DNA from: Rhynchopus sp. YZ270_cl-10 | Taxonomy: Eukaryota > Euglenozoa > Diplonemea > Diplonemida > Diplonemidae | Assembly: GCA_964035575.1 (NCBI GenBank) | Contig: OZ037875.1 | Coordinates: 1,116,001-1,180,000, forward strand | DNA: 64,000 nucleotides | Direction: 5' to 3' | Shown: one piece after another, positions 1 through 64,000 of the stretch | Layout: the number at the start of each line of letters is the position of its first letter | How positions within the stretch are numbered: position 1 is the first letter of the stretch | Position numbers and translations under genes: made by a program | Notes under the pieces: model-generated | The model's input: the letters and a program-made list of their open reading frames with translations, nothing else | What the model was told of the DNA's origin: nothing | Database searches by the model: none

Positions 1-833
1 TGTTTTGATGTGGGTCGATTTCAAAACCCCCCCCCCCAAAAGTTCTTTTTTGTCTTTTTCATGATATAGGCAGTTTTTTTGCAGTCTGAGGTCCGGAACC
101 GCCCCAAAAACGATTTTCTGGGAGGTTTTGGGAGGTTTTGGGGCGAAATGGACCTTTTTTGACCATTTTTATGGTATTTTTAGGCTGTTTTTGGCCCTTC
201 TTCTTACACAGCCTATTGGGGGTCAAAATAGCTATTTTTGACCAAAAAACACAATTTATTTGACGCCAGGAGGCCTCCGTTGGCCCAAATATATCCCAAA
301 AATGGGCTGTGAGCCCAATCCGACCTGTTTTGGGCACATTTGGCACTTTTCTTGGTGCTTATTTGATGTTTTTTGGTCAAAAATAGCTATTTTGACCCCC
401 AATAGGCTGTGTAAGAAGAAGGGCCAAAAACAGCCTAAAAATACCATAAAAATGGTCAAAAAAGGTCCATTTCGCCCCAAAACCTCCCAAAACCTCCCAG
501 AAAATCGTTTTTGGGGCGGTTCCGGACCTCAGACTGCAAAAAAACTGCCTATATCATGAAAAAGACAAAAAAGAACTTTTTTGGGGGGGGGGGGGGGGGG
601 GCAGTGTTCCTAACGCTAGTTTTAAACTAAACGTTTTAAACGTTTTAAATTCTAAACGTTTTAAACTGTTTTAAACGTTTTAAACTCGAATAAAAAACGG
701 TGGTGAATTTTGGCTTTTCAGGCAAAAAAAAAAAATTTTTTTTTTTTTTTTTTTACAGGCAAAAAAAAATGTCTTTGCGAAAAAATGTGGTATTTTCCTC
801 TTTGCTGAACTTTTCAGTGGCAGCAGGCACGGT

Positions 834-863
834 GTAATTAGACACCGCATGGTGTCTAATTAC
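834..863. repeat. Perfect 13-bp stem hairpin
   Basis: GTAATTAGACACC, loop GCAT, then the exact complement. It sits at the 3' end of the minus-strand RNase H-like remnant and could mark the end of that retroelement copy. Confidence 0.6.
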
Positions 864-1890
864 AAGGTGCCACCAGCTCTGCCTGATAGGCCGAGCAGAG
901 TGTGCCTGCGCCACTGGATGCTTGGTGTGCCCCCTTTGGTGTAGTGGAGCCGTCGTTGTGGTAGAAGATGGCCCCCACTCCTCCTTGGGGGTGCGCTGAT
1001 CTGGTAGTCAGTGAAGCGCGTAGTGTTCTGTTTACCGTGTGCAAGGATCTGTCTGTGTAGACGCGTCCCGTGTGGGGTGGCAAAGCCGCAAGAGCCAGTT
1101 CCGTCCTTTGCCGGTTCTCTTCGCTGCTTGCAGAGTCACTCTTGCTGACACCCGGTATTTCTGGTGATCAGCACGTCATTCAGCGTACGATCCCACTCCC
1201 ACGGTGACACGGGGTTGTGGTCCAGTAAGGGTGCGCGTACGCTGTGGCGATAGGCTCCCGTCTCCTCCACAGTCTCTATCGCTCCGGCAAGCCAGCTGTC
1301 GCCTGCAGGTAGCTTAGTCGATATCGCAGCAGCTCTACCAGGGGAGTCCTCCACCCGCATGAACTTCTCCAGGTCGTCCGCCGCTGCTGTTGTGGACAGA
1401 GAAGACACAGTGGTGTCCCATGGTGTCCCCATCACACACTAGCCCACTCAACTTATCTTTTTCTCATGCAGGTGCGTGCAGATCTCCTCCGCATTGTGCA
1501 AGTCCTCCTCCAAAACTTTTGTGCTTACAGGGCGGGCATCCGCACCCTCGCGACAAGGGTGAACACCTTCTCGTCGTTGTGCGCCTTCCAGCCATCAACG
1601 TATACCGAGATGTGCAGGCTCTTTGCTAGGGCTGCTCTCACAGGAACCATGACCCTGTCATACTCAGCCTTAAGTACCCTGTTACCCATCTGGAACCCGC
1701 TGGGAATTTTTGACACATCAAATGCTGGCACCAAGCGCTTGATCAGCCAGGTTTTAGCGCACTCATTAGGGTACCGTACAGGAAACAAGTTAGCAGGAGA
1801 AACCAAGAAAAACCAGGCTAAATTGACCCCAGATGCACCAAAACTATGATTTTTGATACAGAAAAAAAAAATTCGAAAAATTCCCCCCAC
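856..1890 (-). pseudogene. Decayed LINE fragment (reverse transcriptase to RNase H)
   Basis: Read on the minus strand, three open pieces follow one another: 1890-1525, 1435-1136 and 1083-856. The last contains VYTDRS, then GGVGAIFYHNDGS, then SAYQAELVA, the order of RNase H (TDGS, GG-A, S-AEL-A). The first ends with ISVYVDGWKAH, where a reverse transcriptase would have YxDD; the second Asp is Gly here. The middle piece, with APLLDHNPVSPWEW, fits the linker between the two domains in ingi/vingi-like LINEs. The pieces are in different frames with stops between them, so the copy is dead. Family assignment is by motif only. Confidence 0.5.
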
Positions 1891-2057
1891 TTTTTTTACG
1901 TTTTTTTGTGCAGAACTGTCACCCGTTTTTTATTCGAGTTTTAAACGTTTAAAACGTTTAAAACGCGTTTTAAATAATTTAAAACGTTTAAAACGTTTTA
2001 AACGTTTTAAACGCAAAATTAGGAACACTGGGGGGGGGTTTTGAAATCGACCCATGT

Positions 2058-2424
2058 TGAAATACTTCTTTTTTTCTCTTTTTTCAAAAACCCTTTCCCC
2101 CCCTCCTTCTCATATGCTTTCTATTCAGTAGAGTAGAAAGTACATGAAATAATATTCTTTGTGCAAGGCATGGTATTTAAGAGCATTTTGTGAGATGTTT
2201 CTTTCTCCAGAAATTCTAGAAAAAAAGTGCTTTTAGGAACCATGAGCATGGCTGTCAACAAAAGGAGTGATTTTTTTTCAATACTACGATCGACAGGTGC
2301 ACAGGGTGTGAACAGGGGGGGAAAAAACCAAGTTCATTTGAACACTACCAAACCCAAATTTGTTGTTAGGGTGACTTAGCACAGACTTACTCATTCTTTG
2401 TGTTTTTTGTTTTGTTTTGTTTTC
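2058..2424. other. Intergenic, AT-rich, no gene seen
   Basis: Homopolymer-rich flank between the left transposon cluster and the first hairpin element. I see no coding frame, RNA gene or inverted repeat. Confidence 0.6.
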
Positions 2425-2475
2425 AGTGCCTGCATCCGCCAATGAACGTTGGCGACTTTCAACTTCTCTTTTTTT
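2425..2475 (+). repeat. Short hairpin element, family C
   Basis: Starts CAGTGCCTGCATCCGCC and ends CAACTTCTCTTTT. The internal stem CCGCCAATGAACGTTGGCG is specific to this copy. Confidence 0.6.
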
Positions 2476-2484
2476 TCTTTTTTT

Positions 2485-2682
2485 TTGTCACCTCATGAAA
2501 TGAAGGAGGAAATAGAAACAACGCACTTTGAACACACTTTTGCGGTTCTAGGGACGAACCGCGCTGGCAGAGCCACTCCTCACCAAACAGGTCGAGGTGT
2601 TGTGCGTTTCACCACAAACCTCTCCCATGGGTTTTATCGTGTGATGAGTGTTCAGTTTCTATTTTTATTCCTACGAAGCTTG
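2485..2682 (+). repeat. Repeat family R, copy 1
   Basis: About 190 bp from TGTCACCTCATGAAATGAAG to GTTTCTATTTTTATTCC. The ends pair (GAAATAGAAAC with GTTTCTATTT). A diverged copy lies at 19151-19314. The piggyBac-like element starts a few bases after its end. Confidence 0.7.
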
Positions 2683-2992
2683 CTTTAACCCTTTGCGGAC
2701 CACGACCGTTTTTTTCGATTTGCTCGGATCTTCTCTCCCATAGGTAAAATGAGATCCGATGCATATTTTTGATCGTACCTGGCCGCAATTGAAAGATTTT
2801 GAGCAGATCTTTCAAATGGAGCAGAAATCGAAATAAAATGAGAAAAATGGAAAATGGAAAATTGAGGGGCACTGATATTTTTTTCTGAAAATTTTGAAGA
2901 AAAAAATTATTCCGGCTGCGCACCTGTTTTTTCGGTTTTCGAAAATGGCTTTATTTGAAAGATCGGTTCAAAATCTTTCAAAAGAAAAAAAA

Positions 2993-3405
2993 ATCGATCA
3001 AAAAGTCCTAGTAGATAATGTCTCACTGCATGGAGAGAAGGTACCAACCAACTATATATACCGTAATTGTACAGAGGTTGGACAGTACAAAAGTTGGGGC
3101 TTTTGGGACTTTTGGCCAACTTGGCATGGTGCAGAACAAAGGTGAACGCCGCATCCCCCGCACATGTAATCTGTTTTCAGACGCCTGTTTCCCAAGCAAG
3201 AAGAAGTTGTCGACCAACACCCTCCTGCCAGTGTCTCTGTACCTTGACCGTGTTGATATAGATTTTCTGTACAATGTCCCTCAAAAGACAAAATGCAATA
3301 AATACACGGAGAAGAGGCACATCCAGTTCAGGGTCAGGAACTGCAACTACGCGTGTTACTTTGCCCAGTCGCGGGTATTTTCCATCATTTTAGTTTCGTT
3401 CTGAA
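2993..3405. repeat. 413-bp internal direct repeat, copy 1
   Basis: Begins ATCGATCAAAAAGTCCTAGT and ends TTTCGTTCTGAA. It appears identical to 4041-4453 by eye, including the plus-strand open frame of 128 codons. The identity means a recent duplication or gene conversion. Confidence 0.85.
3052..3291 (-). pseudogene. piggyBac transposase C-terminal zinc-ribbon remnant, copy 1
   Basis: The minus-strand translation contains KTDYMCGGCGVHLCSAPC. This matches the CxxC and LCxxPC pattern of the cysteine-rich tail of piggyBac-type transposases, preceded by two more cysteines. No DDD catalytic core is readable nearby, so it is a remnant. The assignment is strengthened by the TTAA-flanked ends of the element around it. 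Confidence 0.5.
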
Positions 3406-3476
3406 CTTCATTGTGGAGTCCCCCATACAGGAGGAAGGGAGGGGGTTCGCCCTCTCCCACCATACTACACGCGAAT

Positions 3477-3977
3477 ATGACTCTCCTTTTAAGGAGATAT
3501 GATATGGTGATTGCTCAGGCGCGGGCTATGACGGCTGAAGCGATGACTGAGGATGAGTGGTGTGATGCGGCCGACCTGGTGTCAGCTGCATGCACTCTAT
3601 CGGGGCTGATCTCGCAGCTCACGATAGAGGTGGCAGAAGAGGAAACGGCGGTGCAACCGCCACATGACGTGACACCGCGGGCCGTAGCGCTTGCGATGTT
3701 GGTGCGAGCAGCAGCAGCGACTTGCACCGAAGACGAGACACCCGGCGCCTGCTTCCCCGCAGGAGCCACAACAACAGCGACCCCCACCATGACGTGCACC
3801 ACCGGTGGGAAGGTCAAGACGCCTCACAAGGCGCTGAAGAACAAGCCCCCGCCGCCGCCCCCACCCGACCGTGGGTTGACTGCAGCCAGGAAGCCAGTGC
3901 CGCCGCCGCCGCCCAATCGAGACTGGACGACGACGACCGCCATGAGCATTGCATGGAGTAACTCCGGCATCACTTAG
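3477..3977 (+). CDS. Hypothetical Pro-rich protein carried inside the piggyBac-like element
   Basis: 166 codons from ATG at 3477. The open frame extends 22 codons further upstream without an ATG. The N-terminal half is Ala/Glu/Asp-rich and helical-looking (MVIAQARAMTAEAMTEDEW). The C-terminal half is low complexity with two proline runs (KPPPPPPP and VPPPPPN) and Thr-rich stretches. I recognise no domain. Base composition is far more GC-rich than the element around it. It lies exactly between the two 413-bp direct repeats and ends just before a family E hairpin. It could be captured host sequence or an element-specific accessory frame. Translation is uncertain. Confidence 0.4.
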   Translation: MTLLLRRYDMVIAQARAMTAEAMTEDEWCDAADLVSAACTLSGLISQLTIEVAEEETAVQPPHDVTPRAVALAMLVRAAAATCTEDETPGACFPAGATTTATPTMTCTTGGKVKTPHKALKNKPPPPPPPDRGLTAARKPVPPPPPNRDWTTTTAMSIAWSNSGIT

Positions 3978-3980
3978 ACG

Positions 3981-4040
3981 CGTGTAGTATAGTGGAGTTC
4001 ATCTTCGGGTGTCTACACTAAAACAACCAAGTTTTCAAAA
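3981..4040 (+). repeat. Short hairpin element, family E
   Basis: GTGTAGTATAGTGGAGTTC ... GTGTCTACAC, then ACAACCAAGTTTTCAAAA. GTGTAG pairs with CTACAC. It abuts the second 413-bp repeat. TAGTATAGTGG resembles a tRNA A box. Confidence 0.7.
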
Positions 4041-4453
4041 ATCGATCAAAAAGTCCTAGTAGATAATGTCTCACTGCATGGAGAGAAGGTACCAACCAAC
4101 TATATATACCGTAATTGTACAGAGGTTGGACAGTACAAAAGTTGGGGCTTTTGGGACTTTTGGCCAACTTGGCATGGTGCAGAACAAAGGTGAACGCCGC
4201 ATCCCCCGCACATGTAATCTGTTTTCAGACGCCTGTTTCCCAAGCAAGAAGAAGTTGTCGACCAACACCCTCCTGCCAGTGTCTCTGTACCTTGACCGTG
4301 TTGATATAGATTTTCTGTACAATGTCCCTCAAAAGACAAAATGCAATAAATACACGGAGAAGAGGCACATCCAGTTCAGGGTCAGGAACTGCAACTACGC
4401 GTGTTACTTTGCCCAGTCGCGGGTATTTTCCATCATTTTAGTTTCGTTCTGAA
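4041..4453. repeat. 413-bp internal direct repeat, copy 2
   Basis: Matches 2993-3405 without a visible difference. The intervening 635 bp holds the Pro-rich frame and a family E hairpin. Confidence 0.85.
4100..4339 (-). pseudogene. piggyBac transposase C-terminal zinc-ribbon remnant, copy 2
   Basis: Second copy of the Cys-rich tail, present only because the surrounding 413 bp is duplicated. Same residues as copy 1. Confidence 0.5.
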
Positions 4454-4741
4454 GACCGTACAAAATGGTTCCCTGCACACCAAAGTTTGAATCCTCTGAT
4501 GACTCAAGCGCGTCAGAATGGTACATTATTCCCAAAAAATGACCCAAAATACCCTATTATGTGATAATGCCGGGTGTGGATGAGAGGGGATGAGAGCGTC
4601 AAAAAAAATCGAATCGTGCGTCTTTTGAAAGATTTCGCACAAAATCTTCTCATTAAAAAAAAAAATCTTCAAAAAGTCCTAGTGGAAGCCAATTTAGGTG
4701 GTTGCGTGGACATATATGTCCCCTCTGGTCCTTAAAGGGTT

Positions 4742-4849
4742 AAAGGGGAAATAGTATTACCGGTATTCCCTCAAACAGGATGATTGTGCAATCAACGAAA
4801 AAACCTTTTTTCCTTTTACTTACCTATAGCCGATCCTACTATTTTTCGA
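4742..4849 (+). repeat. Hairpin element, family G, copy 1
   Basis: AAAGGGGAAATAGT ... GATTGTGCAATCAAC ... CCTACTATTTTTC. Terminal AAATAGT pairs with ACTATTT, and GATTG-TG-CAATC forms an inner stem. It lies directly against the TTAA of the piggyBac-like insertion. Confidence 0.65.
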
Positions 4850-4906
4850 TGTGTGTGTACGACAGACAGAAACAACCCATCCTTTTTTAAGCTTTCTCTT
4901 TTGTAA

Positions 4907-4950
4907 GGTGACTAAGCACGAGAGTCTTAGGTCATCTTATAAACTTTTTT
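4907..4950 (+). repeat. Short hairpin element, family A
   Basis: GGTGACTAAGCACGAGAG then TCTTAGGTCATCTTATAAAC and a T run. CTAAG pairs with CTTAG. Confidence 0.7.
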
Positions 4951-5019
4951 TTTTATCCTTGATCTTACGTTCTCCATTGGGGGTTCACTCATCTTAAATC
5001 ATCAATTTGTTTTTTTTTA

Positions 5020-5100
5020 ACGCACACTACTTTTGTGAGCGGAAAGTGTCACGTCGTTCACTCACCCGACCGTGCTCCGCAACACCTCCACCCAACAGGT
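5020..5100 (+). repeat. Repeat family H, copy 1
   Basis: CGCACACTACTTTTGTGAGC ... TCCGCAACACCTCCACCCAA. A second copy lies at 56644-56717. Confidence 0.65.
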
Positions 5101-5930
5101 GAGAGTTAGACACATTTTTTTTCTCTTTTTTTCTCCCCCTGACGTGCCCTTTGCGCCTTTTGGCGTATGCATGTTTGCCTATTTGACAGATTTTGTTTTG
5201 TTTGTTTGTTATCCACGAATGTACCGAAGGGTGTGTCCGAAAAAAAAGGAATTTTCGCACAAAAAAAAAAGTTAAAAAAATTCCCTTTTCAGCCATCACT
5301 GTTTGAAAGCAAAAAGTCTATTGTGTACTTTATCATACCCCCCTTTTGGCATGCTCACAACTTGCTTTACATCAAACAAAACAAAAACAAGTAATTGCTA
5401 TCGGAAAAAAAACGGGGTGTGATGTGGAACTCCATCCTGTAGAAATAATCTACAACACGCCCAGCATTCTGCTCTTCTGCAGGTATGCTAACGCTCTTCG
5501 TACGCTGCCAGACCCACTGGGACGCCAGCATCTGAAACGTTCAAGAAGGGGGGCTGTCCTCTTCGTCCAGCACCATCTGCTCGATAGCGTTGTTGGACGC
5601 CCGCTCGGCAGGCTCGGCGTGGTCCAGCTCGTTTTTGTCCACAGGCTCCCCACATTGTCGTCGTCGTTGGAGCAGTGCGGAAGGAACACAGAATGCACAG
5701 ACTACAACACATCGATCACACCAGGCGCATCAGCACCTCCAGCAAATCGCCAGGATGCTACGGTGGTTTCGAAAATCGCGCGGAGTTTTCCACAGCACAC
5801 CCCGCTTTTTTCTTAGCAATTACTTGTCCTTGTTGTTATTGTTGTTTTCAACCACCTTCCTTCAACCCTCGTAGGATCAGTTGTTATTTTTTTCGCGAAA
5901 ACATGAAATTACACATTTCAAGAGAACAAA
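5101..5930. other. Intergenic with a coding-like island
   Basis: Mostly T- and A-run DNA. Bases 5440-5800 are GC-balanced and open in several frames. The most protein-like reading is on the minus strand and ends near 5543 (DKNELDHAEPAERASNN, acidic), with another minus-strand frame above it ending GGADAPGVIDVL. Neither has an evident start or splice site. It may be a gene fragment or a terminal exon. I cannot assign a product. Confidence 0.3.
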
Positions 5931-5934
5931 TTTA

Positions 5935-6723
5935 AAAGGGTCCTTATTTGCATTTTTGGGCTCCGCCCGTGCAGTGGTGGGGTCAAAAATTGCTCGAAAA
6001 TTGGACAATTTTTTGACCACTTAAATTTTGAGAAATATGAGCCCGGTTGCTTATACGTGGAGCCCATTTTCGGCTAAAATTTTCCTCAAAATCTGGTTTT
6101 GTAAAATTGACCCTTTACTCCCCCCCCACATCGATTTCAATACTATACCTTACTTCACCTACGGTTGCCCTTACAGGGGGGTGAAGGAAGGTAAGTTGAA
6201 AAAGGGTCCTTATTTGCATTTTTGGGCTCCGCCCGTGCAGTGGTGGGGTCAATCTCGAAAATTGGACAATTTTTTGACCACTTAAATTTTGAGAAATATG
6301 AGCCCGGTTGCTTATACGTGGAGCCCATTTTCGGCTAAAATTTTCCTCAAAATCTGGTTTTGTAAAATTGACCCTTTACTCCCCCCCCACATCGATTTCA
6401 ATACTATACCTTACTTCACCTACGGTTGCCCTTACAGGGGGGTGAAGGAAGGTAAGTTGAAAAAGGGTCCTTATTTGCATTTTTGGGCTCCGCCCGTGCA
6501 GTGGTGGGGTCAATCTCGAAAATTGGACAATTTTTTGACCACTTAAATTTTGAGAAATATGAGCCCGGTTGCTTATACGTGGAGCCCATTTTCGGCTAAA
6601 ATTTTCCTCAAAATCTGGTTTTGTAAAATTGACCCTTTACTCCCCCCCCACATCGATTTCAATACTATACCTTACTTCACCTACGGTTGCCCTTACAGGG
6701 GGGTGAAGGAAGGTAAGTTGAAA
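5935..6723. repeat. 261-bp unit, three tandem copies
   Basis: Units begin AAAGGGTCCTTATTTGCAT at 5935, 6201 and 6462. The second and third look identical and the first has a few extra bases. Each carries the same 85-codon frame (from 6028, 6289 and 6550) that stops inside the unit, so this is not a repeat protein. Each also contains CTTACAG and, about 14 bases later, GTAAGT, an acceptor-donor arrangement. Confidence 0.9.
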
Positions 6724-7300
6724 ACCTCCCTAGTTTTTTTTCAACTTCTTGTTCTTTATTTGGTTCTCCCACAATAGCGGAAAATCTCTTACGTTTCCCC
6801 CCCTGGGTACATTGCCCTAGAGCTCAGCGAAAACCCCCTTTGTGTAGAACAATTACCATCTTTCTTACACCGGAAATGGATAAAAATAAAGACATGATGT
6901 CTTGAGTCTCTGCATGTTCATCGTGTTTGCTGTAAAAGTCGAAAAGTGGAGTTTTTGTACAACAAAAAAAACAGCAACAAAAACAAGAACAACCCGCAAA
7001 CCTCGCTGTTCCAAAAAAAATATATCAACACAAACGTAAAATGTATTCCGCGAGAATGTTTCGTAGCAATCCCCATTTTTATTTTTTTTGCGATATTTTT
7101 TTTAGGTGCTAAATTCGGCTAAGCACAGAGAGGCTTGCTTCCTCTTGCCAAGTTTTTTTTTAGTTTTGCTTTTATGGTTCGTTTTGTTTCATTTGTCAAA
7201 TATCTGAATGAAAAATTTCAAAAAAGTGTTTTTTTTTTTTTTTTAAACTAAACTGTCACTGTCGAGGGGAATATGTCCCACAGAAAGAGAGAGAAAGAAA

Positions 7301-7350
7301 ACGACATTGAGCACAGATCTTTACCCAGTGTTGGTGTAAAGTGTCGACAC
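7301..7350 (+). repeat. Short hairpin element, family F
   Basis: CGACATTGAGCACAGATCTT ... GTGTAAAGTGTCGACAC. The ends CGACAT and GTGTCG nearly pair. A similar copy is at 49985. Confidence 0.5.
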
Positions 7351-7503
7351 AACAAAAAAATAAACTGTGCCTTGCCTCAGAGAGCACTCAGTTCTATTGA
7401 TGTGCTCGACCATTTGCTCATTCTTTACAGTTTTTGTTTTTGTTTTTAAATGTTCTTTCCAAATGTGTTTCGAGAATGCTTAAACAATGAGCACGCCCCA
7501 GGT

Positions 7504-7938
7504 TTATTTGATATCGCTATTGATTATATTTTCCCCTTTGAGAAGTGCGCATGAGCATGTGAGCATGTGAGCATGAGATGAGAAGACACACTTCAACCTC
7601 TTTTCTTCGTTTTTGATTACTTCCCCCATTGCGCAACACAAAGGCAAACCCCTACGTAGACTCGCAATTCTATCCAAACGAAAAAAGATAAATACAAAAT
7701 AGCGCTTTCCTTTCTTTCCCGCAATACCCCCCCTCCCTCCCCCCTCCCCCCTCCCCCCCGAGTCGCTTTCTTCACGCAAGGTGTTGCTACCTTGTGTTCC
7801 AGTTATCCCTGTTTCGTTGTCTGACGAGCGGGAGTAGGACATCTCAATGTAGTCGGCGAGATGGAAAGAAGCTGGAGGAGGGTGGGCGTGGAGGAGATCT
7901 ATTCTGTTGTTGCACTGTGATTTTTTCCAAGTTTCCAA
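7504..7938 (-). CDS. Hypothetical small protein, doubtful
   Basis: 144 codons on the minus strand from METWKKSQ. It has a Ser/Asn/Thr-rich middle, a Gly/Arg stretch translated from the polypyrimidine tract, and a hydrophobic segment. No domain is recognised. It would be the only minus-strand host gene in the window, and much of it translates low-complexity DNA, so chance is a real possibility. Confidence 0.15.
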   Translation of the reverse strand: METWKKSQCNNRIDLLHAHPPPASFHLADYIEMSYSRSSDNETGITGTQGSNTLREESDSGGRGEGGGRGGIAGKKGKRYFVFIFFRLDRIASLRRGLPLCCAMGEVIKNEEKRLKCVFSSHAHMLTCSCALLKGENIINSDIK

Positions 7939-8120
7939 GTTTTCAAGAGTATCCTCTTTTCGGAAAAAGCATCAAGCCGATTTCGGAGGTGGATACATTG
8001 TCACGGGTTCTTTGCTTGTTTGGATCCTGAAGGTGGACCAAATAGCAAGAGACTTCTGAAACACCAACTTTCCATTTTAAATATGGGTCCATTCAAACTA
8101 TCATCCATCATTTAAAATAT

Positions 8121-8160
8121 GTGTATGCACGAGAGGCACATGCATCTTTGTTTTCTTTTG
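8121..8160 (+). repeat. Short hairpin element, family D
   Basis: GTGTATGCACGAGAGGCACA then TGCATCTTTG and a T run. ATGC pairs with GCAT around the ACGAGAG loop. Confidence 0.65.
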
Positions 8161-8552
8161 TTTTTTTTTCCTTTCCAAACTCCCTTTTTAAAAATTTTCA
8201 GACACAATGGTGTCTCGTGCTGTGTATAATTATTATGTAGATGTACTCAATGTTCGGAAAGCTGCCAAACATTTGGGGCAGGCATCTATCCATTTGGTAC
8301 ACAGAACATATTTATGCACGGTAATTTGTTATTCGGTATGCAAAAAAAGAACGAGAAAGCAAACCGGAGAAAGAAAAAAAGAACTCTCCCGCATATATTT
8401 TTGATTCAGTGTCTGATCTGCGTCCTCTCTTTCATTGATACATTGGTACACCTACAACACGCCATTTGCTGCGACGGTAGATCCCAAGAGACATCCTCTC
8501 TCCCTCTCTCTCTACCCGCATACCCCCTCAGACCCCCACAGGATATCACACA

Positions 8553-9523
8553 ATGGGGAGGTCGTTTCTGACTAAGGGAAGGGCGAAGCGGAAGCCGCTT
8601 CCTGTGGGGCACAACTCAACACGACGTGTGCAGAAGGAGAAGCTTCCTTCACGGTTCATCTCGAATGCAGAGCGCGGTGACAGCACTGACAAGAAGCGGG
8701 CACGGCTGTTCGCAGCAAGGAAGATCACGGCGGATGGGGAATCCGCCTCAGAGGATGAGCCGGCGGTGGTGCGTGCGGCAGGTGCAGACGACGCCAACAC
8801 AGCCGATCCGGACGGCAACCGACAGCAGCGTCGCGAGCAGCAAAAATACGACGAATGGATGATCGAGCAAGGACACACCCCAGAGTACTGTGCACAGTAC
8901 TTCAAGGGGAAGGCGGCGGAGAGGCGGCTGAACAGTGAGGAGGTATTCCCTTCCGACTTTACATACTTTTTTTTTGAGGTTTCCTTTTTCACCACCTCCC
9001 GACTGTTTTTGCCCTTTCTCCGCTCACAGCCATGACTCCAGGCTACGAACCCATCAGCTAACCCCCCTCCTCCCACAACTTCCCACAAAAACACATCCAC
9101 ACACCCCCCATCCTCACACAGCGAGATCTCCTAGCAGATGAAGCTGCCGACCGGCATGGTGGGTGGCTGAAATACAACTTCCTCCGGACGCACCCTAGCT
9201 GGCAGGCGAGCAAAGAGCGCCGACGAAGGGAGCAACGTGCACTGGAAGAGTACGGCATCAACATTGCAAAGGACGCACTCCGGGAGTCTTTTGACGACTC
9301 AGACGACAACGTGGACACAGAGATGGGCACTGCAGGGCAAGATCATACACAGGGTGAGGGGGACGATGCAGAGGAGCAAGAAGAGGACGAGGAAGAGGAA
9401 GAGGAAGAAGACGACATCCCCGTCGTGTACCCCTCCTACCAGCCGCGACGAAGGCGGATAGTGATTGTCGACCCTACTGCCGCCGCTGCTGCAAAGCCTC
9501 GCCGTACCGTTGCTGTAGTCTAA
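8553..9523 (+). CDS. Hypothetical charged protein, two exons
   Basis: CDS joins 8553-8942 and 9122-9523 (263 aa). The donor GAG|GTATTC and acceptor CACACAG|CGA keep frame (phase 0), and the downstream frame has no in-frame ATG near its start, so splicing is needed. The N-terminus is basic (GRSFLTKGRAKRKPLP) and may be nuclear-targeted. The middle is helical (QQRREQQKYDEWMIEQG, then LRTHPSWQASKERRRREQ). A Glu/Asp run of about 16 residues precedes a basic patch and an Ala-rich C-terminus. I do not recognise the family. The charged, coiled-coil-like make-up would suit a nuclear or cytoskeletal protein. The start is the first ATG after a stop-rich leader. The next gene lies 401 bp downstream on the same strand. 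Confidence 0.75.
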
Positions 9524-9924
9524 TTGACGTTTCTTTACCCACTTTTTTCGGGACGTCACACATCCCTATCTCCAATGACCCCCTCCGACTGATGAAAGGA
9601 CGCTTTGGGGTAATTTTGTTTGGAGTTTTTTTGACCATTGGGTCGAAAAAAAGGGGGCATTGTGTGTGGGAACCCCTTCAAAAATATACCAAAAAAACGG
9701 TAAGTTTTCTAGCCCCCCAATTGTATTGGTTATCAAACATACCCCCTATTCCGCAAAAAAAAAGCCAAAAACGAGGCAAACAAAAATGTCAAAAGAACAG
9801 AAAAAAAACCACAATCTAAATTTCTTCGAACATCCCCCTCCTCCTCCTCCTCCTTCTCCCCCCCCCTCCACCTCTGCACCATCACAGTCGTCTACACAAT
9901 ATTTTAGCAAAAAACCCCAAAAAT

Positions 9925-11793
9925 ATGACCCCCATTGAGGAGCTTCGACAGCGGGTAGGGGAGTATTGTGAGAGGAATAAAGGGGATGGTATTCGAGCCG
10001 TGTTGGATGTCTTAGCGAAGGTACCGTTTCCGAGAGAGGCCTGCACTGCGGTGAGTGGGGCGCTGTTGCCGACGGTGGGCACGACGACGACATCAGCTGA
10101 ACCATCTCCTCTCACTCTGTCGAGCGACGCCTTTCTTCTTTCAGGGCTTGCCGTGGGGGAAGCACTGCGTAGCCCCTCCATCGCACAACACTGTCTCCGC
10201 GCAGTTATCCATACCCAAACTGACGATACACACACAAACCCAACGGACACCCAAGACATTTCTGCAATATTCTTACACAATATCCCAAAAATATTTATTG
10301 GCCTTCACTTCTTTGATGTATTCAGCGCATCTCAGAAGAATGGGTTGAGTGAATACAAATCCTTTCGATTTGAAGAAGATATTGAAAAAAAACCCGATTT
10401 TTTTGTCAAATTAAATGAACAAAGGGTACGGCAGTTCTTCCCAGATTTTGTGTTTGATGGGGAGCGTGGGGTGGTTGGGCTGCGTGGAACGGCAGCGTTA
10501 AAACGATTTATTTTTATGTATCGCGCAACCGCTTGGGGTGACATAGTGTGGCAGGAAGGATGCGATGGATATCCACCGGTTGTAGTTTCCAGTAGAGAAC
10601 ATCTATTGCTCGAAGTAGATGTCTTTGCAACAATAAAAAACCTGATTTTCAAGTCTCCTCTGAATTCTTCCATTCCCGCCACTTTCGATGATATCATTAG
10701 TGTACTCTCCCCCTCCTTTTTATCGACCCCTGTTGTTGTACAACTTTTCTTGGAGGAGGGGTTTCATAATATCGCGAGGGAGGTTAGTGTTGGGTTGGTT
10801 GCTTCATTTCTTTGTGTCAACTCTGGGTTTGAATCTCGGTATGTCAAGCGGAATGATGGAAGAGATTCTTCGAGGAGAAAAAAATTGTTGTATTTGCTGC
10901 AGACTGCAGTAGAAGGAGAATCTGGGGCACATCCGGTTCGAGTTTTTGCCGATTTTTCATTATATTATAGCGCCGCCGCAGGGACGATGGTGTCTTCTTC
11001 TTGTTTGGATGCAACCCACGATTTGGTTCCTCTCCGAGAATCCATGCCCCACCTTTTCAGTATCGTCGACACCCTTCGGAACAGCGCAGAGAAGTGCACC
11101 CTTCGGGCCATCGAAGCCGATTTATTGTCGATTTTCCGTTACGCAACGTCGATTCTAAAGGGTGGTTCGCACGCTGAATTTAAAAAGAATGTGGAAGAAT
11201 ACCCCAAGCTGCTATATGAAGTGTATAAAGGGCGTGGTATTGTGGGGTATAAAGAGTTAGAGGGGGTACATCAGATTTGTGTGAATCATTCTTATGTTGC
11301 AAAAGATGTGGTGCAGCACCTTAGACCGGGGGGGTGGGATGTCACTGTGGAGATGTTGTGTGGGGAGGATGTTGTTGCAGCGGTTTTTGCAGGATTTGCG
11401 GTGTATTGTAGGATTAAGGTGATATCAACAGATGAATCTACAAAGTGCTTGGCTGCCATTGGAATAGAAGCTGCTCCAAGAGAGAGTTGGGTGAGTAGGA
11501 AAAAAAGGAGGTTGAACGACGATGAAGATTCCTTCGAATGCATGGAGGATTTAGACCCTATGTCTGGAATGCTCGAGAAGGGGAAGAAGGAGAAGAAGAA
11601 GAAGAAGAAGAAAAAAGAGAAAAAGGAAAAGAAGCGCAGAAGGATTAGTACATCGAGCGATGGTAGTGTGGTGGAGAAGGCTCGGGTGGTGGAAGGGTGG
11701 GATGTGAAGGAGGATGGCGTGGGAGTATTCGTCAGCACCTTCGACCTTCCGTTGTTTGCGATGAATCGTGCGGTGGTGGGGGGCGAAAAATAA
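9925..11793 (+). CDS. Hypothetical 622-aa protein with Lys-rich nuclear-type tail
   Basis: Single uninterrupted frame from ATG 9925 (MTPIEELRQRVGEYCERN). No signal peptide or membrane segment is visible. The body looks like an all-helical or mixed globular protein, without a motif I can name. Residues about 525-585 form a highly basic low-complexity block (KKEKKKKKKKKEKKEKKRRR) after an acidic stretch, typical of nucleolar or nuclear proteins. A folded-looking C-terminus follows (VFVSTFDLPLFAMNRAVV). A Thr-rich segment near residues 50-115 might hide a short intron, because HTQTDDTHTNPTDTQ is unlike its surroundings. The 3' flank holds a family C element. Confidence 0.8.
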   Translation: MTPIEELRQRVGEYCERNKGDGIRAVLDVLAKVPFPREACTAVSGALLPTVGTTTTSAEPSPLTLSSDAFLLSGLAVGEALRSPSIAQHCLRAVIHTQTDDTHTNPTDTQDISAIFLHNIPKIFIGLHFFDVFSASQKNGLSEYKSFRFEEDIEKKPDFFVKLNEQRVRQFFPDFVFDGERGVVGLRGTAALKRFIFMYRATAWGDIVWQEGCDGYPPVVVSSREHLLLEVDVFATIKNLIFKSPLNSSIPATFDDIISVLSPSFLSTPVVVQLFLEEGFHNIAREVSVGLVASFLCVNSGFESRYVKRNDGRDSSRRKKLLYLLQTAVEGESGAHPVRVFADFSLYYSAAAGTMVSSSCLDATHDLVPLRESMPHLFSIVDTLRNSAEKCTLRAIEADLLSIFRYATSILKGGSHAEFKKNVEEYPKLLYEVYKGRGIVGYKELEGVHQICVNHSYVAKDVVQHLRPGGWDVTVEMLCGEDVVAAVFAGFAVYCRIKVISTDESTKCLAAIGIEAAPRESWVSRKKRRLNDDEDSFECMEDLDPMSGMLEKGKKEKKKKKKKKEKKEKKRRRISTSSDGSVVEKARVVEGWDVKEDGVGVFVSTFDLPLFAMNRAVVGGEK

Positions 11794-11823
11794 TTTTTTT
11801 TTTTTTGTTCTCTTTTTCGGCCC

Positions 11824-11864
11824 CATGCGTCCCAGAGGCGTTTGTTTTTGCACAACTTCAGTTT
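11824..11864 (+). repeat. Short hairpin element, family C
   Basis: CATGCGTCCCAGAGGCGTTT ... GCACAACTTCAG. It begins 31 bases after the 622-aa gene's stop, so probably in its 3' UTR. Bases 11890-11911 (GTAGAAACCCGTCTTCGGAC) repeat part of family F. Confidence 0.55.
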
Positions 11865-12840
11865 CTTCTTCAAAATAATTCTTGAGTTCTCGTAGAAACC
11901 CGTCTTCGGACAAAAAAATGGGGATATTTTTTTCAACAAAAAAATGATACAGAGGGAGCCTTGCGGAGTAGCAGATCTCAATACTATACATAGCGCTCTA
12001 ATTAGACTCCAACTAGATAATTAGAGTCGGCAGTTAGAGTATAATTAGAGTCTTTAAAACTCTAACTGAACTCTAATACTCTAACTGGACTCTAATTAGA
12101 CTCTAATTAGAGTCTTATAATAGGGTCAATAAGAGGGGCACATCAACCAATGCTATAGCCATAAACCCAGGGAGCATAGCCAGTGCAAGAAATTCGATTT
12201 TGTAATCCAGAACGTCTGTTTTCTGCTTGCAGAGGACTAGATACACTGTGGCTAGGGGTATGGGGATAGGTTCGCTGGGATAGCATATTTGGGGATAGCA
12301 TATGCCATCCCCCAGGGGATAGCATAACCTATCCCCGGGGATAGGTTATGCTATCCCCGGGGATAGGTTATGCTATCCCCCTGGGATAGGTTATTTCAGG
12401 ATAACCTATCCCCCTGGGATAGCATTTGACTGTACTTTACTAAGGATCTGCGTGCTGGGGACACAAAAATTTAGTATCCCCACCCAGGTGCCCATTTGTC
12501 ACCTTCCCACCCCTTAAAAAAATACAAAATAATGGGGGGATTCGGGTGCCCAAATAATCCTATGCACAAAAAATGAAGCGGGGGGGGAAAGGGATAAATA
12601 ATTTTATTTCCCCCACCCAACAACAATGATAAAGCGTAACGACAACAAATAAAAGCAAATAGGAATTTGTGGTTTTTGTGAGGCACTCAACGAAGTGTGC
12701 CGGCTCTGTGGAGACACGGAGCCACCAGCACTCCCCAGTCTTTTTTCCGGAAGTACCTGGAAAACTCGCGGTTGCGACCAGGCAAACGAAAAAATTCAAT
12801 TACACACCAAATGTGTGCGGGAGAAAATAGAAATGCAAAA

Positions 12841-12989
12841 AATTCCAGCTTCATCTGTGGGTGCGACGTTCTGCGGGCCTCCAGACATTAGGTGTTATAA
12901 TTATTCTTGTTGCCACTCATCACCATCAGAATAACACCACAAAATGTCTGGAAGCCCGCAGAACGTCGCACCCACAGATGAAGCTGGAA
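12841..12989. repeat. 49-bp inverted repeat over the start of the element's reading frame
   Basis: AATTCCAGCTTCATCTGTGG at 12841-12860 is mirrored at 12970-12989. The arms (12841-12889, 12941-12989) match almost throughout and are separated by 51 bp. The right arm contains the ATG at 12944, so the transcript's leader could pair with its own start codon. Confidence 0.8.
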
Positions 12990-13396
12990 TTCCAAAACAA
13001 AAAGACCTCTTCGCAGACTTCTTCAAGCTGTACGTGCTTCCTGCACCCAAACACAGCATCCACGTGACGGACCTCAGGGAACTGATCCGAAAGGTATTCC
13101 CCAAGCACTTCGGCAACCTTTCTGACGTAACGCCAACTGTCACATCCGCGATTAAGTCTGCACACAAGAAGGTCAAGGATAACTTGACAAAAAATGAGCA
13201 CGAAGCACTTATGGCAGATGGGAGCGATGCGTGGCTCTACCGGTCCAAGAACGGTGCCCCCTGTGTCCTCTATGGAATGGATATTCGCAAGGAGCCAACC
13301 AACCACATGAAGACTACCTCCGCATACATCCACATTAGGAAGTCCCAGATGAATTACAAAGATCAAAAAAGGACACTGAACCGATCAAGAGCCTGA
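12944..13396 (+). CDS. Element-encoded protein of unknown function, frame 1
   Basis: 150 codons from ATG 12944 (MSGSPQNVAPTDEAG). It includes LFADFFKLYVLPAP and LRELIRKVFPKHFGN, amphipathic stretches that could form a DNA-binding head, and KSAHKKVKDNLTKNEHE. No catalytic motif is seen. It lies inside the 2.45-kb element and probably belongs to its mobility machinery, a guess from position only. Confidence 0.45.
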   Translation: MSGSPQNVAPTDEAGIPKQKDLFADFFKLYVLPAPKHSIHVTDLRELIRKVFPKHFGNLSDVTPTVTSAIKSAHKKVKDNLTKNEHEALMADGSDAWLYRSKNGAPCVLYGMDIRKEPTNHMKTTSAYIHIRKSQMNYKDQKRTLNRSRA

Positions 13397-13434
13397 CAGG
13401 GAAGCAGGCGCATATTGCCCTGACCAACCTGTGC

Positions 13435-14109
13435 ATGCAGGCAAAAGATGTTCAGCTCCAGATTGCGCTCTGTATGCAGGCACTCTCGTACTTTAAGTAC
13501 CAGAATATATCGTGCCACTTTCATGCAAACGGAAGCTGCAAAAAGGAGTTTCTTTTTTCTCTTGTTCTGTACCACGCACTCATCTTTTCTCTTGAGTGGG
13601 TGGCTGCAGGGGTGACAATGGGGAAGGGATACACATATTTTCACAGCATGTCCCACTGGTTTGATCCAGAGGACGCTGTGCCTGTCTGGGCATCAGACGA
13701 AATGGGGGAGCAAGGGAACAGCACGAGAAAGCTCTCAGCTGGACGGGTTGGGTCGGGGAAACAGTTTGAGAGGGGACAACACCGCTTTGAATCGGCGAGG
13801 AAAAAAAGTTTCAAAAAAATACCCACTCCTTCGCAAAAAGAAGACGACGTACCGCGCATATTTGCCTACAGTTATTTAAAAATTTGCAAGCGTTGTTTCA
13901 CACGCAACAATACGTGGAGAACGAACTTGGATTATCTGGTGCAGCGAGTGAAGAGATGCGGATTCGACGGTCATGTGACGACTCAGGAGGGAACTAACGA
14001 CATTTTGTTCAGTGCTGACTCTAATAACCATCAGTGCTTCAAACTGTGTGTGTGTGGCAAAAGAAAATGGGACATACCTTCACGAGCTTCCGAATACATA
14101 AGTGAGTGA
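13435..14109 (+). CDS. Element-encoded protein of unknown function, frame 2
   Basis: An open frame of 224 codons following the first. It has hydrophobic segments (YHALIFSLEWVAAGV), a basic stretch, and a C-terminus with scattered Cys and His (CKRCFTRN, NNHQCFKLCVCGKRKW) that could bind zinc. I recognise no transposase family. Bases 13490-13640 look most coding-like. Confidence 0.4.
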   Translation: MQAKDVQLQIALCMQALSYFKYQNISCHFHANGSCKKEFLFSLVLYHALIFSLEWVAAGVTMGKGYTYFHSMSHWFDPEDAVPVWASDEMGEQGNSTRKLSAGRVGSGKQFERGQHRFESARKKSFKKIPTPSQKEDDVPRIFAYSYLKICKRCFTRNNTWRTNLDYLVQRVKRCGFDGHVTTQEGTNDILFSADSNNHQCFKLCVCGKRKWDIPSRASEYISE

Positions 14110-15180
14110 GGAGTTCCACAAATGGGATGAAAAGGGGGTAGGGGGAGCCTTTTCTCTTTTTCTGTGTTTAACAATGTAAACCCAAAACGACCCCCTCTTT
14201 TGACGATTTTGATTTTACAGCTTTTTAGCTTTTTTCCCTGTGTTACCTTTTGAACTTTTGTGTGATTTTTATTGTGTGAAATGCTTGTTTTTTTTATCCG
14301 CATCCTTTTTTATTTATTTATCCCTTCCCCCCCCCGCTTCATTTTTTGTGCATAGGATTATTTGGGCACCCGAATCCCCCCATTATTTTGTATTTTTTTA
14401 AGGGGTGGGAAGGTGACAAATGGGCACCTGGGTGGGTATACTAAATTTTTGTGTCCCCAGCACGCAGATCCTTAGTAAAGTACAGTCAAATGCTATCCCA
14501 GGGGGATAGGTTATCCTGAAATAACCTATCCCAGGGGGATAGCATAACCTATCCCCGGGGATAGCATAACCTATCCCCGGGGATAGCATAACCTATCCCC
14601 GGGGATAGGTTATGCTATCCCCTGGGGGATGGCATATGCTATCCCCAAATATGCTATCCCAGCGAACCTATCCCCATACCCCTAGCCACAGTGTACAAGA
14701 AAATATTGTTTGTTCCCCCAGAAAACCAGTGCACAATTCACACTGGTCTTGTTGCCTTTTTAGCACAGGAATTTTGGCCCAGGGCATGATCACTTGAAGC
14801 ATGGCACTTTAGTGTGCATGGGGTAGGGTGTTGTTTGTTATGAATTCTCTTTGTTATAACATCTAAGTCAATCGCGGGTGGTGGTTTAGCGCGAGGCTTG
14901 GATCTCTCCTGGGTTCATAAGTAGTTATTTCTGCGGATGAAATGAACGTATACTCATAGATTTCCCGTCGACACAACCTTTGATACTGGGATTATCCCCT
15001 TCGACCCCTTAGTGGTAGTTAAACTCGATTGACATTTACACTCCTAGAGATGAAAGAACAAGACAACACTTCTGTACCCGCGCATCAAAATTGTGGAAAA
15101 CTTTGCACCCCAAACATCCTCAATAACGCCCGCCAAAAGGCGCCCCTTGTTACTGGGAGTTGGTTCTCATGTTTGTTACC

Positions 15181-15318
15181 TGCACAGCAGGAATTCCTCT
15201 GAGTCCAACGCTGTTTGGCCTGTCTGCGGCATTGCACCCGAAGGTGCACGAAGAGTTTTTGCGGTGTCGCATTCCCTCATGTGTGGGTCACTCACACTTG
15301 AGGGCATGTGCCACTGCG
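15181..15318 (+). pseudogene. Reverse transcriptase fragment
   Basis: The frame through 15193 reads IPLSPTLFGLSAALHPKV, then HEEFLRC. PLSPxLF is reverse transcriptase block 4, and the following residues fit LINE-like enzymes. Only about 40 codons are visible. It is an isolated scrap in the right part of the 3.8-kb element. Confidence 0.4.
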
Positions 15319-15330
15319 GGTCCGGGTACC

Positions 15331-15521
15331 CATAGCTGAGAATAAGCCGGGTCCCGAGTCCCGGGTACTAGGTACAGTAGGACTTGGACTAGGCCCCCAC
15401 CCTCCCGCGACCGGGTCCCCGACCCGCTTTCAGGCGGACCCACAGCGCCTTCACATAGTTGTGTCCCAGTCCGGCTGAGAATAACCGGGTCCCGGGTCCC
15501 CAAGTCTTATTCTCAGCTATG
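15331..15521. repeat. Small inverted-repeat element (MITE-like)
   Basis: CATAGCTGAGAATAAG at 15331 and its complement ending at 15521. The interior has a second GCTGAGAATAACCGGGTCCC copy and is GC-rich. No coding capacity. Confidence 0.7.
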
Positions 15522-15819
15522 TGGGCACCTGGACACCTGGGTCCTACAGAGGAACCTTAGGGGAACCAGTTCCTTAAGGCGTTTGCACCTACAAGAAGCC
15601 TGTTGTTTTACTCTAATTAGACTATAATTAGAGTGTAGTTAGAGTCTAATTATGCTCTAACTGCGCTCTAATTATAGTCTAATTGAAGAAAAGCGACTCT
15701 AATTATACTCTAACTGGACTCTAACTGACTTGACCCAAAATCCCAGACTCTAATTATACCCTAACACTCTAATTGGAGCGCTATGTATACAATACCCATT
15801 TTTTTTTTTGTCATTTTTT

Positions 15820-15868
15820 GTGCCTGCGTCCCAGAGGCGTTTGCACTATCAACTTCACTTTTTTTTCT
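15820..15868 (+). repeat. Short hairpin element, family C
   Basis: GTGCCTGCGTCCCAGAGGCG ... TTTGCACTATCAACTTCAC and a T run. GTGC pairs with GCAC, and GCGTC nearly pairs with GGCGT. The sequence is the same as at 40331. Confidence 0.75.
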
Positions 15869-15977
15869 TTTTCGTTCCAGAAAAAGAAACATTGTCCAAA
15901 ATGGGAAGAGAGAAGGGACACAAAAGCAGTCGCTTTAGACTGCAAAAAGGGTTTCTTGTTCTTGTCTTTCTTTTAAA

Positions 15978-16020
15978 GGTACACTGTCACGAGAGAGACT
16001 TTGTATTTTCACATTTTTTT
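15978..16020 (+). repeat. Short hairpin element, family B
   Basis: GGTACACTGTCACGAGAGAG then ACTTTGTATTTTCACA. TACA pairs with TGTA. Confidence 0.65.
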
Positions 16021-16364
16021 TTGCTGATGTATCCCACAGATATATCGAAATACTTCAATAAACGATCCATCTCCCTCTCTTTTTGTGGTCGTAATTTTGG
16101 TGATTCTGTGTATTCTATGGGAGCCACCCCTAGCGACTTTTCCTCCTCCCCTCATCTGTTCGCACAGCAGGTCTAGAACGACTAACTCAACGCGAAAATT
16201 CCTTCGAGCGGCACTCCAATGACAAACCCCTCCTTTCGCATTGCTCCCCAACCACAACCTTTTTTTACAACATTCTTCCAGAAGGGGGGTAAGGGCACAC
16301 TATAGACTCCCCCCTCCTCCTCCTCCCCTTCCCCTTCCCTCCCATCCACACACCTCATTTCAAA

Positions 16365-16403
16365 GTGACTAAGCACCGCTTAAGATCACCTTACAACCTT
16401 TTC
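16365..16403 (+). repeat. Short hairpin element, family A, in a probable 5' UTR
   Basis: GTGACTAAGCACCGCTTAAG then ATCACCTTACAACC. The stem is AAGC/GCTT with only ACC in the loop. It ends 13 bases before the ATG at 16417. Confidence 0.65.
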
Positions 16404-16416
16404 ATAAAATTGAAAA

Positions 16417-18456
16417 ATGCCGCCCCCGGAAGCCCCTGCTAGGCGGATTTACTTTAATTTGAGGAATAGAATTCTTTATGGGGGCGCTGCGTGGTTGCTT
16501 TTTACTGGAGCACTTGCGTTGTCGATTACGGTAGAACGGTACATTGCGGCGAGCGCGTCGTTGATATTATACGCAAATTTGTTCTTTCTTGGGTTAGCTT
16601 TGATGTTGACATGCTTTGGTGCGTTTGCTGTGGTCCTAGGGGACATCATCGTCGATAAGTACGGATCAGATGCAGATCACCACAAACGTGGACGGTCTCA
16701 GGATTTAACCGTTTTTTTCATGATTGGAGTTTTCCTTATCACAATGGTGCTCATTTTCCTAGAACCTATGAGTCTAGTAAAACAGCTTGCCCAAGCGAAG
16801 GATGGAATTACCCCTGCTGTCACCAAAACCTGCGACAATGGGACCGCATATTTTGAGGCGGATGTAAACTATTTTGTGCTGGCAGGAGAGTGGTATGTAG
16901 ACTGGGATAACTACGAGGCGACGACAGTGAGCGATCGCGACTATTTTATTGCACCGATTTTGAATACTATAGGCTGCACCGTAGTCGATGCTGAAGGGGA
17001 ACCCACTATTCTGTATGCAGGCTGCACTGGGACCACCTATCAGGAGACCGTCGACTGCTTCTCCCTCAATGAAACACGAATGGCACATTCCTCTAACATC
17101 AACCGCGTCTCCGCCTCATCTTCCCTATCGGCAGATGAAAAGGACAGATTCAAAGGGCTCGGCCACGATGCGTTGTTTCAGTTCGCTTCCGACTCTTTAG
17201 AAGAAGTGAACTGGTGGATCGCTGACGTCGACAAACGTGTTTCGTGGATGTATCTTTCTGCATTGGTGTATTGGTGTGCGTATTCGTTTGTAGGGTTGCT
17301 ATTCTTTTTTAGGTTTTGCAGCACCGCCACAACGGTTGTGGATGTACACGATGTGTTCGCGATGCATCGTGATGAGAATAAGGATAAAACGAAGGGTCGT
17401 CACCGCAGTGCAAGCAGGGTGATCAACTCCGAGTCGGGCGACGCAAACAACGTTGACGACGAAATGGCTGAAGAACGTCGCCCGGTGCTGCCGCGGTCTG
17501 TGCATTCTCCGTATGCAGGGCACGGTGCGGTTGTGGCTGATGTCTCGATGGTGATGAACCTGGTGCAGAATGTGACGTTGTGGGTGTGGGTCACGTCTGC
17601 CACCGCAGCAGTGTCGATCTTGATATACAAAGCCTCCTACAACGTGAGCCAGCAGGCTGTGCTCAACGCATGGTTCGCATTGGGGGTCATCTGCGGTGCG
17701 CCTGTGTTTTTCTATTTCTGCGGGCAGGCGCACCGTACAGTATGCTGTGTCTTCACCTCGCCGAAAAACCGTTCCGTTGAAAGCCGTGGCTGGTTGGTTC
17801 TGTTTCTTGCTTTTTGTGCGTCGATTTTGGTTATTGTTGCTTCCTGCCTACCTCCAATGCAATCATCAAGGGAACTCCACATGGCACAAGACGGGATCTG
17901 GGGCGAACAAACTCATATCGCACCGTGCGTAAACGGGTCGCTGCTTTTGGATATGGGGAACACATACTTCACGCTGTCTGCACCGTACTATGCTGACTGG
18001 CGGCAGATGCGTGCGAAGACCATTGGGGACTGGGATGTATATGCGGCACCGATTCTGACTCCTCTTGGCGATCCATGCATGCAGGGGATGTTTGCTGTGT
18101 GCGTTGGAAAGACGTGGGCTGAGGCGAATGTGTGCTACACTAACTCCGGGCGGGACAGCCTAGGTGAACGTACAGAGACAACAGTGCGGCGCATCCAGTC
18201 GTCGCAGATAGAGGATCGTCTGCGCACAGAGTTCTCTGTCTTCGCAAACCAAAGCGTGCTCTTCGAAGTGAACTCCCCCACACTGCACCAAGAGCAGGCT
18301 TCCGTGCACAGCAAAGAGCATGGCCTCACAGAGATGTGGACAACCCTTATCATTGTATGGTGCGCCGCAACGCTGCCCTTTGTTCTGTGCTTCACAGCGT
18401 GTGTCGGGAAGCGGGGGGGTTCCAGTGTGCGCAGGGTCACTGTGCGGGAGTCATAA
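16417..18456 (+). CDS. Eight-span membrane protein made of two homologous halves
   Basis: 679 aa, single exon, ATG 16417. Predicted membrane segments are near 20-40, 49-75, 98-117 and 277-299, then 385-405, 416-437, 457-477 and 640-662. Each half is three spans, a lumenal or extracellular loop of about 160 residues, and a fourth span. The loops are homologous: AQAKDGI / MAQDGIW, NYFVLAGEWYVDWDNY / TYFTLSAPYYADWRQM, and DYFIAPILNTIGCT / DVYAAPILTPLGDPC. Both have conserved cysteines and N-glycosylation sites. Residues 300-384 are a charged cytosolic linker. I know no named family with this layout. It is probably a plasma-membrane or endomembrane protein. Confidence 0.85.
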   Translation: MPPPEAPARRIYFNLRNRILYGGAAWLLFTGALALSITVERYIAASASLILYANLFFLGLALMLTCFGAFAVVLGDIIVDKYGSDADHHKRGRSQDLTVFFMIGVFLITMVLIFLEPMSLVKQLAQAKDGITPAVTKTCDNGTAYFEADVNYFVLAGEWYVDWDNYEATTVSDRDYFIAPILNTIGCTVVDAEGEPTILYAGCTGTTYQETVDCFSLNETRMAHSSNINRVSASSSLSADEKDRFKGLGHDALFQFASDSLEEVNWWIADVDKRVSWMYLSALVYWCAYSFVGLLFFFRFCSTATTVVDVHDVFAMHRDENKDKTKGRHRSASRVINSESGDANNVDDEMAEERRPVLPRSVHSPYAGHGAVVADVSMVMNLVQNVTLWVWVTSATAAVSILIYKASYNVSQQAVLNAWFALGVICGAPVFFYFCGQAHRTVCCVFTSPKNRSVESRGWLVLFLAFCASILVIVASCLPPMQSSRELHMAQDGIWGEQTHIAPCVNGSLLLDMGNTYFTLSAPYYADWRQMRAKTIGDWDVYAAPILTPLGDPCMQGMFAVCVGKTWAEANVCYTNSGRDSLGERTETTVRRIQSSQIEDRLRTEFSVFANQSVLFEVNSPTLHQEQASVHSKEHGLTEMWTTLIIVWCAATLPFVLCFTACVGKRGGSSVRRVTVRES

Positions 18457-18535
18457 ATGGTGGAGCGGTTCTTCCTAATGAGCGGCTCTCTTTGGTTGGG
18501 AGGGTGACTTCGCGTGAGGCTAAGGTTTATTCTTC

Positions 18536-18541
18536 AATAAA
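18536..18541 (+). terminator. Poly(A) signal of the eight-span gene
   Basis: AATAAA 80 bases after the stop, in a T-rich setting. Confidence 0.55.
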
Positions 18542-18554
18542 CTTTTCGATGTAA

Positions 18555-18675
18555 AGATGTAAACCACGAAATGGATTGTAGGACTGTGCCTGGTTGTGTG
18601 TCCACCCACGGTACAGCCGGTCATGTTCCAAGATACACTGTTCACAAGAGGGCTTTGTATTTCAAGTCAACTTTT
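18555..18675 (+). repeat. Composite repeat ending in family B hairpin
   Basis: GATGTAAACCACGAAATGG, then GTGTGTCC, then AGATACACTGTTCACAAGAG and TTTCAAGTCAACTTTTT. The same order recurs at 18896-18998, and in part at 62641-62721, so family B hairpins sometimes move with about 75 bp upstream. Confidence 0.65.
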
Positions 18676-18895
18676 TCTTTTTTGCAATTCAATGAATTCT
18701 CCCATGTGTTCGGAGTTGCCAAATAATGTGTTGCAAAGCAACGCTTTCGGACATCAGGCCGTATCGTGAACCGTGAACCGGAATAGACCACCTTTGGCTA
18801 AAAGCCCCTGGTCGAACAGAACAATGTCTGCAATCATTTCGCTAAGGTAATTCATCAAATCGGTTCATGACCCTTCCCCCTTTTTCCCCCTCCAG

Positions 18896-18998
18896 AATGT
18901 AAACCACGAAAATGGCTGTGTGGACGTTTTTGGGTGTTCTGGTCATACCAAAGATACACTGTTGCGGGAGGTGCGTTGGATTTCAAGTCATCTTTCCC
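18896..18998 (+). repeat. Composite repeat ending in family B hairpin, copy 2
   Basis: ATGTAAACCACGAAAATGG ... AGATACACTGTTGCGGGAGG ... TTTCAAGTCATCTTT. The loop is changed to GCGGGAGG and the flanks are kept. Confidence 0.6.
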
Positions 18999-19150
18999 TT
19001 ATTTTTTGTTTTTTCTATGCAATTGTTTCTACCGTTGCTTACTACTAAAGTAGTAAACATATGAATTTGTTCACAACAATTTTAACAAAACACAAAACTA
19101 AAACGGAGGTTTTTGGACGCCGTTTTCGTTCACATTTAGTTTTTTATTTT

Positions 19151-19314
19151 TTTGTCACCTCATGAAATGAAGGAGGAAATAGAAACAAAGCATTTTTGAA
19201 CACACAATTCGCTGCAGAACCACTCCTCACCAAACAGGTCGAGGTGTGTGCGTTTCACCACAACCTCTCCCATGGGTTTTATCGTGTGATGAAGTGTTAA
19301 GTTTCTATTTTTAC
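19151..19314 (+). repeat. Repeat family R, copy 2
   Basis: TGTCACCTCATGAAATGAAG ... AACCACTCCTCACCAAACAG ... GTTTCTATTTTTAC. It matches 2485-2682, with a shorter middle. Confidence 0.7.
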
Positions 19315-19623
19315 TGTATCAAGGTTTCGCCCCTTTAAAAGGAAGGTGACAACTGTTTCAGGAGGAAGCCCCCCTATCGTTCTTTCTTCTTTCTAACCCT
19401 GATATATATTTTTTTCCTCTGGTCCTGAATCACTTCGTCTGGACCTGATAGTCTCTCTGGATTCTGATATTTCCCTTTTTTTTGGATTCAAAACAATCCT
19501 AAATAAATACCATCAGTGCCCTCATTAAAAAGGTAACTAAGCTAGAGCGCGCTGCGAAGGCTAATGTTCATCTTTCAAAAGTGTTGTTGTTATTTTCTAT
19601 TTTATGTTAGCCAATAAAATGCT
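19315..19623. other. Intergenic, no feature seen
   Basis: T-rich spacer with CTGGTCCTGAATC / CTGGACCTGATAG tandem-like bits. No coding frame. Confidence 0.5.
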
Positions 19624-19719
19624 CTCTGGGGTTTTGATAAACCCGGAGAACCAAGTGCCCCCCTCTCTGCGTCCGCCCAATGAATAGAGAGGCGTTTGCA
19701 CTGTCAACTTCTCTTTTTT
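19624..19719 (+). repeat. GGGTT-AACCC hairpin followed by family C element
   Basis: CTCTGGGGTTTTGATAAACC CGGAG forms a stem. Then TGCGTCCGCCCAATGAATAG and GCGTTTGCACTGTCAACTTC follow. The same pairing of a GGGTT..GAT..AACCC hairpin with a family C element occurs at 40300-40377. Confidence 0.55.
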
Positions 19720-19727
19720 TTTATATA

Positions 19728-19848
19728 CTACAAGCGTAGCTTTAAAAGGAGAAATAGTACATCTGATGACGCCAATCACTCCCTCCCCAACAGGGGTAAT
19801 TGAGCAATCAACGAAAATTGTTTTTTTTTATACCTACAAGCGTAGCTT
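19728..19848 (+). repeat. Hairpin element, family G, copy 2
   Basis: TACAAGCGTAGCTTTAAAAG GAGAAATAGT ... AATTGAGCAATCAACG. The lead TACAAGCGTAGCTT recurs at 19833, so copies 2 and 3 are in tandem. Confidence 0.6.
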
Positions 19849-19978
19849 AAAGGAGAAATAGTTCTTCAGATACGGTCGCCAATCACCCCTCAAACAGTAA
19901 TTGTGCAATCAACTAAAAAACCTTTTTTCCTTTTACTTACCTATCAGACTTACTATGACAGAGTTACTATTTTCTCCA
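19833..19978 (+). repeat. Hairpin element, family G, copy 3
   Basis: AAAGGAGAAATAGTTC ... CAGATACGGTCGCCAATCAC ... TTGTGCAATCAAC ... GAGTTACTATTTTCTCC. The terminal GGAGAAATAGT / ACTATTTTCTCC pairing is the best in the family. Confidence 0.7.
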
Positions 19979-20095
19979 CCCTGACTCGACCTCGAAACAG
20001 GGGGAGTCCCTAGAAAGAAAAAGCGTTGCTCTATATAAAAAAAATATATATCACCCATTCCATGAAAAACCGTATACAAAACCCCTGTTTTTGGT

Positions 20096-20925
20096 AAAGA
20101 AACTAGACAACTTCTACTCCACTAATCTTATCGATTTTTTTTTTAATTGAAAGCGCCGAGCTCGGAAATTCACACTAGCGCATTTTCGACAACAAAAAAA
20201 TACTTCATATTTACGCAAACGATGTCGTCCGTGGCCACATAATTTTAACAGGGGCCCAGGTCCCCAAAAAAAAGATTTTTTCTCTTTTTTTGGAAGATCG
20301 GGTGCGAAATCTTTCAATTCCGGGGTCGGACGATTTTTTTTTGTGCATCTGTTGATGTCTATTATTTTTTGGGCAGTTCTTAGGCGGAAGGTACCTACTA
20401 GGAAGTGCCTTATGGTGCCCCTTTTACAGAGGAATTCCTCTATATTTTAAGGCCACGCGTTCGTCAACAAAAAATTGCCCAAGCACACGTTTGAAAGATG
20501 CATTGCAATATCTTGCAATTCCGGGGTCGTACGACCAACGGGTAGACGCAGAAGGCGACCAGGGTACTACCGTATACCAGCGGCGAACACCCCATTTTCC
20601 AAGGTAATTTGCCCTGCTATATACAGCTATAGTGCACAAGTCTTCATGGTAAAAAAAGTAGACAACTTCTACTCCACTAATCTTCTCGATTTTTTTTTTA
20701 ATGAAAAGCGCTGAGCTCGGAAATTCACACTAGCGGGGTTTTGGGGGGTTTTTGTGACCAGGAAATTGTCGAGGTAACTGGGAGATCCGGACCCAAAACT
20801 CTCCCACACATCCTCGGATGGGATTTTTTTTTTATTTTTTTTTGAAAAAAATATTCTCAGATCCGGGGAGTCAAAATGAATCAAATGCGGGGTCGGACGA
20901 TAAAAAATTTGCATCTGGTGGTGTG
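20096..20925. repeat. Two direct copies of a roughly 270-bp unit
   Basis: Copy 1 (20096-20353) and copy 2 (20651-20925) both run from GACAACTTCTACTCCACTAA through GAGCTCGGAAATTCACACTA to GGGGTCGGACGAT and GCATCTG. The spacer holds a third GGGGTCGTACGACC piece near 20523. No coding. Confidence 0.65.
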
Positions 20926-21084
20926 GCTGAACGGGGGGGAGCATAAAGTGCGGAAAAGTGCTGAAAAAGTGCGGAAAAAGTGCGAATAGGTGCGGAAAAA
21001 GTGCGGAAAAAGTGCGGAAAAAGTGCGAATCAGCCCCCCAAAAAAATTTTCCCCACCTTGTAAAAGTTGAACACTGTGTACTGT
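20926..21084. repeat. Left flank of the minisatellite: AAAAAGTGCGG repeats
   Basis: About eight copies of AAAAAGTGCGG, some ending GTGCGAATAGGTGCGG. The outer edge TGGTGTGGCTGAACGGGG is mirrored at 22459-22475, which gives the whole 20.9-22.5 kb block inverted ends. Confidence 0.65.
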
Positions 21085-22195
21085 GGTACTGTAGGTACTG
21101 TAGGTACTGTAGGTACTGTAGGTACTGTAGGTACTGTAGGTACTGTAGGTACTGTAGGTACTGTAGGTACTGTAGGTACTGTAGGTACTGTAGGTACTGT
21201 AGGTACTGTAGGTACTGTAGGTACTGTAGGTACTGTAGGTACTGTAGGTACTGTAGGTACTGTAGGTACTGTAGGTACTGTAGGTACTGTAGGTACTGTA
21301 GGTACTGTAGGTACTGTAGGTACTGTAGGTACTGTAGGTACTGTAGGTACTGTAGGTACTGTAGGTACTGTAGGTACTGTAGGTACTGTAGGTACTGTAG
21401 GTACTGTAGGTACTGTAGGTACTGTAGGTACTGTAGGTACTGTAGGTACTGTAGGTACTGTAGGTACTGTAGGTACTGTAGGTACTGTAGGTACTGTAGG
21501 TACTGTAGGTACTGTAGGTACTGTAGGTACTGTAGGTACTGTAGGTACTGTAGGTACTGTAGGTACTGTAGGTACTGTAGGTACTGTAGGTACTGTAGGT
21601 ACTGTAGGTACTGTAGGTACTGTAGGTACTGTAGGTACTGTAGGTACTGTAGGTACTGTAGGTACTGTAGGTACTGTAGGTACTGTAGGTACTGTAGGTA
21701 CTGTAGGTACTGTAGGTACTGTAGGTACTGTAGGTACTGTAGGTACTGTAGGTACTGTAGGTACTGTAGGTACTGTAGGTACTGTAGGTACTGTAGGTAC
21801 TGTAGGTACTGTAGGTACTGTAGGTACTGTAGGTACTGTAGGTACTGTAGGTACTGTAGGTACTGTAGGTACTGTAGGTACTGTAGGTACTGTAGGTACT
21901 GTAGGTACTGTAGGTACTGTAGGTACTGTAGGTACTGTAGGTACTGTAGGTACTGTAGGTACTGTAGGTACTGTAGGTACTGTAGGTACTGTAGGTACTG
22001 TAGGTACTGTAGGTACTGTAGGTACTGTAGGTACTGTAGGTACTGTAGGTACTGTAGGTACTGTAGGTACTGTAGGTACTGTAGGTACTGTAGGTACTGT
22101 AGGTACTGTAGGTACTGTAGGTACTGTAGGTACTGTAGGTACTGTAGGTACTGTAGGTACTGTAGGTACTGTAGGTACTGTAGGTACTGTAGGTA
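21085..22195. repeat. 9-bp minisatellite GGTACTGTA, about 123 perfect copies
   Basis: 1,111 bp in which I find no variant unit. Because the unit is a multiple of three, five of the six frames stay open through the array and give long artefact frames of simple tripeptide repeats such as (YCR)n, (GTV)n and (QYL)n. Not evidence of a protein. The array sits between inverted AAAAAGTGCGG flanks. Confidence 0.97.
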
Positions 22196-22480
22196 CGGTT
22201 TTCGCACTTTTTCCGCACTTATTCGCACTTTTACAATGTTGGCTTGCTGACTGTGTCTGTGTACCTGTGTAGGTACACGGTATTCTGTGGGTACCTACCG
22301 TACCTGTACCTGTGTGCCTGTGTATTTGGCAAAGACAGTCAGCAAGCCTACAAGCTAAAAGTGCGAACAAGTGCGGAAAAAGTGCTCAAAAAGTGCGGAA
22401 AAAGTGCGAATAGGTGCGGAAAAAGTGCGAGAAAGTGCGGAAAAGTGCGAATCAGACCCCTTCAGCCACACCATCTGGGT
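22196..22480. repeat. Right flank of the minisatellite, inverted GTGCGG units and palindrome
   Basis: TTTTTCCGCAC units face the left flank. The part 22233-22347 is an imperfect palindrome (GGCTTGCTGACTGTGTCTGT against GACAGTCAGCAAGCC). AAAAAGTGCGG units then return in direct orientation, and the block ends with TTCAGCCACACCATCTGGG. Confidence 0.65.
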
Positions 22481-22681
22481 TCTCTGAGTGACTTTTTTTT
22501 GCAAAAGTATACGGAATTTCATGGAATGGGTGATATTCAGTTTTGCCTTTGTTTCTCCGAGATATTTTCTAAGGGTGACTGGTCGCAGAGAGGGCTTGGG
22601 TTTTATCTCAACGTTTCTCTGTTGTCTTGATGGAATAATTTCGCACAGGTATTGGCGACCCAGCACACCACAATATATAAA

Positions 22682-22722
22682 TAAAATAGTGGAGCTCATC
22701 CTCGGGTGTCTACACTAAAACC
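22682..22722 (+). repeat. Short hairpin element, family E, 5'-shortened
   Basis: AAATAGTGGAGCTCATCCTC then GGGTGTCTACACTAAAAC. The 5' GTGTAG is missing, so the stem is shortened. Confidence 0.55.
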
Positions 22723-23027
22723 CCCTTCAATCAGTATGGACAAATACAACCCAAATAAACCGAAAGAAAGGAACGACAAGAAAATAAAATGAAAAAAAAA
22801 ATAAAAATTCCCCACAACCCCCCCTGTCTCTAACAAATTAAAACAAATTTTCAAAAACCCTGTCTCTTCTTCAAACGCTGCCTCTTTTTCGTTCCCATAT
22901 TCCTCTCTTATTTGCAGGCATTTACACAATAATTACCCTTTTTTTTTTTCACCCCATTTTTATGTCGCTTGAAAGTATCAAAGCGCGATAAAATTTTTTC
23001 TACATTCTTGTCTTATCTTTTCGCAAT
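22723..23027. other. Intergenic, no gene seen
   Basis: A- and T-run DNA with TCTCTTCTTCAAACGCTGCC and an isolated CAGGCATTTACAC. No supported feature. Confidence 0.5.
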
Positions 23028-23070
23028 CTGACTAAGCAGGTTACGTTTAGGTTCACCTTATAACCTTTTC
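23028..23070 (+). repeat. Short hairpin element, family A
   Basis: CTGACTAAGCAGGTTACGTT then TAGGTTCACCTTATAACC. The stem CTAAGC/GTTTAG uses a G-T pair. Confidence 0.6.
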
Positions 23071-23244
23071 TTGCAACCTCCCTCCCACACCCCCACAAAG
23101 CTTTTTTTGAGGTGCCCATTGTAGGCCAGAAACCCCCTGGCCCCTGAGAGGCTGGTTGTGGCACGATAGCAAACACTTTCCCTCTTTTCTTTCTTTTCTT
23201 TTGTTTATCTTTCGATTGAAAGAATATCTTAATCATTTTGTTTG

Positions 23245-23310
23245 GCTGGCATCGTACGTGGGTCAGTCGGAGGTGCCTGCATTAATAACTTCACTTTTGT
23301 TTCTCTCTCT
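23245..23310 (+). repeat. Family C variant directly before a start codon
   Basis: GGCTGGCATCGTACGTGGGT ... GGAGGTGCCTGCATTAATAA then CTTCACTTTTG. The TTTCTCTCTCTTAA tail runs into the ATG at 23314. Related copies are at 56161 and 56931. Confidence 0.6.
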
Positions 23311-23313
23311 TAA

Positions 23314-24564
23314 ATGACAACTTCCGCGCGACCTCAAATGTGTTTTGTTTCCCCAAGACGATCTCCGACGCTATGTTCGCTGGATTCTTCTTCATCTCCT
23401 CCATCTTCTCCCCCGCCTTTTAATATGGTGCCATGCACTGCAGCTTTTGTAATAATGGTGGTATTCTTCCCGACAGCGTTTATGCGATTATATCATGGCG
23501 ATGAAATACGCAATCCAGGGAGCGTGCATTGGGGGCTGTCTCGCAGGGCGTTGCAAAGGAGGTTGCATGAAGCAGTTGCGGAGGGCGAAGCAGAGAGGTT
23601 TCGATCTTTAAGGGATAGTGAAGTTGAAGCGCCTTTGCCGCGAAGAACAAGGTTTTGTCGAAATGCGCACGAATTATTCCCTGGTCGTGCCTACGTTGAT
23701 GGTGATATTGCACGATGGTGTCCTGACTCCTGCAAAATAGAGCATTTTACTGTAAAAACAACGAGAAAATGTCTTGCAGATCGGTCACACAGCATTGCGT
23801 TGTACGGCGACTCGCTGTTAAATGGCATTGGGCTTGCGTTGGCGTTTAAAGGGAATCTTTCTTTCATGAAGCATGATGAAGAGAATATCGTTCCTGCGAG
23901 AGCGTGGCGAGCACGGAATAATCATATCCTCAAAATCCCTGATTCAAATAACGAAGTGGTTCAGTTCTATTGGTCGCAGGCAGCGCATTTGATGGATCCG
24001 ACAGATGCGGTGTTGCGTTGCAATGCCTCTAATGGGTTGCGATCAGCAGGATTAGTGCTTTTACATCATTCAATCTGGGATATGGGGATTGCCTGTGTAG
24101 GAGTGGTGCCCTTCTACCGTGCACTAAAAACCCGGATACTAAAGATGAAAAGGGCAATGAGAAAGGGTGCGAGGTTGGTAGTGTTTGACCTGCATTGGCT
24201 TGCGTTAGGGAAATGCGTTGAGGTGTTTGGGTCTAGGGGGAAGTGTATCGTGAACAATTCGGGTCCGCGCTTGGCAGCGTTTCGCGAAGCAATTCGCATG
24301 GCAGCATCATGCACCGGAACAGAAGTGTTTTCGGACACAGAACTGACCCGAAGCTTTCCCTCGCATACCTACGACGGCATCCACTACGAATCACCGCGAG
24401 ACTACCACATGCAGGCAGACCTTCTCCTCAACGCAGTTTGCCATCGAGACGGTGGAAGCACACCACCCCTAGGCTTCACCCCGCCCGCACAATGCACAGA
24501 AACAAAGACCATCGCGAAATGGGTGTCCCGTGGAGACGTATCCTACTGTATGCGGGATGTGTGA
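23314..24564 (+). CDS. SGNH/PC-esterase-like type II membrane protein
   Basis: 416 aa. A Ser/Pro-rich cytosolic head (1-38) precedes one membrane anchor (about 41-60), so the protein is type II, as for Golgi enzymes. The lumenal domain has SGNH/PC-esterase landmarks: IALYGDSLLNGIG with Ser167 in GDS (block I), LLHHSIWDMGI near 249-259, and SHTYDGIHYESP with Asp354 and His357 as the expected acid and base of the DxxH box. Families with this architecture (TBL, CASD1, NXPE/PC-esterase) O-acetylate or deacetylate polysaccharides and glycans. Substrate cannot be told here. ATG 23314 is used; Met38 is an alternative start just before the anchor. Single exon. Confidence 0.75.
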   Translation: MTTSARPQMCFVSPRRSPTLCSLDSSSSPPSSPPPFNMVPCTAAFVIMVVFFPTAFMRLYHGDEIRNPGSVHWGLSRRALQRRLHEAVAEGEAERFRSLRDSEVEAPLPRRTRFCRNAHELFPGRAYVDGDIARWCPDSCKIEHFTVKTTRKCLADRSHSIALYGDSLLNGIGLALAFKGNLSFMKHDEENIVPARAWRARNNHILKIPDSNNEVVQFYWSQAAHLMDPTDAVLRCNASNGLRSAGLVLLHHSIWDMGIACVGVVPFYRALKTRILKMKRAMRKGARLVVFDLHWLALGKCVEVFGSRGKCIVNNSGPRLAAFREAIRMAASCTGTEVFSDTELTRSFPSHTYDGIHYESPRDYHMQADLLLNAVCHRDGGSTPPLGFTPPAQCTETKTIAKWVSRGDVSYCMRDV

Positions 24565-24885
24565 GTTACGGTGTTGGAATATGAACTCTCCAAGAGAGGT
24601 GCAAAACGTCTCTTTTCATTCCGGTCTCTAATTTGAAGCTTTGCGCAAAAGAAAAAGAAAAAGAAAAAATAGAGTTTTGTTCCCCCCCAAAAAAAACTTT
24701 TTTTTTGAAGATGCGGCGAAGGTTCATCAACACAAATAGTGGTCTATTATCAATCTGGATTCGCTTTTTTCAATATTTTTTTGGAAAAAAGAACGCACAT
24801 TCCTCGGATGTTTTATCTACCTCAATACAGTTTTCATAAAAGAATAGTTCTTTCTCATACGTCTCTCTTAGGTGTTTTTAAAGGG

Positions 24886-25419
24886 ATGGGGAACACTCCC
24901 GCTGCTCCAGCGGAACACAATGTCCACCCTGCTGCGTTAGATGAAGAAACGCAGGCGTTATGGGAGAGTCGAGCGCCGGCGGTTATATCGTATATGTATC
25001 ATCAGTGCCTCATGGGGCAGCTGCCTGCGCAGCGGATGCTGTCGGAGGAGGTGTCCAATGAAGAACGTCCGTACATGGATGCATTGCTGCACCGGGTGCG
25101 CAAGGACATCGCAGCAGAGCTAAACTCCCGCACAGAAGACGCAACCCTGCATACCCTAACAAATTCCATTTCCATCGACGCCGGCCCACAGTACTGCCCA
25201 ACAGACCCGACCCACCACTTCGTCATCCAGAACTACACCTGCAACCCCCCGACCTCGCTCGATGCAGTGCACCCCTTAACCAAGCCCGTGGTGTCGTTCA
25301 CAAAGAAGGCACACAACTTCAGCCACGGTGATGGTACTTTTTCCTCAATAAAAACTGGGCTCGGGTATGGCTCGCGTGTGGAGGAGACCTTTCTCATGAA
25401 TCCAAACAGTAAGAAATAA
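24886..25419 (+). CDS. Hypothetical 177-aa protein, possibly N-myristoylated
   Basis: The frame is open from 24739, but its first good ATG is 24886, right after TCTCTTAGGTG, giving MGNTPAAPAEHNVHP. Gly2 with a small residue at position 6 would allow N-myristoylation. The middle is helical with many acidic residues (LHRVRKDIAAELNSRTED). The C-terminal half has Asn/Pro/Thr-rich loops (VIQNYTCNPPTSLD, HNFSHGDGTFSS) and ends NPNSKK. No membrane segment and no known domain. CTCTCTTAG before the ATG could also be a 3' splice site, in which case more protein would lie upstream. Confidence 0.6.
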   Translation: MGNTPAAPAEHNVHPAALDEETQALWESRAPAVISYMYHQCLMGQLPAQRMLSEEVSNEERPYMDALLHRVRKDIAAELNSRTEDATLHTLTNSISIDAGPQYCPTDPTHHFVIQNYTCNPPTSLDAVHPLTKPVVSFTKKAHNFSHGDGTFSSIKTGLGYGSRVEETFLMNPNSKK

Positions 25420-26101
25420 GTTGGGTTTTTCGCCGTTGGATTTAACGATGAAACACATAAGTTGGGGTTATTTACTTCATCGTACCTGGATGTAGAAGGG
25501 GGGCTACTATAGGGGGGTCCGACGGTGCGGACACAATGCTGGCGTGGACAGAGACGGTGACGTCCATAGTCTTGGGTGATGGGGAGAGGGAGGAGGAGGA
25601 GGAGGAGGAGGTCTCTGTCCGGGAAACGGTGTGCGCTCGAGCATAAAAGGGAATTAGCAGAAGAAGAAGAAAAAAGAAAAGCTCTGATGAGTTCTGGGAT
25701 AGGGGGATGGAATTCTTTTTTTCGAAAGACTTTTTGTTCATCAACTTTTTTTTAGAATCGATTTTTTTTTACCCTCTGCAGACATGTGTGAAAAAAAAAC
25801 AGCTCCAATTTGAAGGCCACTATTGAGCACAGACCCTCCCATCAAAGGGTTCCACTATTATGCGTACACATACAACAAAAGGCAAACATTGTGTTTTGAT
25901 ATATTTATCATTTTTGCTCCCCCTCTTCCCCTCTCACCACACCTCTACTTTCAAAAGGACACGGGGTGATCGGGTGATACACTAAAATAAATTTCGCCTT
26001 TTTTTAGGTGACGACGAGATCTTTCTACTTATTTTCCCCCTTTTTTGTTTTTTTTTTGTTTTTTAGCTACGCCCACAGTGTAAAAAGGGTGTGTCAGTAA
26101 T
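25420..26101. other. Intergenic, no gene seen
   Basis: Purine- and pyrimidine-rich DNA. A GAGGAGGAGG tract lies near 25587. TTGAGCACAGACC near 25822 faintly recalls family F. T runs follow toward the next gene. Confidence 0.5.
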
Positions 26102-28143
26102 ATGGCCTCAGCAGTTAATCCAATCCCACCTACACCGGATGCACTGAACCTCACAAACCTGAAGGAGTCCTTTGTAGACCAGTTGGCAGTGGAGCGAACG
26201 GAGAATATAGGTATACCGCTTCTTCACAATTTTATTTTAAAGTGACTAAGCACGAGAGGCTTAGGATCATCTTATAAACTTTTCTTTATTTTATTTTTAC
26301 TGAGGAGACGTCAACCTCGAGAAACGATGTACTGCATTTTAAATAAAAAATAACACAAAAAAAAACCCCATTTAGCCCCCAGACATCATCCCAGTTATAC
26401 CCAAAAATGTTCTTTTGTTTTAAAAAGAGATTTTGGTTTATTTTATACACCTCTCCCCCTTGAAAAATACCATAATTTAATGTCTAATTTTATCGAAAAC
26501 AAATCCCCTCCGCAGGCATGGCTGCTGAAGGGCCGTCCGACTATGCGATGGTAGCTGCCGCACTTGACGCAGAGGCCTTGAGCGATGGACAGAGCATGAC
26601 CGCTTCGTCCCCTTCCCCAACGAAGTCGCCTCTTGTCTGTGGCGACTCGCCGTTGTCAGCCACATCGCAGCTCCCCCCTCCTCCTGCCCCTGCTCCTCCG
26701 CAGGACACAACACTCACCGAACTGCCAAGAGGCATGACGAGTGTCCCGCAGACCCCTCATACCCCACCTGATTTGGCACCTCCTCCGCAGATGCTGACAC
26801 GGCAGTCTGGGTCTCAGGGCTCCCTCCTCTCTGGGAGTGAAAAGCAGAGTCCGTTTACAGAGGCGGCAGGGACACCACATGGATTGCCTCCTGGTCAGTC
26901 TTTTCGGAGGCCGAAGCTGGCTTCTGTTGTTCCGGTGCGTGCAGGGTCGGCAGCGTCTGATGGATCTGTTCGGTCTGCCGTTCCTGTTGCATCGAATTTG
27001 TCGCAGACGCAGTCGCAGTCACCTCGGTCCACACAGCATCACGATGTGGATCTGAGAGTGTACGGCTCTCCAGCGTCGACGCTGTCGGATGCATTCCCTT
27101 CTCAAACGCAGGCAGTGGGGAGGGTGTCAAAGCGGCCTGCTGGACCAGCATGGGGTTCTCCCCTTTCTGCTACCTCTTCAAAGCAGTTTTATTCCGAAAT
27201 CGAGTCTCCTTTGGTAGGCGAAGTACCCACAACGGAGAGACTAGCAAGCATGTCACCTACGACGGGGCATACCCAAAATGAGTTGAAACATGTTCAGACG
27301 ATGTTGGAGGCGGTAAAGACAAGGGGTACACCAATGCATGCGGTGCAGGCAGCGTTTGACGAAGCGATGTACGAAGAAGAAGCGCGGGTCGTCCTCGAAG
27401 TGATCTCTGCGGAAGAGTCTGGCGTGCGTGGTGAGATGTTCACCGCAGAGCGGACCGAATACGAAGACATCCTCTCCGCATACCGAGCAACCTTTAACAT
27501 AAAATCCACCGCCGAAAAAATAGCCCGCAGGGAACGCCGTCGCCAAAAGGAGCTGGACCGTCTACACCACCTAAAAGAAACCGAACTCCTCCGCGCATGG
27601 AACGAACGGTGCCTCGGTGCCTCCCCGGCAGAAGAGGTACGAAGAAAGGCGGAGAGGGAAAGAGAGCTCCAACAAATACAGCAAACGAACATTGTGACGA
27701 AACAGCTGCGCAGTCGCTACCGTGCGGAGATGCCTCCATTTGCAAGCAATGTACAGAGTATGAGAGAGCGTGGCGTGATCGCCGATGGGAATGCAGTAGG
27801 CGGGGCAGCTATGGAAGGTGGTGGTGCGTCGTACCAGGAGATGGCGGCAGGGCTGCGACGCTCGTATTGGCTCTCCCGCATTGACAAGGAAGAGCGTGAG
27901 CGGGAGGACAGCTTCCGCCGTGCCACAGCAAACCCAGCTGACGCACACCTCCCGCACATGCCCTACCTCGGTGGGAGAGAGGCGGCTTCTGACGTAGGTG
28001 CCAAAGTGCCCGGACGTATTTCCTTTGACTCAGAGGAGCAACTCCACCGTTATGAATACGAGCTCGCCCACGGCCCCATCGCCCTCTACGACAACGAAAC
28101 CCTGATGGGAAGGGGAACACCAAGTAGGGCGCCGTGGAAATAG
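26102..28143 (+). CDS. Hypothetical coiled-coil protein, two exons
   Basis: CDS joins 26102-26210 and 26516-28143 (578 aa). The donor AATATAG|GTATAC and acceptor CTCCGCAG|GC restore a Gly codon (phase 1). Without exon 1 the frame would start at Met38, which is also an ATG. The N-terminal 300 residues are Ser/Pro/Thr-rich and look disordered. Residues about 360-440 are Arg/Glu/Lys-rich with heptad character (ARRERRRQKELDRLHHLKE, RRKAERERELQQIQQTN). The C-terminus has HRYEYELAHGPIALYDN. I do not recognise it. A cytoskeletal or ciliary protein is conceivable from composition only. The 305-bp intron carries a family A hairpin in the sense direction. Confidence 0.75.
26242..26285 (+). repeat. Short hairpin element, family A, inside an intron
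   Basis: GTGACTAAGCACGAGAGGCT then TAGGATCATCTTATAAAC and TTTTC. It starts 32 bases after the 5' splice site of the coiled-coil gene. Confidence 0.75.
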
Positions 28144-28470
28144 AATTAGATTTTTGTGCTTGGTTTTTTTGCGAGAGGTAGAAGGGGAAGGGGAAGGGGA
28201 ATGGAGGGGAGAGAAGGGGGAGGGAACCTTTATGTTTCTTTTTTTCCTGTGACTAAAGTATTTTTTTCGGTTGAGGGTGATTTTGTATCATCTGTCACTC
28301 CGAAGATTCATTGGCCTTCAAAAAAAAACACGACTTTTGTGCACAAAATACTCCATCGCCTCCGGACACGCTCCAAAAAATGTTGCCTCCCTCTTTTTTT
28401 GTAACACCCTTTTTACTCTCACTTCATTTTTTTTCCAGATTTTTTTGACTGAGTGCACAACTTATTTCAG

Positions 28471-30846
28471 ATGATGTCCGTCAGGGCGTATGTAGGTGTT
28501 GTGATGTTAGCGGTGTTTGTGAGTCCCAGCGCAGGGTGCGCGGTGGTGCAGTGCTCGCCGGGATGCACTCTGTATACCTCCCCGAGCCTGTACACATCTT
28601 CCGAGCAGTACGACTGCAAGGAGGTCACGCAGGACGGCAACGCATGGGTGATGCCCGGCGTCGGCATCTGCCCTGGACCCACATCGCTGAAGCTTGACCC
28701 AGCCTCAGCAGAGATCTGCGAAGTGACCAACGGAGACATGCTGACAACTGTCAACATCACATGCCTCGGTGTCGGCTCCTGTGAATACCAAAGAACTATC
28801 ACAAGCCCCGATTTCAAATGCAACTGCACAGTTGTACCTCGTTCGTTCACACCCGAGCCAAAAGCTACAGCTGCACCACCAACATTCCCACCAGCAACAC
28901 CAACTGATCAGGACTGGACATTTCCGACACCCATGCCGAACACACCATTGCCTGGCACAAAATTACCTCCGACATTACCACCCCCAACACTAACTGATCA
29001 GGACTGGACACCTATTCCGCACACACCAGTGCCTAGCACAGAATCGCCACCTTGGACACCTATGCCGCCCACGTTGTCGCCGCCGTGGACAGCTGAGCCG
29101 AACACATTGCGCACAGGATCGCCACCGTTGACACCTATGCCTACTATGTTCACTGACGGAACATATGAACCTCGTCCGTTCACACCCGAGCCAAAAGCTA
29201 CATCTGCACCACCAACATTCCCACCAGGAACACCGCCGACACCTGCACCACCAACATTCCCACCGGCAACACCAACTGATCAGGACTGGACATTTCTGAC
29301 ACCCATGCCGAACACATCATTGCCTGGCACAAAATCACCTCCGACATTACCACCCCCAACACTAACGGATCAGGACTGGACACCTATTCCGCACACACCT
29401 GAGCCGAACACATTGCGCACAGTATCGCCACCGTTTACACCTATGCCTACTATGTGGACTGACGGAACAGTTGTACCTCGTTCGTTCACACCCGAGCCAA
29501 AAGCTACATCTGCACCACCAACATTCCCACCGGCAACACCAACTGATCAGGACTGGACATTTCTGACACCCATGCCGAACACACCATTGCCTGGCACAAA
29601 ATCACCTCCGACATTACCACCCCCAACACTAACTGATCAGGACTGGACACCTATTCCGCACACACCAGTGCCTAGCACAGAATCGCCGCCGACACGTATG
29701 CCACCCACCGTATCGCCACCTTGGACACCTATGCCTACTATGTTCACTGACGGAACATATGAACCTCGTCCGTTCACACCCGAGCCAAAAGCTACATCTG
29801 CACCACCAACATTCCCACCAGGAACACCGCCGACACCTGCACCACCAACATTCCCACCAGCAACACCAACTGATCAGGACTGGACATTTCCGACACCCAT
29901 GCCGAACACACCATTGCCTGGCACAAAATCACCGCCGACATTACCACCCCCAACACTAACTGATCAGGACTGGACACCTATTCCGCACACACCAGTGCCT
30001 AGCACAGAATCGCCGCCGACACGTATGCCACCCACCGTATCGCCACCTTGGACACCTATGCCTACTATGTTCACTGACGGAACATATGAACCTCGTCCGT
30101 TCACACCCGAGCCAAAAGCTACATCTGCACCACCAACATTCCCGCCAGCAACACCGCCGACACCTGCACCACCAACATTCCCACCCCCAACACTACCTGA
30201 TCAGGACTGGACACCTATTCCGAACACACCCTCACCTAGCACAGAATCACCTATGTCACCTACCCCTGCTTCTGGTGCAAGTTCTGATGCAAGTGATGCA
30301 GGTTCTACCTCTGGTTCTACTTCTGGTTCTGCTGCGAGTGATGCAGGTTCTGATGCGGGTTCTGCTGCAGATGCCGCATCGGTTCCGACACCACCACCAG
30401 GAGCAGGCACCTGTGCAATCGGCCCATGCTCGATGGAGACACTGTGCAGAGATGTGGGGACCATGCAACACACCTGTGTGGCAAGGCCTGCGTCGTGCTG
30501 CAGCGATACTGCGACGTGCGAGGACGGCGAGACTGCGTCTGATGCGCACTGCACAACAGACGAGGCGGTGGAGGGTGTGTGCAGGCGCAACGCTGTGTGC
30601 TGCTCAGAAGTGTTCTGCAGGGCGCATGCGTCCGACAGTGCGCCGAAGTGGTGGGTGTGGGTGCTGCTTGCCGTGGGTGGGGTGCTCCTCCTTGGCAGTG
30701 CCGCCTTCGCCGCACACCACTTCTGCGCCCCTCAGCAGAAGCCCCTCCCCGTCAGCCACTTCATGAACGCTACACACGACTACGCACTCGATGACTGCGG
30801 TCTTGCCACACAAATGAACGAAGCCCCGGCCGGAGGCAACGTGTAA
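28471..30846 (+). CDS. Mucin-like type I membrane protein, copy 1
   Basis: 791 aa from ATG 28471 ([17 protein letters not shown]), a signal peptide cleaved near SAGC. The frame extends upstream without an ATG. A Cys-rich head (about 20-120) includes [19 protein letters not shown] and [10 protein letters not shown]. The stalk (about 120-590) is a Pro/Thr array whose modules contain [21 protein letters not shown] and [12 protein letters not shown], expected to be O-glycosylated. A Ser/Ala/Gly/Asp spacer leads to a membrane-proximal domain with about 16 Cys ([18 protein letters not shown] to [11 protein letters not shown]), a membrane span ([20 protein letters not shown]) and a 45-residue tail with MNEAP. 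It is a likely surface-coat protein. It lacks the second Cys module found in copy 2. Confidence 0.85.
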   Translation: MMSVRAYVGVVMLAVFVSPSAGCAVVQCSPGCTLYTSPSLYTSSEQYDCKEVTQDGNAWVMPGVGICPGPTSLKLDPASAEICEVTNGDMLTTVNITCLGVGSCEYQRTITSPDFKCNCTVVPRSFTPEPKATAAPPTFPPATPTDQDWTFPTPMPNTPLPGTKLPPTLPPPTLTDQDWTPIPHTPVPSTESPPWTPMPPTLSPPWTAEPNTLRTGSPPLTPMPTMFTDGTYEPRPFTPEPKATSAPPTFPPGTPPTPAPPTFPPATPTDQDWTFLTPMPNTSLPGTKSPPTLPPPTLTDQDWTPIPHTPEPNTLRTVSPPFTPMPTMWTDGTVVPRSFTPEPKATSAPPTFPPATPTDQDWTFLTPMPNTPLPGTKSPPTLPPPTLTDQDWTPIPHTPVPSTESPPTRMPPTVSPPWTPMPTMFTDGTYEPRPFTPEPKATSAPPTFPPGTPPTPAPPTFPPATPTDQDWTFPTPMPNTPLPGTKSPPTLPPPTLTDQDWTPIPHTPVPSTESPPTRMPPTVSPPWTPMPTMFTDGTYEPRPFTPEPKATSAPPTFPPATPPTPAPPTFPPPTLPDQDWTPIPNTPSPSTESPMSPTPASGASSDASDAGSTSGSTSGSAASDAGSDAGSAADAASVPTPPPGAGTCAIGPCSMETLCRDVGTMQHTCVARPASCCSDTATCEDGETASDAHCTTDEAVEGVCRRNAVCCSEVFCRAHASDSAPKWWVWVLLAVGGVLLLGSAAFAAHHFCAPQQKPLPVSHFMNATHDYALDDCGLATQMNEAPAGGNV

Positions 30847-30883
30847 TCAGTATTTTTAATCCTTTTTTCATCAATGAAAAAGA

Positions 30884-30889
30884 AATAAA
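30884..30889 (+). terminator. Poly(A) signal of mucin-like gene 1
   Basis: AATAAA 38 bases after the stop. It is conserved at 36518 in the duplicate. Confidence 0.6.
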
Positions 30890-31278
30890 AGAAACTACGT
30901 TTTTGTGCCTGTCTGCCTTTTTGTTTTTGAGGTATTTTTTTAACCACGAATCATTAAATTGATTGCCACCCTTCCACCTCCCGCTCTTTCTACTTGCGTA
31001 CTAGTCCTCAAGGCCAGCCACCCTTTTAAGTCAAACTGGTCAAACACGAAGCGCAGGTTGCCTCTGGATACGAAGCAGGGCCGAAGCGGTACCCCGCACG
31101 GACAGATTACGGCTTTTTCCCAGTGCTGCGCCGCCGGTTGTCCAGTGAGGCTATCACACTTTACATTCCCCCTTTTTGTGTATGCGTACAAACTAACAAA
31201 CTCTCCCCCTTTTTCCCCCGTTTTTGTGTGGGTGAAGATAGCTGTTGACACCGTGTAGTTTTTTTTTTTCTTTTTCTG

Positions 31279-32268
31279 CAGGGTTTCCGCCAGGATTTGG
31301 GGTTTCAGAAATTGGGGTGTACCATGAAAATGACCCCCAAAAAAATTTTTTTTCTCCCCGAAAAAGCGGTCGTCGCGCGCTTCGCGCGCGCCTCCCTGGC
31401 AGACACAGGTAGAGAGGCGAAGCGTGCGGGGGTGCTCCAAAAAATTTTTTTGGGAAGGGTTGAAAGGGAAGAAGGGGAGGCGCGAGATACGCTCACTACC
31501 GGTTGGGGTGTCACTTCCACTGGGCTGCAGATATGTGGCGCATCTCTGCAGCACTGTAATCACTGTGTAGCGCCATGCAATGAAAAAAGCAAATACCATC
31601 ACCCTCTCACAAGACTCCTTTACCTTGTGAAGCTTCCACCCCCGACCTCCAAACGAACCAGCTGTGAAGTTTAACATGGTTGCTATCAAAGCTGGTGCTA
31701 AAACCCAAAAAGTTGCCAAAGCTGCGGCAGAGCCGACTTGTCTTGGTCAAGAAGGAGACCCCTCCCACGGTTGACGAGGCGATACGGGCATCACTTCGGC
31801 TGGAGGAGGTGGAAGCGGAATCAAGGAGACAATGGGGAAAGGTAAGGAGTCTTGTGAGAGTGATGAGAGGGATCCCGTTGGGACATGTAGTAGAAAGTGA
31901 ATGCATTCGTCGCTTGCACCGAAGCCTCCTTTAAAAAGGGGGCAATACACAGAAGTGTCAATGATAATATAGCAACATCAAATAGCCAGCAACACAGCGC
32001 CGCAGGCGCACGGTACGCTACTTTTTTTTTTTTTTCTTTTTCCCTAGATTTTACCCCCCTTTTCTTCCACTTCTTTTGACACAGCGAGCCAAACGCTCTG
32101 CACGGTGGGGTCACATGACCACGGGGGGTCATCTACAACCTCTTAAAACCCCATTTTTCTCGGGGTGTACTTTGGTACACCCCGAATCCCTGTAAAAATC
32201 CAATTTTTTCCTGGAAAAATATTGGGGTGTACCAAAGTACACCCCGGTACACCTTGGCGGAAACTCTG
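31279..32268. mobile_element. hAT-like insertion present in one locus copy only
   Basis: Ends are CAGGGTTTCCGCCA (left) and CAGAGTTTCCGCCA (right, complement). TTTCTG, or TTTCTGCA if counted with the overlapping CA, flanks both sides (from 31273 and from 32269). The paralogous site near 36890 is empty (TTTTTTTGCAAGATG). About 990 bp. It holds a short coding-like piece (31676-31850, ETPPTVDEAIRASLRLEEVE, followed by GTAAGG) that I cannot identify. Confidence 0.75.
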
Positions 32269-32285
32269 TTTCTGCAAGATGTGTA

Positions 32286-32490
32286 CGTTACATGGATGTC
32301 CAAAGTACTTCGTGTTTTTTTTTTGGTTTTTTTATATTGAAATACTTGAACCCCTCTTTTTTTCTCAAAATGACAGTCAATTACTTGAAGATTGATCAAA
32401 TACTTGACAAAAAAATGAAGTACAGTATTGGGGGTTTTTGGGGAATCGAGTACTCGATATACTTCAAGGACTTTGGACATCCATGACGTT
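32286..32490. repeat. Imperfect inverted repeat, locus copy 1
   Basis: ATGGATGTCCAAAGT near 32291 is complemented by ACTTTGGACATCCAT near 32470. The same structure is at 36905-37110 in locus copy 2. Confidence 0.65.
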
Positions 32491-32542
32491 GCGTTAATCT
32501 ATGCTTTTCAGTTTTAATCCTGACTTGGAGTCTTCCTTTTTA

Positions 32543-32597
32543 AAGCCTTCGGGCGACATTGTGTACAGAACTTGCTATGGCAGGGGATTGTCGAAAA
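32543..32597 (+). repeat. Short hairpin element, family F
   Basis: AAGCCTTCGGGCGACATTGT GTACAGAACTTGC ... GGGGATTGTCGAAAAC. CGACA pairs with TGTCG. Confidence 0.65.
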
Positions 32598-32891
32598 CGA
32601 AAACAATAATGTGAACGTCATATCACGACCCTGTGGTTTCCCCTCTCCAGTGACAGGAAGTCCAGTCCCGTGTTCGATGCAAGAAGCAGATGGGTTGGCT
32701 TTTCCTCTTGCATAGAGGGGATCTCGCACCCCTCCCTCAGTGACCCCCTTTAAAGCCCCTTAAATAGCCAAATTATTTTTGAAAGTAGCACCATAAAAAT
32801 GCGAGCTGAATCTGCACGCACAATTTGTCGGCTTGGAGTTTTGTTTTTGTTTTTGTTTTTTTTGTTTTTTTTCGTTTGTTTCTGACTTCCT

Positions 32892-32958
32892 TCATGACCA
32901 CGTGTGGTCATATTTTTTGCTGCGTCCGCCGATGAACGGTACGGCGTGTAACTTCAGG
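32892..32958 (+). repeat. GACCAC palindrome plus family C variant
   Basis: ATGACCACGTGTGGTCAT forms a stem-loop, followed by TGCTGCGTCCGCCGATGAAC GGTACGGCG and AACTTCAGG. Copied at 37502-37560. Confidence 0.5.
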
Positions 32959-33028
32959 AATCAATGTCCGATTGCTAATGTGACTCGTGCACACAGTTTT
33001 TTCACCCCTCAATTAATATCTTTTTTTT

Positions 33029-33070
33029 GGTGACTAAACACGAGAGCTTAGGTTCACCTCATATGGGTTT
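33029..33070 (+). repeat. Short hairpin element, family A
   Basis: GGTGACTAAACACGAGAGCT then TAGGTTCACCTCATATGG. The loop is kept and the stem is weaker. Confidence 0.65.
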
Positions 33071-33288
33071 CCATTCTTTTGCAGGAACACCGTTTTGTTG
33101 CGAATTGGTCTACGATCTTTTTTTGTTTTATTTTTGTTGTGTTTGATAACAGGGGGTAATTCTTGCGCAGAATATGGCCCTAATTTGTGTGTGTGTGGAA
33201 AATCCCCAAATCTGCCAAGCTTCTTTGGACTCCAGTAGATCGCGAAAGAACCGTGCAAGAAAAAGTCATGCTTAAAAAAAGGAAACCA

Positions 33289-33348
33289 CGTGTAGTATAG
33301 TGGAGTTCATCTTCGGGTGTCTACACTAATACAACCAAGTTTTCAAAA
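33289..33348 (+). repeat. Short hairpin element, family E
   Basis: GTGTAGTATAGTGGAGTTCA ... GTGTCTACACTAATACAACC and AAGTTTTCAAAA. Near-identical to 3981-4040, which is inside an unrelated transposon. Confidence 0.7.
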
Positions 33349-33687
33349 TAGAAGAAAAGAAGCCATCACTTTCCGATCCGCCTTTTTTTTGTAAGAGCGG
33401 GACTTTCGTGATTTGCTGTGCTGTATTCAAATGTCTCGAATTGGCTGTCGATACTCCGACCCCGTTCAACTGGCCTGCAGGGGTGGTCCACTACAAAAAA
33501 AAAAAAATGTCCACGCACAATTCCGAGGACCTTGACCCTGTTTCTCTTGGGTCTCTTGAAAACCCCCTTCTTTTTTAACTTTCCTCCATTTTTTTGTACT
33601 GGAGGAAGGTCTGTGGAAAACAACAAAACAAAACAAAAACAGGCAAATGTTGTGGCCTGACTCAAGTGAACACCGTGTCAGATCATC

Positions 33688-33855
33688 GGAGATGAATCGA
33701 GTTGTTTGTTCGAAGCTGCCCTGCCTGGGACCCTGAAGGACAAACACCTTGACTTGTTCGAGGTGATAACAATTGCCTTTTTTATTCATATTTGTCACCA
33801 AGCCCCCTACCTGAAGAGAGATGTGCAAAACGCTGTGGACCGTCATTTTTTTTGA
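33688..33855 (+). pseudogene. Possible OTU-like cysteine-box fragment, locus copy 1
   Basis: The frame reads GDESSCLFEAALPGTLKDKH, then LDLFEVITIAF. It recalls the GDGxCLF active-site box of OTU cysteine proteases. It is short, with no start and no matching His box. The copy at 39042 differs by a few residues and shares the frame, so this was coding DNA once. Alternatively it is unrelated. Confidence 0.25.
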
Positions 33856-33952
33856 CCAATCTCGAGATTAAAACAAAATATCCACCGTAAAGCATTCTCT
33901 ATTTGGGAGGAGGGGTTTACATGATTTGTCTACTGCCTATACCCTCCCCTTT

Positions 33953-34070
33953 AATGGTGGCAGTATTGTAATGGGAGTCCATTGGAATACGCAAAATACA
34001 TGACGATACACGTGTATTTTGATGTATTTTGCGTATTCCAATGGGCTCCCATCACAATACTGCCACCATT
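33953..34070. repeat. 118-bp near-perfect palindrome (MITE-like)
   Basis: AATGGTGGCAGTATTGTAAT ... ATCACAATACTGCCACCATT, centred on ACACGTGT. It is absent from the corresponding place in locus copy 2 (39340), so it was inserted after the duplication or lost there. Confidence 0.8.
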
Positions 34071-34398
34071 GCCCACCCGTAAATTGAGTTTCTCACCCCA
34101 AAATCATTATTTTTTTTTACCCCATCCAAAAAACGTTCCTCTTCCAGCTTAAGAAAAAAGTTTCTTTTTTTCCTGTGACTAAAGTATTTTTTTTTCGGTT
34201 GAGGGTGATTTTGTATCATCTGTCACTCCGAAAATTCATTGGCCTTCAAAAAAAACGCAACATTTGTGCACAAAATACTCCATCGCCTCCGGAAACGCTC
34301 CAAAAAATGTTGCCCTCCTCTTTTTTTGTAACTCCCTCTTTACTCTCGCTTCAATTTTTTTTCCAGATTTTTTTGACTGAGTGCACAACTTATTTCAG

Positions 34399-36480
34399 AT
34401 GATGTCCGTCAGGGCGTATGTAGGTGTTGTGATGTTAGCGGTGTTTGTGAGTCCCAGCGCAGGGTGCGCGATGATGCAGTGCTCGCCGGGATGCACTCTG
34501 TATACCTCCCCGAGCCTGTACACATCTTCCGAGCAGTACGACTGCAAGGAGGTCACGCAGGACGGCAACGCATGGGTGATGCCCGGCGTCGGCATCTGCC
34601 CTGGACCCACATCGCTGAAGCTTGACCCAGCCTCAGCAGAGATCTGCGAAGTGACCAACGGAGACATGCTGACAACTGTCAACATCACATGCCTCGGTGT
34701 CGGCTCCTGTGAATACCAAAGAACCATCACAAGCTCCGATTTCAAATGCAACTGCACCTGCCAAGATCAATGTGCCCCACACGGAGGCCTTAACAGTGAA
34801 AAGTGTGTTCAGGTCACACAGAACCCGAGCGATACAAAGTGCGACGTATGTGAGAGCCCTGGCTGGAAGGGGCCGCAGACCTGGTTCTGTTCCTACGATG
34901 TGTCGGATGTGTCTGTCACGATGACGCTTGCAGAAGAGGGTACAGGCGCACCGTCAGATGAGACGACCCTGCCCACCGCATCGGCAGTTCCGACACTTGC
35001 ACCACCGACATTCCCACCAGCAACACCAGCTGATCTTGATGGAACATATGTACCTCGTTCGTTCACACCCGAGCCGAAAGCTACATCTGCACCACCAACA
35101 TTCCCACCAGCAACACCAACTGATCAGGACTGGACACCTATGCCGAACACACCATTGCCCGGCACAGAATCACCACCGACACGTATGCCGCCCACCGTAT
35201 CGCCACCTTGGACACCTATGCCGCCCACGGTGTCGCCGTGGACACCTGAGCCTGGCACAGAATCACCGCCGACACGTATGCCGCCCACCGTATCGCCACC
35301 TTGGACACCTATGCCTACTATGTTCACTGACGGAACATATGAACCTCGTTCGTTCACACCCGAGCCAAAAGCTACAGCACCACCAACATTCCCACCAGGA
35401 ACACCGCCGACACCTGCACCACCAACATTCCCACCAGCAACACCAACTGATCAGGACTGGACACCTATGCCGAACACATTGCCTGGCACAGAATCACCGC
35501 CGACATTCCCACCCCCAACACTACCTGATCGGGACTGGACACCTATTCCGAACACACCCTCACCTAGCACACCTATGTCACCTACCCCTGCTTCTGGTGC
35601 AAGTTCTGATGCAAGTGATGCAGGTTCTACCTCTGGTTCTACCTCTGGTTCTACCTCTGGTTCTACCTCTGGTTCTACCTCTGGTTCTACCTCTGGTTCT
35701 ACCTCTGGTTCTACCTCTGGTTCTACCTCTGGTTCTACCTCTGGTTCTACCTCTGGTTCTACCTCTGGTTCTACCTCTGGTTCTACCTCTGGTTCTACCT
35801 CTGGTTCTACCTCTGGTTCTACCTCTGGTTCTACCTCTGGTTCTACCTCTGGTTCTACCTCTGGTTCTACCTCTGGTTCTACCTCTGGTTCTACCTCTGG
35901 TTCTACCTCTGGTTCTACCTCTGGTTCTACCTCTGGTTCTACTTCTAGTTCTGCTGCGAGTGATGCAGGTTCTGATGCAAGTGATGCGGGTTCTGCTGCA
36001 GATGCCGCATCGGTTCCGACACCACCACCAGGAGCAGGCACCTGTGCAATCGGCCCATGCTCGATGGAGACACTGTGCAGAGACGTGGGGACCATGCAAC
36101 ACACCTGTGTGGCAAGGCCTGCGTCGTGCTGCAGCGATACTGCGACGTGCAAGGACGGCGAGACTGCGTCTGATGCGCACTGCACAACAGACGAGGCGGT
36201 GGAGGGTGTGTGCAGGCGCAACGCTGTGTGCTGCTCAGAAGTGTTCTGCAGGGCGCATGCGTCCGACAGTGCGCCGAAGTGGTGGGTGTGGGTGCTGCTT
36301 GCCGTGGGTGGGGTGCTCCTCCTTGGCGGTGCCGCCTTCGCCGCACACCACTTCTGTGCTCCTAAGCAGGAGTCCATCCCCAACAGCCAGTTCATGAACG
36401 CTACACACGACTACGCACTCGATGACTGCGGTCTTGCCACACCAATGAACGAAGCCCCGGCCGGAGGCAGCGTGATGTAA
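34399..36480 (+). CDS. Mucin-like type I membrane protein, copy 2
   Basis: 693 aa, start as in copy 1. The head is nearly identical to copy 1 through FKCNC. It then has a Cys module missing there ([33 protein letters not shown]) and a Thr-rich link. The Pro/Thr stalk is shorter. It is followed by about 27 in-frame copies of GSTS, then the same 16-Cys domain, membrane span and tail as copy 1 ([10 protein letters not shown]). The GC-rich 3' kilobase differs from copy 1 at few sites. Copy 2 probably keeps the ancestral head. Likely a surface protein; the ligand is unknown. Confidence 0.85.
35622..35950 (+). repeat. 12-bp minisatellite encoding (GSTS)n
   Basis: GGTTCTACCTCT repeated about 27 times, in frame. 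Copy 1 of the gene has only two units at 30300-30325. The reverse strand reads (EPEV)n, a shadow. Confidence 0.95.
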
Positions 36481-36517
36481 TCAGTACTTTTAATCCTTTT
36501 TTCATCAAAAAAAAAGA

Positions 36518-36523
36518 AATAAA
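36518..36523 (+). terminator. Poly(A) signal of mucin-like gene 2
   Basis: AATAAA 38 bases after the stop, same spacing as copy 1. Confidence 0.6.
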
Positions 36524-36904
36524 CGACGTTTTTGTGCCTTTTTGTTGCCGTATTTTTTTAAAAACACGAATCATTAAATTGATTGCCACCCTTCCACCTC
36601 CCGCCCTTTCTGCTTGCGTAATAGTCCTAGGCCAGCCCCCTTTTAAGTCAAACTGGTCAAACACGAAGCGCAGGTTGCCTCTGGATACGAAGCAGGGCCG
36701 AAGCGGCACCCCGCACGGACAGATTATGGCTTTTTTCCAGTGCTGCGCCGCCGGTTGTCCAGTGAGGCTATCACACTTTACATTCCCCCTTTTTGTGTAA
36801 GCCTACAAACTAACAAACTCTCCCCCTTTTTTCCCCGTTTTTGTGTGGGTGAAGATAGCTATTGACACCGTAGTTTTTTTTTTCTTTTTTTGCAAGATGT
36901 GTAC

Positions 36905-37110
36905 GTTACATGGATGTCCAAAGTACTTCGTGTTTTTTTCGGGGTTTTTTATGGCACTTGAAATACTTGAACCCCTCTTTTTTTCTCAAAATGACAGTCA
37001 ATTACTTGAAGATTGATCAAATACTTGACAAAAAAATGAAGTACAGTATTGGGGGTTTTTGGGGAATCGAGTACTTGATATACTTCAAGGACTTTGGACA
37101 TCCATGACGT
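36905..37110. repeat. Imperfect inverted repeat, locus copy 2
   Basis: Counterpart of 32286-32490, with ATGGATGTCCAAAGT and ACTTTGGACATCCAT at the ends. Confidence 0.65.
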
Positions 37111-37163
37111 TGCGTTAATCTATGCTTTTCAGTTTTAATCCTGACTTAGAGTCTTCCTTTTTA

Positions 37164-37217
37164 AAGCCTTCGGGCGACATTGTGTACAGAACTTGCTATG
37201 GCAGGGGATTGTCGAAA
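37164..37217 (+). repeat. Short hairpin element, family F
   Basis: Locus-copy-2 counterpart of 32543, essentially unchanged. Confidence 0.65.
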
Positions 37218-37918
37218 ACGAAAACAATAATGTGAACGTCATATCACGACCCTGTGGTTTCCCCTCTCCAGTGACAGGAAGTCCAGTCCTGTGTTCGATG
37301 CAAGAAGCAGATGGGTTGGCTTTTCCTCTTGCGTATAGAGGGGAGCTCGCACCCCTACCTCACTCCCTTTAAAGCCCCTTAAATAGTCAAATTATTATTT
37401 TTTTTGAAAATAGCACCATAAAAATGCGAGCTGAATCTGCACGCACAATTTGTCGGCTTGGAGTTTTGTTTTGTTTTTTTTCGTTTGTTTCTGACTTCCT
37501 TCATGACCACGTGTGGTCATATTTTTTTTTTGCTGCGTCCGCCGATGAACGGTACGGCGTTTTCCCTTTTTTTTGGGAAGGGCTGTGTTCAACGAAGTAA
37601 TCTTCCCTTCCCTAGTCGTGTTATCAAGATCTGGTGGCGACCGTAAAATGCGGGTTTTCGATTTTTTTCCGTTTGGGTAGAGTGGATGGAGGGGGTAATT
37701 TGTTCACACAAAACGGCTGGTACAGGGCAGGACATGGTAGAGAATGCACAGTGCCTATCCGCCTGGAGGTGTCTGCACGTTACCAAATCCACTTGATTCA
37801 ATCCACAATCCACTTTCCCGCACCCGCCTTGACCCGCACCCACCTCATCGTTGCTGCGGTCAACGGAAAAAAAGACACGCACCAATATTTTCTCTTTCCC
37901 CCTTTTTTCATGTACCAA

Positions 37919-37962
37919 GGTACACTGTCACGAGAGGGCTTTGTATTTCAAGTCAACTTTTT
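37919..37962 (+). repeat. Short hairpin element, family B
   Basis: GGTACACTGTCACGAGAGGG then CTTTGTATTTCAAGTCAACT and a T run. Consensus copy. Confidence 0.75.
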
Positions 37963-38097
37963 TCTTTTCGTGATGTTGTTTCGCTATGTGTGTCAGGAGG
38001 TACAAGTTTTCTCCTCTTTTTTCCCGCGCCCACAGCGGTGTGTTACTGACCACTATCATTTATTGTTTCTGTTTTCCTCTTTCTTTTATTGTATGCA

Positions 38098-38140
38098 GGT
38101 ACACTGTCACGGGAGGGCTTTGTATTTCAAGTTTTTTTTT
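38098..38140 (+). repeat. Short hairpin element, family B
   Basis: GGTACACTGTCACGGGAGGG then CTTTGTATTTCAAG. Lies 136 bases after the previous copy, with one loop change (ACGGGAG). Confidence 0.7.
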
Positions 38141-38240
38141 TCCTTCTTTTTTTACGTTCAGGAATCAATGTCCGATTGCTAAAATGTGACTCGTGCACAC
38201 AGCTTTTTCACCCCTCAATTAATATCTTTTTTTTTTTTTT

Positions 38241-38280
38241 GGCAACTAAACACGAGAGGCTTAGGTTCACCTCATATGGT
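38241..38280 (+). repeat. Short hairpin element, family A
   Basis: GGCAACTAAACACGAGAGGC then TTAGGTTCACCTCATATGG. Counterpart of 33029 in locus copy 1. Confidence 0.65.
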
Positions 38281-38500
38281 TTTTGTTTCTTTTGCAGGAA
38301 CACCGTTTTGTTGCGAATTGGTCTACGATCTTTTTTTGTTTTATTTTTGTTGTGTTTGATAACAGGGGGTAATTCTTGCGAAGAATATGGCCCTAATTTG
38401 TGTGTGTGTGGAAAATCCCCAAATCTGCCAAGCTTCTTTGGACTCCAGTAGATCGCGAAAGAACCGTGCAAGAAAAAGTCATGCTTAAAAAAAGGAAACC

Positions 38501-38560
38501 ACGTGTAGTATAGTGGAGTTCATCTTCGGGTGTCTACACTAATACAACCAAGTTTTCAAA
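38501..38560 (+). repeat. Short hairpin element, family E
   Basis: Counterpart of 33289; GTGTAGTATAGTGGAGTTCA with GTGTCTACAC. Confidence 0.7.
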
Positions 38561-39041
38561 ATAGAAGAAAAGAAGCCATCACTTTCCGATCCGCCTTTTT
38601 TTTGTAAGAGCGGGACTTTCGTGATTTGCTGTGCTGTATTCAAATGTCTCGAATTGGCTGGCGACACTCCGACCCCGTTCAACTGGCCTGCAGGGGTGGT
38701 CCACTACAAAAAAAAAAAAGAAAAAATAGATATCCACGCACAATTCCGAGGACCTTGACCCTGTTTCTCTTGGGTCTCTTGAAAACCCCCTCCTTTTTTA
38801 ACTTTCCTCCACATTTTTTGTTACTGGAGGAAGGTCTGTGGAAAACAACAGCAAAAAACAGGCTAATTGCTAAGAAAAAAATACGGGATGTGCTGCGTGG
38901 GTGGGCGTGTTTTTTTTCCCGATAGCAATTACTTTTGTGTTTTTTATTTTTATTTTTCTTTTTCTTTTTCGCGCCGTTTCCTGGTTTTTTTCTGGTTTCC
39001 GGAAACCGGCCTGACTCAAGTGAACACCGTGTCATATCATT

Positions 39042-39240
39042 GGAGATAAATACAGTTGTTTGTTCGAAGCTGCCCTGCCTGGGGCCCTGAGGAAGGACAA
39101 ACACCTTGACTTGTTCGAGGTGGTAACAATTGCCTTTTTTTATTCATATTTGTCACCAAGCCCTCTCCACCTGAAGAGAGATGTGCAAAACGCTGTGGAC
39201 TGTCATTTTATTTTTTTGACCAATCTCGAGATTAAACTAA
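39042..39240 (+). pseudogene. Possible OTU-like cysteine-box fragment, locus copy 2
   Basis: GDKYSCLFEAALPGALRKDK, then HLDLFEVVTIAF. The open frame runs to 39389 here and is longer than in copy 1. No start codon or catalytic His seen. Confidence 0.25.
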
Positions 39241-39380
39241 GACTGAAGGACGTTGTACAAAGAGTCTTATCCACCGTAAAGCATTCTCTATTTGGGAGGA
39301 GGGGGTTACATGATTTGTCTACTGCCTATACCCTCCCCTTTGTGAGATTTATCATCATCCCAAAATCATTGTTATTTTTA

Positions 39381-39424
39381 GGTGACTAAGCACGAGAGGC
39401 TTAGGGTCATCTTACAGACTTTTC
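39381..39424 (+). repeat. Short hairpin element, family A
   Basis: GGTGACTAAGCACGAGAGGC then TTAGGGTCATCTTACAGACT. CTAAGC/GCTTAG stem intact. Not present at the matching place in locus copy 1. Confidence 0.75.
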
Positions 39425-39478
39425 TCTTTTTTTTCCCCATCCAAAAAAAACGTTCCTCTTCCAGCTTGAGGAAAAAAT

Positions 39479-40299
39479 GGGGGGAAAATGAGCATCATTC
39501 CTTTAAGCATTCCCCTTCTGGATTTGTACAGTCTTTCAGAATCTTTTTTTTTTTGAGAGAAAAAACCCCGTACCAGGCTGCTGAGTAAACGAGGCACCCA
39601 GTCGGGGATCGCAAAAGACCTGGGCTTGGCACAAACAGAACACCGTGCCGCCAGGGCTCGTAACAAAAAATATAGTTTTTTTTTTCAAAAAAGTGGATAT
39701 TACCTTCTTATCTTACCTTTGCAGCATCCTTAAAAACTGGCGGCTTTAGGTTGTCTATAACGAAACAACAAAACTTTTTAGCATCCTTTCTCTCCGGATA
39801 ATCTCTCCGCTCTCAGGACCTATCGACAGTGTTCAAAACAAAAAAAGTGGAGATTGCACAACTGCAGCAACACAACCAAGACAAACTACACTACTCCAAC
39901 AATTTATCACAACACAACAAACCCACCCCCAACCACACCCCTTTCAGACAAAACACACTATTCCCCCCCTATGATGTATTGAAGATCTTTGCCCCTTTCC
40001 CCCCCCCTTCCCCACACTTCCCCTCTTTTTAGGAACCTAAGCAGCCCAAAAAAAGCACAGCGCTTAGATACACCGTACCATTTTTTTTTCTTCTTTTTTC
40101 TGTTTCAGTACCCAAAGAAAAATAATCCAACTTTGCGTTGTTCCACACACACACACCCTTTTACTTTTTTTTCGTTTCTTTCTTCAACTTTCACCTTCAA
40201 AGATTTTGCTTATATTTACCCCCTTTTTTTTCTCTTCTATAAAGCAGAGAGTTCTGCTTTTTTTGCTTACAGCTTCCCTGTAAACCACACCCAAGCGCA
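39479..40299. other. Intergenic, no gene seen
   Basis: Homopolymer- and CA-rich DNA. Bases 39580-39660 are GC-balanced (CGGGATC... GGCTTGGCACAAAC) but too short to judge. No RNA gene found. Confidence 0.5.
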
Positions 40300-40330
40300 A
40301 CACTCCGGGGTTCGATAACCCGCGGAGTGT
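40300..40330 (+). repeat. GGGTT-CGAT-AACCC hairpin
   Basis: ACACTCCGGGGTTCGATAAC CCGCGGAGTGT is a 13-pair stem with small bulges. It resembles a tRNA T arm, but no anticodon or D arm precedes it. It directly abuts the next family C element. Confidence 0.6.
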
Positions 40331-40377
40331 CAGTGCCTGCGTCCCAGAGGCGTTTGCACTATCAACTTCACTTTTTT
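40331..40377 (+). repeat. Short hairpin element, family C, in a probable 5' UTR
   Basis: CAGTGCCTGCGTCCCAGAGG then CGTTTGCACTATCAACTTCA and a T run. It ends 20 bases before the ATG at 40397. Confidence 0.75.
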
Positions 40378-40396
40378 TACCCCATTTTTGGATACA

Positions 40397-42873
40397 ATGT
40401 TGAGTATTTGCATATTGATGAGTCTAGGGAATACCCCAGCCTGGTCGATGAGCAATGGTGGAAGTCTTGGTCTGAAAACAGGAAATTCTCCTGGGTTTTA
40501 CGATGCTGTTGGAAGCCCTGAAGTTCGATGGACGCGCACAGTTCCAACCTCCTCCTCCTCTTCCTCTGCTCACAGTGTGGTAGATGCTTCAGGTGCCATA
40601 TATCTTTCGACCTCTGACCACATCACCAAAATCCCCGATGATGGCAGCACTATCGGTGCATGGAATATCTCCGCACCTTGCAGCACCCTTGCTCTTTCCG
40701 CAGATTCTGCAATCCTTTATGCAATGTGTGTCTCCAATATTACCTTCTTCCAGACATCTTCTGGTAAACAGCTTGCAACGTATCCTACCGAAATGACCAC
40801 CACCCCTGCGTCGCCACTTCATTTAGACTCAGTTTCTGGACTGTTATTATATTCATTTGGAAACAGCGTTGCTGTCAATGCAATGAGCGCGACAAGCGGA
40901 GAGATTGTATGGAAATACCAGAGTACCACCAACAACGATGCTGCTCCGATTGGTGCGTTAGTGTCAAACAGCGAGGCCGTGTTTGTCGCTGCGACGGACG
41001 GTACCGTTCATATGATTTCCACCCGATTTGGTACCGCAATCACCGCAGCCGGCACTGCAACATCTAACACACAAATGCTCTATTCTACAAGCACCTCATC
41101 TCTCATCGTCTTTGGCGCGAATTCTCATGGGGCTCTCTACGTTGAAAGCTTTGGGGCTGGTGTAGCGGAGTTTGGCTCCATATGGAAGGTAGGGATTTCT
41201 TCTTCTTCTCTGTCTTCTTCTGGAAATTCTGCAGCATTTATCTCAACTTCGGTAAAAGTGTTCGTTGGCCGAAAGGTAACGGAGATTGATCTGAACGGTA
41301 CTGTTCTGGGTGTGACAGAACTCAAAACCGACTTTGTAGTAGGAGAAGGTATGTGTGATTCAGACTTCACAGTGTACGGCAGTTCGGGTGGGTATGTCAA
41401 CGCGGTGACGGAAGGGCTGGTGGAGATGGCAAAGCTTCCTCTGAACTGCTCTGCACCGCAGCCAATGCGGGGCTCTGTTGTGTCCGTCCGGGGCGGTCGG
41501 TATGGTACCGTACTGTATGTTCTTAGCGTGGAGGGGGGTGTGGATGTGGTCAGCATTAAACGTGCTGCGGCAGAAATGGTTGCGGAGAGGAAGGGGGCGA
41601 AGCGGACGGAGGGTACTCCTGCGGCGCTGCTCGGGTTTTGGCGTGGTGTGTCCTTGCAGAACAAAGCTGCCAATCTCGAAACGGACCTTCTCTTCGCAGA
41701 CGCGACGGCGTCGCTGATCGGCGGTGCGGGTACAGTGCAGTACACAACGGCGTATGACAGCACAGTGGAGCGTAACGTGCAGCTCTCAGGGGCGGAGGGG
41801 GTGGTGTCATGTGTTTGGATTGTGCTACCTGATTTGCCGCAGACGAAGTCGTTGGTGTTGTCTTGTAGGTATGTGGACTGGGGAAAATATTGATGTTGAT
41901 TGCATCTGGTTTGAGGTGGAAAAAAAAATCAAAAAACAAAAAAACAAAAAACAGCGGTGCGAACCTCCCTGCTCCTGTGTCCACAGAGGCAGCCCTGTGC
42001 GGCAGCAACGGCTCCGCGGTGTACTCGCTGATCCAGTGTGTTGTGCCTGCAGTGCAGCATCCGCCGTGCATGTTCACACCACCCACCTCGCGGCTGCGCA
42101 CGCACCAATGCGGGGAACAGTGCGCCCTGTTCACAGACTGCCCAGCGGTATGCCTTTCCTTTCATATTGCGTTTCTGCTGCATTGAGACAGTGCCACCCC
42201 AATGATGCATACGATGCACGAAGCAAATGTTTTTAAGTTTTTCTTTATTTTCCCTACACCACAGACCTGCAAATGCACAATGAATGCCACTGCCGGACAT
42301 GCCTGTTGTGGTGTCTGCACGTCACCAGGGCCCACACCCGCGCCCACGCCCACACCGATACCAATACCAACACCCACGCCTGGGCCCACCCCGCCACCCG
42401 CACCGCCATCACCACCTTCAGGGCATTACATCTGCACGGATGCACAATGCGTGGCAAGCGACGAAGGGTGGAACAAAGCGATCTGCGGGACTGTGTGCGG
42501 GAAGGAGCCTGCAGGCAGCACACCAGGTTCCTTGGTGGGGCGGTGGACGGGGCTGGACATCAAGCAGGGCTATGCCGCACGGCATTGGACCTTCATCTTC
42601 GACAGCGTCGGGGTTGCTGTGTACAGGGACGAGAGCCTGCAGTGGGCAGCTACTGTGCAGCCCTACGGTGCCGGTCTCTTCTTCACGTTCACCCGCCCAG
42701 AGACACTGCTCGGGAAGAACGTCAGCGCGTTGTACGCCCTCGCACGCACAACGAACGGCACGCTGGTTCAAAACGTTGACCTCGCATTCGGCCTGCCCTC
42801 AGACCACATGCCTTACGGCTTCAACGAAGCCATGGTAGCGGGGATGGGGCAATACGCGTTAGTTTCCGTGTGA
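40397..42873 (+). CDS. Secreted beta-propeller protein with Cys-rich and lipocalin-like C-terminal modules, three exons
   Basis: CDS joins 40397-41868, 41955-42147 and 42265-42873 (757 aa). Donors are GTATGT and GTATGC. Phases 2 and 0 are consistent (AG|C gives Ser). The N-terminus is hydrophobic, a weak signal peptide. Residues about 40-400 show repeats of the PQQ/BamB-like propeller type: GAIYLSTSDHITKIPDDGST, SSGKQLATYP, SGEIVWKYQS, TDGTVHMISTRFG. A Cys-rich stretch spans exons 2 and 3 (CGEQCALFTDCP, CKCTMNATAGHACCGVC). A Pro/Thr linker leads to a last domain starting LVGRWTGLDIKQGY, which looks like a beta-barrel. Function is unknown; it is probably extracellular. I chose 40397 as the first ATG of the frame. 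Confidence 0.75.
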
Positions 42874-43285
42874 AATAGATATTTTGTGATATAATTCTCA
42901 TCGTAGCGAGCCGTGTGGGTTATCGGGTGGCATGTTGTTGTATAGACAGCGGGTGTTTGCTGTGATAGTGTTTCTTGAGAGACGTATTGCGTCTATGCTT
43001 GTGTGTATTGCCCCTCTATTCTTGGTTCTTGTTCTCAATGGTGCACGTCAGTCAGTAGTGGTGTCTTTCGTTTATTCAATATGTTCAAAGTAGTTTGTAA
43101 CGTGAGAACAAAAAGAAAGGTGACACACAGTTTATTATTGACCAACAATGAACAGTTTGTGTTGGACTTTAGTGCGAGGTAGTGACCAAATGTCTTCTGT
43201 TCCGGACGACGCAAGGAAAATTCTAGCAGAAGCTCAATCCAGCAAGCACCTCTCCCTCACACAACGTACAGGTAAAATCTACACA
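42874..43285. other. Intergenic with upstream open frame
   Basis: The frame of the next gene stays open back to an ATG at 43148 (MNSLCWTLVRGSDQMSS). That 46-codon extension would bury the signal peptide, so I treat it as leader. No hairpin element here. Confidence 0.5.
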
Positions 43286-45367
43286 ATGAGGATGTTTCGC
43301 ACCTTAGGCATGCTTGCGTTGTTCCTGGGAGCTGTTCAGGCTGCACAGCCAGACAATGGACCGATGCGTTGGGCAACACCCACGGCACGTACATGGTTGT
43401 CGACACGGGCACCACCAACGTACTCACCAGCAACATCACCAAATGATCGCAACGGAACAGTGCCAACATACCCGCCGATGCAATGGACACCACCCGCAAC
43501 ACGTGCACCGACATACCCAACAGCTGCGCCATCTGCATCAAGTAGCGGCGGAGTTGCATCAACGGGTCGTAACGGAACGGACACACCTGTTCCAGCTACA
43601 CCACATCCGCAGCCAATAGACAATGGACCGATGCGTTGGGCAACACCCACTGCACGTACATGGTTGTCGACACGGGCACCACCAACGTACTCACCAGCAA
43701 CATCACCAAATGATCGCAACGGAACAGTGCCAACATACCCGCCGATGCAATGGACACCACCCGCAACACGTGCACCGACATACCCAACAGCTGCACCATC
43801 TACGTCAAGTAGCGGCGGAGTTGCATCAACGGGTCGTAACGGAACGGACACACCTGTTCCAGCTACACCACATCCGCAGCCAATAGACAATGGACCGATG
43901 CGTTGGGCAACACCCACTGCACGTACATGGTTGTCGACACGGGCACCACCAACGTACTCACCAGCAACATCACCAAATGATCGCAACGGAACAGTGCCAA
44001 CATACCCGCCGATGCAATGGACACCACCCGCAACACGTGCACCGACATACCCAACAGCTGCACCATCTACGTCAAGTAGCGGCGGAGTTGCATCAACGGG
44101 TCGTAACGGAACGGACACACCTGTTCCAGCTACACCACATCCGCAGCCAATAGACAATGGACCGATGCGTTGGGCAACACCCACTGCACGTACATGGTTG
44201 TCGACACGGGCACCACCAACGTACTCACCAGCAACATCACCAAATGATCGCAACGGAACAGTGCCAACATACCCGCCGATGCAATGGACACCACCCGCAA
44301 CACGTGCACCGACATACCCAACAGCTGCACCATCTACGTCAAGTAGCGGCGGAGTTGCATCAACGGGTCGTAACGGAACGGACACACCTGTTCCAGCTAC
44401 ACCACATCCGCAGCCAATAGACAATGGACCGATGCGTTGGGCAACACCCACTGCACGTACATGGTTGTCGACACGGGCACCACCAACGTACTCACCAGCA
44501 ACATCACCAAATGATCGCAACGGAACAGTGCCAACATACCCGCCAATGCAATGGACACCACCCGCAACACGTGCACCGACATACCCAACAGCTGCGCCAT
44601 CTACATCAAGTAGCAGCAGCGGAGCTGCATCAACTGGTCGTAACGGAACAGTACCAACATACCCAACAGCTGCGCCATCTGCATCAAGTAGCAGCAGCGG
44701 AGCTGCATCAACTGGTCGTAACGGAACAGTACCAACATACCCAACAGCTGCGCCATCTGCATCAAGTAGCAGCAGCGGAGCTGCATCAACTGGTCGTAAC
44801 GGAACAGTACCAACATACCCAACAGCTGCGCCATCTGCATCAAGTAACAGAGGCAGAGCTGCATCCGGTTCTGATGCAAGTGATGCGGGTTCTGCTGCAG
44901 ATGCTGCATCGGTTCCGACACCACCACCGGGAGCAGGCACCTGTGCAATCGGCCCATGCTCGATGGAGACACTGTGCAGAGATGTGGGGACCATGCAACA
45001 CACCTGTGTGGCAAGGCCTGCGTCGTGCTGCAGCGATACTGCGACGTGCGAGGACGGCGAGACTGCGTCTGATGCGCACTGCACCACAGACGAGGACTTG
45101 GAAGGTGTATGCCATCGCAACGCTGTGTGCTGCTCAGAAGTGTTCTGCAGGGCGCATGCGTCCGACAGTGCACCGAAGTGGTGGGTGTGGGTGCTGCTTG
45201 CCGTGGGTGGGGTGCTCCTCCTTGCGATGCTTGCCTTCTTTGTTGTGAGAGGTCTTCGCACAAGTTCGTGCAAGAGCGACACGGCCGAGCTGATGGACTA
45301 CCAACTCTGCTTGGAAGAGCAACAATCCATGCCTATGAACGAAGCAAATGAGGTCCTCACGATGTGA
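43286..45367 (+). CDS. Mucin-like type I membrane protein 3, five 89-aa repeats
   Basis: 693 aa from ATG 43286 (MRMFRTLGMLALFLGAVQA), a clear signal peptide. An upstream ATG at 43148 is in frame but would mask it. The stalk is five copies of an 89-residue unit (267 bp, nearly identical) with NGPMRWATPTARTWLSTRAP, YSPATSPNDRNGTVPTYPP and TPVPATPHPQPID, then four shorter TYPTAAPSASSSS units. NGT sites give N-glycosylation, and the Thr/Pro content gives O-glycosylation. From [20 protein letters not shown] on, it matches mucin-like proteins 1 and 2: 16-Cys domain, membrane span, tail ending MNEANEVLTM. The Cys-rich head of the other two is absent. Confidence 0.85.
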   Translation: MRMFRTLGMLALFLGAVQAAQPDNGPMRWATPTARTWLSTRAPPTYSPATSPNDRNGTVPTYPPMQWTPPATRAPTYPTAAPSASSSGGVASTGRNGTDTPVPATPHPQPIDNGPMRWATPTARTWLSTRAPPTYSPATSPNDRNGTVPTYPPMQWTPPATRAPTYPTAAPSTSSSGGVASTGRNGTDTPVPATPHPQPIDNGPMRWATPTARTWLSTRAPPTYSPATSPNDRNGTVPTYPPMQWTPPATRAPTYPTAAPSTSSSGGVASTGRNGTDTPVPATPHPQPIDNGPMRWATPTARTWLSTRAPPTYSPATSPNDRNGTVPTYPPMQWTPPATRAPTYPTAAPSTSSSGGVASTGRNGTDTPVPATPHPQPIDNGPMRWATPTARTWLSTRAPPTYSPATSPNDRNGTVPTYPPMQWTPPATRAPTYPTAAPSTSSSSSGAASTGRNGTVPTYPTAAPSASSSSSGAASTGRNGTVPTYPTAAPSASSSSSGAASTGRNGTVPTYPTAAPSASSNRGRAASGSDASDAGSAADAASVPTPPPGAGTCAIGPCSMETLCRDVGTMQHTCVARPASCCSDTATCEDGETASDAHCTTDEDLEGVCHRNAVCCSEVFCRAHASDSAPKWWVWVLLAVGGVLLLAMLAFFVVRGLRTSSCKSDTAELMDYQLCLEEQQSMPMNEANEVLTM
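43350..44620 (+). repeat. 267-bp coding repeat, five copies
   Basis: The period is 267 bp, measured from repeated ACAATGGACCGATGCGTTGG (43355, 43622, 43889 and so on). Units differ at few sites, so the array is young or homogenised. Frames on other strands repeat with it and are shadows. Confidence 0.95.
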
Positions 45368-45715
45368 GTCCTCTTGTACGTAGTTTTCTTCTTGTTTTCA
45401 AGGTTCATCTTTTGCAACTTCGTTCAAACTATATTACCTTGACACACAAGAAACCACCGAGAAACACTAAGGCCTGTAATGCTACACAAAAACCTCTCGC
45501 ATGTGTAATCGATTTGGATGTGTACGTGCATCTGGCATGGCACTGCCCACTTCCTGCCAAGTTTTGTTTTAAGTGAAGGTAAAGGAGGTAAGATGTGGAT
45601 TTACCTTTCAACATTTTCTTTATGGTTGCTTTTTTGTTGTTATTTTGCGTTTCCTTCCTTTTTTGACTGTGCACGTGAGACATGGGTCATTTTACCATCT
45701 TTCCCTTTTTTTTAA
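45368..45715. other. 3' flank of mucin-like gene 3, no gene seen
   Basis: No AATAAA close to the stop. AT-rich with a few open frames lacking coding character. Confidence 0.45.
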
Positions 45716-45757
45716 TGATGTGCACCCTAGAGGCACATTCATCTTTCAAGTTTTGTT
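45716..45757 (+). repeat. Short hairpin element, family D
   Basis: GATGTGCACCCTAGAGGCAC then ATTCATCTTTCAAGTTTTG. ATGTGC pairs with GCACAT exactly. Confidence 0.7.
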
Positions 45758-45763
45758 TCAGTC

Positions 45764-45809
45764 AGTGCCTGCGTCCCCGAGGCGTTTGCACTATCAACTT
45801 CACTTTTGT
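45764..45809 (+). repeat. Short hairpin element, family C
   Basis: CAGTGCCTGCGTCCCCGAGG then CGTTTGCACTATCAACTTCA. It follows a family D copy after only six bases. Confidence 0.75.
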
Positions 45810-46085
45810 TTGTGGCGTGACATGTATAGATAGATATAGCCTTGTTCCCAGAACCTGTCGGCGGATCACCACAACCCAACCCTTTAGCTCTTGTCCCGAC
45901 TCGTTCATCTTTGCATTTGGAGGCTAGCACCTTCACAAAGTTGATTTACCGCAATTCCCACTGAACCTACGAATGCACAGTGTGACTCAACGTCATATTT
46001 TCGTTCAGTACTTTTTCTTTGGAGGACTGAAGTCTTTCCTCTTTGTTTTTTAGTGGTCTTGTCGGACGATTTCCCCCCCTTTTTT

Positions 46086-46122
46086 GGTGACTCAACATGA
46101 GAGGCTCAAGTTCGTCTTATAT
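46086..46122 (+). repeat. Short hairpin element, family A, diverged
   Basis: GGTGACTCAACATGAGAGGC then TCAAGTTCGTCTTATATC. Loop ATGAGAG; the stem is mostly lost. Confidence 0.55.
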
Positions 46123-46156
46123 CTATTCCTATCGTATCCGGGTGGAGTTTGTAAAG

Positions 46157-46195
46157 ATGTGTGCGGATGAGAGGCACATTCGTCTTACAAATATG
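46157..46195 (+). repeat. Short hairpin element, family D
   Basis: GATGTGTGCGGATGAGAGGC then ACATTCGTCTTACAAATATG. ATGTG pairs with CACAT. Confidence 0.6.
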
Positions 46196-46697
46196 GCTTT
46201 ATTTGCTTTTATTTTTGTTTGCGCGAGTTTTTTTTTTTTTTGTTTTGTTTTGTTTTGTTTTTTTTTTTGTTTTTTTATGTTCCGAAAAACTCAACAAGTT
46301 CCCCAAAATAATAAGAATGCACCAAATAGACAACTAGTGGGTTATGAAAGCTGTGTGTGTGTCACCGAGGATGCCACACAAAACCCAGCAGCAGAAACAA
46401 ACAACAAATTCTATTTGTAATCATGGGGGCACACGAGTTTTCTGGCATCTCTCCTTTTTTATTCGTCTTCTTCTTCTTCTTCTTGCTTTTTGTTTTTGTT
46501 TCCAAACATTTGATCTCTGCATCTGCGGAGATAGTTTGCGCTTTCCAACTTTTAGATGGGAACATTTTTGTTGATCCCTCACCATTTACTATCAATTTAT
46601 TGATATTGCATAATATATTATGATGAAAATAACTTCTTTTTTTTCACTAACTTTTTATGAAGGCACTTGCATCTTTTAAAGTTCTCCCATTCTTTTT

Positions 46698-47141
46698 TTG
46701 AGTGCCTTTCATTTGCACTCAACTTCTGTTGCTCTGTTGAGATGTGTCTGTTCCAACACCGTCGTACAGCTTTCTTTGATACAGCACACCCTTTTGATAT
46801 TTATGCATGGTAACGTTTCACCTGCAGTGGTTTCTTTTACTTCTGCTGCCGTTACATTATCCATGAAGACCTCAGTACAGTGTTCCCGTGACGCTTCAGT
46901 GTCCACGCCGTTTAATACAATGCTGGGTCTAAAAAATAAAGTTCCTCTCCACTCTGTGAAACGAGAGATAGGTGCACGGTTTCTAGTTTTCAAAAAAAAA
47001 GATGCTTTCCAGGTTGTGCACATCTCCAATGTCGCTATGCTAACACGAAAGGAGTGCAGGGAACTCCTTTTATACCACGAGTCCCCTGCACAAAAATATC
47101 TACTACAAGCCATGCAAAATAGGGAAAAAAATAAACAATAA
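46698..47141 (+). CDS. Hypothetical protein, doubtful strand
   Basis: 147 codons. The C-terminal half is the most protein-like: LHSVKREIGARFLVFKKKDA, then HISNVAMLTRKECRELLLYH and QKYLLQAMQNREKNKQ. No domain recognised. An equally long minus-strand frame (46709-47194) overlaps it. The plus strand is preferred because every clear gene here is on plus. It ends 109 bp before the first Hcp-like gene. Confidence 0.25.
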   Translation: MSAFHLHSTSVALLRCVCSNTVVQLSLIQHTLLIFMHGNVSPAVVSFTSAAVTLSMKTSVQCSRDASVSTPFNTMLGLKNKVPLHSVKREIGARFLVFKKKDAFQVVHISNVAMLTRKECRELLLYHESPAQKYLLQAMQNREKNKQ

Positions 47142-47250
47142 AAAAAATGATTTGTGGATGCCATTGTTTCCTCTGCCCCCATTCCGCCTCGCACTCCTGT
47201 GACACAGAGTTATACTTTCCCTCTTCTTTTTCTCTCTACACTTTTTCACA

Positions 47251-47784
47251 ATGCGTGCCGCCGTGTTCATGTGTCTTCTTGGTGTTGCGTCTGCAGGTAC
47301 GCACTACTCCTTTGTGAAGTTCGAGGCAAACGGTGCGGTTGTCACTGGGAACTCGGACATCACTCACATTGGTGGGGAGGAGCTTGAGCGATCGGAGTGG
47401 ATCCAGGCCAACCGTCTGTCACACGGTCTCAAGCGTGATATCGGTACTGGTGCACGGGTTTCTGGGCACACATCGTACAGTAACATTCAGTTCACACTTC
47501 CAATGGGTCCGGCTGTGCCGATGCTGATGCAGGCGCTGGAGAGGGGGCACACTGTGAATGCCGTTGTGAAGCGCTTCCACAACCGCCGTGACGGGCAGGA
47601 GGAGAAGTACATGGAGATCGTGTGCACCGACGGGAGGCTCGCGGGGGTGGAGGTGTCCGTCAACGCTGATGGGGACACTGTTGTCTATGTGTCTTACGCA
47701 TTCCACACCATGCAGATCGATCACGTTGGAGAGGACGGGACCACTTCGGCCCACTTCGACTGGAGTGGCTCAAGCCAGGCATAG
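47251..47784 (+). CDS. Secreted Hcp-like protein 1 (type VI secretion tube fold)
   Basis: 177 aa, single exon. MRAAVFMCLLGVASA is a signal peptide (cut before GTHYSFVKF). The mature part follows the Hcp (T6SS tube) pattern: an opening strand YSFVKFEANGAVVTGNSD; GARVSGHTSYSNIQFTLP, where Hcp has the G-GK-...-I-T strand; GPAVPMLMQALERGHTVNAV, like DKSTPxLxxAxxxG; KYMEIVCTDGRLAGVEV, like the YLxIxLxxVxVxSV strand; then VSYAFHTMQIDHVGEDG and FDW near the end, like the closing strand and GW. Bacterial Hcp is about 160-170 aa, the same size. No other T6SS part is in the window. A eukaryotic signal peptide implies a secreted protein, perhaps acquired from bacteria. Function in the host is unknown. 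Confidence 0.65.
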   Translation: MRAAVFMCLLGVASAGTHYSFVKFEANGAVVTGNSDITHIGGEELERSEWIQANRLSHGLKRDIGTGARVSGHTSYSNIQFTLPMGPAVPMLMQALERGHTVNAVVKRFHNRRDGQEEKYMEIVCTDGRLAGVEVSVNADGDTVVYVSYAFHTMQIDHVGEDGTTSAHFDWSGSSQA

Positions 47785-47832
47785 ACAGAAACATTTTTTT
47801 TTTTTGAGATATTGAGAGAGAGAGAATAGTTA

Positions 47833-47838
47833 AATAAA
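47833..47838 (+). terminator. Poly(A) signal of Hcp-like gene 1
   Basis: AATAAA 49 bases after the stop. Confidence 0.55.
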
Positions 47839-48046
47839 GGTACAACACAATTTCTTTTTGTCTTTGCTTTGTCTTTCAAAAAGGAAAGGAAAGCCATTGT
47901 GGAGATGTGCGTCGTCGCTCTGACTCACCTCGTCACATCTTGGAACCTCCATTGAGAGTTCCTAGTTTTCATTTTATGCTCGATTGTGATAAAGATGGCT
48001 GTGAGGCAATGCAAGCGTGTTCATTTCGCAGCCCCTTTATGTTTAC

Positions 48047-48078
48047 GTGACTAAGCAGCGCTTAGGCACAATTTTTTC
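48047..48078 (+). repeat. Short hairpin element, family A, minimal loop
   Basis: GTGACTAAGCAGCGCTTAGG then CACAATTTTTTC. CTAAGC and GCTTAG close on AGC. The CATCTT tail is missing. Confidence 0.6.
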
Positions 48079-48349
48079 TTTTTTTTTCCATCCAGTTATT
48101 TCTTCCCACACACTGAAATAAAGTGTATCTCGCTCCGTGCTGGGGGTGCCTTTAGCAGTGACATCATTGCGGAAGCCACTTCACCCGGCGGTTGTTTTTA
48201 TTTCCCCCTCATCCCCTTTTTTTTTTTTTGCTTTTCTTGAGTTTCTGTACGTTTTACACACACACCTTCTTTGATCATCTGAAGGCTCTTTTAACGTCAA
48301 GAGGCGCAAGAAACAACAAAAAAAACGATGCATTTGATTTTTGAATTTT

Positions 48350-48383
48350 ATTAGTCTTCGGGTCACTTTTTTGTAGAACCCGT
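48350..48383 (+). repeat. Partial family F element
   Basis: TTAGTCTTCGGGTCACTTTT TTGTAGAACCCGT. Only the 5' half is recognisable. Confidence 0.4.
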
Positions 48384-48856
48384 AAAAAAAAAGTTTTCAA
48401 AAAAAAAAGGCAAAACAAACAAAACCAACAATACACAAAATAAGATACAAATCATTGATTTGTAAAATGCTCCGTAGCACGGAATGCCCTGTACACACAC
48501 AGAGGTATTGCAAATGGTACCAAAAAAAAAAAAATTGTTTTTCTTTTTTCATGAAACAATTTTTTCAATTTTCCATTCAAAAAAATAACGGACCCATTTA
48601 TCTCTTTGCCCCCTATCCCAATACCCGTTGTTGTGTTTTGATGAAGTTTCCGTCAAATTCGAGGGCCTCGTATCCCAGTAGGGACGTACTCCGGTTTCTG
48701 CTGAGAGAGGGTGAGGGGGTGAGGATGATGCAATACCTGCCATGCACTAATCTCGAACGACATCATGCTGATGCTGATGCTCTCACCCTTGCACTAACTA
48801 AGCCACACCAGACCTCGCTTTTTCTCTTTTTCTCTTTCTCTCTACACTTTTTCACA

Positions 48857-49387
48857 ATGCGTGCCGCCGCGTTCATGTGTCTTCTTGGTGTTGCGTCTGC
48901 AGGTACGCACTACTCCTTTGTGAAGTTCGAGGCAAACGGTGCGGTTGTCACTGGGAACTCGGACATCACTCACATTGGTGGGGAGGAGCTTGATCGATCG
49001 GAGTGGATCCAGGCCAACCGTCTGTCACACGGTCTCAAGCGTGATATCGGTACTGGTGCACGGGTTTCTGGGGACACATTGTACAGTAACATCGAGTTCA
49101 CACTTCCAATGGGTCCGGCTGTGCCGATGCTGATGCAGGCGCTGGAGAGGGGGCACACTGTGAATGCCGTTGTGAAGCGCTTCCACAACCGCCGTGACGG
49201 GCAGGAGGAGAAGTACATGGAGATTGTGTGCACCGACGGGAGGCTCGCGGGGGTGGAGGTGGCCGACAACGCTAATGGCGAAACGATCGTCCACGTCTCA
49301 TACGCGTTCCACTCGATGAGCATCGGACACGTGGGAGAGGATGGCAATACCAAGGCTTTCCTCAGCCCTTCGTCCAGCCTGGCGTAG
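48857..49387 (+). CDS. Secreted Hcp-like protein 2
   Basis: 176 aa from ATG 48857. The frame is open back to 48455, but the signal peptide MRAAAFMCLLGVASA fixes the start, and both paralogs share CTCTACACTTTTTCACA just before the ATG. It is nearly identical to paralog 1 through about residue 135 (silent and conservative changes: HTSYSNIQ to DTLYSNIE). It then diverges in the last strands (VADNANGETIVHVSYAFHSM) and ends AFLSPSSSLA instead of the FDW region. The C-terminal divergence is where Hcp subunits pack in the ring, so the two may not be interchangeable. Confidence 0.65.
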   Translation: MRAAAFMCLLGVASAGTHYSFVKFEANGAVVTGNSDITHIGGEELDRSEWIQANRLSHGLKRDIGTGARVSGDTLYSNIEFTLPMGPAVPMLMQALERGHTVNAVVKRFHNRRDGQEEKYMEIVCTDGRLAGVEVADNANGETIVHVSYAFHSMSIGHVGEDGNTKAFLSPSSSLA

Positions 49388-49984
49388 AAGTGCTGTGTGT
49401 CTATTATATTGTGTTTTTGAAAAATACAAAGCTCGAATTTTACAAAATGAAAAAGCGGGAGGAAAAACCAAAAAAATCCCTGTTCTCACAACAAGTCGTA
49501 CAAAGAAAAAAAAAGCAGGAGAGTAGAAGGGAGCAGTGTTTCCCACGTTCTCCACAGGTCAAGGGTGGAAAACACTTTTCTCCGAGTTTCTTAAACACCG
49601 AAGAAACAAACGCTTTCAGTGCTTTTTTTTTCCTCTTCCAATCCACAGACCAGCGTGAGAGCTGACTTTCCCCCCCGGTACCCCTTGCCACAGGCCCCCG
49701 GTGGCCCATTGGCGGAAACCTTGAATTGATAACGTATGGACAGCTCACTTTTTTTCTCGTGTGAGCTCCGCACGCCGTTCGCCTTTTTTATTTTTATTTT
49801 TTTGAATTATTGCGAGTCTTTCCCAAAATCCCTCTCTGCTCCTTTGCTTTCCTCGCTCCGTTGATATTCCTTTTTCCCTCTTCCCGTTTGTCCTTAGAGC
49901 ATATCCATGCTTAAAGGTATCAAAAAACCGTTTTGTTTGTTGTCATTTTTCTCCTCAGACTTCTGGGGAAAATAGTAATCCAAA
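49388..49984. other. Intergenic, no gene seen
   Basis: A/T-rich. A GC-balanced stretch (49640-49720) contains GGTACCCCTTGCCACAGG but no convincing frame. Confidence 0.5.
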
Positions 49985-50040
49985 GGCTTCGACATTGAGT
50001 ACAGATCTTTATACCAGTAGGTGTAAATTGAGATTGTCAC
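49985..50040 (+). repeat. Short hairpin element, family F
   Basis: GCTTCGACATTGAGTACAGA TCTTTATACCAG ... GAGATTGTCACTG. Close to the copy at 7301. Confidence 0.55.
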
Positions 50041-50164
50041 TGCAACAAAAAGCAGTGCACAGGGTCTCTGCCTATAACCCAGGGGCTCCGCTACCGTATA
50101 AAGTTCTGTTGCGGCGCAACAGAAGTCTGAAATTTTTCAAAAAAAAAAAAAAAAAAAAACACTT

Positions 50165-51473
50165 TGGGGGGTATGTAATTTGACCGGTTCTGACCGGTAA
50201 CTAAACCAGTGTGTTGTCAAAAATTCCCGAAATAATCGGGTATTTTTGTGTACAAATAGTACCCGGTCAAAATAGGGTATGTAATTTGACCGGCACCCCA
50301 TTTTGACCGGCATTTTGACCGGGTACTATTTATACACAAAAAACACGGGTTGCCTACGACGCTTCTAAGGTGCTCGCTCTCCATACCTAGACCCTCGAAT
50401 TTTTTTTTTTTGCTAATTTCGACGATTTGAGGCCATTAAAAGCAAAATTTGGCACTTTTGAGCATCTAGGGGGGTCTAAAACGCGGTTCCGCGAACCCAA
50501 AATTTCGTGATTTTTACCAAAAACAAGTCGATTTTTGAAAAAATCTCAAAAAAAAAAATCCCAAATTTTTTTTTTCACAAGTGTTTTTGAGGCCTGCTCA
50601 CTACACCCTAGGTCCCCTTCTGGGACCAAAAAGTCAAAAAAAGCAAGAATTGGGCTGTTTTGAGCATCTAGAGTTTATTCCCCAGTCATTTTCTGTACCA
50701 CCAGTGCATTTAGTATGGGCCAGCGCCTTGTCAAAAAATCAAAAAATCTCAAAAAAAAAAATTTTTTTTTTCGGGAAAATTTCGACCCCTGAGTTGGGTT
50801 TTTGGGCACCAAAAAGTGCAAAAAAACGCAAAAATCGGGTGTTTTGACGATCTGGGTGTAAACCATATGCATTATGCACCTTATGCATTACTGCAGGGGC
50901 CCACATTTCGTGTACAAAAACACGCATATTTCACATTTCCTTAGCAATTCTTTTCACAAGTACGGAGTTTGACCTGACAAAATTTTGTTTTATCGCCCAA
51001 AATCGGGCGTGGTAGGTCATAAAATGGCCCAAAGAATCCAAAGAAAACCTCAGAAATAGATGTTCGCGAAAAAATTTCGCAAGTCAAAATTCAGCCGCAA
51101 TACCCTGTGACTGTAGTGGCTAGAGAACACGCATGCAGACCCGTTCCTTGCAATTTCCAGTGTTGTGTTTATCAATGCATGCATCCAGAGGACCCCTGGT
51201 TTACGAAATCGTAAGCACTCCTGTGCAAAAATGAAGTCGGTTTTTGACCCAAAATCGGGTGGGTGGGTCATAATTTGCTCCAAATTTGGCCGAAAATCGG
51301 GATTTTTCTGAAAATTTCATTGTGCCCAGCAAAAATCCTTGCTTTTTTGAAGAATTTTCCAAAAAATATGCTATACCCCCTATGACTGGACCCAACTCCC
51401 CTCACTCTTTTTTTTTTCACCCAAAGGGCCGGTCAAATTTTACACACTAATACACAAAGTTACATACCCCCCT
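50165..51473. mobile_element. Non-coding inverted-repeat element, about 1.3 kb
   Basis: Ends GGGGGGTATGTAA and the complement TTACATACCCCCC. Each end also has TTTGACCGG / CCGGTCAAA, and the left end has four further GACCGG copies. The interior is AT-rich with AAAATCGGG motifs and no coding frame. Target duplication not clear. Likely a non-autonomous DNA transposon or MITE. Confidence 0.5.
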
Positions 51474-51877
51474 TTATAAATTTTTTTTTTTTATTATATT
51501 TTCTTTTTCCTTTTGACTCCGTGGTTAACCTCGTGTGAGGTTGCGCGGAGTTCGCAGTCAGGCCAGGGAGCCACATAACAAGGCTCGTCTGCCACATAGT
51601 GGGGGGAGATCTGTGCAGCCTGTATGTTCCCCCCGATTTTCGTGGTAAATGGGGAGGCGCTTCCGTATAACGGCAACCCACAAGAGTAGAACGACAACCA
51701 AACTTTTGAGAAACAGACGCCAATGAGACCTAGAGTCTCTCTTCTGACTTGTGTGCTACAGACAAACATGACAACGCTAACCACGACTGCCACGGCAGAG
51801 CGGGGTCCCTAACGGTTCACTGGGGGGGATCCACATAGATAAAGAAAACAAAAAATACGAAAGCAAGGAAGAAAACC

Positions 51878-51912
<35 letters not shown>

Positions 51913-52286
51913 ATGGTTGAACCACGAGAGTACCATGGGGAACTGGGTTGCTGACCGCACCATCCATCCAGGCTATACCTCAATTTTTTTTTGCCTGCGG
52001 CGCCATTTTTCCTTTTTTGCTCCGCAAAAAAGGATTCGATGTGTGACTCTGTGCTGTAAAAAGCTAGATTTTTACACTGTACCCTAATTTTTTTTTCGCC
52101 TGCGGCTGCTGAAAAACTGTTTTTGGGCACAAAAACAGCTGACCCCCCTATTTTGAAATCTGAATCCCTGGATAAGACACTGGCGCAGGGTGAAAAAAAA
52201 AACCCCCGCAACAGAACTCAAAAAAAATCTGAAAACGTAGCGGAGGGGCTGCTATAACCTCAAACAAAAAAAAAAAAATTAGCACA
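51474..52286. other. Intergenic with a GC-balanced island
   Basis: Bases 51510-51830 are GC-balanced and open on the minus strand in two frames (for example VADEPCYVAPWPDCELRATS), perhaps an old gene or transposon scrap. A 30-base A run is at 51881-51911. The rest is low complexity. Confidence 0.35.
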
Positions 52287-52345
52287 TTAGCCTTCGGGCG
52301 ACTTTGTGTACAGAACCCGTCCTCGGACAGGTGATTGTCGAAACT
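52287..52345 (+). repeat. Short hairpin element, family F
   Basis: TTAGCCTTCGGGCGACTTTG TGTACAGAACCCGTCCTCGG ACAGGTGATTGTCG. CGAC and GTCG close the element, and CCCGTCCTCGGACAGG forms an inner stem. It lies 290 bp upstream of the PDZ-PH gene. Confidence 0.65.
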
Positions 52346-52633
52346 ACAAAAAAGGGGGGTTTTCCTCCCCCCTCACACATCTTTGATGTGCTTATAAGTT
52401 GTTCAATTTTTATTCATCCGGATTTTTTTTTTGTGACAATCTTTCACCGGGTTTTTGCAAAGAAAAACGAAAAAGTGACATTTTTTTAAATAGTAAATCC
52501 ACAATCTACTGGTATGCGGGGTCGGGGTTTCACAACTTTTTTTACAACGATGTGGAAAAGTTGTGAAACCCCCCGTATAGCACAATCCTACACACCGTTC
52601 TACATTCCAGAAAAAACACACACAAACCTAACA

Positions 52634-55052
52634 ATGTCCGAGGAGGTTCGGGTTATTTTGGTAGGAGAGAAATGGGAGGCGAAGGAGAAGATGAGCGACA
52701 ACCTCATGTTTAAAATGAAGGCAAGCGAGAGCCTGAAGTCGCAAGGGGAGGAGATGGCCAAGCTTTTGGGGCGGCCTGACCTGGGCGGGCTGGAATTTTT
52801 CAAGGGGAAGGGGAAGCCGCCGGCGGTTACCCCTGGGGTGAAGCTGAACCTCTCTAAGGTCGCTTCCGACGTCGCGACAAAAGCGGGCAGCATTGTCATC
52901 TACGTCAAGGAGAAGGAGAAGAAGGAGAAGACTGCAGCACCGCCTAGCAACAACGTCAAGCTCCTTCTCTGCGGAGACGACTGGAAGGCCAAGACAAAGC
53001 TCTCCGACAACCTCATGGCCGACATCAAGAAGGACCAAACCCTCGAGTCCTCCCTGCCAGACATCCTCAAGCTTCTCAAGCTTTCGTCCCTCGAAGGCTA
53101 CCACCTCTGCAAAGGGCGCGGCAAAGCACCAGAGATCACCGCAGGCACAACCATGGACCTAGCGCGCACCCCAGAATCCCTCAATCTCCAAGCCGCCGCA
53201 TTTGTCTACGTCAAGAAGGTGAAGAAGGCAGACGCAGCCAAGCCCAAGGAGGTACGCCAGGCAATCTACCAGCTCGGCTCTCTCGTGGACCTGCAAGACG
53301 AAGATACCGACGAATGGACAGGCGGTCAAGTGACGGTCCTCCACAACGATGGGTCATACGATGTAAGTCTCGTGTCAGGTGCAGTGGTGCGCTTTGTGGA
53401 TGCAGATGATCTTCGTGTTAGCACAGTATGTAAAAAATGGGCAAAAAAAACAACATTTTTGAAAAACTTCGACGAAACAGCAAAACGACGAAATGAAGTG
53501 TTTCACTTTATTTTCAGTGCCTGCATCATGCGTTTTTGCACTTTCAACTTCTCTCTTTTTCCCCTTAACAGACCCAAGCAGCGAAGGCACCTGCAAAGGA
53601 GGTTTCGAAGGAACAGCAGCTTGAGGCGCTGAAGACACTCTCTGGGGAGTTCCCATCGAAGTCGGTGCCCGAGATCGGAGGGCTGCTGAAGAGCAACAAC
53701 TTTGATGTTGAGGTATGCCCTACACAACCCCCCTTACCTCCTCCACATCACATCACTTCAAAACGACAACAGGGAACACGCAGTCTGCTGAAGGCCAGCA
53801 TGCCCGCTGCGCCTGTAGAGAAGAAGACTCGCCGCAGACGCGACGACGACGAAGACGACTTCAACCCGCTAAAGCCCTACAAGGTAAAGCTCGACGGCAA
53901 AGAAGAGCTTGGTATCGAGTACTTCAGCCAGTCTGGGAAGGTGCTGATTACCAAGGTCTCTGGGGGTGCATGTGGCCGTGCGGGTGTACCGACAGGGCTT
54001 TTGGTTCGTGTTGGTGGTGAGCGGGTGGACTGCAAGGAGGACCTTATCAAGGCAGTGACAACCATCCGCAAGGAAGGCATTCAGCAGTTCGATCTGGAGA
54101 TGGACACACGAGAGGCGGCAGCGGTGTACATTGGTTGCATTGTGGATGCAAGCGTTGGTGCGGATGAGTGGGAGCGTGGTACCGTCATCGCGATCCACCC
54201 CGACGGAGAGGACCTGACGTTCGACGTCAAGCTTGAGGCTGATGGGGAGATTGAGGATGATTTGTCGTTTGGTGATCTGCAGCTCATTAGCGATGCGCAG
54301 CTGAAGGAGGAGCATGATTCGCGCGCACGGAGCAACAGCAACAGCAGTAGCAACACAAGCTTCTTCTCGCAGGCGAAGGCAGAAGGCAAGAAGGTCATCT
54401 CCGGGGGTCCCGACCCGAACGACCCAAACAACCCGACCGACACACCGCCCAACCTGATGCCCGACCACAGCGGCGTGATGCGCAAGAAGGGCAACGACAT
54501 GATCGGTCTCTACAAGAACCGCAAATTCGCGCTCTACGGCACAGCGCTTTACTACTATAAGATGGACAGCAACACCCCCATGGGGGTGCTCGACCTTCGG
54601 CAGTCCCTTGCAATGGACGACCTGGCGAAAGGAAGGGTATGCCTTTTTTCAATTTTTTGCACATTCTCAACCCCCTTCAGTCTGCACCTTCTGCATTAGG
54701 TTTCGGCCAACTTTGAGTACAGAACTTTGTTCCGGCTTTGAGCGCACAAACAAAAGACCCGATCTTTTTTTTGGAGCGAAGTGAATGTCGATACAACAAC
54801 AACATAGGGCCGTACATAGTCGGCCACTGTGTATAGACCATTCAGCAACCCTAGAGTGGAGTTCAGGAATACACATGAATATTAGACGTCATAACACCAC
54901 AAAACACAAAACACAAAACACAGGAGTACTTCGGGATTGGCGGGCGCAACCTTGAACGAGTTTACCACTTCATCTGCGGGAGTGAGGAGGAGAAGACCGA
55001 ATGGATGGACAAGCTGAAGGCCGCAGGTGTGATGGTGAAGCCGTCTACGTGA
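52634..55052 (+). CDS. Multidomain scaffold: duplicated N-terminal modules, CUE-like, PDZ, two Tudor/SH3-like, PH; four exons
   Basis: CDS joins 52634-53425, 53572-53712, 53773-54636 and 54924-55052 (641 aa, all introns phase 0, donors GTATGT/GTATGC). Two homologous modules open it: 3-92 (VILVGEKWEAKEKMSDNL) and 104-194 (KLLLCGDDWKAKTKLSDNL), possibly ubiquitin-like folds. 212-262 (WTGGQVTVLHNDGSYDV) is Tudor/SH3-like. 268-320 (LEALKTLSGEFP, SNNFDVE) resembles a CUE ubiquitin-binding helix set. 335-410 is PDZ (LGIEYFSQSGKVLITKVSG). 415-470 is a second Tudor-like unit (WERGTVIAIHPDGEDLTFDV). About 520-635 is PH (GVMRKKGNDMIGLYKNRKFA to EEKTEWMDKLKAAG), split by the last intron, with the diagnostic Trp in exon 4. 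Probably a membrane-recruited adaptor. Confidence 0.85.
53516..53560 (+). repeat. Short hairpin element, family C, inside an intron
   Basis: AGTGCCTGCATCATGCGTTT then TTGCACTTTCAACTTCTC. GTGC pairs with GCAC. It occupies the 3' half of intron 1 (146 bp) of the scaffold gene. Confidence 0.7.
54696..54792 (+). repeat. Family F-like element inside an intron
   Basis: TTAGGTTTCGGCCAACTTTG AGTACAGAACTTTG ... GTGAATGTCGATA. It fills the first half of intron 3 (287 bp) of the scaffold gene and is longer than other family F copies. Confidence 0.55.
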
Positions 55053-55144
55053 TCTTGAAGAAGTGTGGCAAGAAGTAGTTTGCAGATGTGGACGCTGAAC
55101 GCACGATGCCACTAAAGCCAACAGAAAATGAAACGCAAACTGAA

Positions 55145-55150
55145 AATAAA
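55145..55150 (+). terminator. Poly(A) signal of the scaffold gene
   Basis: AATAAA 93 bases after the stop, overlapping a second AATAAA at 55150. Confidence 0.5.
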
Positions 55151-55155
55151 ATAAA

Positions 55156-55974
55156 GTAATACGCAATCTCGCAAACCAAGTTATTATTTTAGCCTTCAGG
55201 TGAATATGATGCACATCCCTGAATATAGGTTCATAGTTGAAACATAGCAAAAAGTGAAAATGACCCCTTCCAAAAGGTTGTAAAAAAAAGGGGATAAAAT
55301 ATGGACAATGACTCTTGTACAAACGATGATCGTTGATACAAAATGCGGAAACAAACAAACAAAAAAAGCTGAAGACGACGCTGTTTACAAAAAAAAGGGG
55401 GGGGGAAAGCAACAACAGCAACAGGGGAGTATTCGTAACAAGCGACATGGAAAAAAGAGAAGGAAAAGAAAATGAAAAAAAAAAAAAAAACCAAGAATGA
55501 GGAAAAGCAGAGTTGAGTCGCTACTATGTTGTGTGAAGTGAAGAAGGGGGTTTTTTTTGTGGGGCGGGCGGGGTTGCACAGATATTTCTTACATTGTTCA
55601 TTTTTTCTCCAATTTTTTTAGTACCCGTCCATAGGTGTTTGTATTTCCAAATTTCCCGCTTTATTTGAAGCGCAAAGCAAAGTTTTCCCTCCCGCAAAGA
55701 GACATTTAAAAAAAAACCAGAACAGAACCAGATTAGCCCAACGTACAGGATCTTTACGATGACCGACTATTTCTTTTTTCTATTCCCTTCCAAATTTTCC
55801 TCTAAATTACTTCCGCCAAAAAAAAAAGGAATTTTCTTATTTTGGCTGCGTTCGATGAAAATAAATGTGCTTTTCCTGTCGAGTCATCAAAGATTGGTTG
55901 GTAAAATGTGGTTTTTTTTTAGAATATATTTTGAATTATTTGATTAACTCGATGCAATCCCCTTTTTTTTACAG
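55156..55974. other. Intergenic, no gene seen
   Basis: AT-rich with long A and T runs, and GGTGAATATGATGCACATCC near 55200. No coding frame or stable repeat. Confidence 0.5.
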
Positions 55975-56018
55975 GGTGAGTAAGGACCGAGAGCCTTAGG
56001 GCCATCTTATAAACTTTT
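55975..56018 (+). repeat. Short hairpin element, family A, compensated stem
   Basis: GGTGAGTAAGGACCGAGAGC then CTTAGGGCCATCTTATAAAC. The stem is TAAGG/CCTTA instead of TAAGC/GCTTA, a paired change. Confidence 0.7.
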
Positions 56019-56021
56019 ATT

Positions 56022-56135
56022 GGAGTAAGGATAGTCTGGTACCCCCCAGGGTTTGACTTTTGAACTGTCTTTATCGAAACCTTGGTTCTGAACTGTCCAA
56101 AAGTCAAAACCTGGGGGTAGACTGTCCTTATCCCC
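56022..56135. repeat. About 114-bp palindromic MITE-like element
   Basis: GGATAGTCTGGTACCCCCCA GGGTTTGACTTTTGAACTGT is mirrored by GGACAGTTCAGAACC on the complement of the right arm, and the ends read AAGGATAGTCT / AGACTGTCCTT. It directly follows a family A hairpin. Confidence 0.7.
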
Positions 56136-56150
56136 TTTTTTATTTTGTGC

Positions 56151-56210
56151 TTTCATCCAGCTGGCATCGTGGGTCAGCGGGAGGTGCCTGCATCAATAAC
56201 TTCACTTTAT
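56151..56210 (+). repeat. Family C variant
   Basis: TTTCATCCAGCTGGCATCGT GGGTCAGCGGGAGGTGCCTG CATCAATAACTTCAC. Like 23245 and 56931. Confidence 0.6.
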
Positions 56211-56212
56211 CT

Positions 56213-56332
56213 TAAAGGAGAAATAGTTCCTCAGATACGGTCGCCAATCACCCCCCCTCCAACAGGGTAATTGTGCAATCAACAAAAACCTTTTTTTTTC
56301 CTTTTTACTTACCAATCAGAGTTACTATTTTT
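56213..56332 (+). repeat. Hairpin element, family G, copy 4
   Basis: AAAGGAGAAATAGTTCCTCA GATACGGTCGCCAATCACC ... TTGTGCAATCAAC ... CAGAGTTACTATTTTT. Closest to copy 3. Confidence 0.7.
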
Positions 56333-56380
56333 GAGATACACTACCTATGAGAAGGGTTTTGTCTTTCAAGTCACGTTTTT
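56333..56380 (+). repeat. Short hairpin element, family B, diverged
   Basis: AGATACACTACCTATGAGAA GGGTTTTGTCTTTCAAGTCA. Families C, G and B stand in a row here (56151-56380). Confidence 0.55.
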
Positions 56381-56643
56381 TTCTTTTCTAAGGACACCTA
56401 TAGCATAGTACAGCACGGTGCTAGGTTCATTTTTACCCAAATTTCTTCCCCTCCCTTCGTTGGTTGAGCTGGCTTTTTTTTTAAAAAGTATCCTAGCCTT
56501 TCTAACAGGTCGAGCGCATAACCCATTTGGGTGATTGCCGATACCATAAAAAAGGGGATACTAGAGTTTCCTGTCTCATCTCTGCTTAGGGATGGATGTG
56601 TGTCCATTTGTTTGTCTTTGTTGAGCAGTACCCATTTTTTTAA
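56381..56643. other. Intergenic, no gene seen
   Basis: TATAGCATAGTACAGCACGG and T runs; no supported feature. Confidence 0.45.
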
Positions 56644-56717
56644 ACGCGCACTACTTTGTGAGCGGAAAGTGTCACGTCATTCACCCAACCTTGATCCGCA
56701 ACACCTCCACTCAACAG
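56644..56717 (+). repeat. Repeat family H, copy 2
   Basis: ACGCGCACTACTTTGTGAGC GGAAAGTGTCACGTC ... TCCGCAACACCTCCACTCAA. Matches 5020-5100. Confidence 0.65.
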
Positions 56718-56930
56718 CGCGTAGAGGTAGTGAGTGGAAGACGAGATAAATGTGCATAGAAGTGTCAACGCATCAAACAACTACAAGAAGGGTGGTGAGA
56801 GAACGACACGAATGACACTATTCAGATTATAAGAAAAAAAAAACAGGGAATCTGTGAGCGGGAGGGAATTTTATTCTTTTTTTTTTTCATCTACTGTTGT
56901 ATGCCATAGGGTACTTTGTGCTTTCATCCG

Positions 56931-56984
56931 GATGGCTGGCATCGTACGTGGGTCAGTCGGAGGTGCCTGCATCCACAACCACAG
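56931..56984 (+). repeat. Family C variant
   Basis: GATGGCTGGCATCGTACGTG GGTCAGTCGGAGGTGCCTGC ATCCACAACC. Shares CATCGTACGTGGGTCAGTCG with 23245. Confidence 0.6.
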
Positions 56985-57388
56985 TTCTTTTTTCTTTTTT
57001 CTTTTTTCTTTTTTCTTTTTTGTAACGATACCTTTGTTTCAAATGACAATGCATTTCTCTGTGTATGTAGTTCCCCTCCCCCCCAACATGAGGCTATAGG
57101 TCGCTATTATTAGGACATCCTCATCACCGCCACCTCTTCCTTCCACACTATGTTTCCTAAGAACTTCTCTGCACATGGTTGCGCATTTTGCCCAAAAATT
57201 ACAGGAAAAAAAAAAAATAGAAAAAATAAAGAACACAAAAGAGAGGATACCAAAAAACAAAACCACAACGGAAAGCGAGCCGAAGAAAACGTTTTTTTTT
57301 TTTTTTTTTTCACCCCCCAATTATATTATTTTTTTAGGACATGATTGGGGGTCCACCCCACACTACAGCCAGGTCATTTTTGTACCAA
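56985..57388. other. Intergenic, no gene seen
   Basis: Contains a (TTTTTTC)n tract near 56996 and long T runs at 57292-57311. Overlapping weak frames on both strands. Confidence 0.5.
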
Positions 57389-57437
57389 AGGTACACTGTT
57401 CACGAGAGGGCTTTGCATTTCAATATCAACCCTTTTT
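57389..57437 (+). repeat. Short hairpin element, family B
   Basis: GGTACACTGTTCACGAGAGG GCTTTGCATTTCAATATCAA. TGTA has become TGCA. It lies 190 bp upstream of the flippase start. Confidence 0.7.
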
Positions 57438-57626
57438 TTTTTTTTACTTCATCACCATCACGCTATAAATAGCACTTGCGGAACCCCCTTCACCTCACCC
57501 CACCTCGCCTATTCCAGGGGGAACACGCCCCCCACCCCCTTTCCCCTCCTCCCCTCCCCTCCCCTCCCTCCTTTCCTCTCCCCTCTCATCATTTGTGTAG
57601 CAACGTGGTGAGGCCTTCTGCAGTAC

Positions 57627-60600
57627 ATGAGCAGTACTGTTAGCTCTGGGCGCGTTGAAGAGGCGTACTCGCCACAGTCAGGGGCCGCATTGGGGCTCAA
57701 CTCAACAAACCCAGTGATGTCCAACTCACAGACGGACGCCGTAGAGCTGGCCACGCAGTCAGGCGAGCCTGTGAACGCCCGCCTCTGGATGATGCCTGCC
57801 GTGGTCATGGAGGAGCCGTCCCCCTTTGCCCGCGCATGGTCGTGGATGCGCAACTACTTCGAGCGCGCGAAGATCCTCAAACCTCTTCCCCTCAAGGAAC
57901 GCACTGTCATCGCAGGGGAGAAGGCGCCACCACACTGGTATGTTTTTTTTTTTTTTTTTTTGGAAAAGAGTGGAGCTCATTTCAGGGGTGTCTACACTAA
58001 GTAGAAATGGACCCTTTTGTGGCACCTCCTGAAACCCTATGAAGGTCTACCTGAGGGTGAAAGGTGCTGGGACGGCTTCCCCACAGAAAAGGCCGCAGTG
58101 GGAAAATACAACATAACATACCACACCACACAGCTTCCCCGAGAACCTGGTACGGAACCAGAAGTACTCCCTCGTCACCTTCTTCCCCCTCAGCCTCTAC
58201 GGGGAGTTTAAGTACTTCTTCAACCTTTATTTCTTGGCTGTTGCAATTTCGCAGTTTTTCCCGCCCCTTCAGGTATGCACACTACCACACCACCACCGCC
58301 ACCCACCCCACCTCACCCACAGGTCGGATTCCTTTTCACTTACGTTGCGCCTTTGGTGTTTGTCGTGGCGATAGCGTTGCTGAAGGAGGCGTACGACGAC
58401 TTCCAACGATACATACAAGACAAGGAGGCCAACTCCGAGGAGTACGAGGCGTATTTCCCTGAGGAGACTATCGGGGACAGGGTCGGCCCGAACGACAGCT
58501 TTCTGCGGAACTCCATTCTTTCGAGCAAATGCTCGCACTCCGCCTCGCAGGCACCACACAGCAACTGGGTACGCATCCAGTCCAAGGACATCATGGTTGG
58601 CATGATTCTGCGTCTCCACACCAACCAGCGTGTCCCTGCCGACTGCATTCTCCTTCGCACCAGCGAGAAGGACGGCTCCTTCATAAGAACTGACCAGCTA
58701 GACGGCGAAACCGATTGGAAACTGCGCCTCCCCATCCCCATCTACCAGGAAGCGTCTTCAGATCACGATGCACTACAAATCAAAACCCACGTCTGGTCTG
58801 AAGAGCCGCACCAAAGAATCTACGACTTCATCGGCTCCGTCAACAGAATCGGGGGAACCGAGGACGAAAGCGTCCCCCTCTCGCTCGAAAACACGCTCTG
58901 GGCGAACTGTGTTCTCGCAACAGGGACGGTCCTCTGTGTGGTGGTCTACACCGGAAAGGAGACCCGCGCTGCGTTGAACGCAAACCAGCCGAAGTCTAAG
59001 GCAGGGCTTATTGACCTGGAGGTGAACTTCCTTGCAAAGCTTCTCTTCATTCTGTGTGCGGCACTTGGGTTGATCATGGTCGCCTTCCAAAACTTCCAAG
59101 GCGAATGGTACGTGTCTGGGTTCCGCTTCACGCTCCTCTTCTCTTCGATTATCCCAATCTCCTTGCGTGTCAACCTCGACATGGGCAAGGCGTGGTACTC
59201 AATTCTCATCCAAACCGACAAAGTCATAGAAGGCGTCCAGGTCCGCAACAGCAACCTCCCTGAAGAGCTTGGCCGCATTGGGTACCTCTTCTCAGACAAG
59301 ACCGGCACGCTCACGAAAAACGAGATGGTGTTCAAAAAGCTATTCGTTGGCACCGAGGTGCCGAAGGGGTGGCTGCACTCAGACTGCAACGAAATGACGT
59401 CAATCATCAAAGACACCTGCGACACAAGCAAGGAAACACAGTCATCACGCTACACAGGACGGCACTCCATGCACTCAAGCCTGGCACTGCCGCGTGCCTC
59501 TGGTGAGCGTGGTTCCTTTACACCCGGCGACACTGCGAGCCACGCCGCAGATGATGAGGAAAGCGACTACGACTTTGCACGCGCTGTCACAGAGAAGCAG
59601 ACGGACGAGCTCTTCAACGCCATCACTGCGCTCGCAGTCACGCACAACGTCACTCCTGTCATCGACCCAGACACACAGAAGAAGATCTTCCAGGCATCCT
59701 CACCCGACGAAGTAGCATTGGTCATGTTCGCCGAGCAGGTAGGCCTTGCCTTGCAGTACCGCGACCGCTACAAAATGTCGATCTGCGGCCGTGTGAAGAC
59801 CCTCAACGTCATGGCCGGGGTGCGGCGCAACCCTATCACAACTCTGGACGCTGCACGCATTGAAGGCACCTCAAACGACGGAGGCACACAGACCACCTCT
59901 ACAGGCATCAATATGGGGTCCATCGAGACCACCCTCGACGACTTTGGGTACAGACTTTCAAAGGTCACACTACCGTCAAACGGACAGACCGCAACATCCA
60001 CCCCACAAAGCAACATGCATGGCCAGGCTTCCGCGTACAGTGCATTGGAGCCCTACGTCGGATGGTACATTACCAAGATCAACGGCGTCGGGTACGACGA
60101 AGAGAGCCACGTGGTTGCTGTCAACGACGATCTTGTTGCGCTGTCCGACACTATAGCCTCAGCGGATGCGTCTGATACCGGCAGTGTGGGAGGCAAGGTG
60201 ATGCATGAGTCGTTCACGCAGACGACCCACGAGGTGACCCCCCTCACCCTCGACGAGCAGCTCACCATGCTTGCCAACAACCCGGTCCCAGAGTTCCAGG
60301 TTACTCTCGAGAGGCGACTCAACTTTGAAATCCTGATGGAGTTCCCTTTCACCTCTGAGTCGAAGCGTATGGGTATTGTCATCAGAAACAGCGATACGCA
60401 GAACATTCATTTGTTCATGAAGGGTGCGGACACGAAGATGGCTGAGATCATTGCGCCCTCACCGTGGCTTGAGGAGGAGTGCAGCAACCTCGCGCGCGAG
60501 GGTCTGCGTACGCTGGTCTTTGGAGCGAAGCGGCTTACCCAGGAGGAGTACAATGAGTTCTTCAGCCTCCACAAGCTTGCGCTTAAGAGCAGAGACCCTA

Positions 60601-62108
60601 AACGCGATGTCGAAGATCTGAGAGTCCGAATGGAGAAGAACCTCGAGCTGGTTGGGATGACTGGTGTCGAGGACAAACTGCAGGACGACGTCTGCAAAAC
60701 GCTGGAGCACCTCCGCAATGCCGGCATCCGTGTCTGGATGCTCACTGGCGACAAGGTGGAGACCGCCATCTGCATTGCCCGCAGTACACGCCTTGTTTCC
60801 AAGGACGGAGGTGTGTTCCCTGCCGACTGTGAAGGCCTCTCCCGCTTTGATTGGCTCTGGGAACGCGAGCTTGGCCGCGATGGGTGGCGCCCTGGTGTCA
60901 CAATGACATCACACCAGCATGCCTTGGACTATATCGAATCCTTCAACAGATTTGTTGACCATGGTTCACGCCTAGGTGGCTACACTATGGTTGTCGACGG
61001 AAACTCGCTGCACCAGCTGATGCAGGTTGAGGAGCCCTTTGTTGACGCTGCAGGCAAAGCTGCGTCTGTGGTGGTCGCGCGGTGCTCACCCACACAGAAG
61101 GCAGAGGTGGTGGAGATCATGAAACGGCATGCACAGGAAACGTCAAAGGTCCGCACTGCTGCCATTGGAGACGGAGGTAACGATGTCTCCATGATTCTCG
61201 CCGCTCACGTTGGTCTTGGAATTGAAGGAAAGGAAGGTCGCCACGCATCGCTCGCAGCGGACTACTCTCTAATCAAATTCTCGCATTGTCTCCGCCTCAT
61301 CACCTGGCATGGTCGCAACTCTTATAAACGTAGTGCACGTCTTGCGCAGTTTGTTATCCACAGAGGTCTTATCATCAGTATGATCCAAGCTATCTTCAGT
61401 GCGTTGTACTACTTTGTATCGGTTCCGATCTACACCGGATGGCTTTTGGTGGGGTACTCCACTGTGTACACGATGCTTCCCGCATTCGCGTTGGTGTTGG
61501 ACGAAGACGTAACAGAGCAGGATGTGAACAACTTCCCGGAATTGTATAAGGAACTGCACAAATCACGTTCGCTGAACACCCGGACCTTCTTGCAGTGGGT
61601 GTGCAAGGCTATCTACCAGGGTGGGATTATCATGCTCGCGGCGATCTATCTGTTTGAAGTGTACTTCCTCCGTATCGTGACCATCACCTTCACAGCGTTG
61701 ATTCTGACGGAGCTTGTCACGGTGTGGTTGGAAATGCATATCCGGCCGGCCCTATTCGTGGTGTCGGAGCTGCTGAGCATTTTGGTGTACATCATTTCGT
61801 TCTTTTTCTTGGAGAGTTTGGATTTGGAGTTTGTGGAGAATTGGGATTTCTGGTGGAAAACGACGGTTATTACAACCTTTGCATGTGCTCCTGTGTATCT
61901 GGCTAAGGTGATGGAGAGACTATGCTGTGAATCAAGCCACGCCAAGCTTCGTACCTTCTCCAATGATGCGCAATCGCAGCCGCTGCTCGGTGACTTTGCG
62001 TATAAAGTGCACAATTTTGTTCTTTCAATTATTTCGAAGCTCTTCGTTCGTGACAACGCGAGGCAACAGCCACGCCCTAGCAGCGATGTTTGCGAACCCT
62101 TGCTTTGA
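57627..62108 (+). CDS. P4-type phospholipid-transporting ATPase, Neo1/ATP9 class, three exons
   Basis: CDS joins 57627-57937, 58134-58272 and 58323-62108 (1,411 aa). Exon 2 supplies FPENLVRNQKYSLVTFFP and LYGEFKYFFNLYFLAVAIS, the conserved start of Neo1/ATP9 flippases. Later landmarks are DGETDWKLR (Asp277; actuator loop), NLDMGKAWYS, the phosphorylated Asp475 in FSDKTGTLTKNEM, FMKGADTKM, WMLTGDKVETAICIA and GDGGNDVSM (Asp1100), then six C-terminal spans. It should flip aminophospholipids in Golgi or endosomal membranes; Neo1-type pumps need no Cdc50 partner. A Ser/Thr-rich insert of about 200 residues (roughly 500-780, with breaks) enlarges the nucleotide-binding domain. Intron 1 (196 bp) carries a family E hairpin. 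Confidence 0.93.
57967..58003 (+). repeat. Short hairpin element, family E, inside an intron
   Basis: AGTGGAGCTCATTTCAGGGG TGTCTACACTAAGTAG. It lies in intron 1 of the flippase, 29 bases after the donor. The 5' arm is truncated, as at 22682. Confidence 0.6.
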
Positions 62109-62399
62109 TTTTGTTGAAAGGTTCGTTCGCAAAAAAACAAAGGGTGGAATGATATAAACGTGTCGCATTTCAGATGCCTTCTGTGAAGGTATATCGAAAT
62201 ATATTTCATCCTTTTTTGGATAAAAATGGGTCGGGGGGGTTTTTGGAGGGAGGGGGGTGCGAGCCATAGTATTGGCTCCGCGTTGTGCGTGTGTCTTTTT
62301 TTTTCTTCCAGAATGGGCGCGTTCATTGAAGGTTTCTTCTATTATGCCTTCCCCAACATTGCGCAATACATTTTTTTTAAAAGATGGTGTTGTGTTCAA
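62109..62399. other. 3' flank of the flippase, no gene seen
   Basis: Includes TTTCAGATGCC and GAAGGTATATCG; no AATAAA near the stop. No hairpin element. Confidence 0.45.
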
Positions 62400-62440
62400 A
62401 TGTGCGTGTACGAGAGAGGGTTGCATTCATCTTTCAAAAA
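62400..62440 (+). repeat. Short hairpin element, family D
   Basis: ATGTGCGTGTACGAGAGAGG GTTGCATTCATCTTTCAAAA. Loop ACGAGAG kept, stem weak. Confidence 0.6.
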
Positions 62441-62524
62441 AAAAAAAATCCCTTTTCTTTCAGAATGTGTGCATGTGATACACATTTTTTTTTTCAGGCT
62501 ACAAATTTCATTTTTTTTTTTCTA

Positions 62525-62557
62525 GGTGACTACTCACAGAGAGAAAGGGGCTCGTAG
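62525..62557 (+). repeat. Short hairpin element, family A, diverged
   Basis: GGTGACTACTCACAGAGAGA AAGGGGCTCGTAG. Only the 5' GGTGACTA and an AGAG loop are kept; CTAC and GTAG can pair. Confidence 0.4.
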
Positions 62558-62579
62558 AACGGTACCTTTTTTGGCTGGT

Positions 62580-62622
62580 TACATTGTTCACGAGAGAGAG
62601 TGCCGTATTTCAAGACACATTT
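62580..62622 (+). repeat. Short hairpin element, family B, diverged
   Basis: TACATTGTTCACGAGAGAGA GTGCCGTATTTCAAGACACA. TAC and GTA at the stem ends are kept. Confidence 0.55.
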
Positions 62623-62640
62623 GTTTGTTTCCTCGAAGAA

Positions 62641-62721
62641 ATGGATGTAGGACTGCATGATTGTGGTCCAAACACGGTACACTGTTCACGAGAGGGCTTT
62701 GTTATTTTAAGTCAACTTTTT
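62641..62721 (+). repeat. Composite repeat ending in family B hairpin
   Basis: ATGGATGTAGGACTGCATGA ... TCCAAACACGGTACACTGTT CACGAGAGGGCTTTG, then AAGTCAACTTTTTG. Same order as 18555-18675. Confidence 0.65.
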
Positions 62722-62942
62722 GTCAGGTGCCCGCATCGCAGAGGATCGTTTGGATTTCCCCTTTTTCAATTTTCAATTCAATTTCGTCTTCTGGCATACA
62801 GTGTGGTATGAACACTTGGTTCTTTTATTTGGGGTAAGGTTAATCAATAACTATTCCTTTATTTCCAATTTGATGCTTCATTTTTTTATGTTGATTTTTG
62901 CCCAATGGTTTGTTTTTTTAGGGGGGAGGGGTGGGGGGTTTC

Positions 62943-63187
62943 AGTACATACACGACGGTGAAGTATGTTACATTCCAAGTGAAGTTACTCGTAACGTTAC
63001 AAGTGAAAACCGTTACAAGTGGGTTACATGTAAGTTACATGTACCACCACCTGATTTTGCCTGAAATTAGGTGAAGTTCAGTGGTTTTTGGTGGTGGTAC
63101 ATGTAACGTTACAAGTGGGTTACATGTAACAAAAGTTACATGTAACTCCACTTGTAACACCCGTTACTTCACCGTCGTGTATGTACT
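62943..63187. repeat. 245-bp inverted-repeat MITE
   Basis: The ends AGTACATACACGACGGTGAA GTA are exactly complementary, possibly with TTCA duplicated outside. The interior is packed with GTTACAAGTG and TTACATGTAA motifs in both orientations, around a short GGTGGTGGTACATG / CATGTACCACCACC inner stem. Confidence 0.8.
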
Positions 63188-63713
63188 TCAAAGGTAACAT
63201 TAATAAAAAAAAACTTATGTTACCTCGGTCATGCGGCCACTGTGCACCAACGATGTTGCACTGCGATGACATGATGACACGGTATATAGTAACGAGACTT
63301 TTTCAGGATTTATCATGTCATTTGTCAAGTAACATGACATTTGTCAAGAGATCGCAGTGTGTGTGGTGTGTACCCCTTATCCTCCCCCTTCCCCGCCCTT
63401 CGGATTCATTGCATCGCATTTTCTTCAGTTTACTTTACTATATGGGGTTTGGGGGAGGGGGGGTACAAAAAAAAAATGAAAAAGTGAGAAAAAAATACAA
63501 TAATAGCTGCCCCTCAGGATATACAGCAACTCGAGAAGAACGATCCTCATCGGAATGGCCCTTTCGGTTCTTTTTTATTGAAGGTGTTGAAAAATATCGC
63601 AGTATTTGTGTATTGACTGCGTGGGCTGTTCAGAGCATCACCTCCCGTTAGCTGACCGAGGGAGGAGAAAAGGCAGAAAAAGGACGGAACCAAACCAAAA
63701 AAAAAAAAAAAAA
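63188..63713. other. Intergenic, no gene seen
   Basis: Contains CATGTCATTTGTCAAG followed at once by CATGACATTTGTCAAG (63316-63352), a short tandem duplication. The plus frame 63181-63651 has no coding character. Confidence 0.5.
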
Positions 63714-63774
63714 TGTTTAGTATAATGGTGCACACTCTCGGGTGGCTACATTAATGCAACCAAGTTTTCAAAAA
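63714..63774 (+). repeat. Short hairpin element, family E, diverged
   Basis: GTTTAGTATAATGGTGCACA CTCTCGGGTGGCTACATTAA TGCAACCAAGTTTTCAAAA. TTAGTATAATGGT is even closer to a tRNA A box than the other copies. Confidence 0.6.
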
Positions 63775-64000
63775 AAGAAATACGCAATACGGGGGGCGTG
63801 TGGCGTGTGTTTGTCGTGCCGACAAAAAGGGAAAGCCTTTCAAGAAAAAAATACGGTAAAAACCAAAAAGCGTGTTTTGTTACACGTTTCAAGGGGAGAA
63901 AATAAAATGCCCTGGTTTAGTTAGTGTAGGGTGATGGTTCTATGGACAGATAGAAAAAAAAAAGTTGTTTTGCCAAACAAAAAAAGCCACAGGGCTTCGC
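63775..64000. other. Window end, no feature seen
   Basis: A-rich, with GGGGGGCGTGTGGCGTGTG near 63791. No gene reaches the window edge. Confidence 0.4.

Follow-up and report, generated by a model that had tools for sequence, protein, structure and literature searches.

Short dispersed elements of a diplonemid genome lie in gene-sense orientation in their main families

Short elements in the window

The 64,000-nucleotide stretch analysed here (the window) comes from a diplonemid, a marine unicell with a 152-Mb genome, and carries many copies of short elements, roughly 45–120 nt long and hairpin-forming in most families. By nhmmer profiles we identified 45 matches at E<0.01, spanning 3989–63776 and belonging to families D (12), A (10), C (9), B (6), F (6), E (1) and H (1); the letters are our own set and may differ from those of the preliminary description. 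That description spoke of more than fifty hairpin elements, every copy on the + strand. All 45 strong matches are indeed on the + strand, as are the weaker first-round matches to C (2426, 15570 and 53517) and D (2364, 48038 and 62516). Together these come to about fifty, so the order of the earlier number was roughly right, with 45 at the stricter cut-off. The only minus-strand match of the first-round window profiles is a weak one to A, within a gene (17638–17618, E=0.05).

All copies named below read on the + strand, with nhmmer E-values in brackets. Family D hairpins with T tails lie at 4906..4948 (2e-12; covariance model R1, 61.5 bits) and 26242..26284 (1e-14; R1, 67.4 bits), and a further D copy at 16365..16403 (6e-7) is placed 13 nt upstream of the ATG of a 679-aa ORF. 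Family A is found at 18630..18675 (1e-14), where it has a T tail and a longer form reaching upstream, at 37917..37961 (6e-16), at 57388..57434 (6e-12) and at 62675..62720 (6e-12), the last accompanied by a second A copy at 62580–62622. Family C, also a T-tailed hairpin, occurs at 15825..15865 and 40338..40378 (both 2e-11). A C copy at 53517..53568, outside the 45 and matched by the first-round window model only (1.6e-7), is within a 146-nt intron (53426–53571, GTATGT...AG), whose borders we infer from reading frame and sequence.

The A-tailed family B is represented by a copy directly past the ORF of a repeated unit (3989..4041, 2e-17), by one at 33297..33348 (9e-18) with a duplicate at 38510–38561, by one within the putative first intron of a P4-ATPase gene (57968..58000, 7e-5) and by one at 63722..63776 (6e-16). 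The repeated unit of the 3989 copy has an antisense copy in locus L011. The single family E copy, with an A tail, is at 39846..39909 (6e-16). Family F consists of a UUCG hairpin followed by a variable stem between conserved motifs; copies lie at 32544..32596 (3e-15; duplicate at 37165–37217), at 52289..52343 (4e-14) and, at an ORF end, at 54698..54736 (2e-7). Family H is a short hairpin with a ACGAGAGG loop common to other families (8124..8148; 8e-4 with a single-seed model).

The earlier report that reverse-complement signatures are absent holds for GGGTGTCTAC, GAGAGGGCTTTG and GAGGCGTTT as exact words (+/− counts of 5/0, 3/0 and 5/0 in the window) but not for CACGAGAG (13/1), whose single reverse word at 53280 is in coding sequence and not in an element, as is one forward word at 54107. 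With one mismatch allowed, the window counts are 31/12, 11/3, 6/2 and 6/1 for the words of 8, 9, 10 and 12 letters. Short words alone are therefore not clean on the two strands; the profiles are. Across the genome CACGAGAG occurs 7626/7650 times, against 3548/3574 for the same word read backwards.

Orientation relative to the coding strand

The search sample comprised the window and 25 spaced 10-kb loci (314 kb in total, both strands). Here profiles of the six families A–F found 170 copies at E<0.01, showing that the elements are dispersed; the six models gave no match at E<0.05 to the reversed, uncomplemented sequence. The coding strand is known in 23 of the loci, namely the window, two other plus loci and 20 minus loci. 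In these, families A, C, D and F are in sense orientation in 111 of 111 cases, 44 on plus loci and 67 on minus loci (7 and 67 outside the window). The window alone contributes 37/37, the two other plus loci 7/7 and the 20 minus loci 67/67. The switch with gene strand elsewhere, on which the preliminary description had staked its reading, is thus present. Fisher's test on the strand table gives p=5e-32, a value to be read with the non-independence of copies within a locus; by locus, 23 of 23 are uniform and sense. A covariance model of D returned 53 matches to E=1, of which 46 come from loci whose coding strand is known, and every one of these 46 reads in sense. For the main families A, C, D and F, a one-way orientation that follows the gene strand is confirmed in the sample.

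Families B and E are less strict (28 of 34 sense, six antisense), and the control repeats X1–X5 are mixed (26:19). Mobile elements are generally expected in both orientations, as for a SINE or MITE; what we find is 111:0 in A, C, D and F and 28:6 in B and E. This orientation sets the main families apart from ordinary mobile DNA in the sample. Composition was also considered: sense-strand runs of at least 6 nt are T-runs and A-runs in a ratio of 790:571, and unbiased insertion into such runs predicts about 58% sense for the T-tailed families, compared to the 96/96 observed for A, C and D together. Homopolymer runs alone cannot therefore produce the bias.

Tails and likely sites of insertion

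Families A, C and D carry a 3′ oligo-T tail and families B, E and F an oligo-A tail. In the first 10 nt downstream the T fraction is 0.57 after A/C/D and the A fraction 0.64 after B/E/F, falling to near background by 20–30 nt; this excess, over the first 10–20 nt, matches the 3′ homopolymer tail of a SINE or other non-autonomous retroposon. The 10 nt upstream are also enriched (0.44 and 0.45 for the same tail types). We find no target-site duplication in the six families, repeats shared by a copy's own flanks being no longer than repeats between flanks of different copies.

A segmental duplication within the window provides a comparison of a filled and a likely empty site. The near-consensus D copy at 39380..39424 (6e-15) is present in one duplicate, and its likely empty counterpart in the other (34095..34160, + strand) has an unbroken T-run and matching flanks; this is one clean site, with short directly matching flanks, and it could instead reflect precise loss of D. 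No empty/filled pair was found in the sample for the other families. The duplicates also differ by roughly 590 nt near 37560–38150, a segment that holds two A copies and that may have been either inserted or deleted.

Elements tend to lie close together, with 17 pairs at most 60 nt apart where 7.1 are expected. Neighbours within 30 nt share the tail type in 10 of 10 cases, two of these pairs being D–D, each perhaps a tandem or the fragments of a single copy, and neighbours within 120 nt do so in 22 of 24 (expected fraction 0.56).

RNA structure

The loop CACGAGAGG is common to A, D and H, where it sits on different stems. Copies of F have unrelated but paired stems (p=7e-5 when all 20 pattern matches are combined); pairing that is kept while the sequence changes suggests selection on structure. 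In D, 83.2% of cells retain pairing, compared to 81.9% when partners are shuffled (the observed level is reached in 12 of 500 shuffles), and the two stem arms decay nearly independently. With RNAalifold neither A nor D gave a consensus structure, and F gave 3 pairs. Family A does not qualify as a strong hairpin: its consensus has a z of about −0.2, and the z of its copies averages −0.08, where that of D copies averages −1.45 and that of F copies −0.45. An Rfam identity was likewise rejected for the window, where none of the 45 elements is overlapped by the 27 matches to E=5, one of which overlaps the weak C at 15570. We also discarded the idea that the CACGAGAG loop pairs with the spliced-leader array, as CTCTCGTG, CCTCTCG and CTCTCG are absent from the + strand of locus L034. 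A dinoflagellate origin was set aside too, because the dinoflagellate leader did not occur even when up to 2 mismatches were allowed.

Placement relative to genes

None of 114 copies lies inside a coding segment. Within noncoding DNA, the distances from copies to the coding segments on either side resemble random placement, and in the sample loci we found neither a per-gene spacing nor clustering upstream of coding starts. The gene-poor loci L029 and L023 hold many copies. An ordering of tail types between genes, reflecting polyadenylation and trans-splice sites, was considered and dropped (55 T-tailed and 26 A-tailed copies, Mann–Whitney p=0.49).

Discussion

We put at about even the chance that small structured RNAs gave rise to the elements by SINE-like retroposition, with copies inserted one way at homopolymer runs. 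In such a scheme each family would be a short RNA with a 3′ U-rich (A, C, D) or A-rich (B, E, F) tail. The tail would anneal to a matching homopolymer run, where reverse transcription would be primed, and the copy would enter without duplicating the target site, in many cases within the tail of an element already present. If the primer lay in every case on the antisense strand relative to transcription, copies would read gene-sense. By analogy, our preferred version has the primer supplied by the 3′ ends of nascent lagging strands, within long gene clusters that may be replicated and transcribed in the same direction; in a close alternative the RNA would first be inserted into nascent pre-mRNA and then reverse transcribed. 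From the sample, the scheme draws on the orientation, the tails, the avoidance of coding segments, the one likely empty site, the tail-matched neighbours and the lack of duplications. To these we add, by inference, the RNA intermediate, the strand of the primer and co-directional replication. Speaking against the scheme are the six antisense copies of B and E, the pairing that F retains as its sequence changes, and the chance that the one clean empty site arose by precise loss. Possible, though somewhat short of an even chance, is the fuller version, in which a one-orientation retroposition pathway set by polycistron direction, with U- and A-tails placed on antisense homopolymers (nascent lagging strand) or on the nascent transcript, would have left tens of thousands of sense-only copies in the noncoding genome.

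The preliminary description had offered three readings of a one-way set, namely function in the transcript, RNA-linked spread and removal of reversed copies. RNA-linked spread fits best because of the tails, the likely empty site and the tail-matched neighbours. The hairpins could instead be functional RNA elements of polycistronic transcripts, for example sites for RNA-binding proteins in UTRs or introns, amplified by older retroposition, like the SIDERs of Leishmania, and working only in sense. Consistent with this rather unlikely reading are the sense orientation, the absence from coding segments, the loop shared on different stems, the slight excess of D pairing over shuffled partners and the SIDERs, described in PMC2689281 as exclusively sense within 3′UTRs; structure suggests such a function in family F only, through its paired but unrelated stems. 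For A, C and D it is weakened by the random distances to genes, the lack of a splice-acceptor signature and the nearly independent decay of the D arms, and the wealth of copies in gene-poor loci, the unordered tail types and the missing consensus structures of A and D also argue against it. Insertion in both orientations with purging of reversed copies, for example because antisense copies in a polycistron would pair with thousands of sense transcripts and set off RNA silencing, would suit a bias that has no exceptions in A, C, D and F but some in B and E. It is, however, quite improbable, since the bias runs the same way in all six families where a majority-wins rule should have left some of them antisense, purging must also act in gene-poor stretches, and the control repeats occur in both orientations.

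Splicing could in principle set the direction, if the hairpins were modules of 3′ splice sites or trans-splicing, with branch site and polypyrimidine tract. The order of hairpin, ...AAC and T tract resembles such a module, and the C copy at 53517 lies just upstream of the likely intron end. However, the 100 A/C/D copies are followed by no AG-free zone (36 AG compared to 31.5 expected at 0–15 nt, 77 compared to 67.1 at 15–30 nt), a pyrimidine precedes the first AG in 57 of 100, in surroundings rich in pyrimidines, and B, E and F have A tails. With neither an AG exclusion zone followed by YAG nor a position before coding starts, the module is largely refuted and we consider it very improbable. 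Still more remote are self-spreading, introner-like introns, which would necessarily be sense and which share the hairpins and one-way orientation described in PMC7789003. Spliced introns within genes are not what we see: coding segments are free of copies, an AG boundary signal is absent, and from the D copy at 39380 it is 1.2 kb to the nearest downstream coding segment that we recognised.

A genome with several one-way short families beside mixed repeats would document, in nature, either strand-specific retroposition or very strict transcript selection, and in those diplonemid genomes whose genes are hard to recognise the elements could act as simple strand markers. Among known systems, SINEs and other non-autonomous retroposons resemble the elements in being short, tailed, dispersed and prone to land in tails, and the elements may share their mobility; here, by contrast, there are no target-site duplications found, two tail types and one orientation in the main families. 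The target duplication and both orientations of MITEs are not found either. Leishmania SIDERs, at about 0.5 kb, are longer than the elements described here.

According to PMC2689281 and PMC11520807, SIDER1/SIDER2 are overall about four-fold more often sense than antisense, with antisense copies enriched between polyA and splice sites; they are likewise Euglenozoan, in polycistronic clusters, with many noncoding copies and strongly sense in 3′UTRs, whereas here we have short units, 111:0 in four families and no tie to UTR position found. RmInt1, a group II intron that lacks an endonuclease, goes into the template of the lagging strand (PMC8914252) and so shares one-strand insertion relative to replication, but it is a bacterial catalytic intron and is proposed as an analogy only. 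The introners of Amoebophrya (PMC7789003) are hairpin-bearing, dispersed and sense but are spliced introns in genes, whereas our elements avoid coding segments and are without splice borders. For the non-canonical introns of hemistasiid diplonemids, the authors of PMC12621601 suggest a MITE-like insertion origin; these too are diplonemid and base-paired, but they are introns with paired ends, whereas most of our hairpins lie outside the genes that we recognised, and the handful of introns that we read have the form GTATG...AG.

Orientation of the hairpin families

By scoring strand in the window and in 10-kb loci placed at fixed positions, one on each of 25 contigs (L009–L033; together 314 kb, 0.2% of one genome), we compared the hairpin families with the coding strand of their surroundings. 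Coding strand was taken from codon usage in long ORFs, the elements themselves not being used, and was assigned in 23 of 26 sources (3 plus, including the window, and 20 minus). At E<0.01 the sense:antisense counts were 28:0 for A, 24:0 for C, 44:0 for D, 15:0 for F, 18:3 for B and 10:3 for E. The preliminary description had all hairpin elements of the window lying one way, in gene sense. Across the sample this holds for A, C, D and F (111:0 over 23 loci, uniform in each); B and E are mostly sense with three antisense copies each. As a check it asked whether the bias switches with gene strand, and in the sample it does: A, C, D and F are sense in 44 cases on plus loci and 67 on minus loci, with no antisense copy on either (without the window, 7 and 67). 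At E<0.05 these four families stand at 114:0. B also lies at the end of a repeated ORF-bearing unit; the copy of this unit in L011 is antisense, which explains one reversed B copy out of the three.

Excluded from these counts are matches in three loci without a coding strand, namely L029 (three A, three B, two C, six D and one E, all +), L019 (five B and two F, all −) and L016 (one C on each strand and one E on +). Word counts, with loci oriented by element majority, give the same picture as the profiles (CACGAGAGG 25:1, AGAGGCTTA 18:0). A covariance model of D, made from 37 copies, gave 53 matches up to E=1, none opposing the locus strand and 46 of them in loci with a coding strand; the profiles gave no match on reversed sequence.

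Five control repeats totalled 26:19 (X1 8:4, X2 8:6, X3 5:2, X4 3:3, X5 2:4), several of their copies being tandem or duplicated and hence not independent; X6 (2:0) is outside this total, and matches to X3 and X6 were too few for a proper model. A family-free self-BLAST of coding-masked DNA gave same:opposite strand ratios of 441:76 below 60 nt, 300:82 at 60–150 nt and 36:30 at 150 nt or more. With A–D matches removed the bias persists (160:59, 155:63 and 35:30), and therefore more one-way families exist.

Families and their structure

Nucleotide profiles were built from words in the preliminary description and then iterated. Family A is AAGGTACACTGTCACGAGAGGGCTTTGTATTTCAAGTCAAC with a T tail and D is AAGGTGACTAAGCACGAGAGGCTTAGGNTCATCTTATAAAC with a T tail; C comprises several variants that are related to each other, and most of these end in AACTTC(A/T)CTTTT; B and E are elements with oligo-A at the end. 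The same loop, CACGAGAGG, occurs in both A and D as well as in H, a small family. Consensus folding beats dinucleotide shuffles for B1, B2, C1, C3, D and H (z −2.2 to −4.6) and less strongly for E (z −1.75); the A, C2 and whole F consensus show no extra stability over such shuffles (z −0.16 to −0.58). Copies of D are only weakly constrained in structure where they sit: pair cells are kept at 83.2% versus 81.9% with shuffled partners (12 of 500 shuffles as high), and 37 of 500 shuffles match its covariation score.

Family F usually runs from a UUCG hairpin through GAGTACAGA, a variable stem and GATTGTCGA to A, a hypervariable stem framed by conserved motifs. Such an arrangement is familiar from small catalytic and guide RNAs. 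A pattern scan found 20 matches (17 sense, 3 antisense), of which 11 were judged true F by the UUCG hairpin; all 11 are sense, two of them in L019, where strand was taken from the elements themselves. In 8 of the 11, two being duplicates of each other, the variable region is stabler than nearly all mononucleotide shuffles (p 0.003–0.076; combined p = 7e-5 over all 20 matches). Five or more of the stem sequences in these stable copies are unrelated to one another; the remaining 3 of the 11 lack a clear stem. An Rfam search of the window gave no family matching the elements, F copies included.

Insertion, neighbours and placement

The window holds two duplicated segments, 86–97% alike in long non-repetitive blocks. 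At one site they differ, an unbroken T-run (34095–34160) facing a near-consensus sense D copy (39380–39424). Flanks match directly over about 20 nt upstream and over 50 nt at 90% downstream; farther upstream, another 74 nt match at 98.6%, with a 118-nt palindromic insert (33953–34070) lying between the two upstream stretches in the empty copy. The inserted unit would be about 45–50 nt, and this comparison of sequences points to D being mobile, unless a copy was precisely lost. No comparable empty/filled pair was found for the other families, and no target-site duplication was detectable at the elements. T or A excess peaks in the 10 nt after an element, with a weaker excess in the 10 nt before. 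The palindromic element is present in one duplicate only, near the likely empty D site. Likewise confined to one segment is a stretch of about 985 nt (31281–32264) with an apparent 12-nt target duplication and an antisense X1 inside.

Elements follow one another tail to head. Among sense copies at E<0.05, neighbours share tail type in 10 of 10 pairs within 30 nt, 13 of 14 within 50 nt and 22 of 24 within 120 nt, against an expected fraction of 0.56, and in 55 of 95 beyond 300 nt. None of 114 A–D copies (majority-strand matches in loci having coding segments) overlaps a sense coding segment, though such sequence makes up 35% of the oriented sample; distances to coding segments otherwise look random. 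T- and A-tailed types show no ordering between genes. A splice-acceptor role was considered for T-tailed copies and rejected, no AG exclusion zone being found downstream of them.

Sense-strand homopolymer runs of at least 6 nt number 790 for T and 571 for A, so targeting of such runs alone would give about 58% sense for T-tailed families, far from the 96 of 96 observed. Since homopolymer targeting falls short and in-place constraint on D is weak (F differs in this), we favour insertion via one strand only. Nascent lagging-strand priming under co-directional replication could yield sense copies without duplications, as could insertion into nascent RNA.

Abundance and precedents

Scaling E<0.01 matches outside the window up from the 0.2% sample gives, roughly, 77,000 A–F copies genome-wide. 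The closest precedent is the SIDERs. Within 3'UTRs these are exclusively sense according to an abstract (PMC2689281), the same source putting sense about 4-fold over antisense in gene clusters, with spacers enriched in antisense; another report gives 82% sense for Leishmania infantum 3'UTR SIDERs (PMC11520807). Among the matches listed from the open-licence PMC literature, no title or abstract describes such hairpins in diplonemids.

Genome setting

The assembly comprises 152.4 Mb in 126 contigs, the window being contig 43, 1,116,001–1,180,000. Among the best 120 of 7093 matches, its P4-ATPase (58323–62105) has Diplonema papillatum as top named relative (55% identity) and is 60% identical to an ENA protein. 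Allowing up to two mismatches, 450 forward and 291 reverse occurrences of the diplonemid spliced-leader (SL) core were counted; the leader sequence of dinoflagellates is absent. We read the genome as that of a diplonemid. One array (L034, C1:1392400–1395700) combines six SL genes, two U6 and one SRP RNA; in D. papillatum, SL, 5S and U2 are reportedly grouped. Leader sequences without the SL intron after them, found at 32 genome places (20 regions read, L038–L057), are SL-bearing retrocopies; several have tandem or partial repeated leaders and many belong to one repeated family. In four retrocopy loci (L036, L037, L048 and L050) A–D matches occur, always on the leader's strand; two of these loci, L048 and L050, have a D hairpin that begins about 30 nt downstream of a degenerate leader.

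One report on D. papillatum describes genes in one-strand clusters and trans-splicing of essentially all mRNAs (PMC10161547). Here 20 of the 22 strand-assigned loci of L009–L033, all 300–510 kb from contig starts, are on minus and the window, far along its contig, is on plus; judging by these sampled positions, gene clusters may run outward from the middle of the chromosomes. The window also contains 291-nt inverted repeats, 98% complementary, with CCCCGGGGATAGGTTATGCTATCCCC-type repeats (12242–14695), perhaps a DNA transposon; large tandem arrays of 9-nt and 12-nt repeats (about 20941–22450 and 35527–36036); and two ORFs matching, in a eukaryote, the type VI secretion Hcp domain (47251–47781, Pfam E=6e-10; 48455–49384, E=4e-8).
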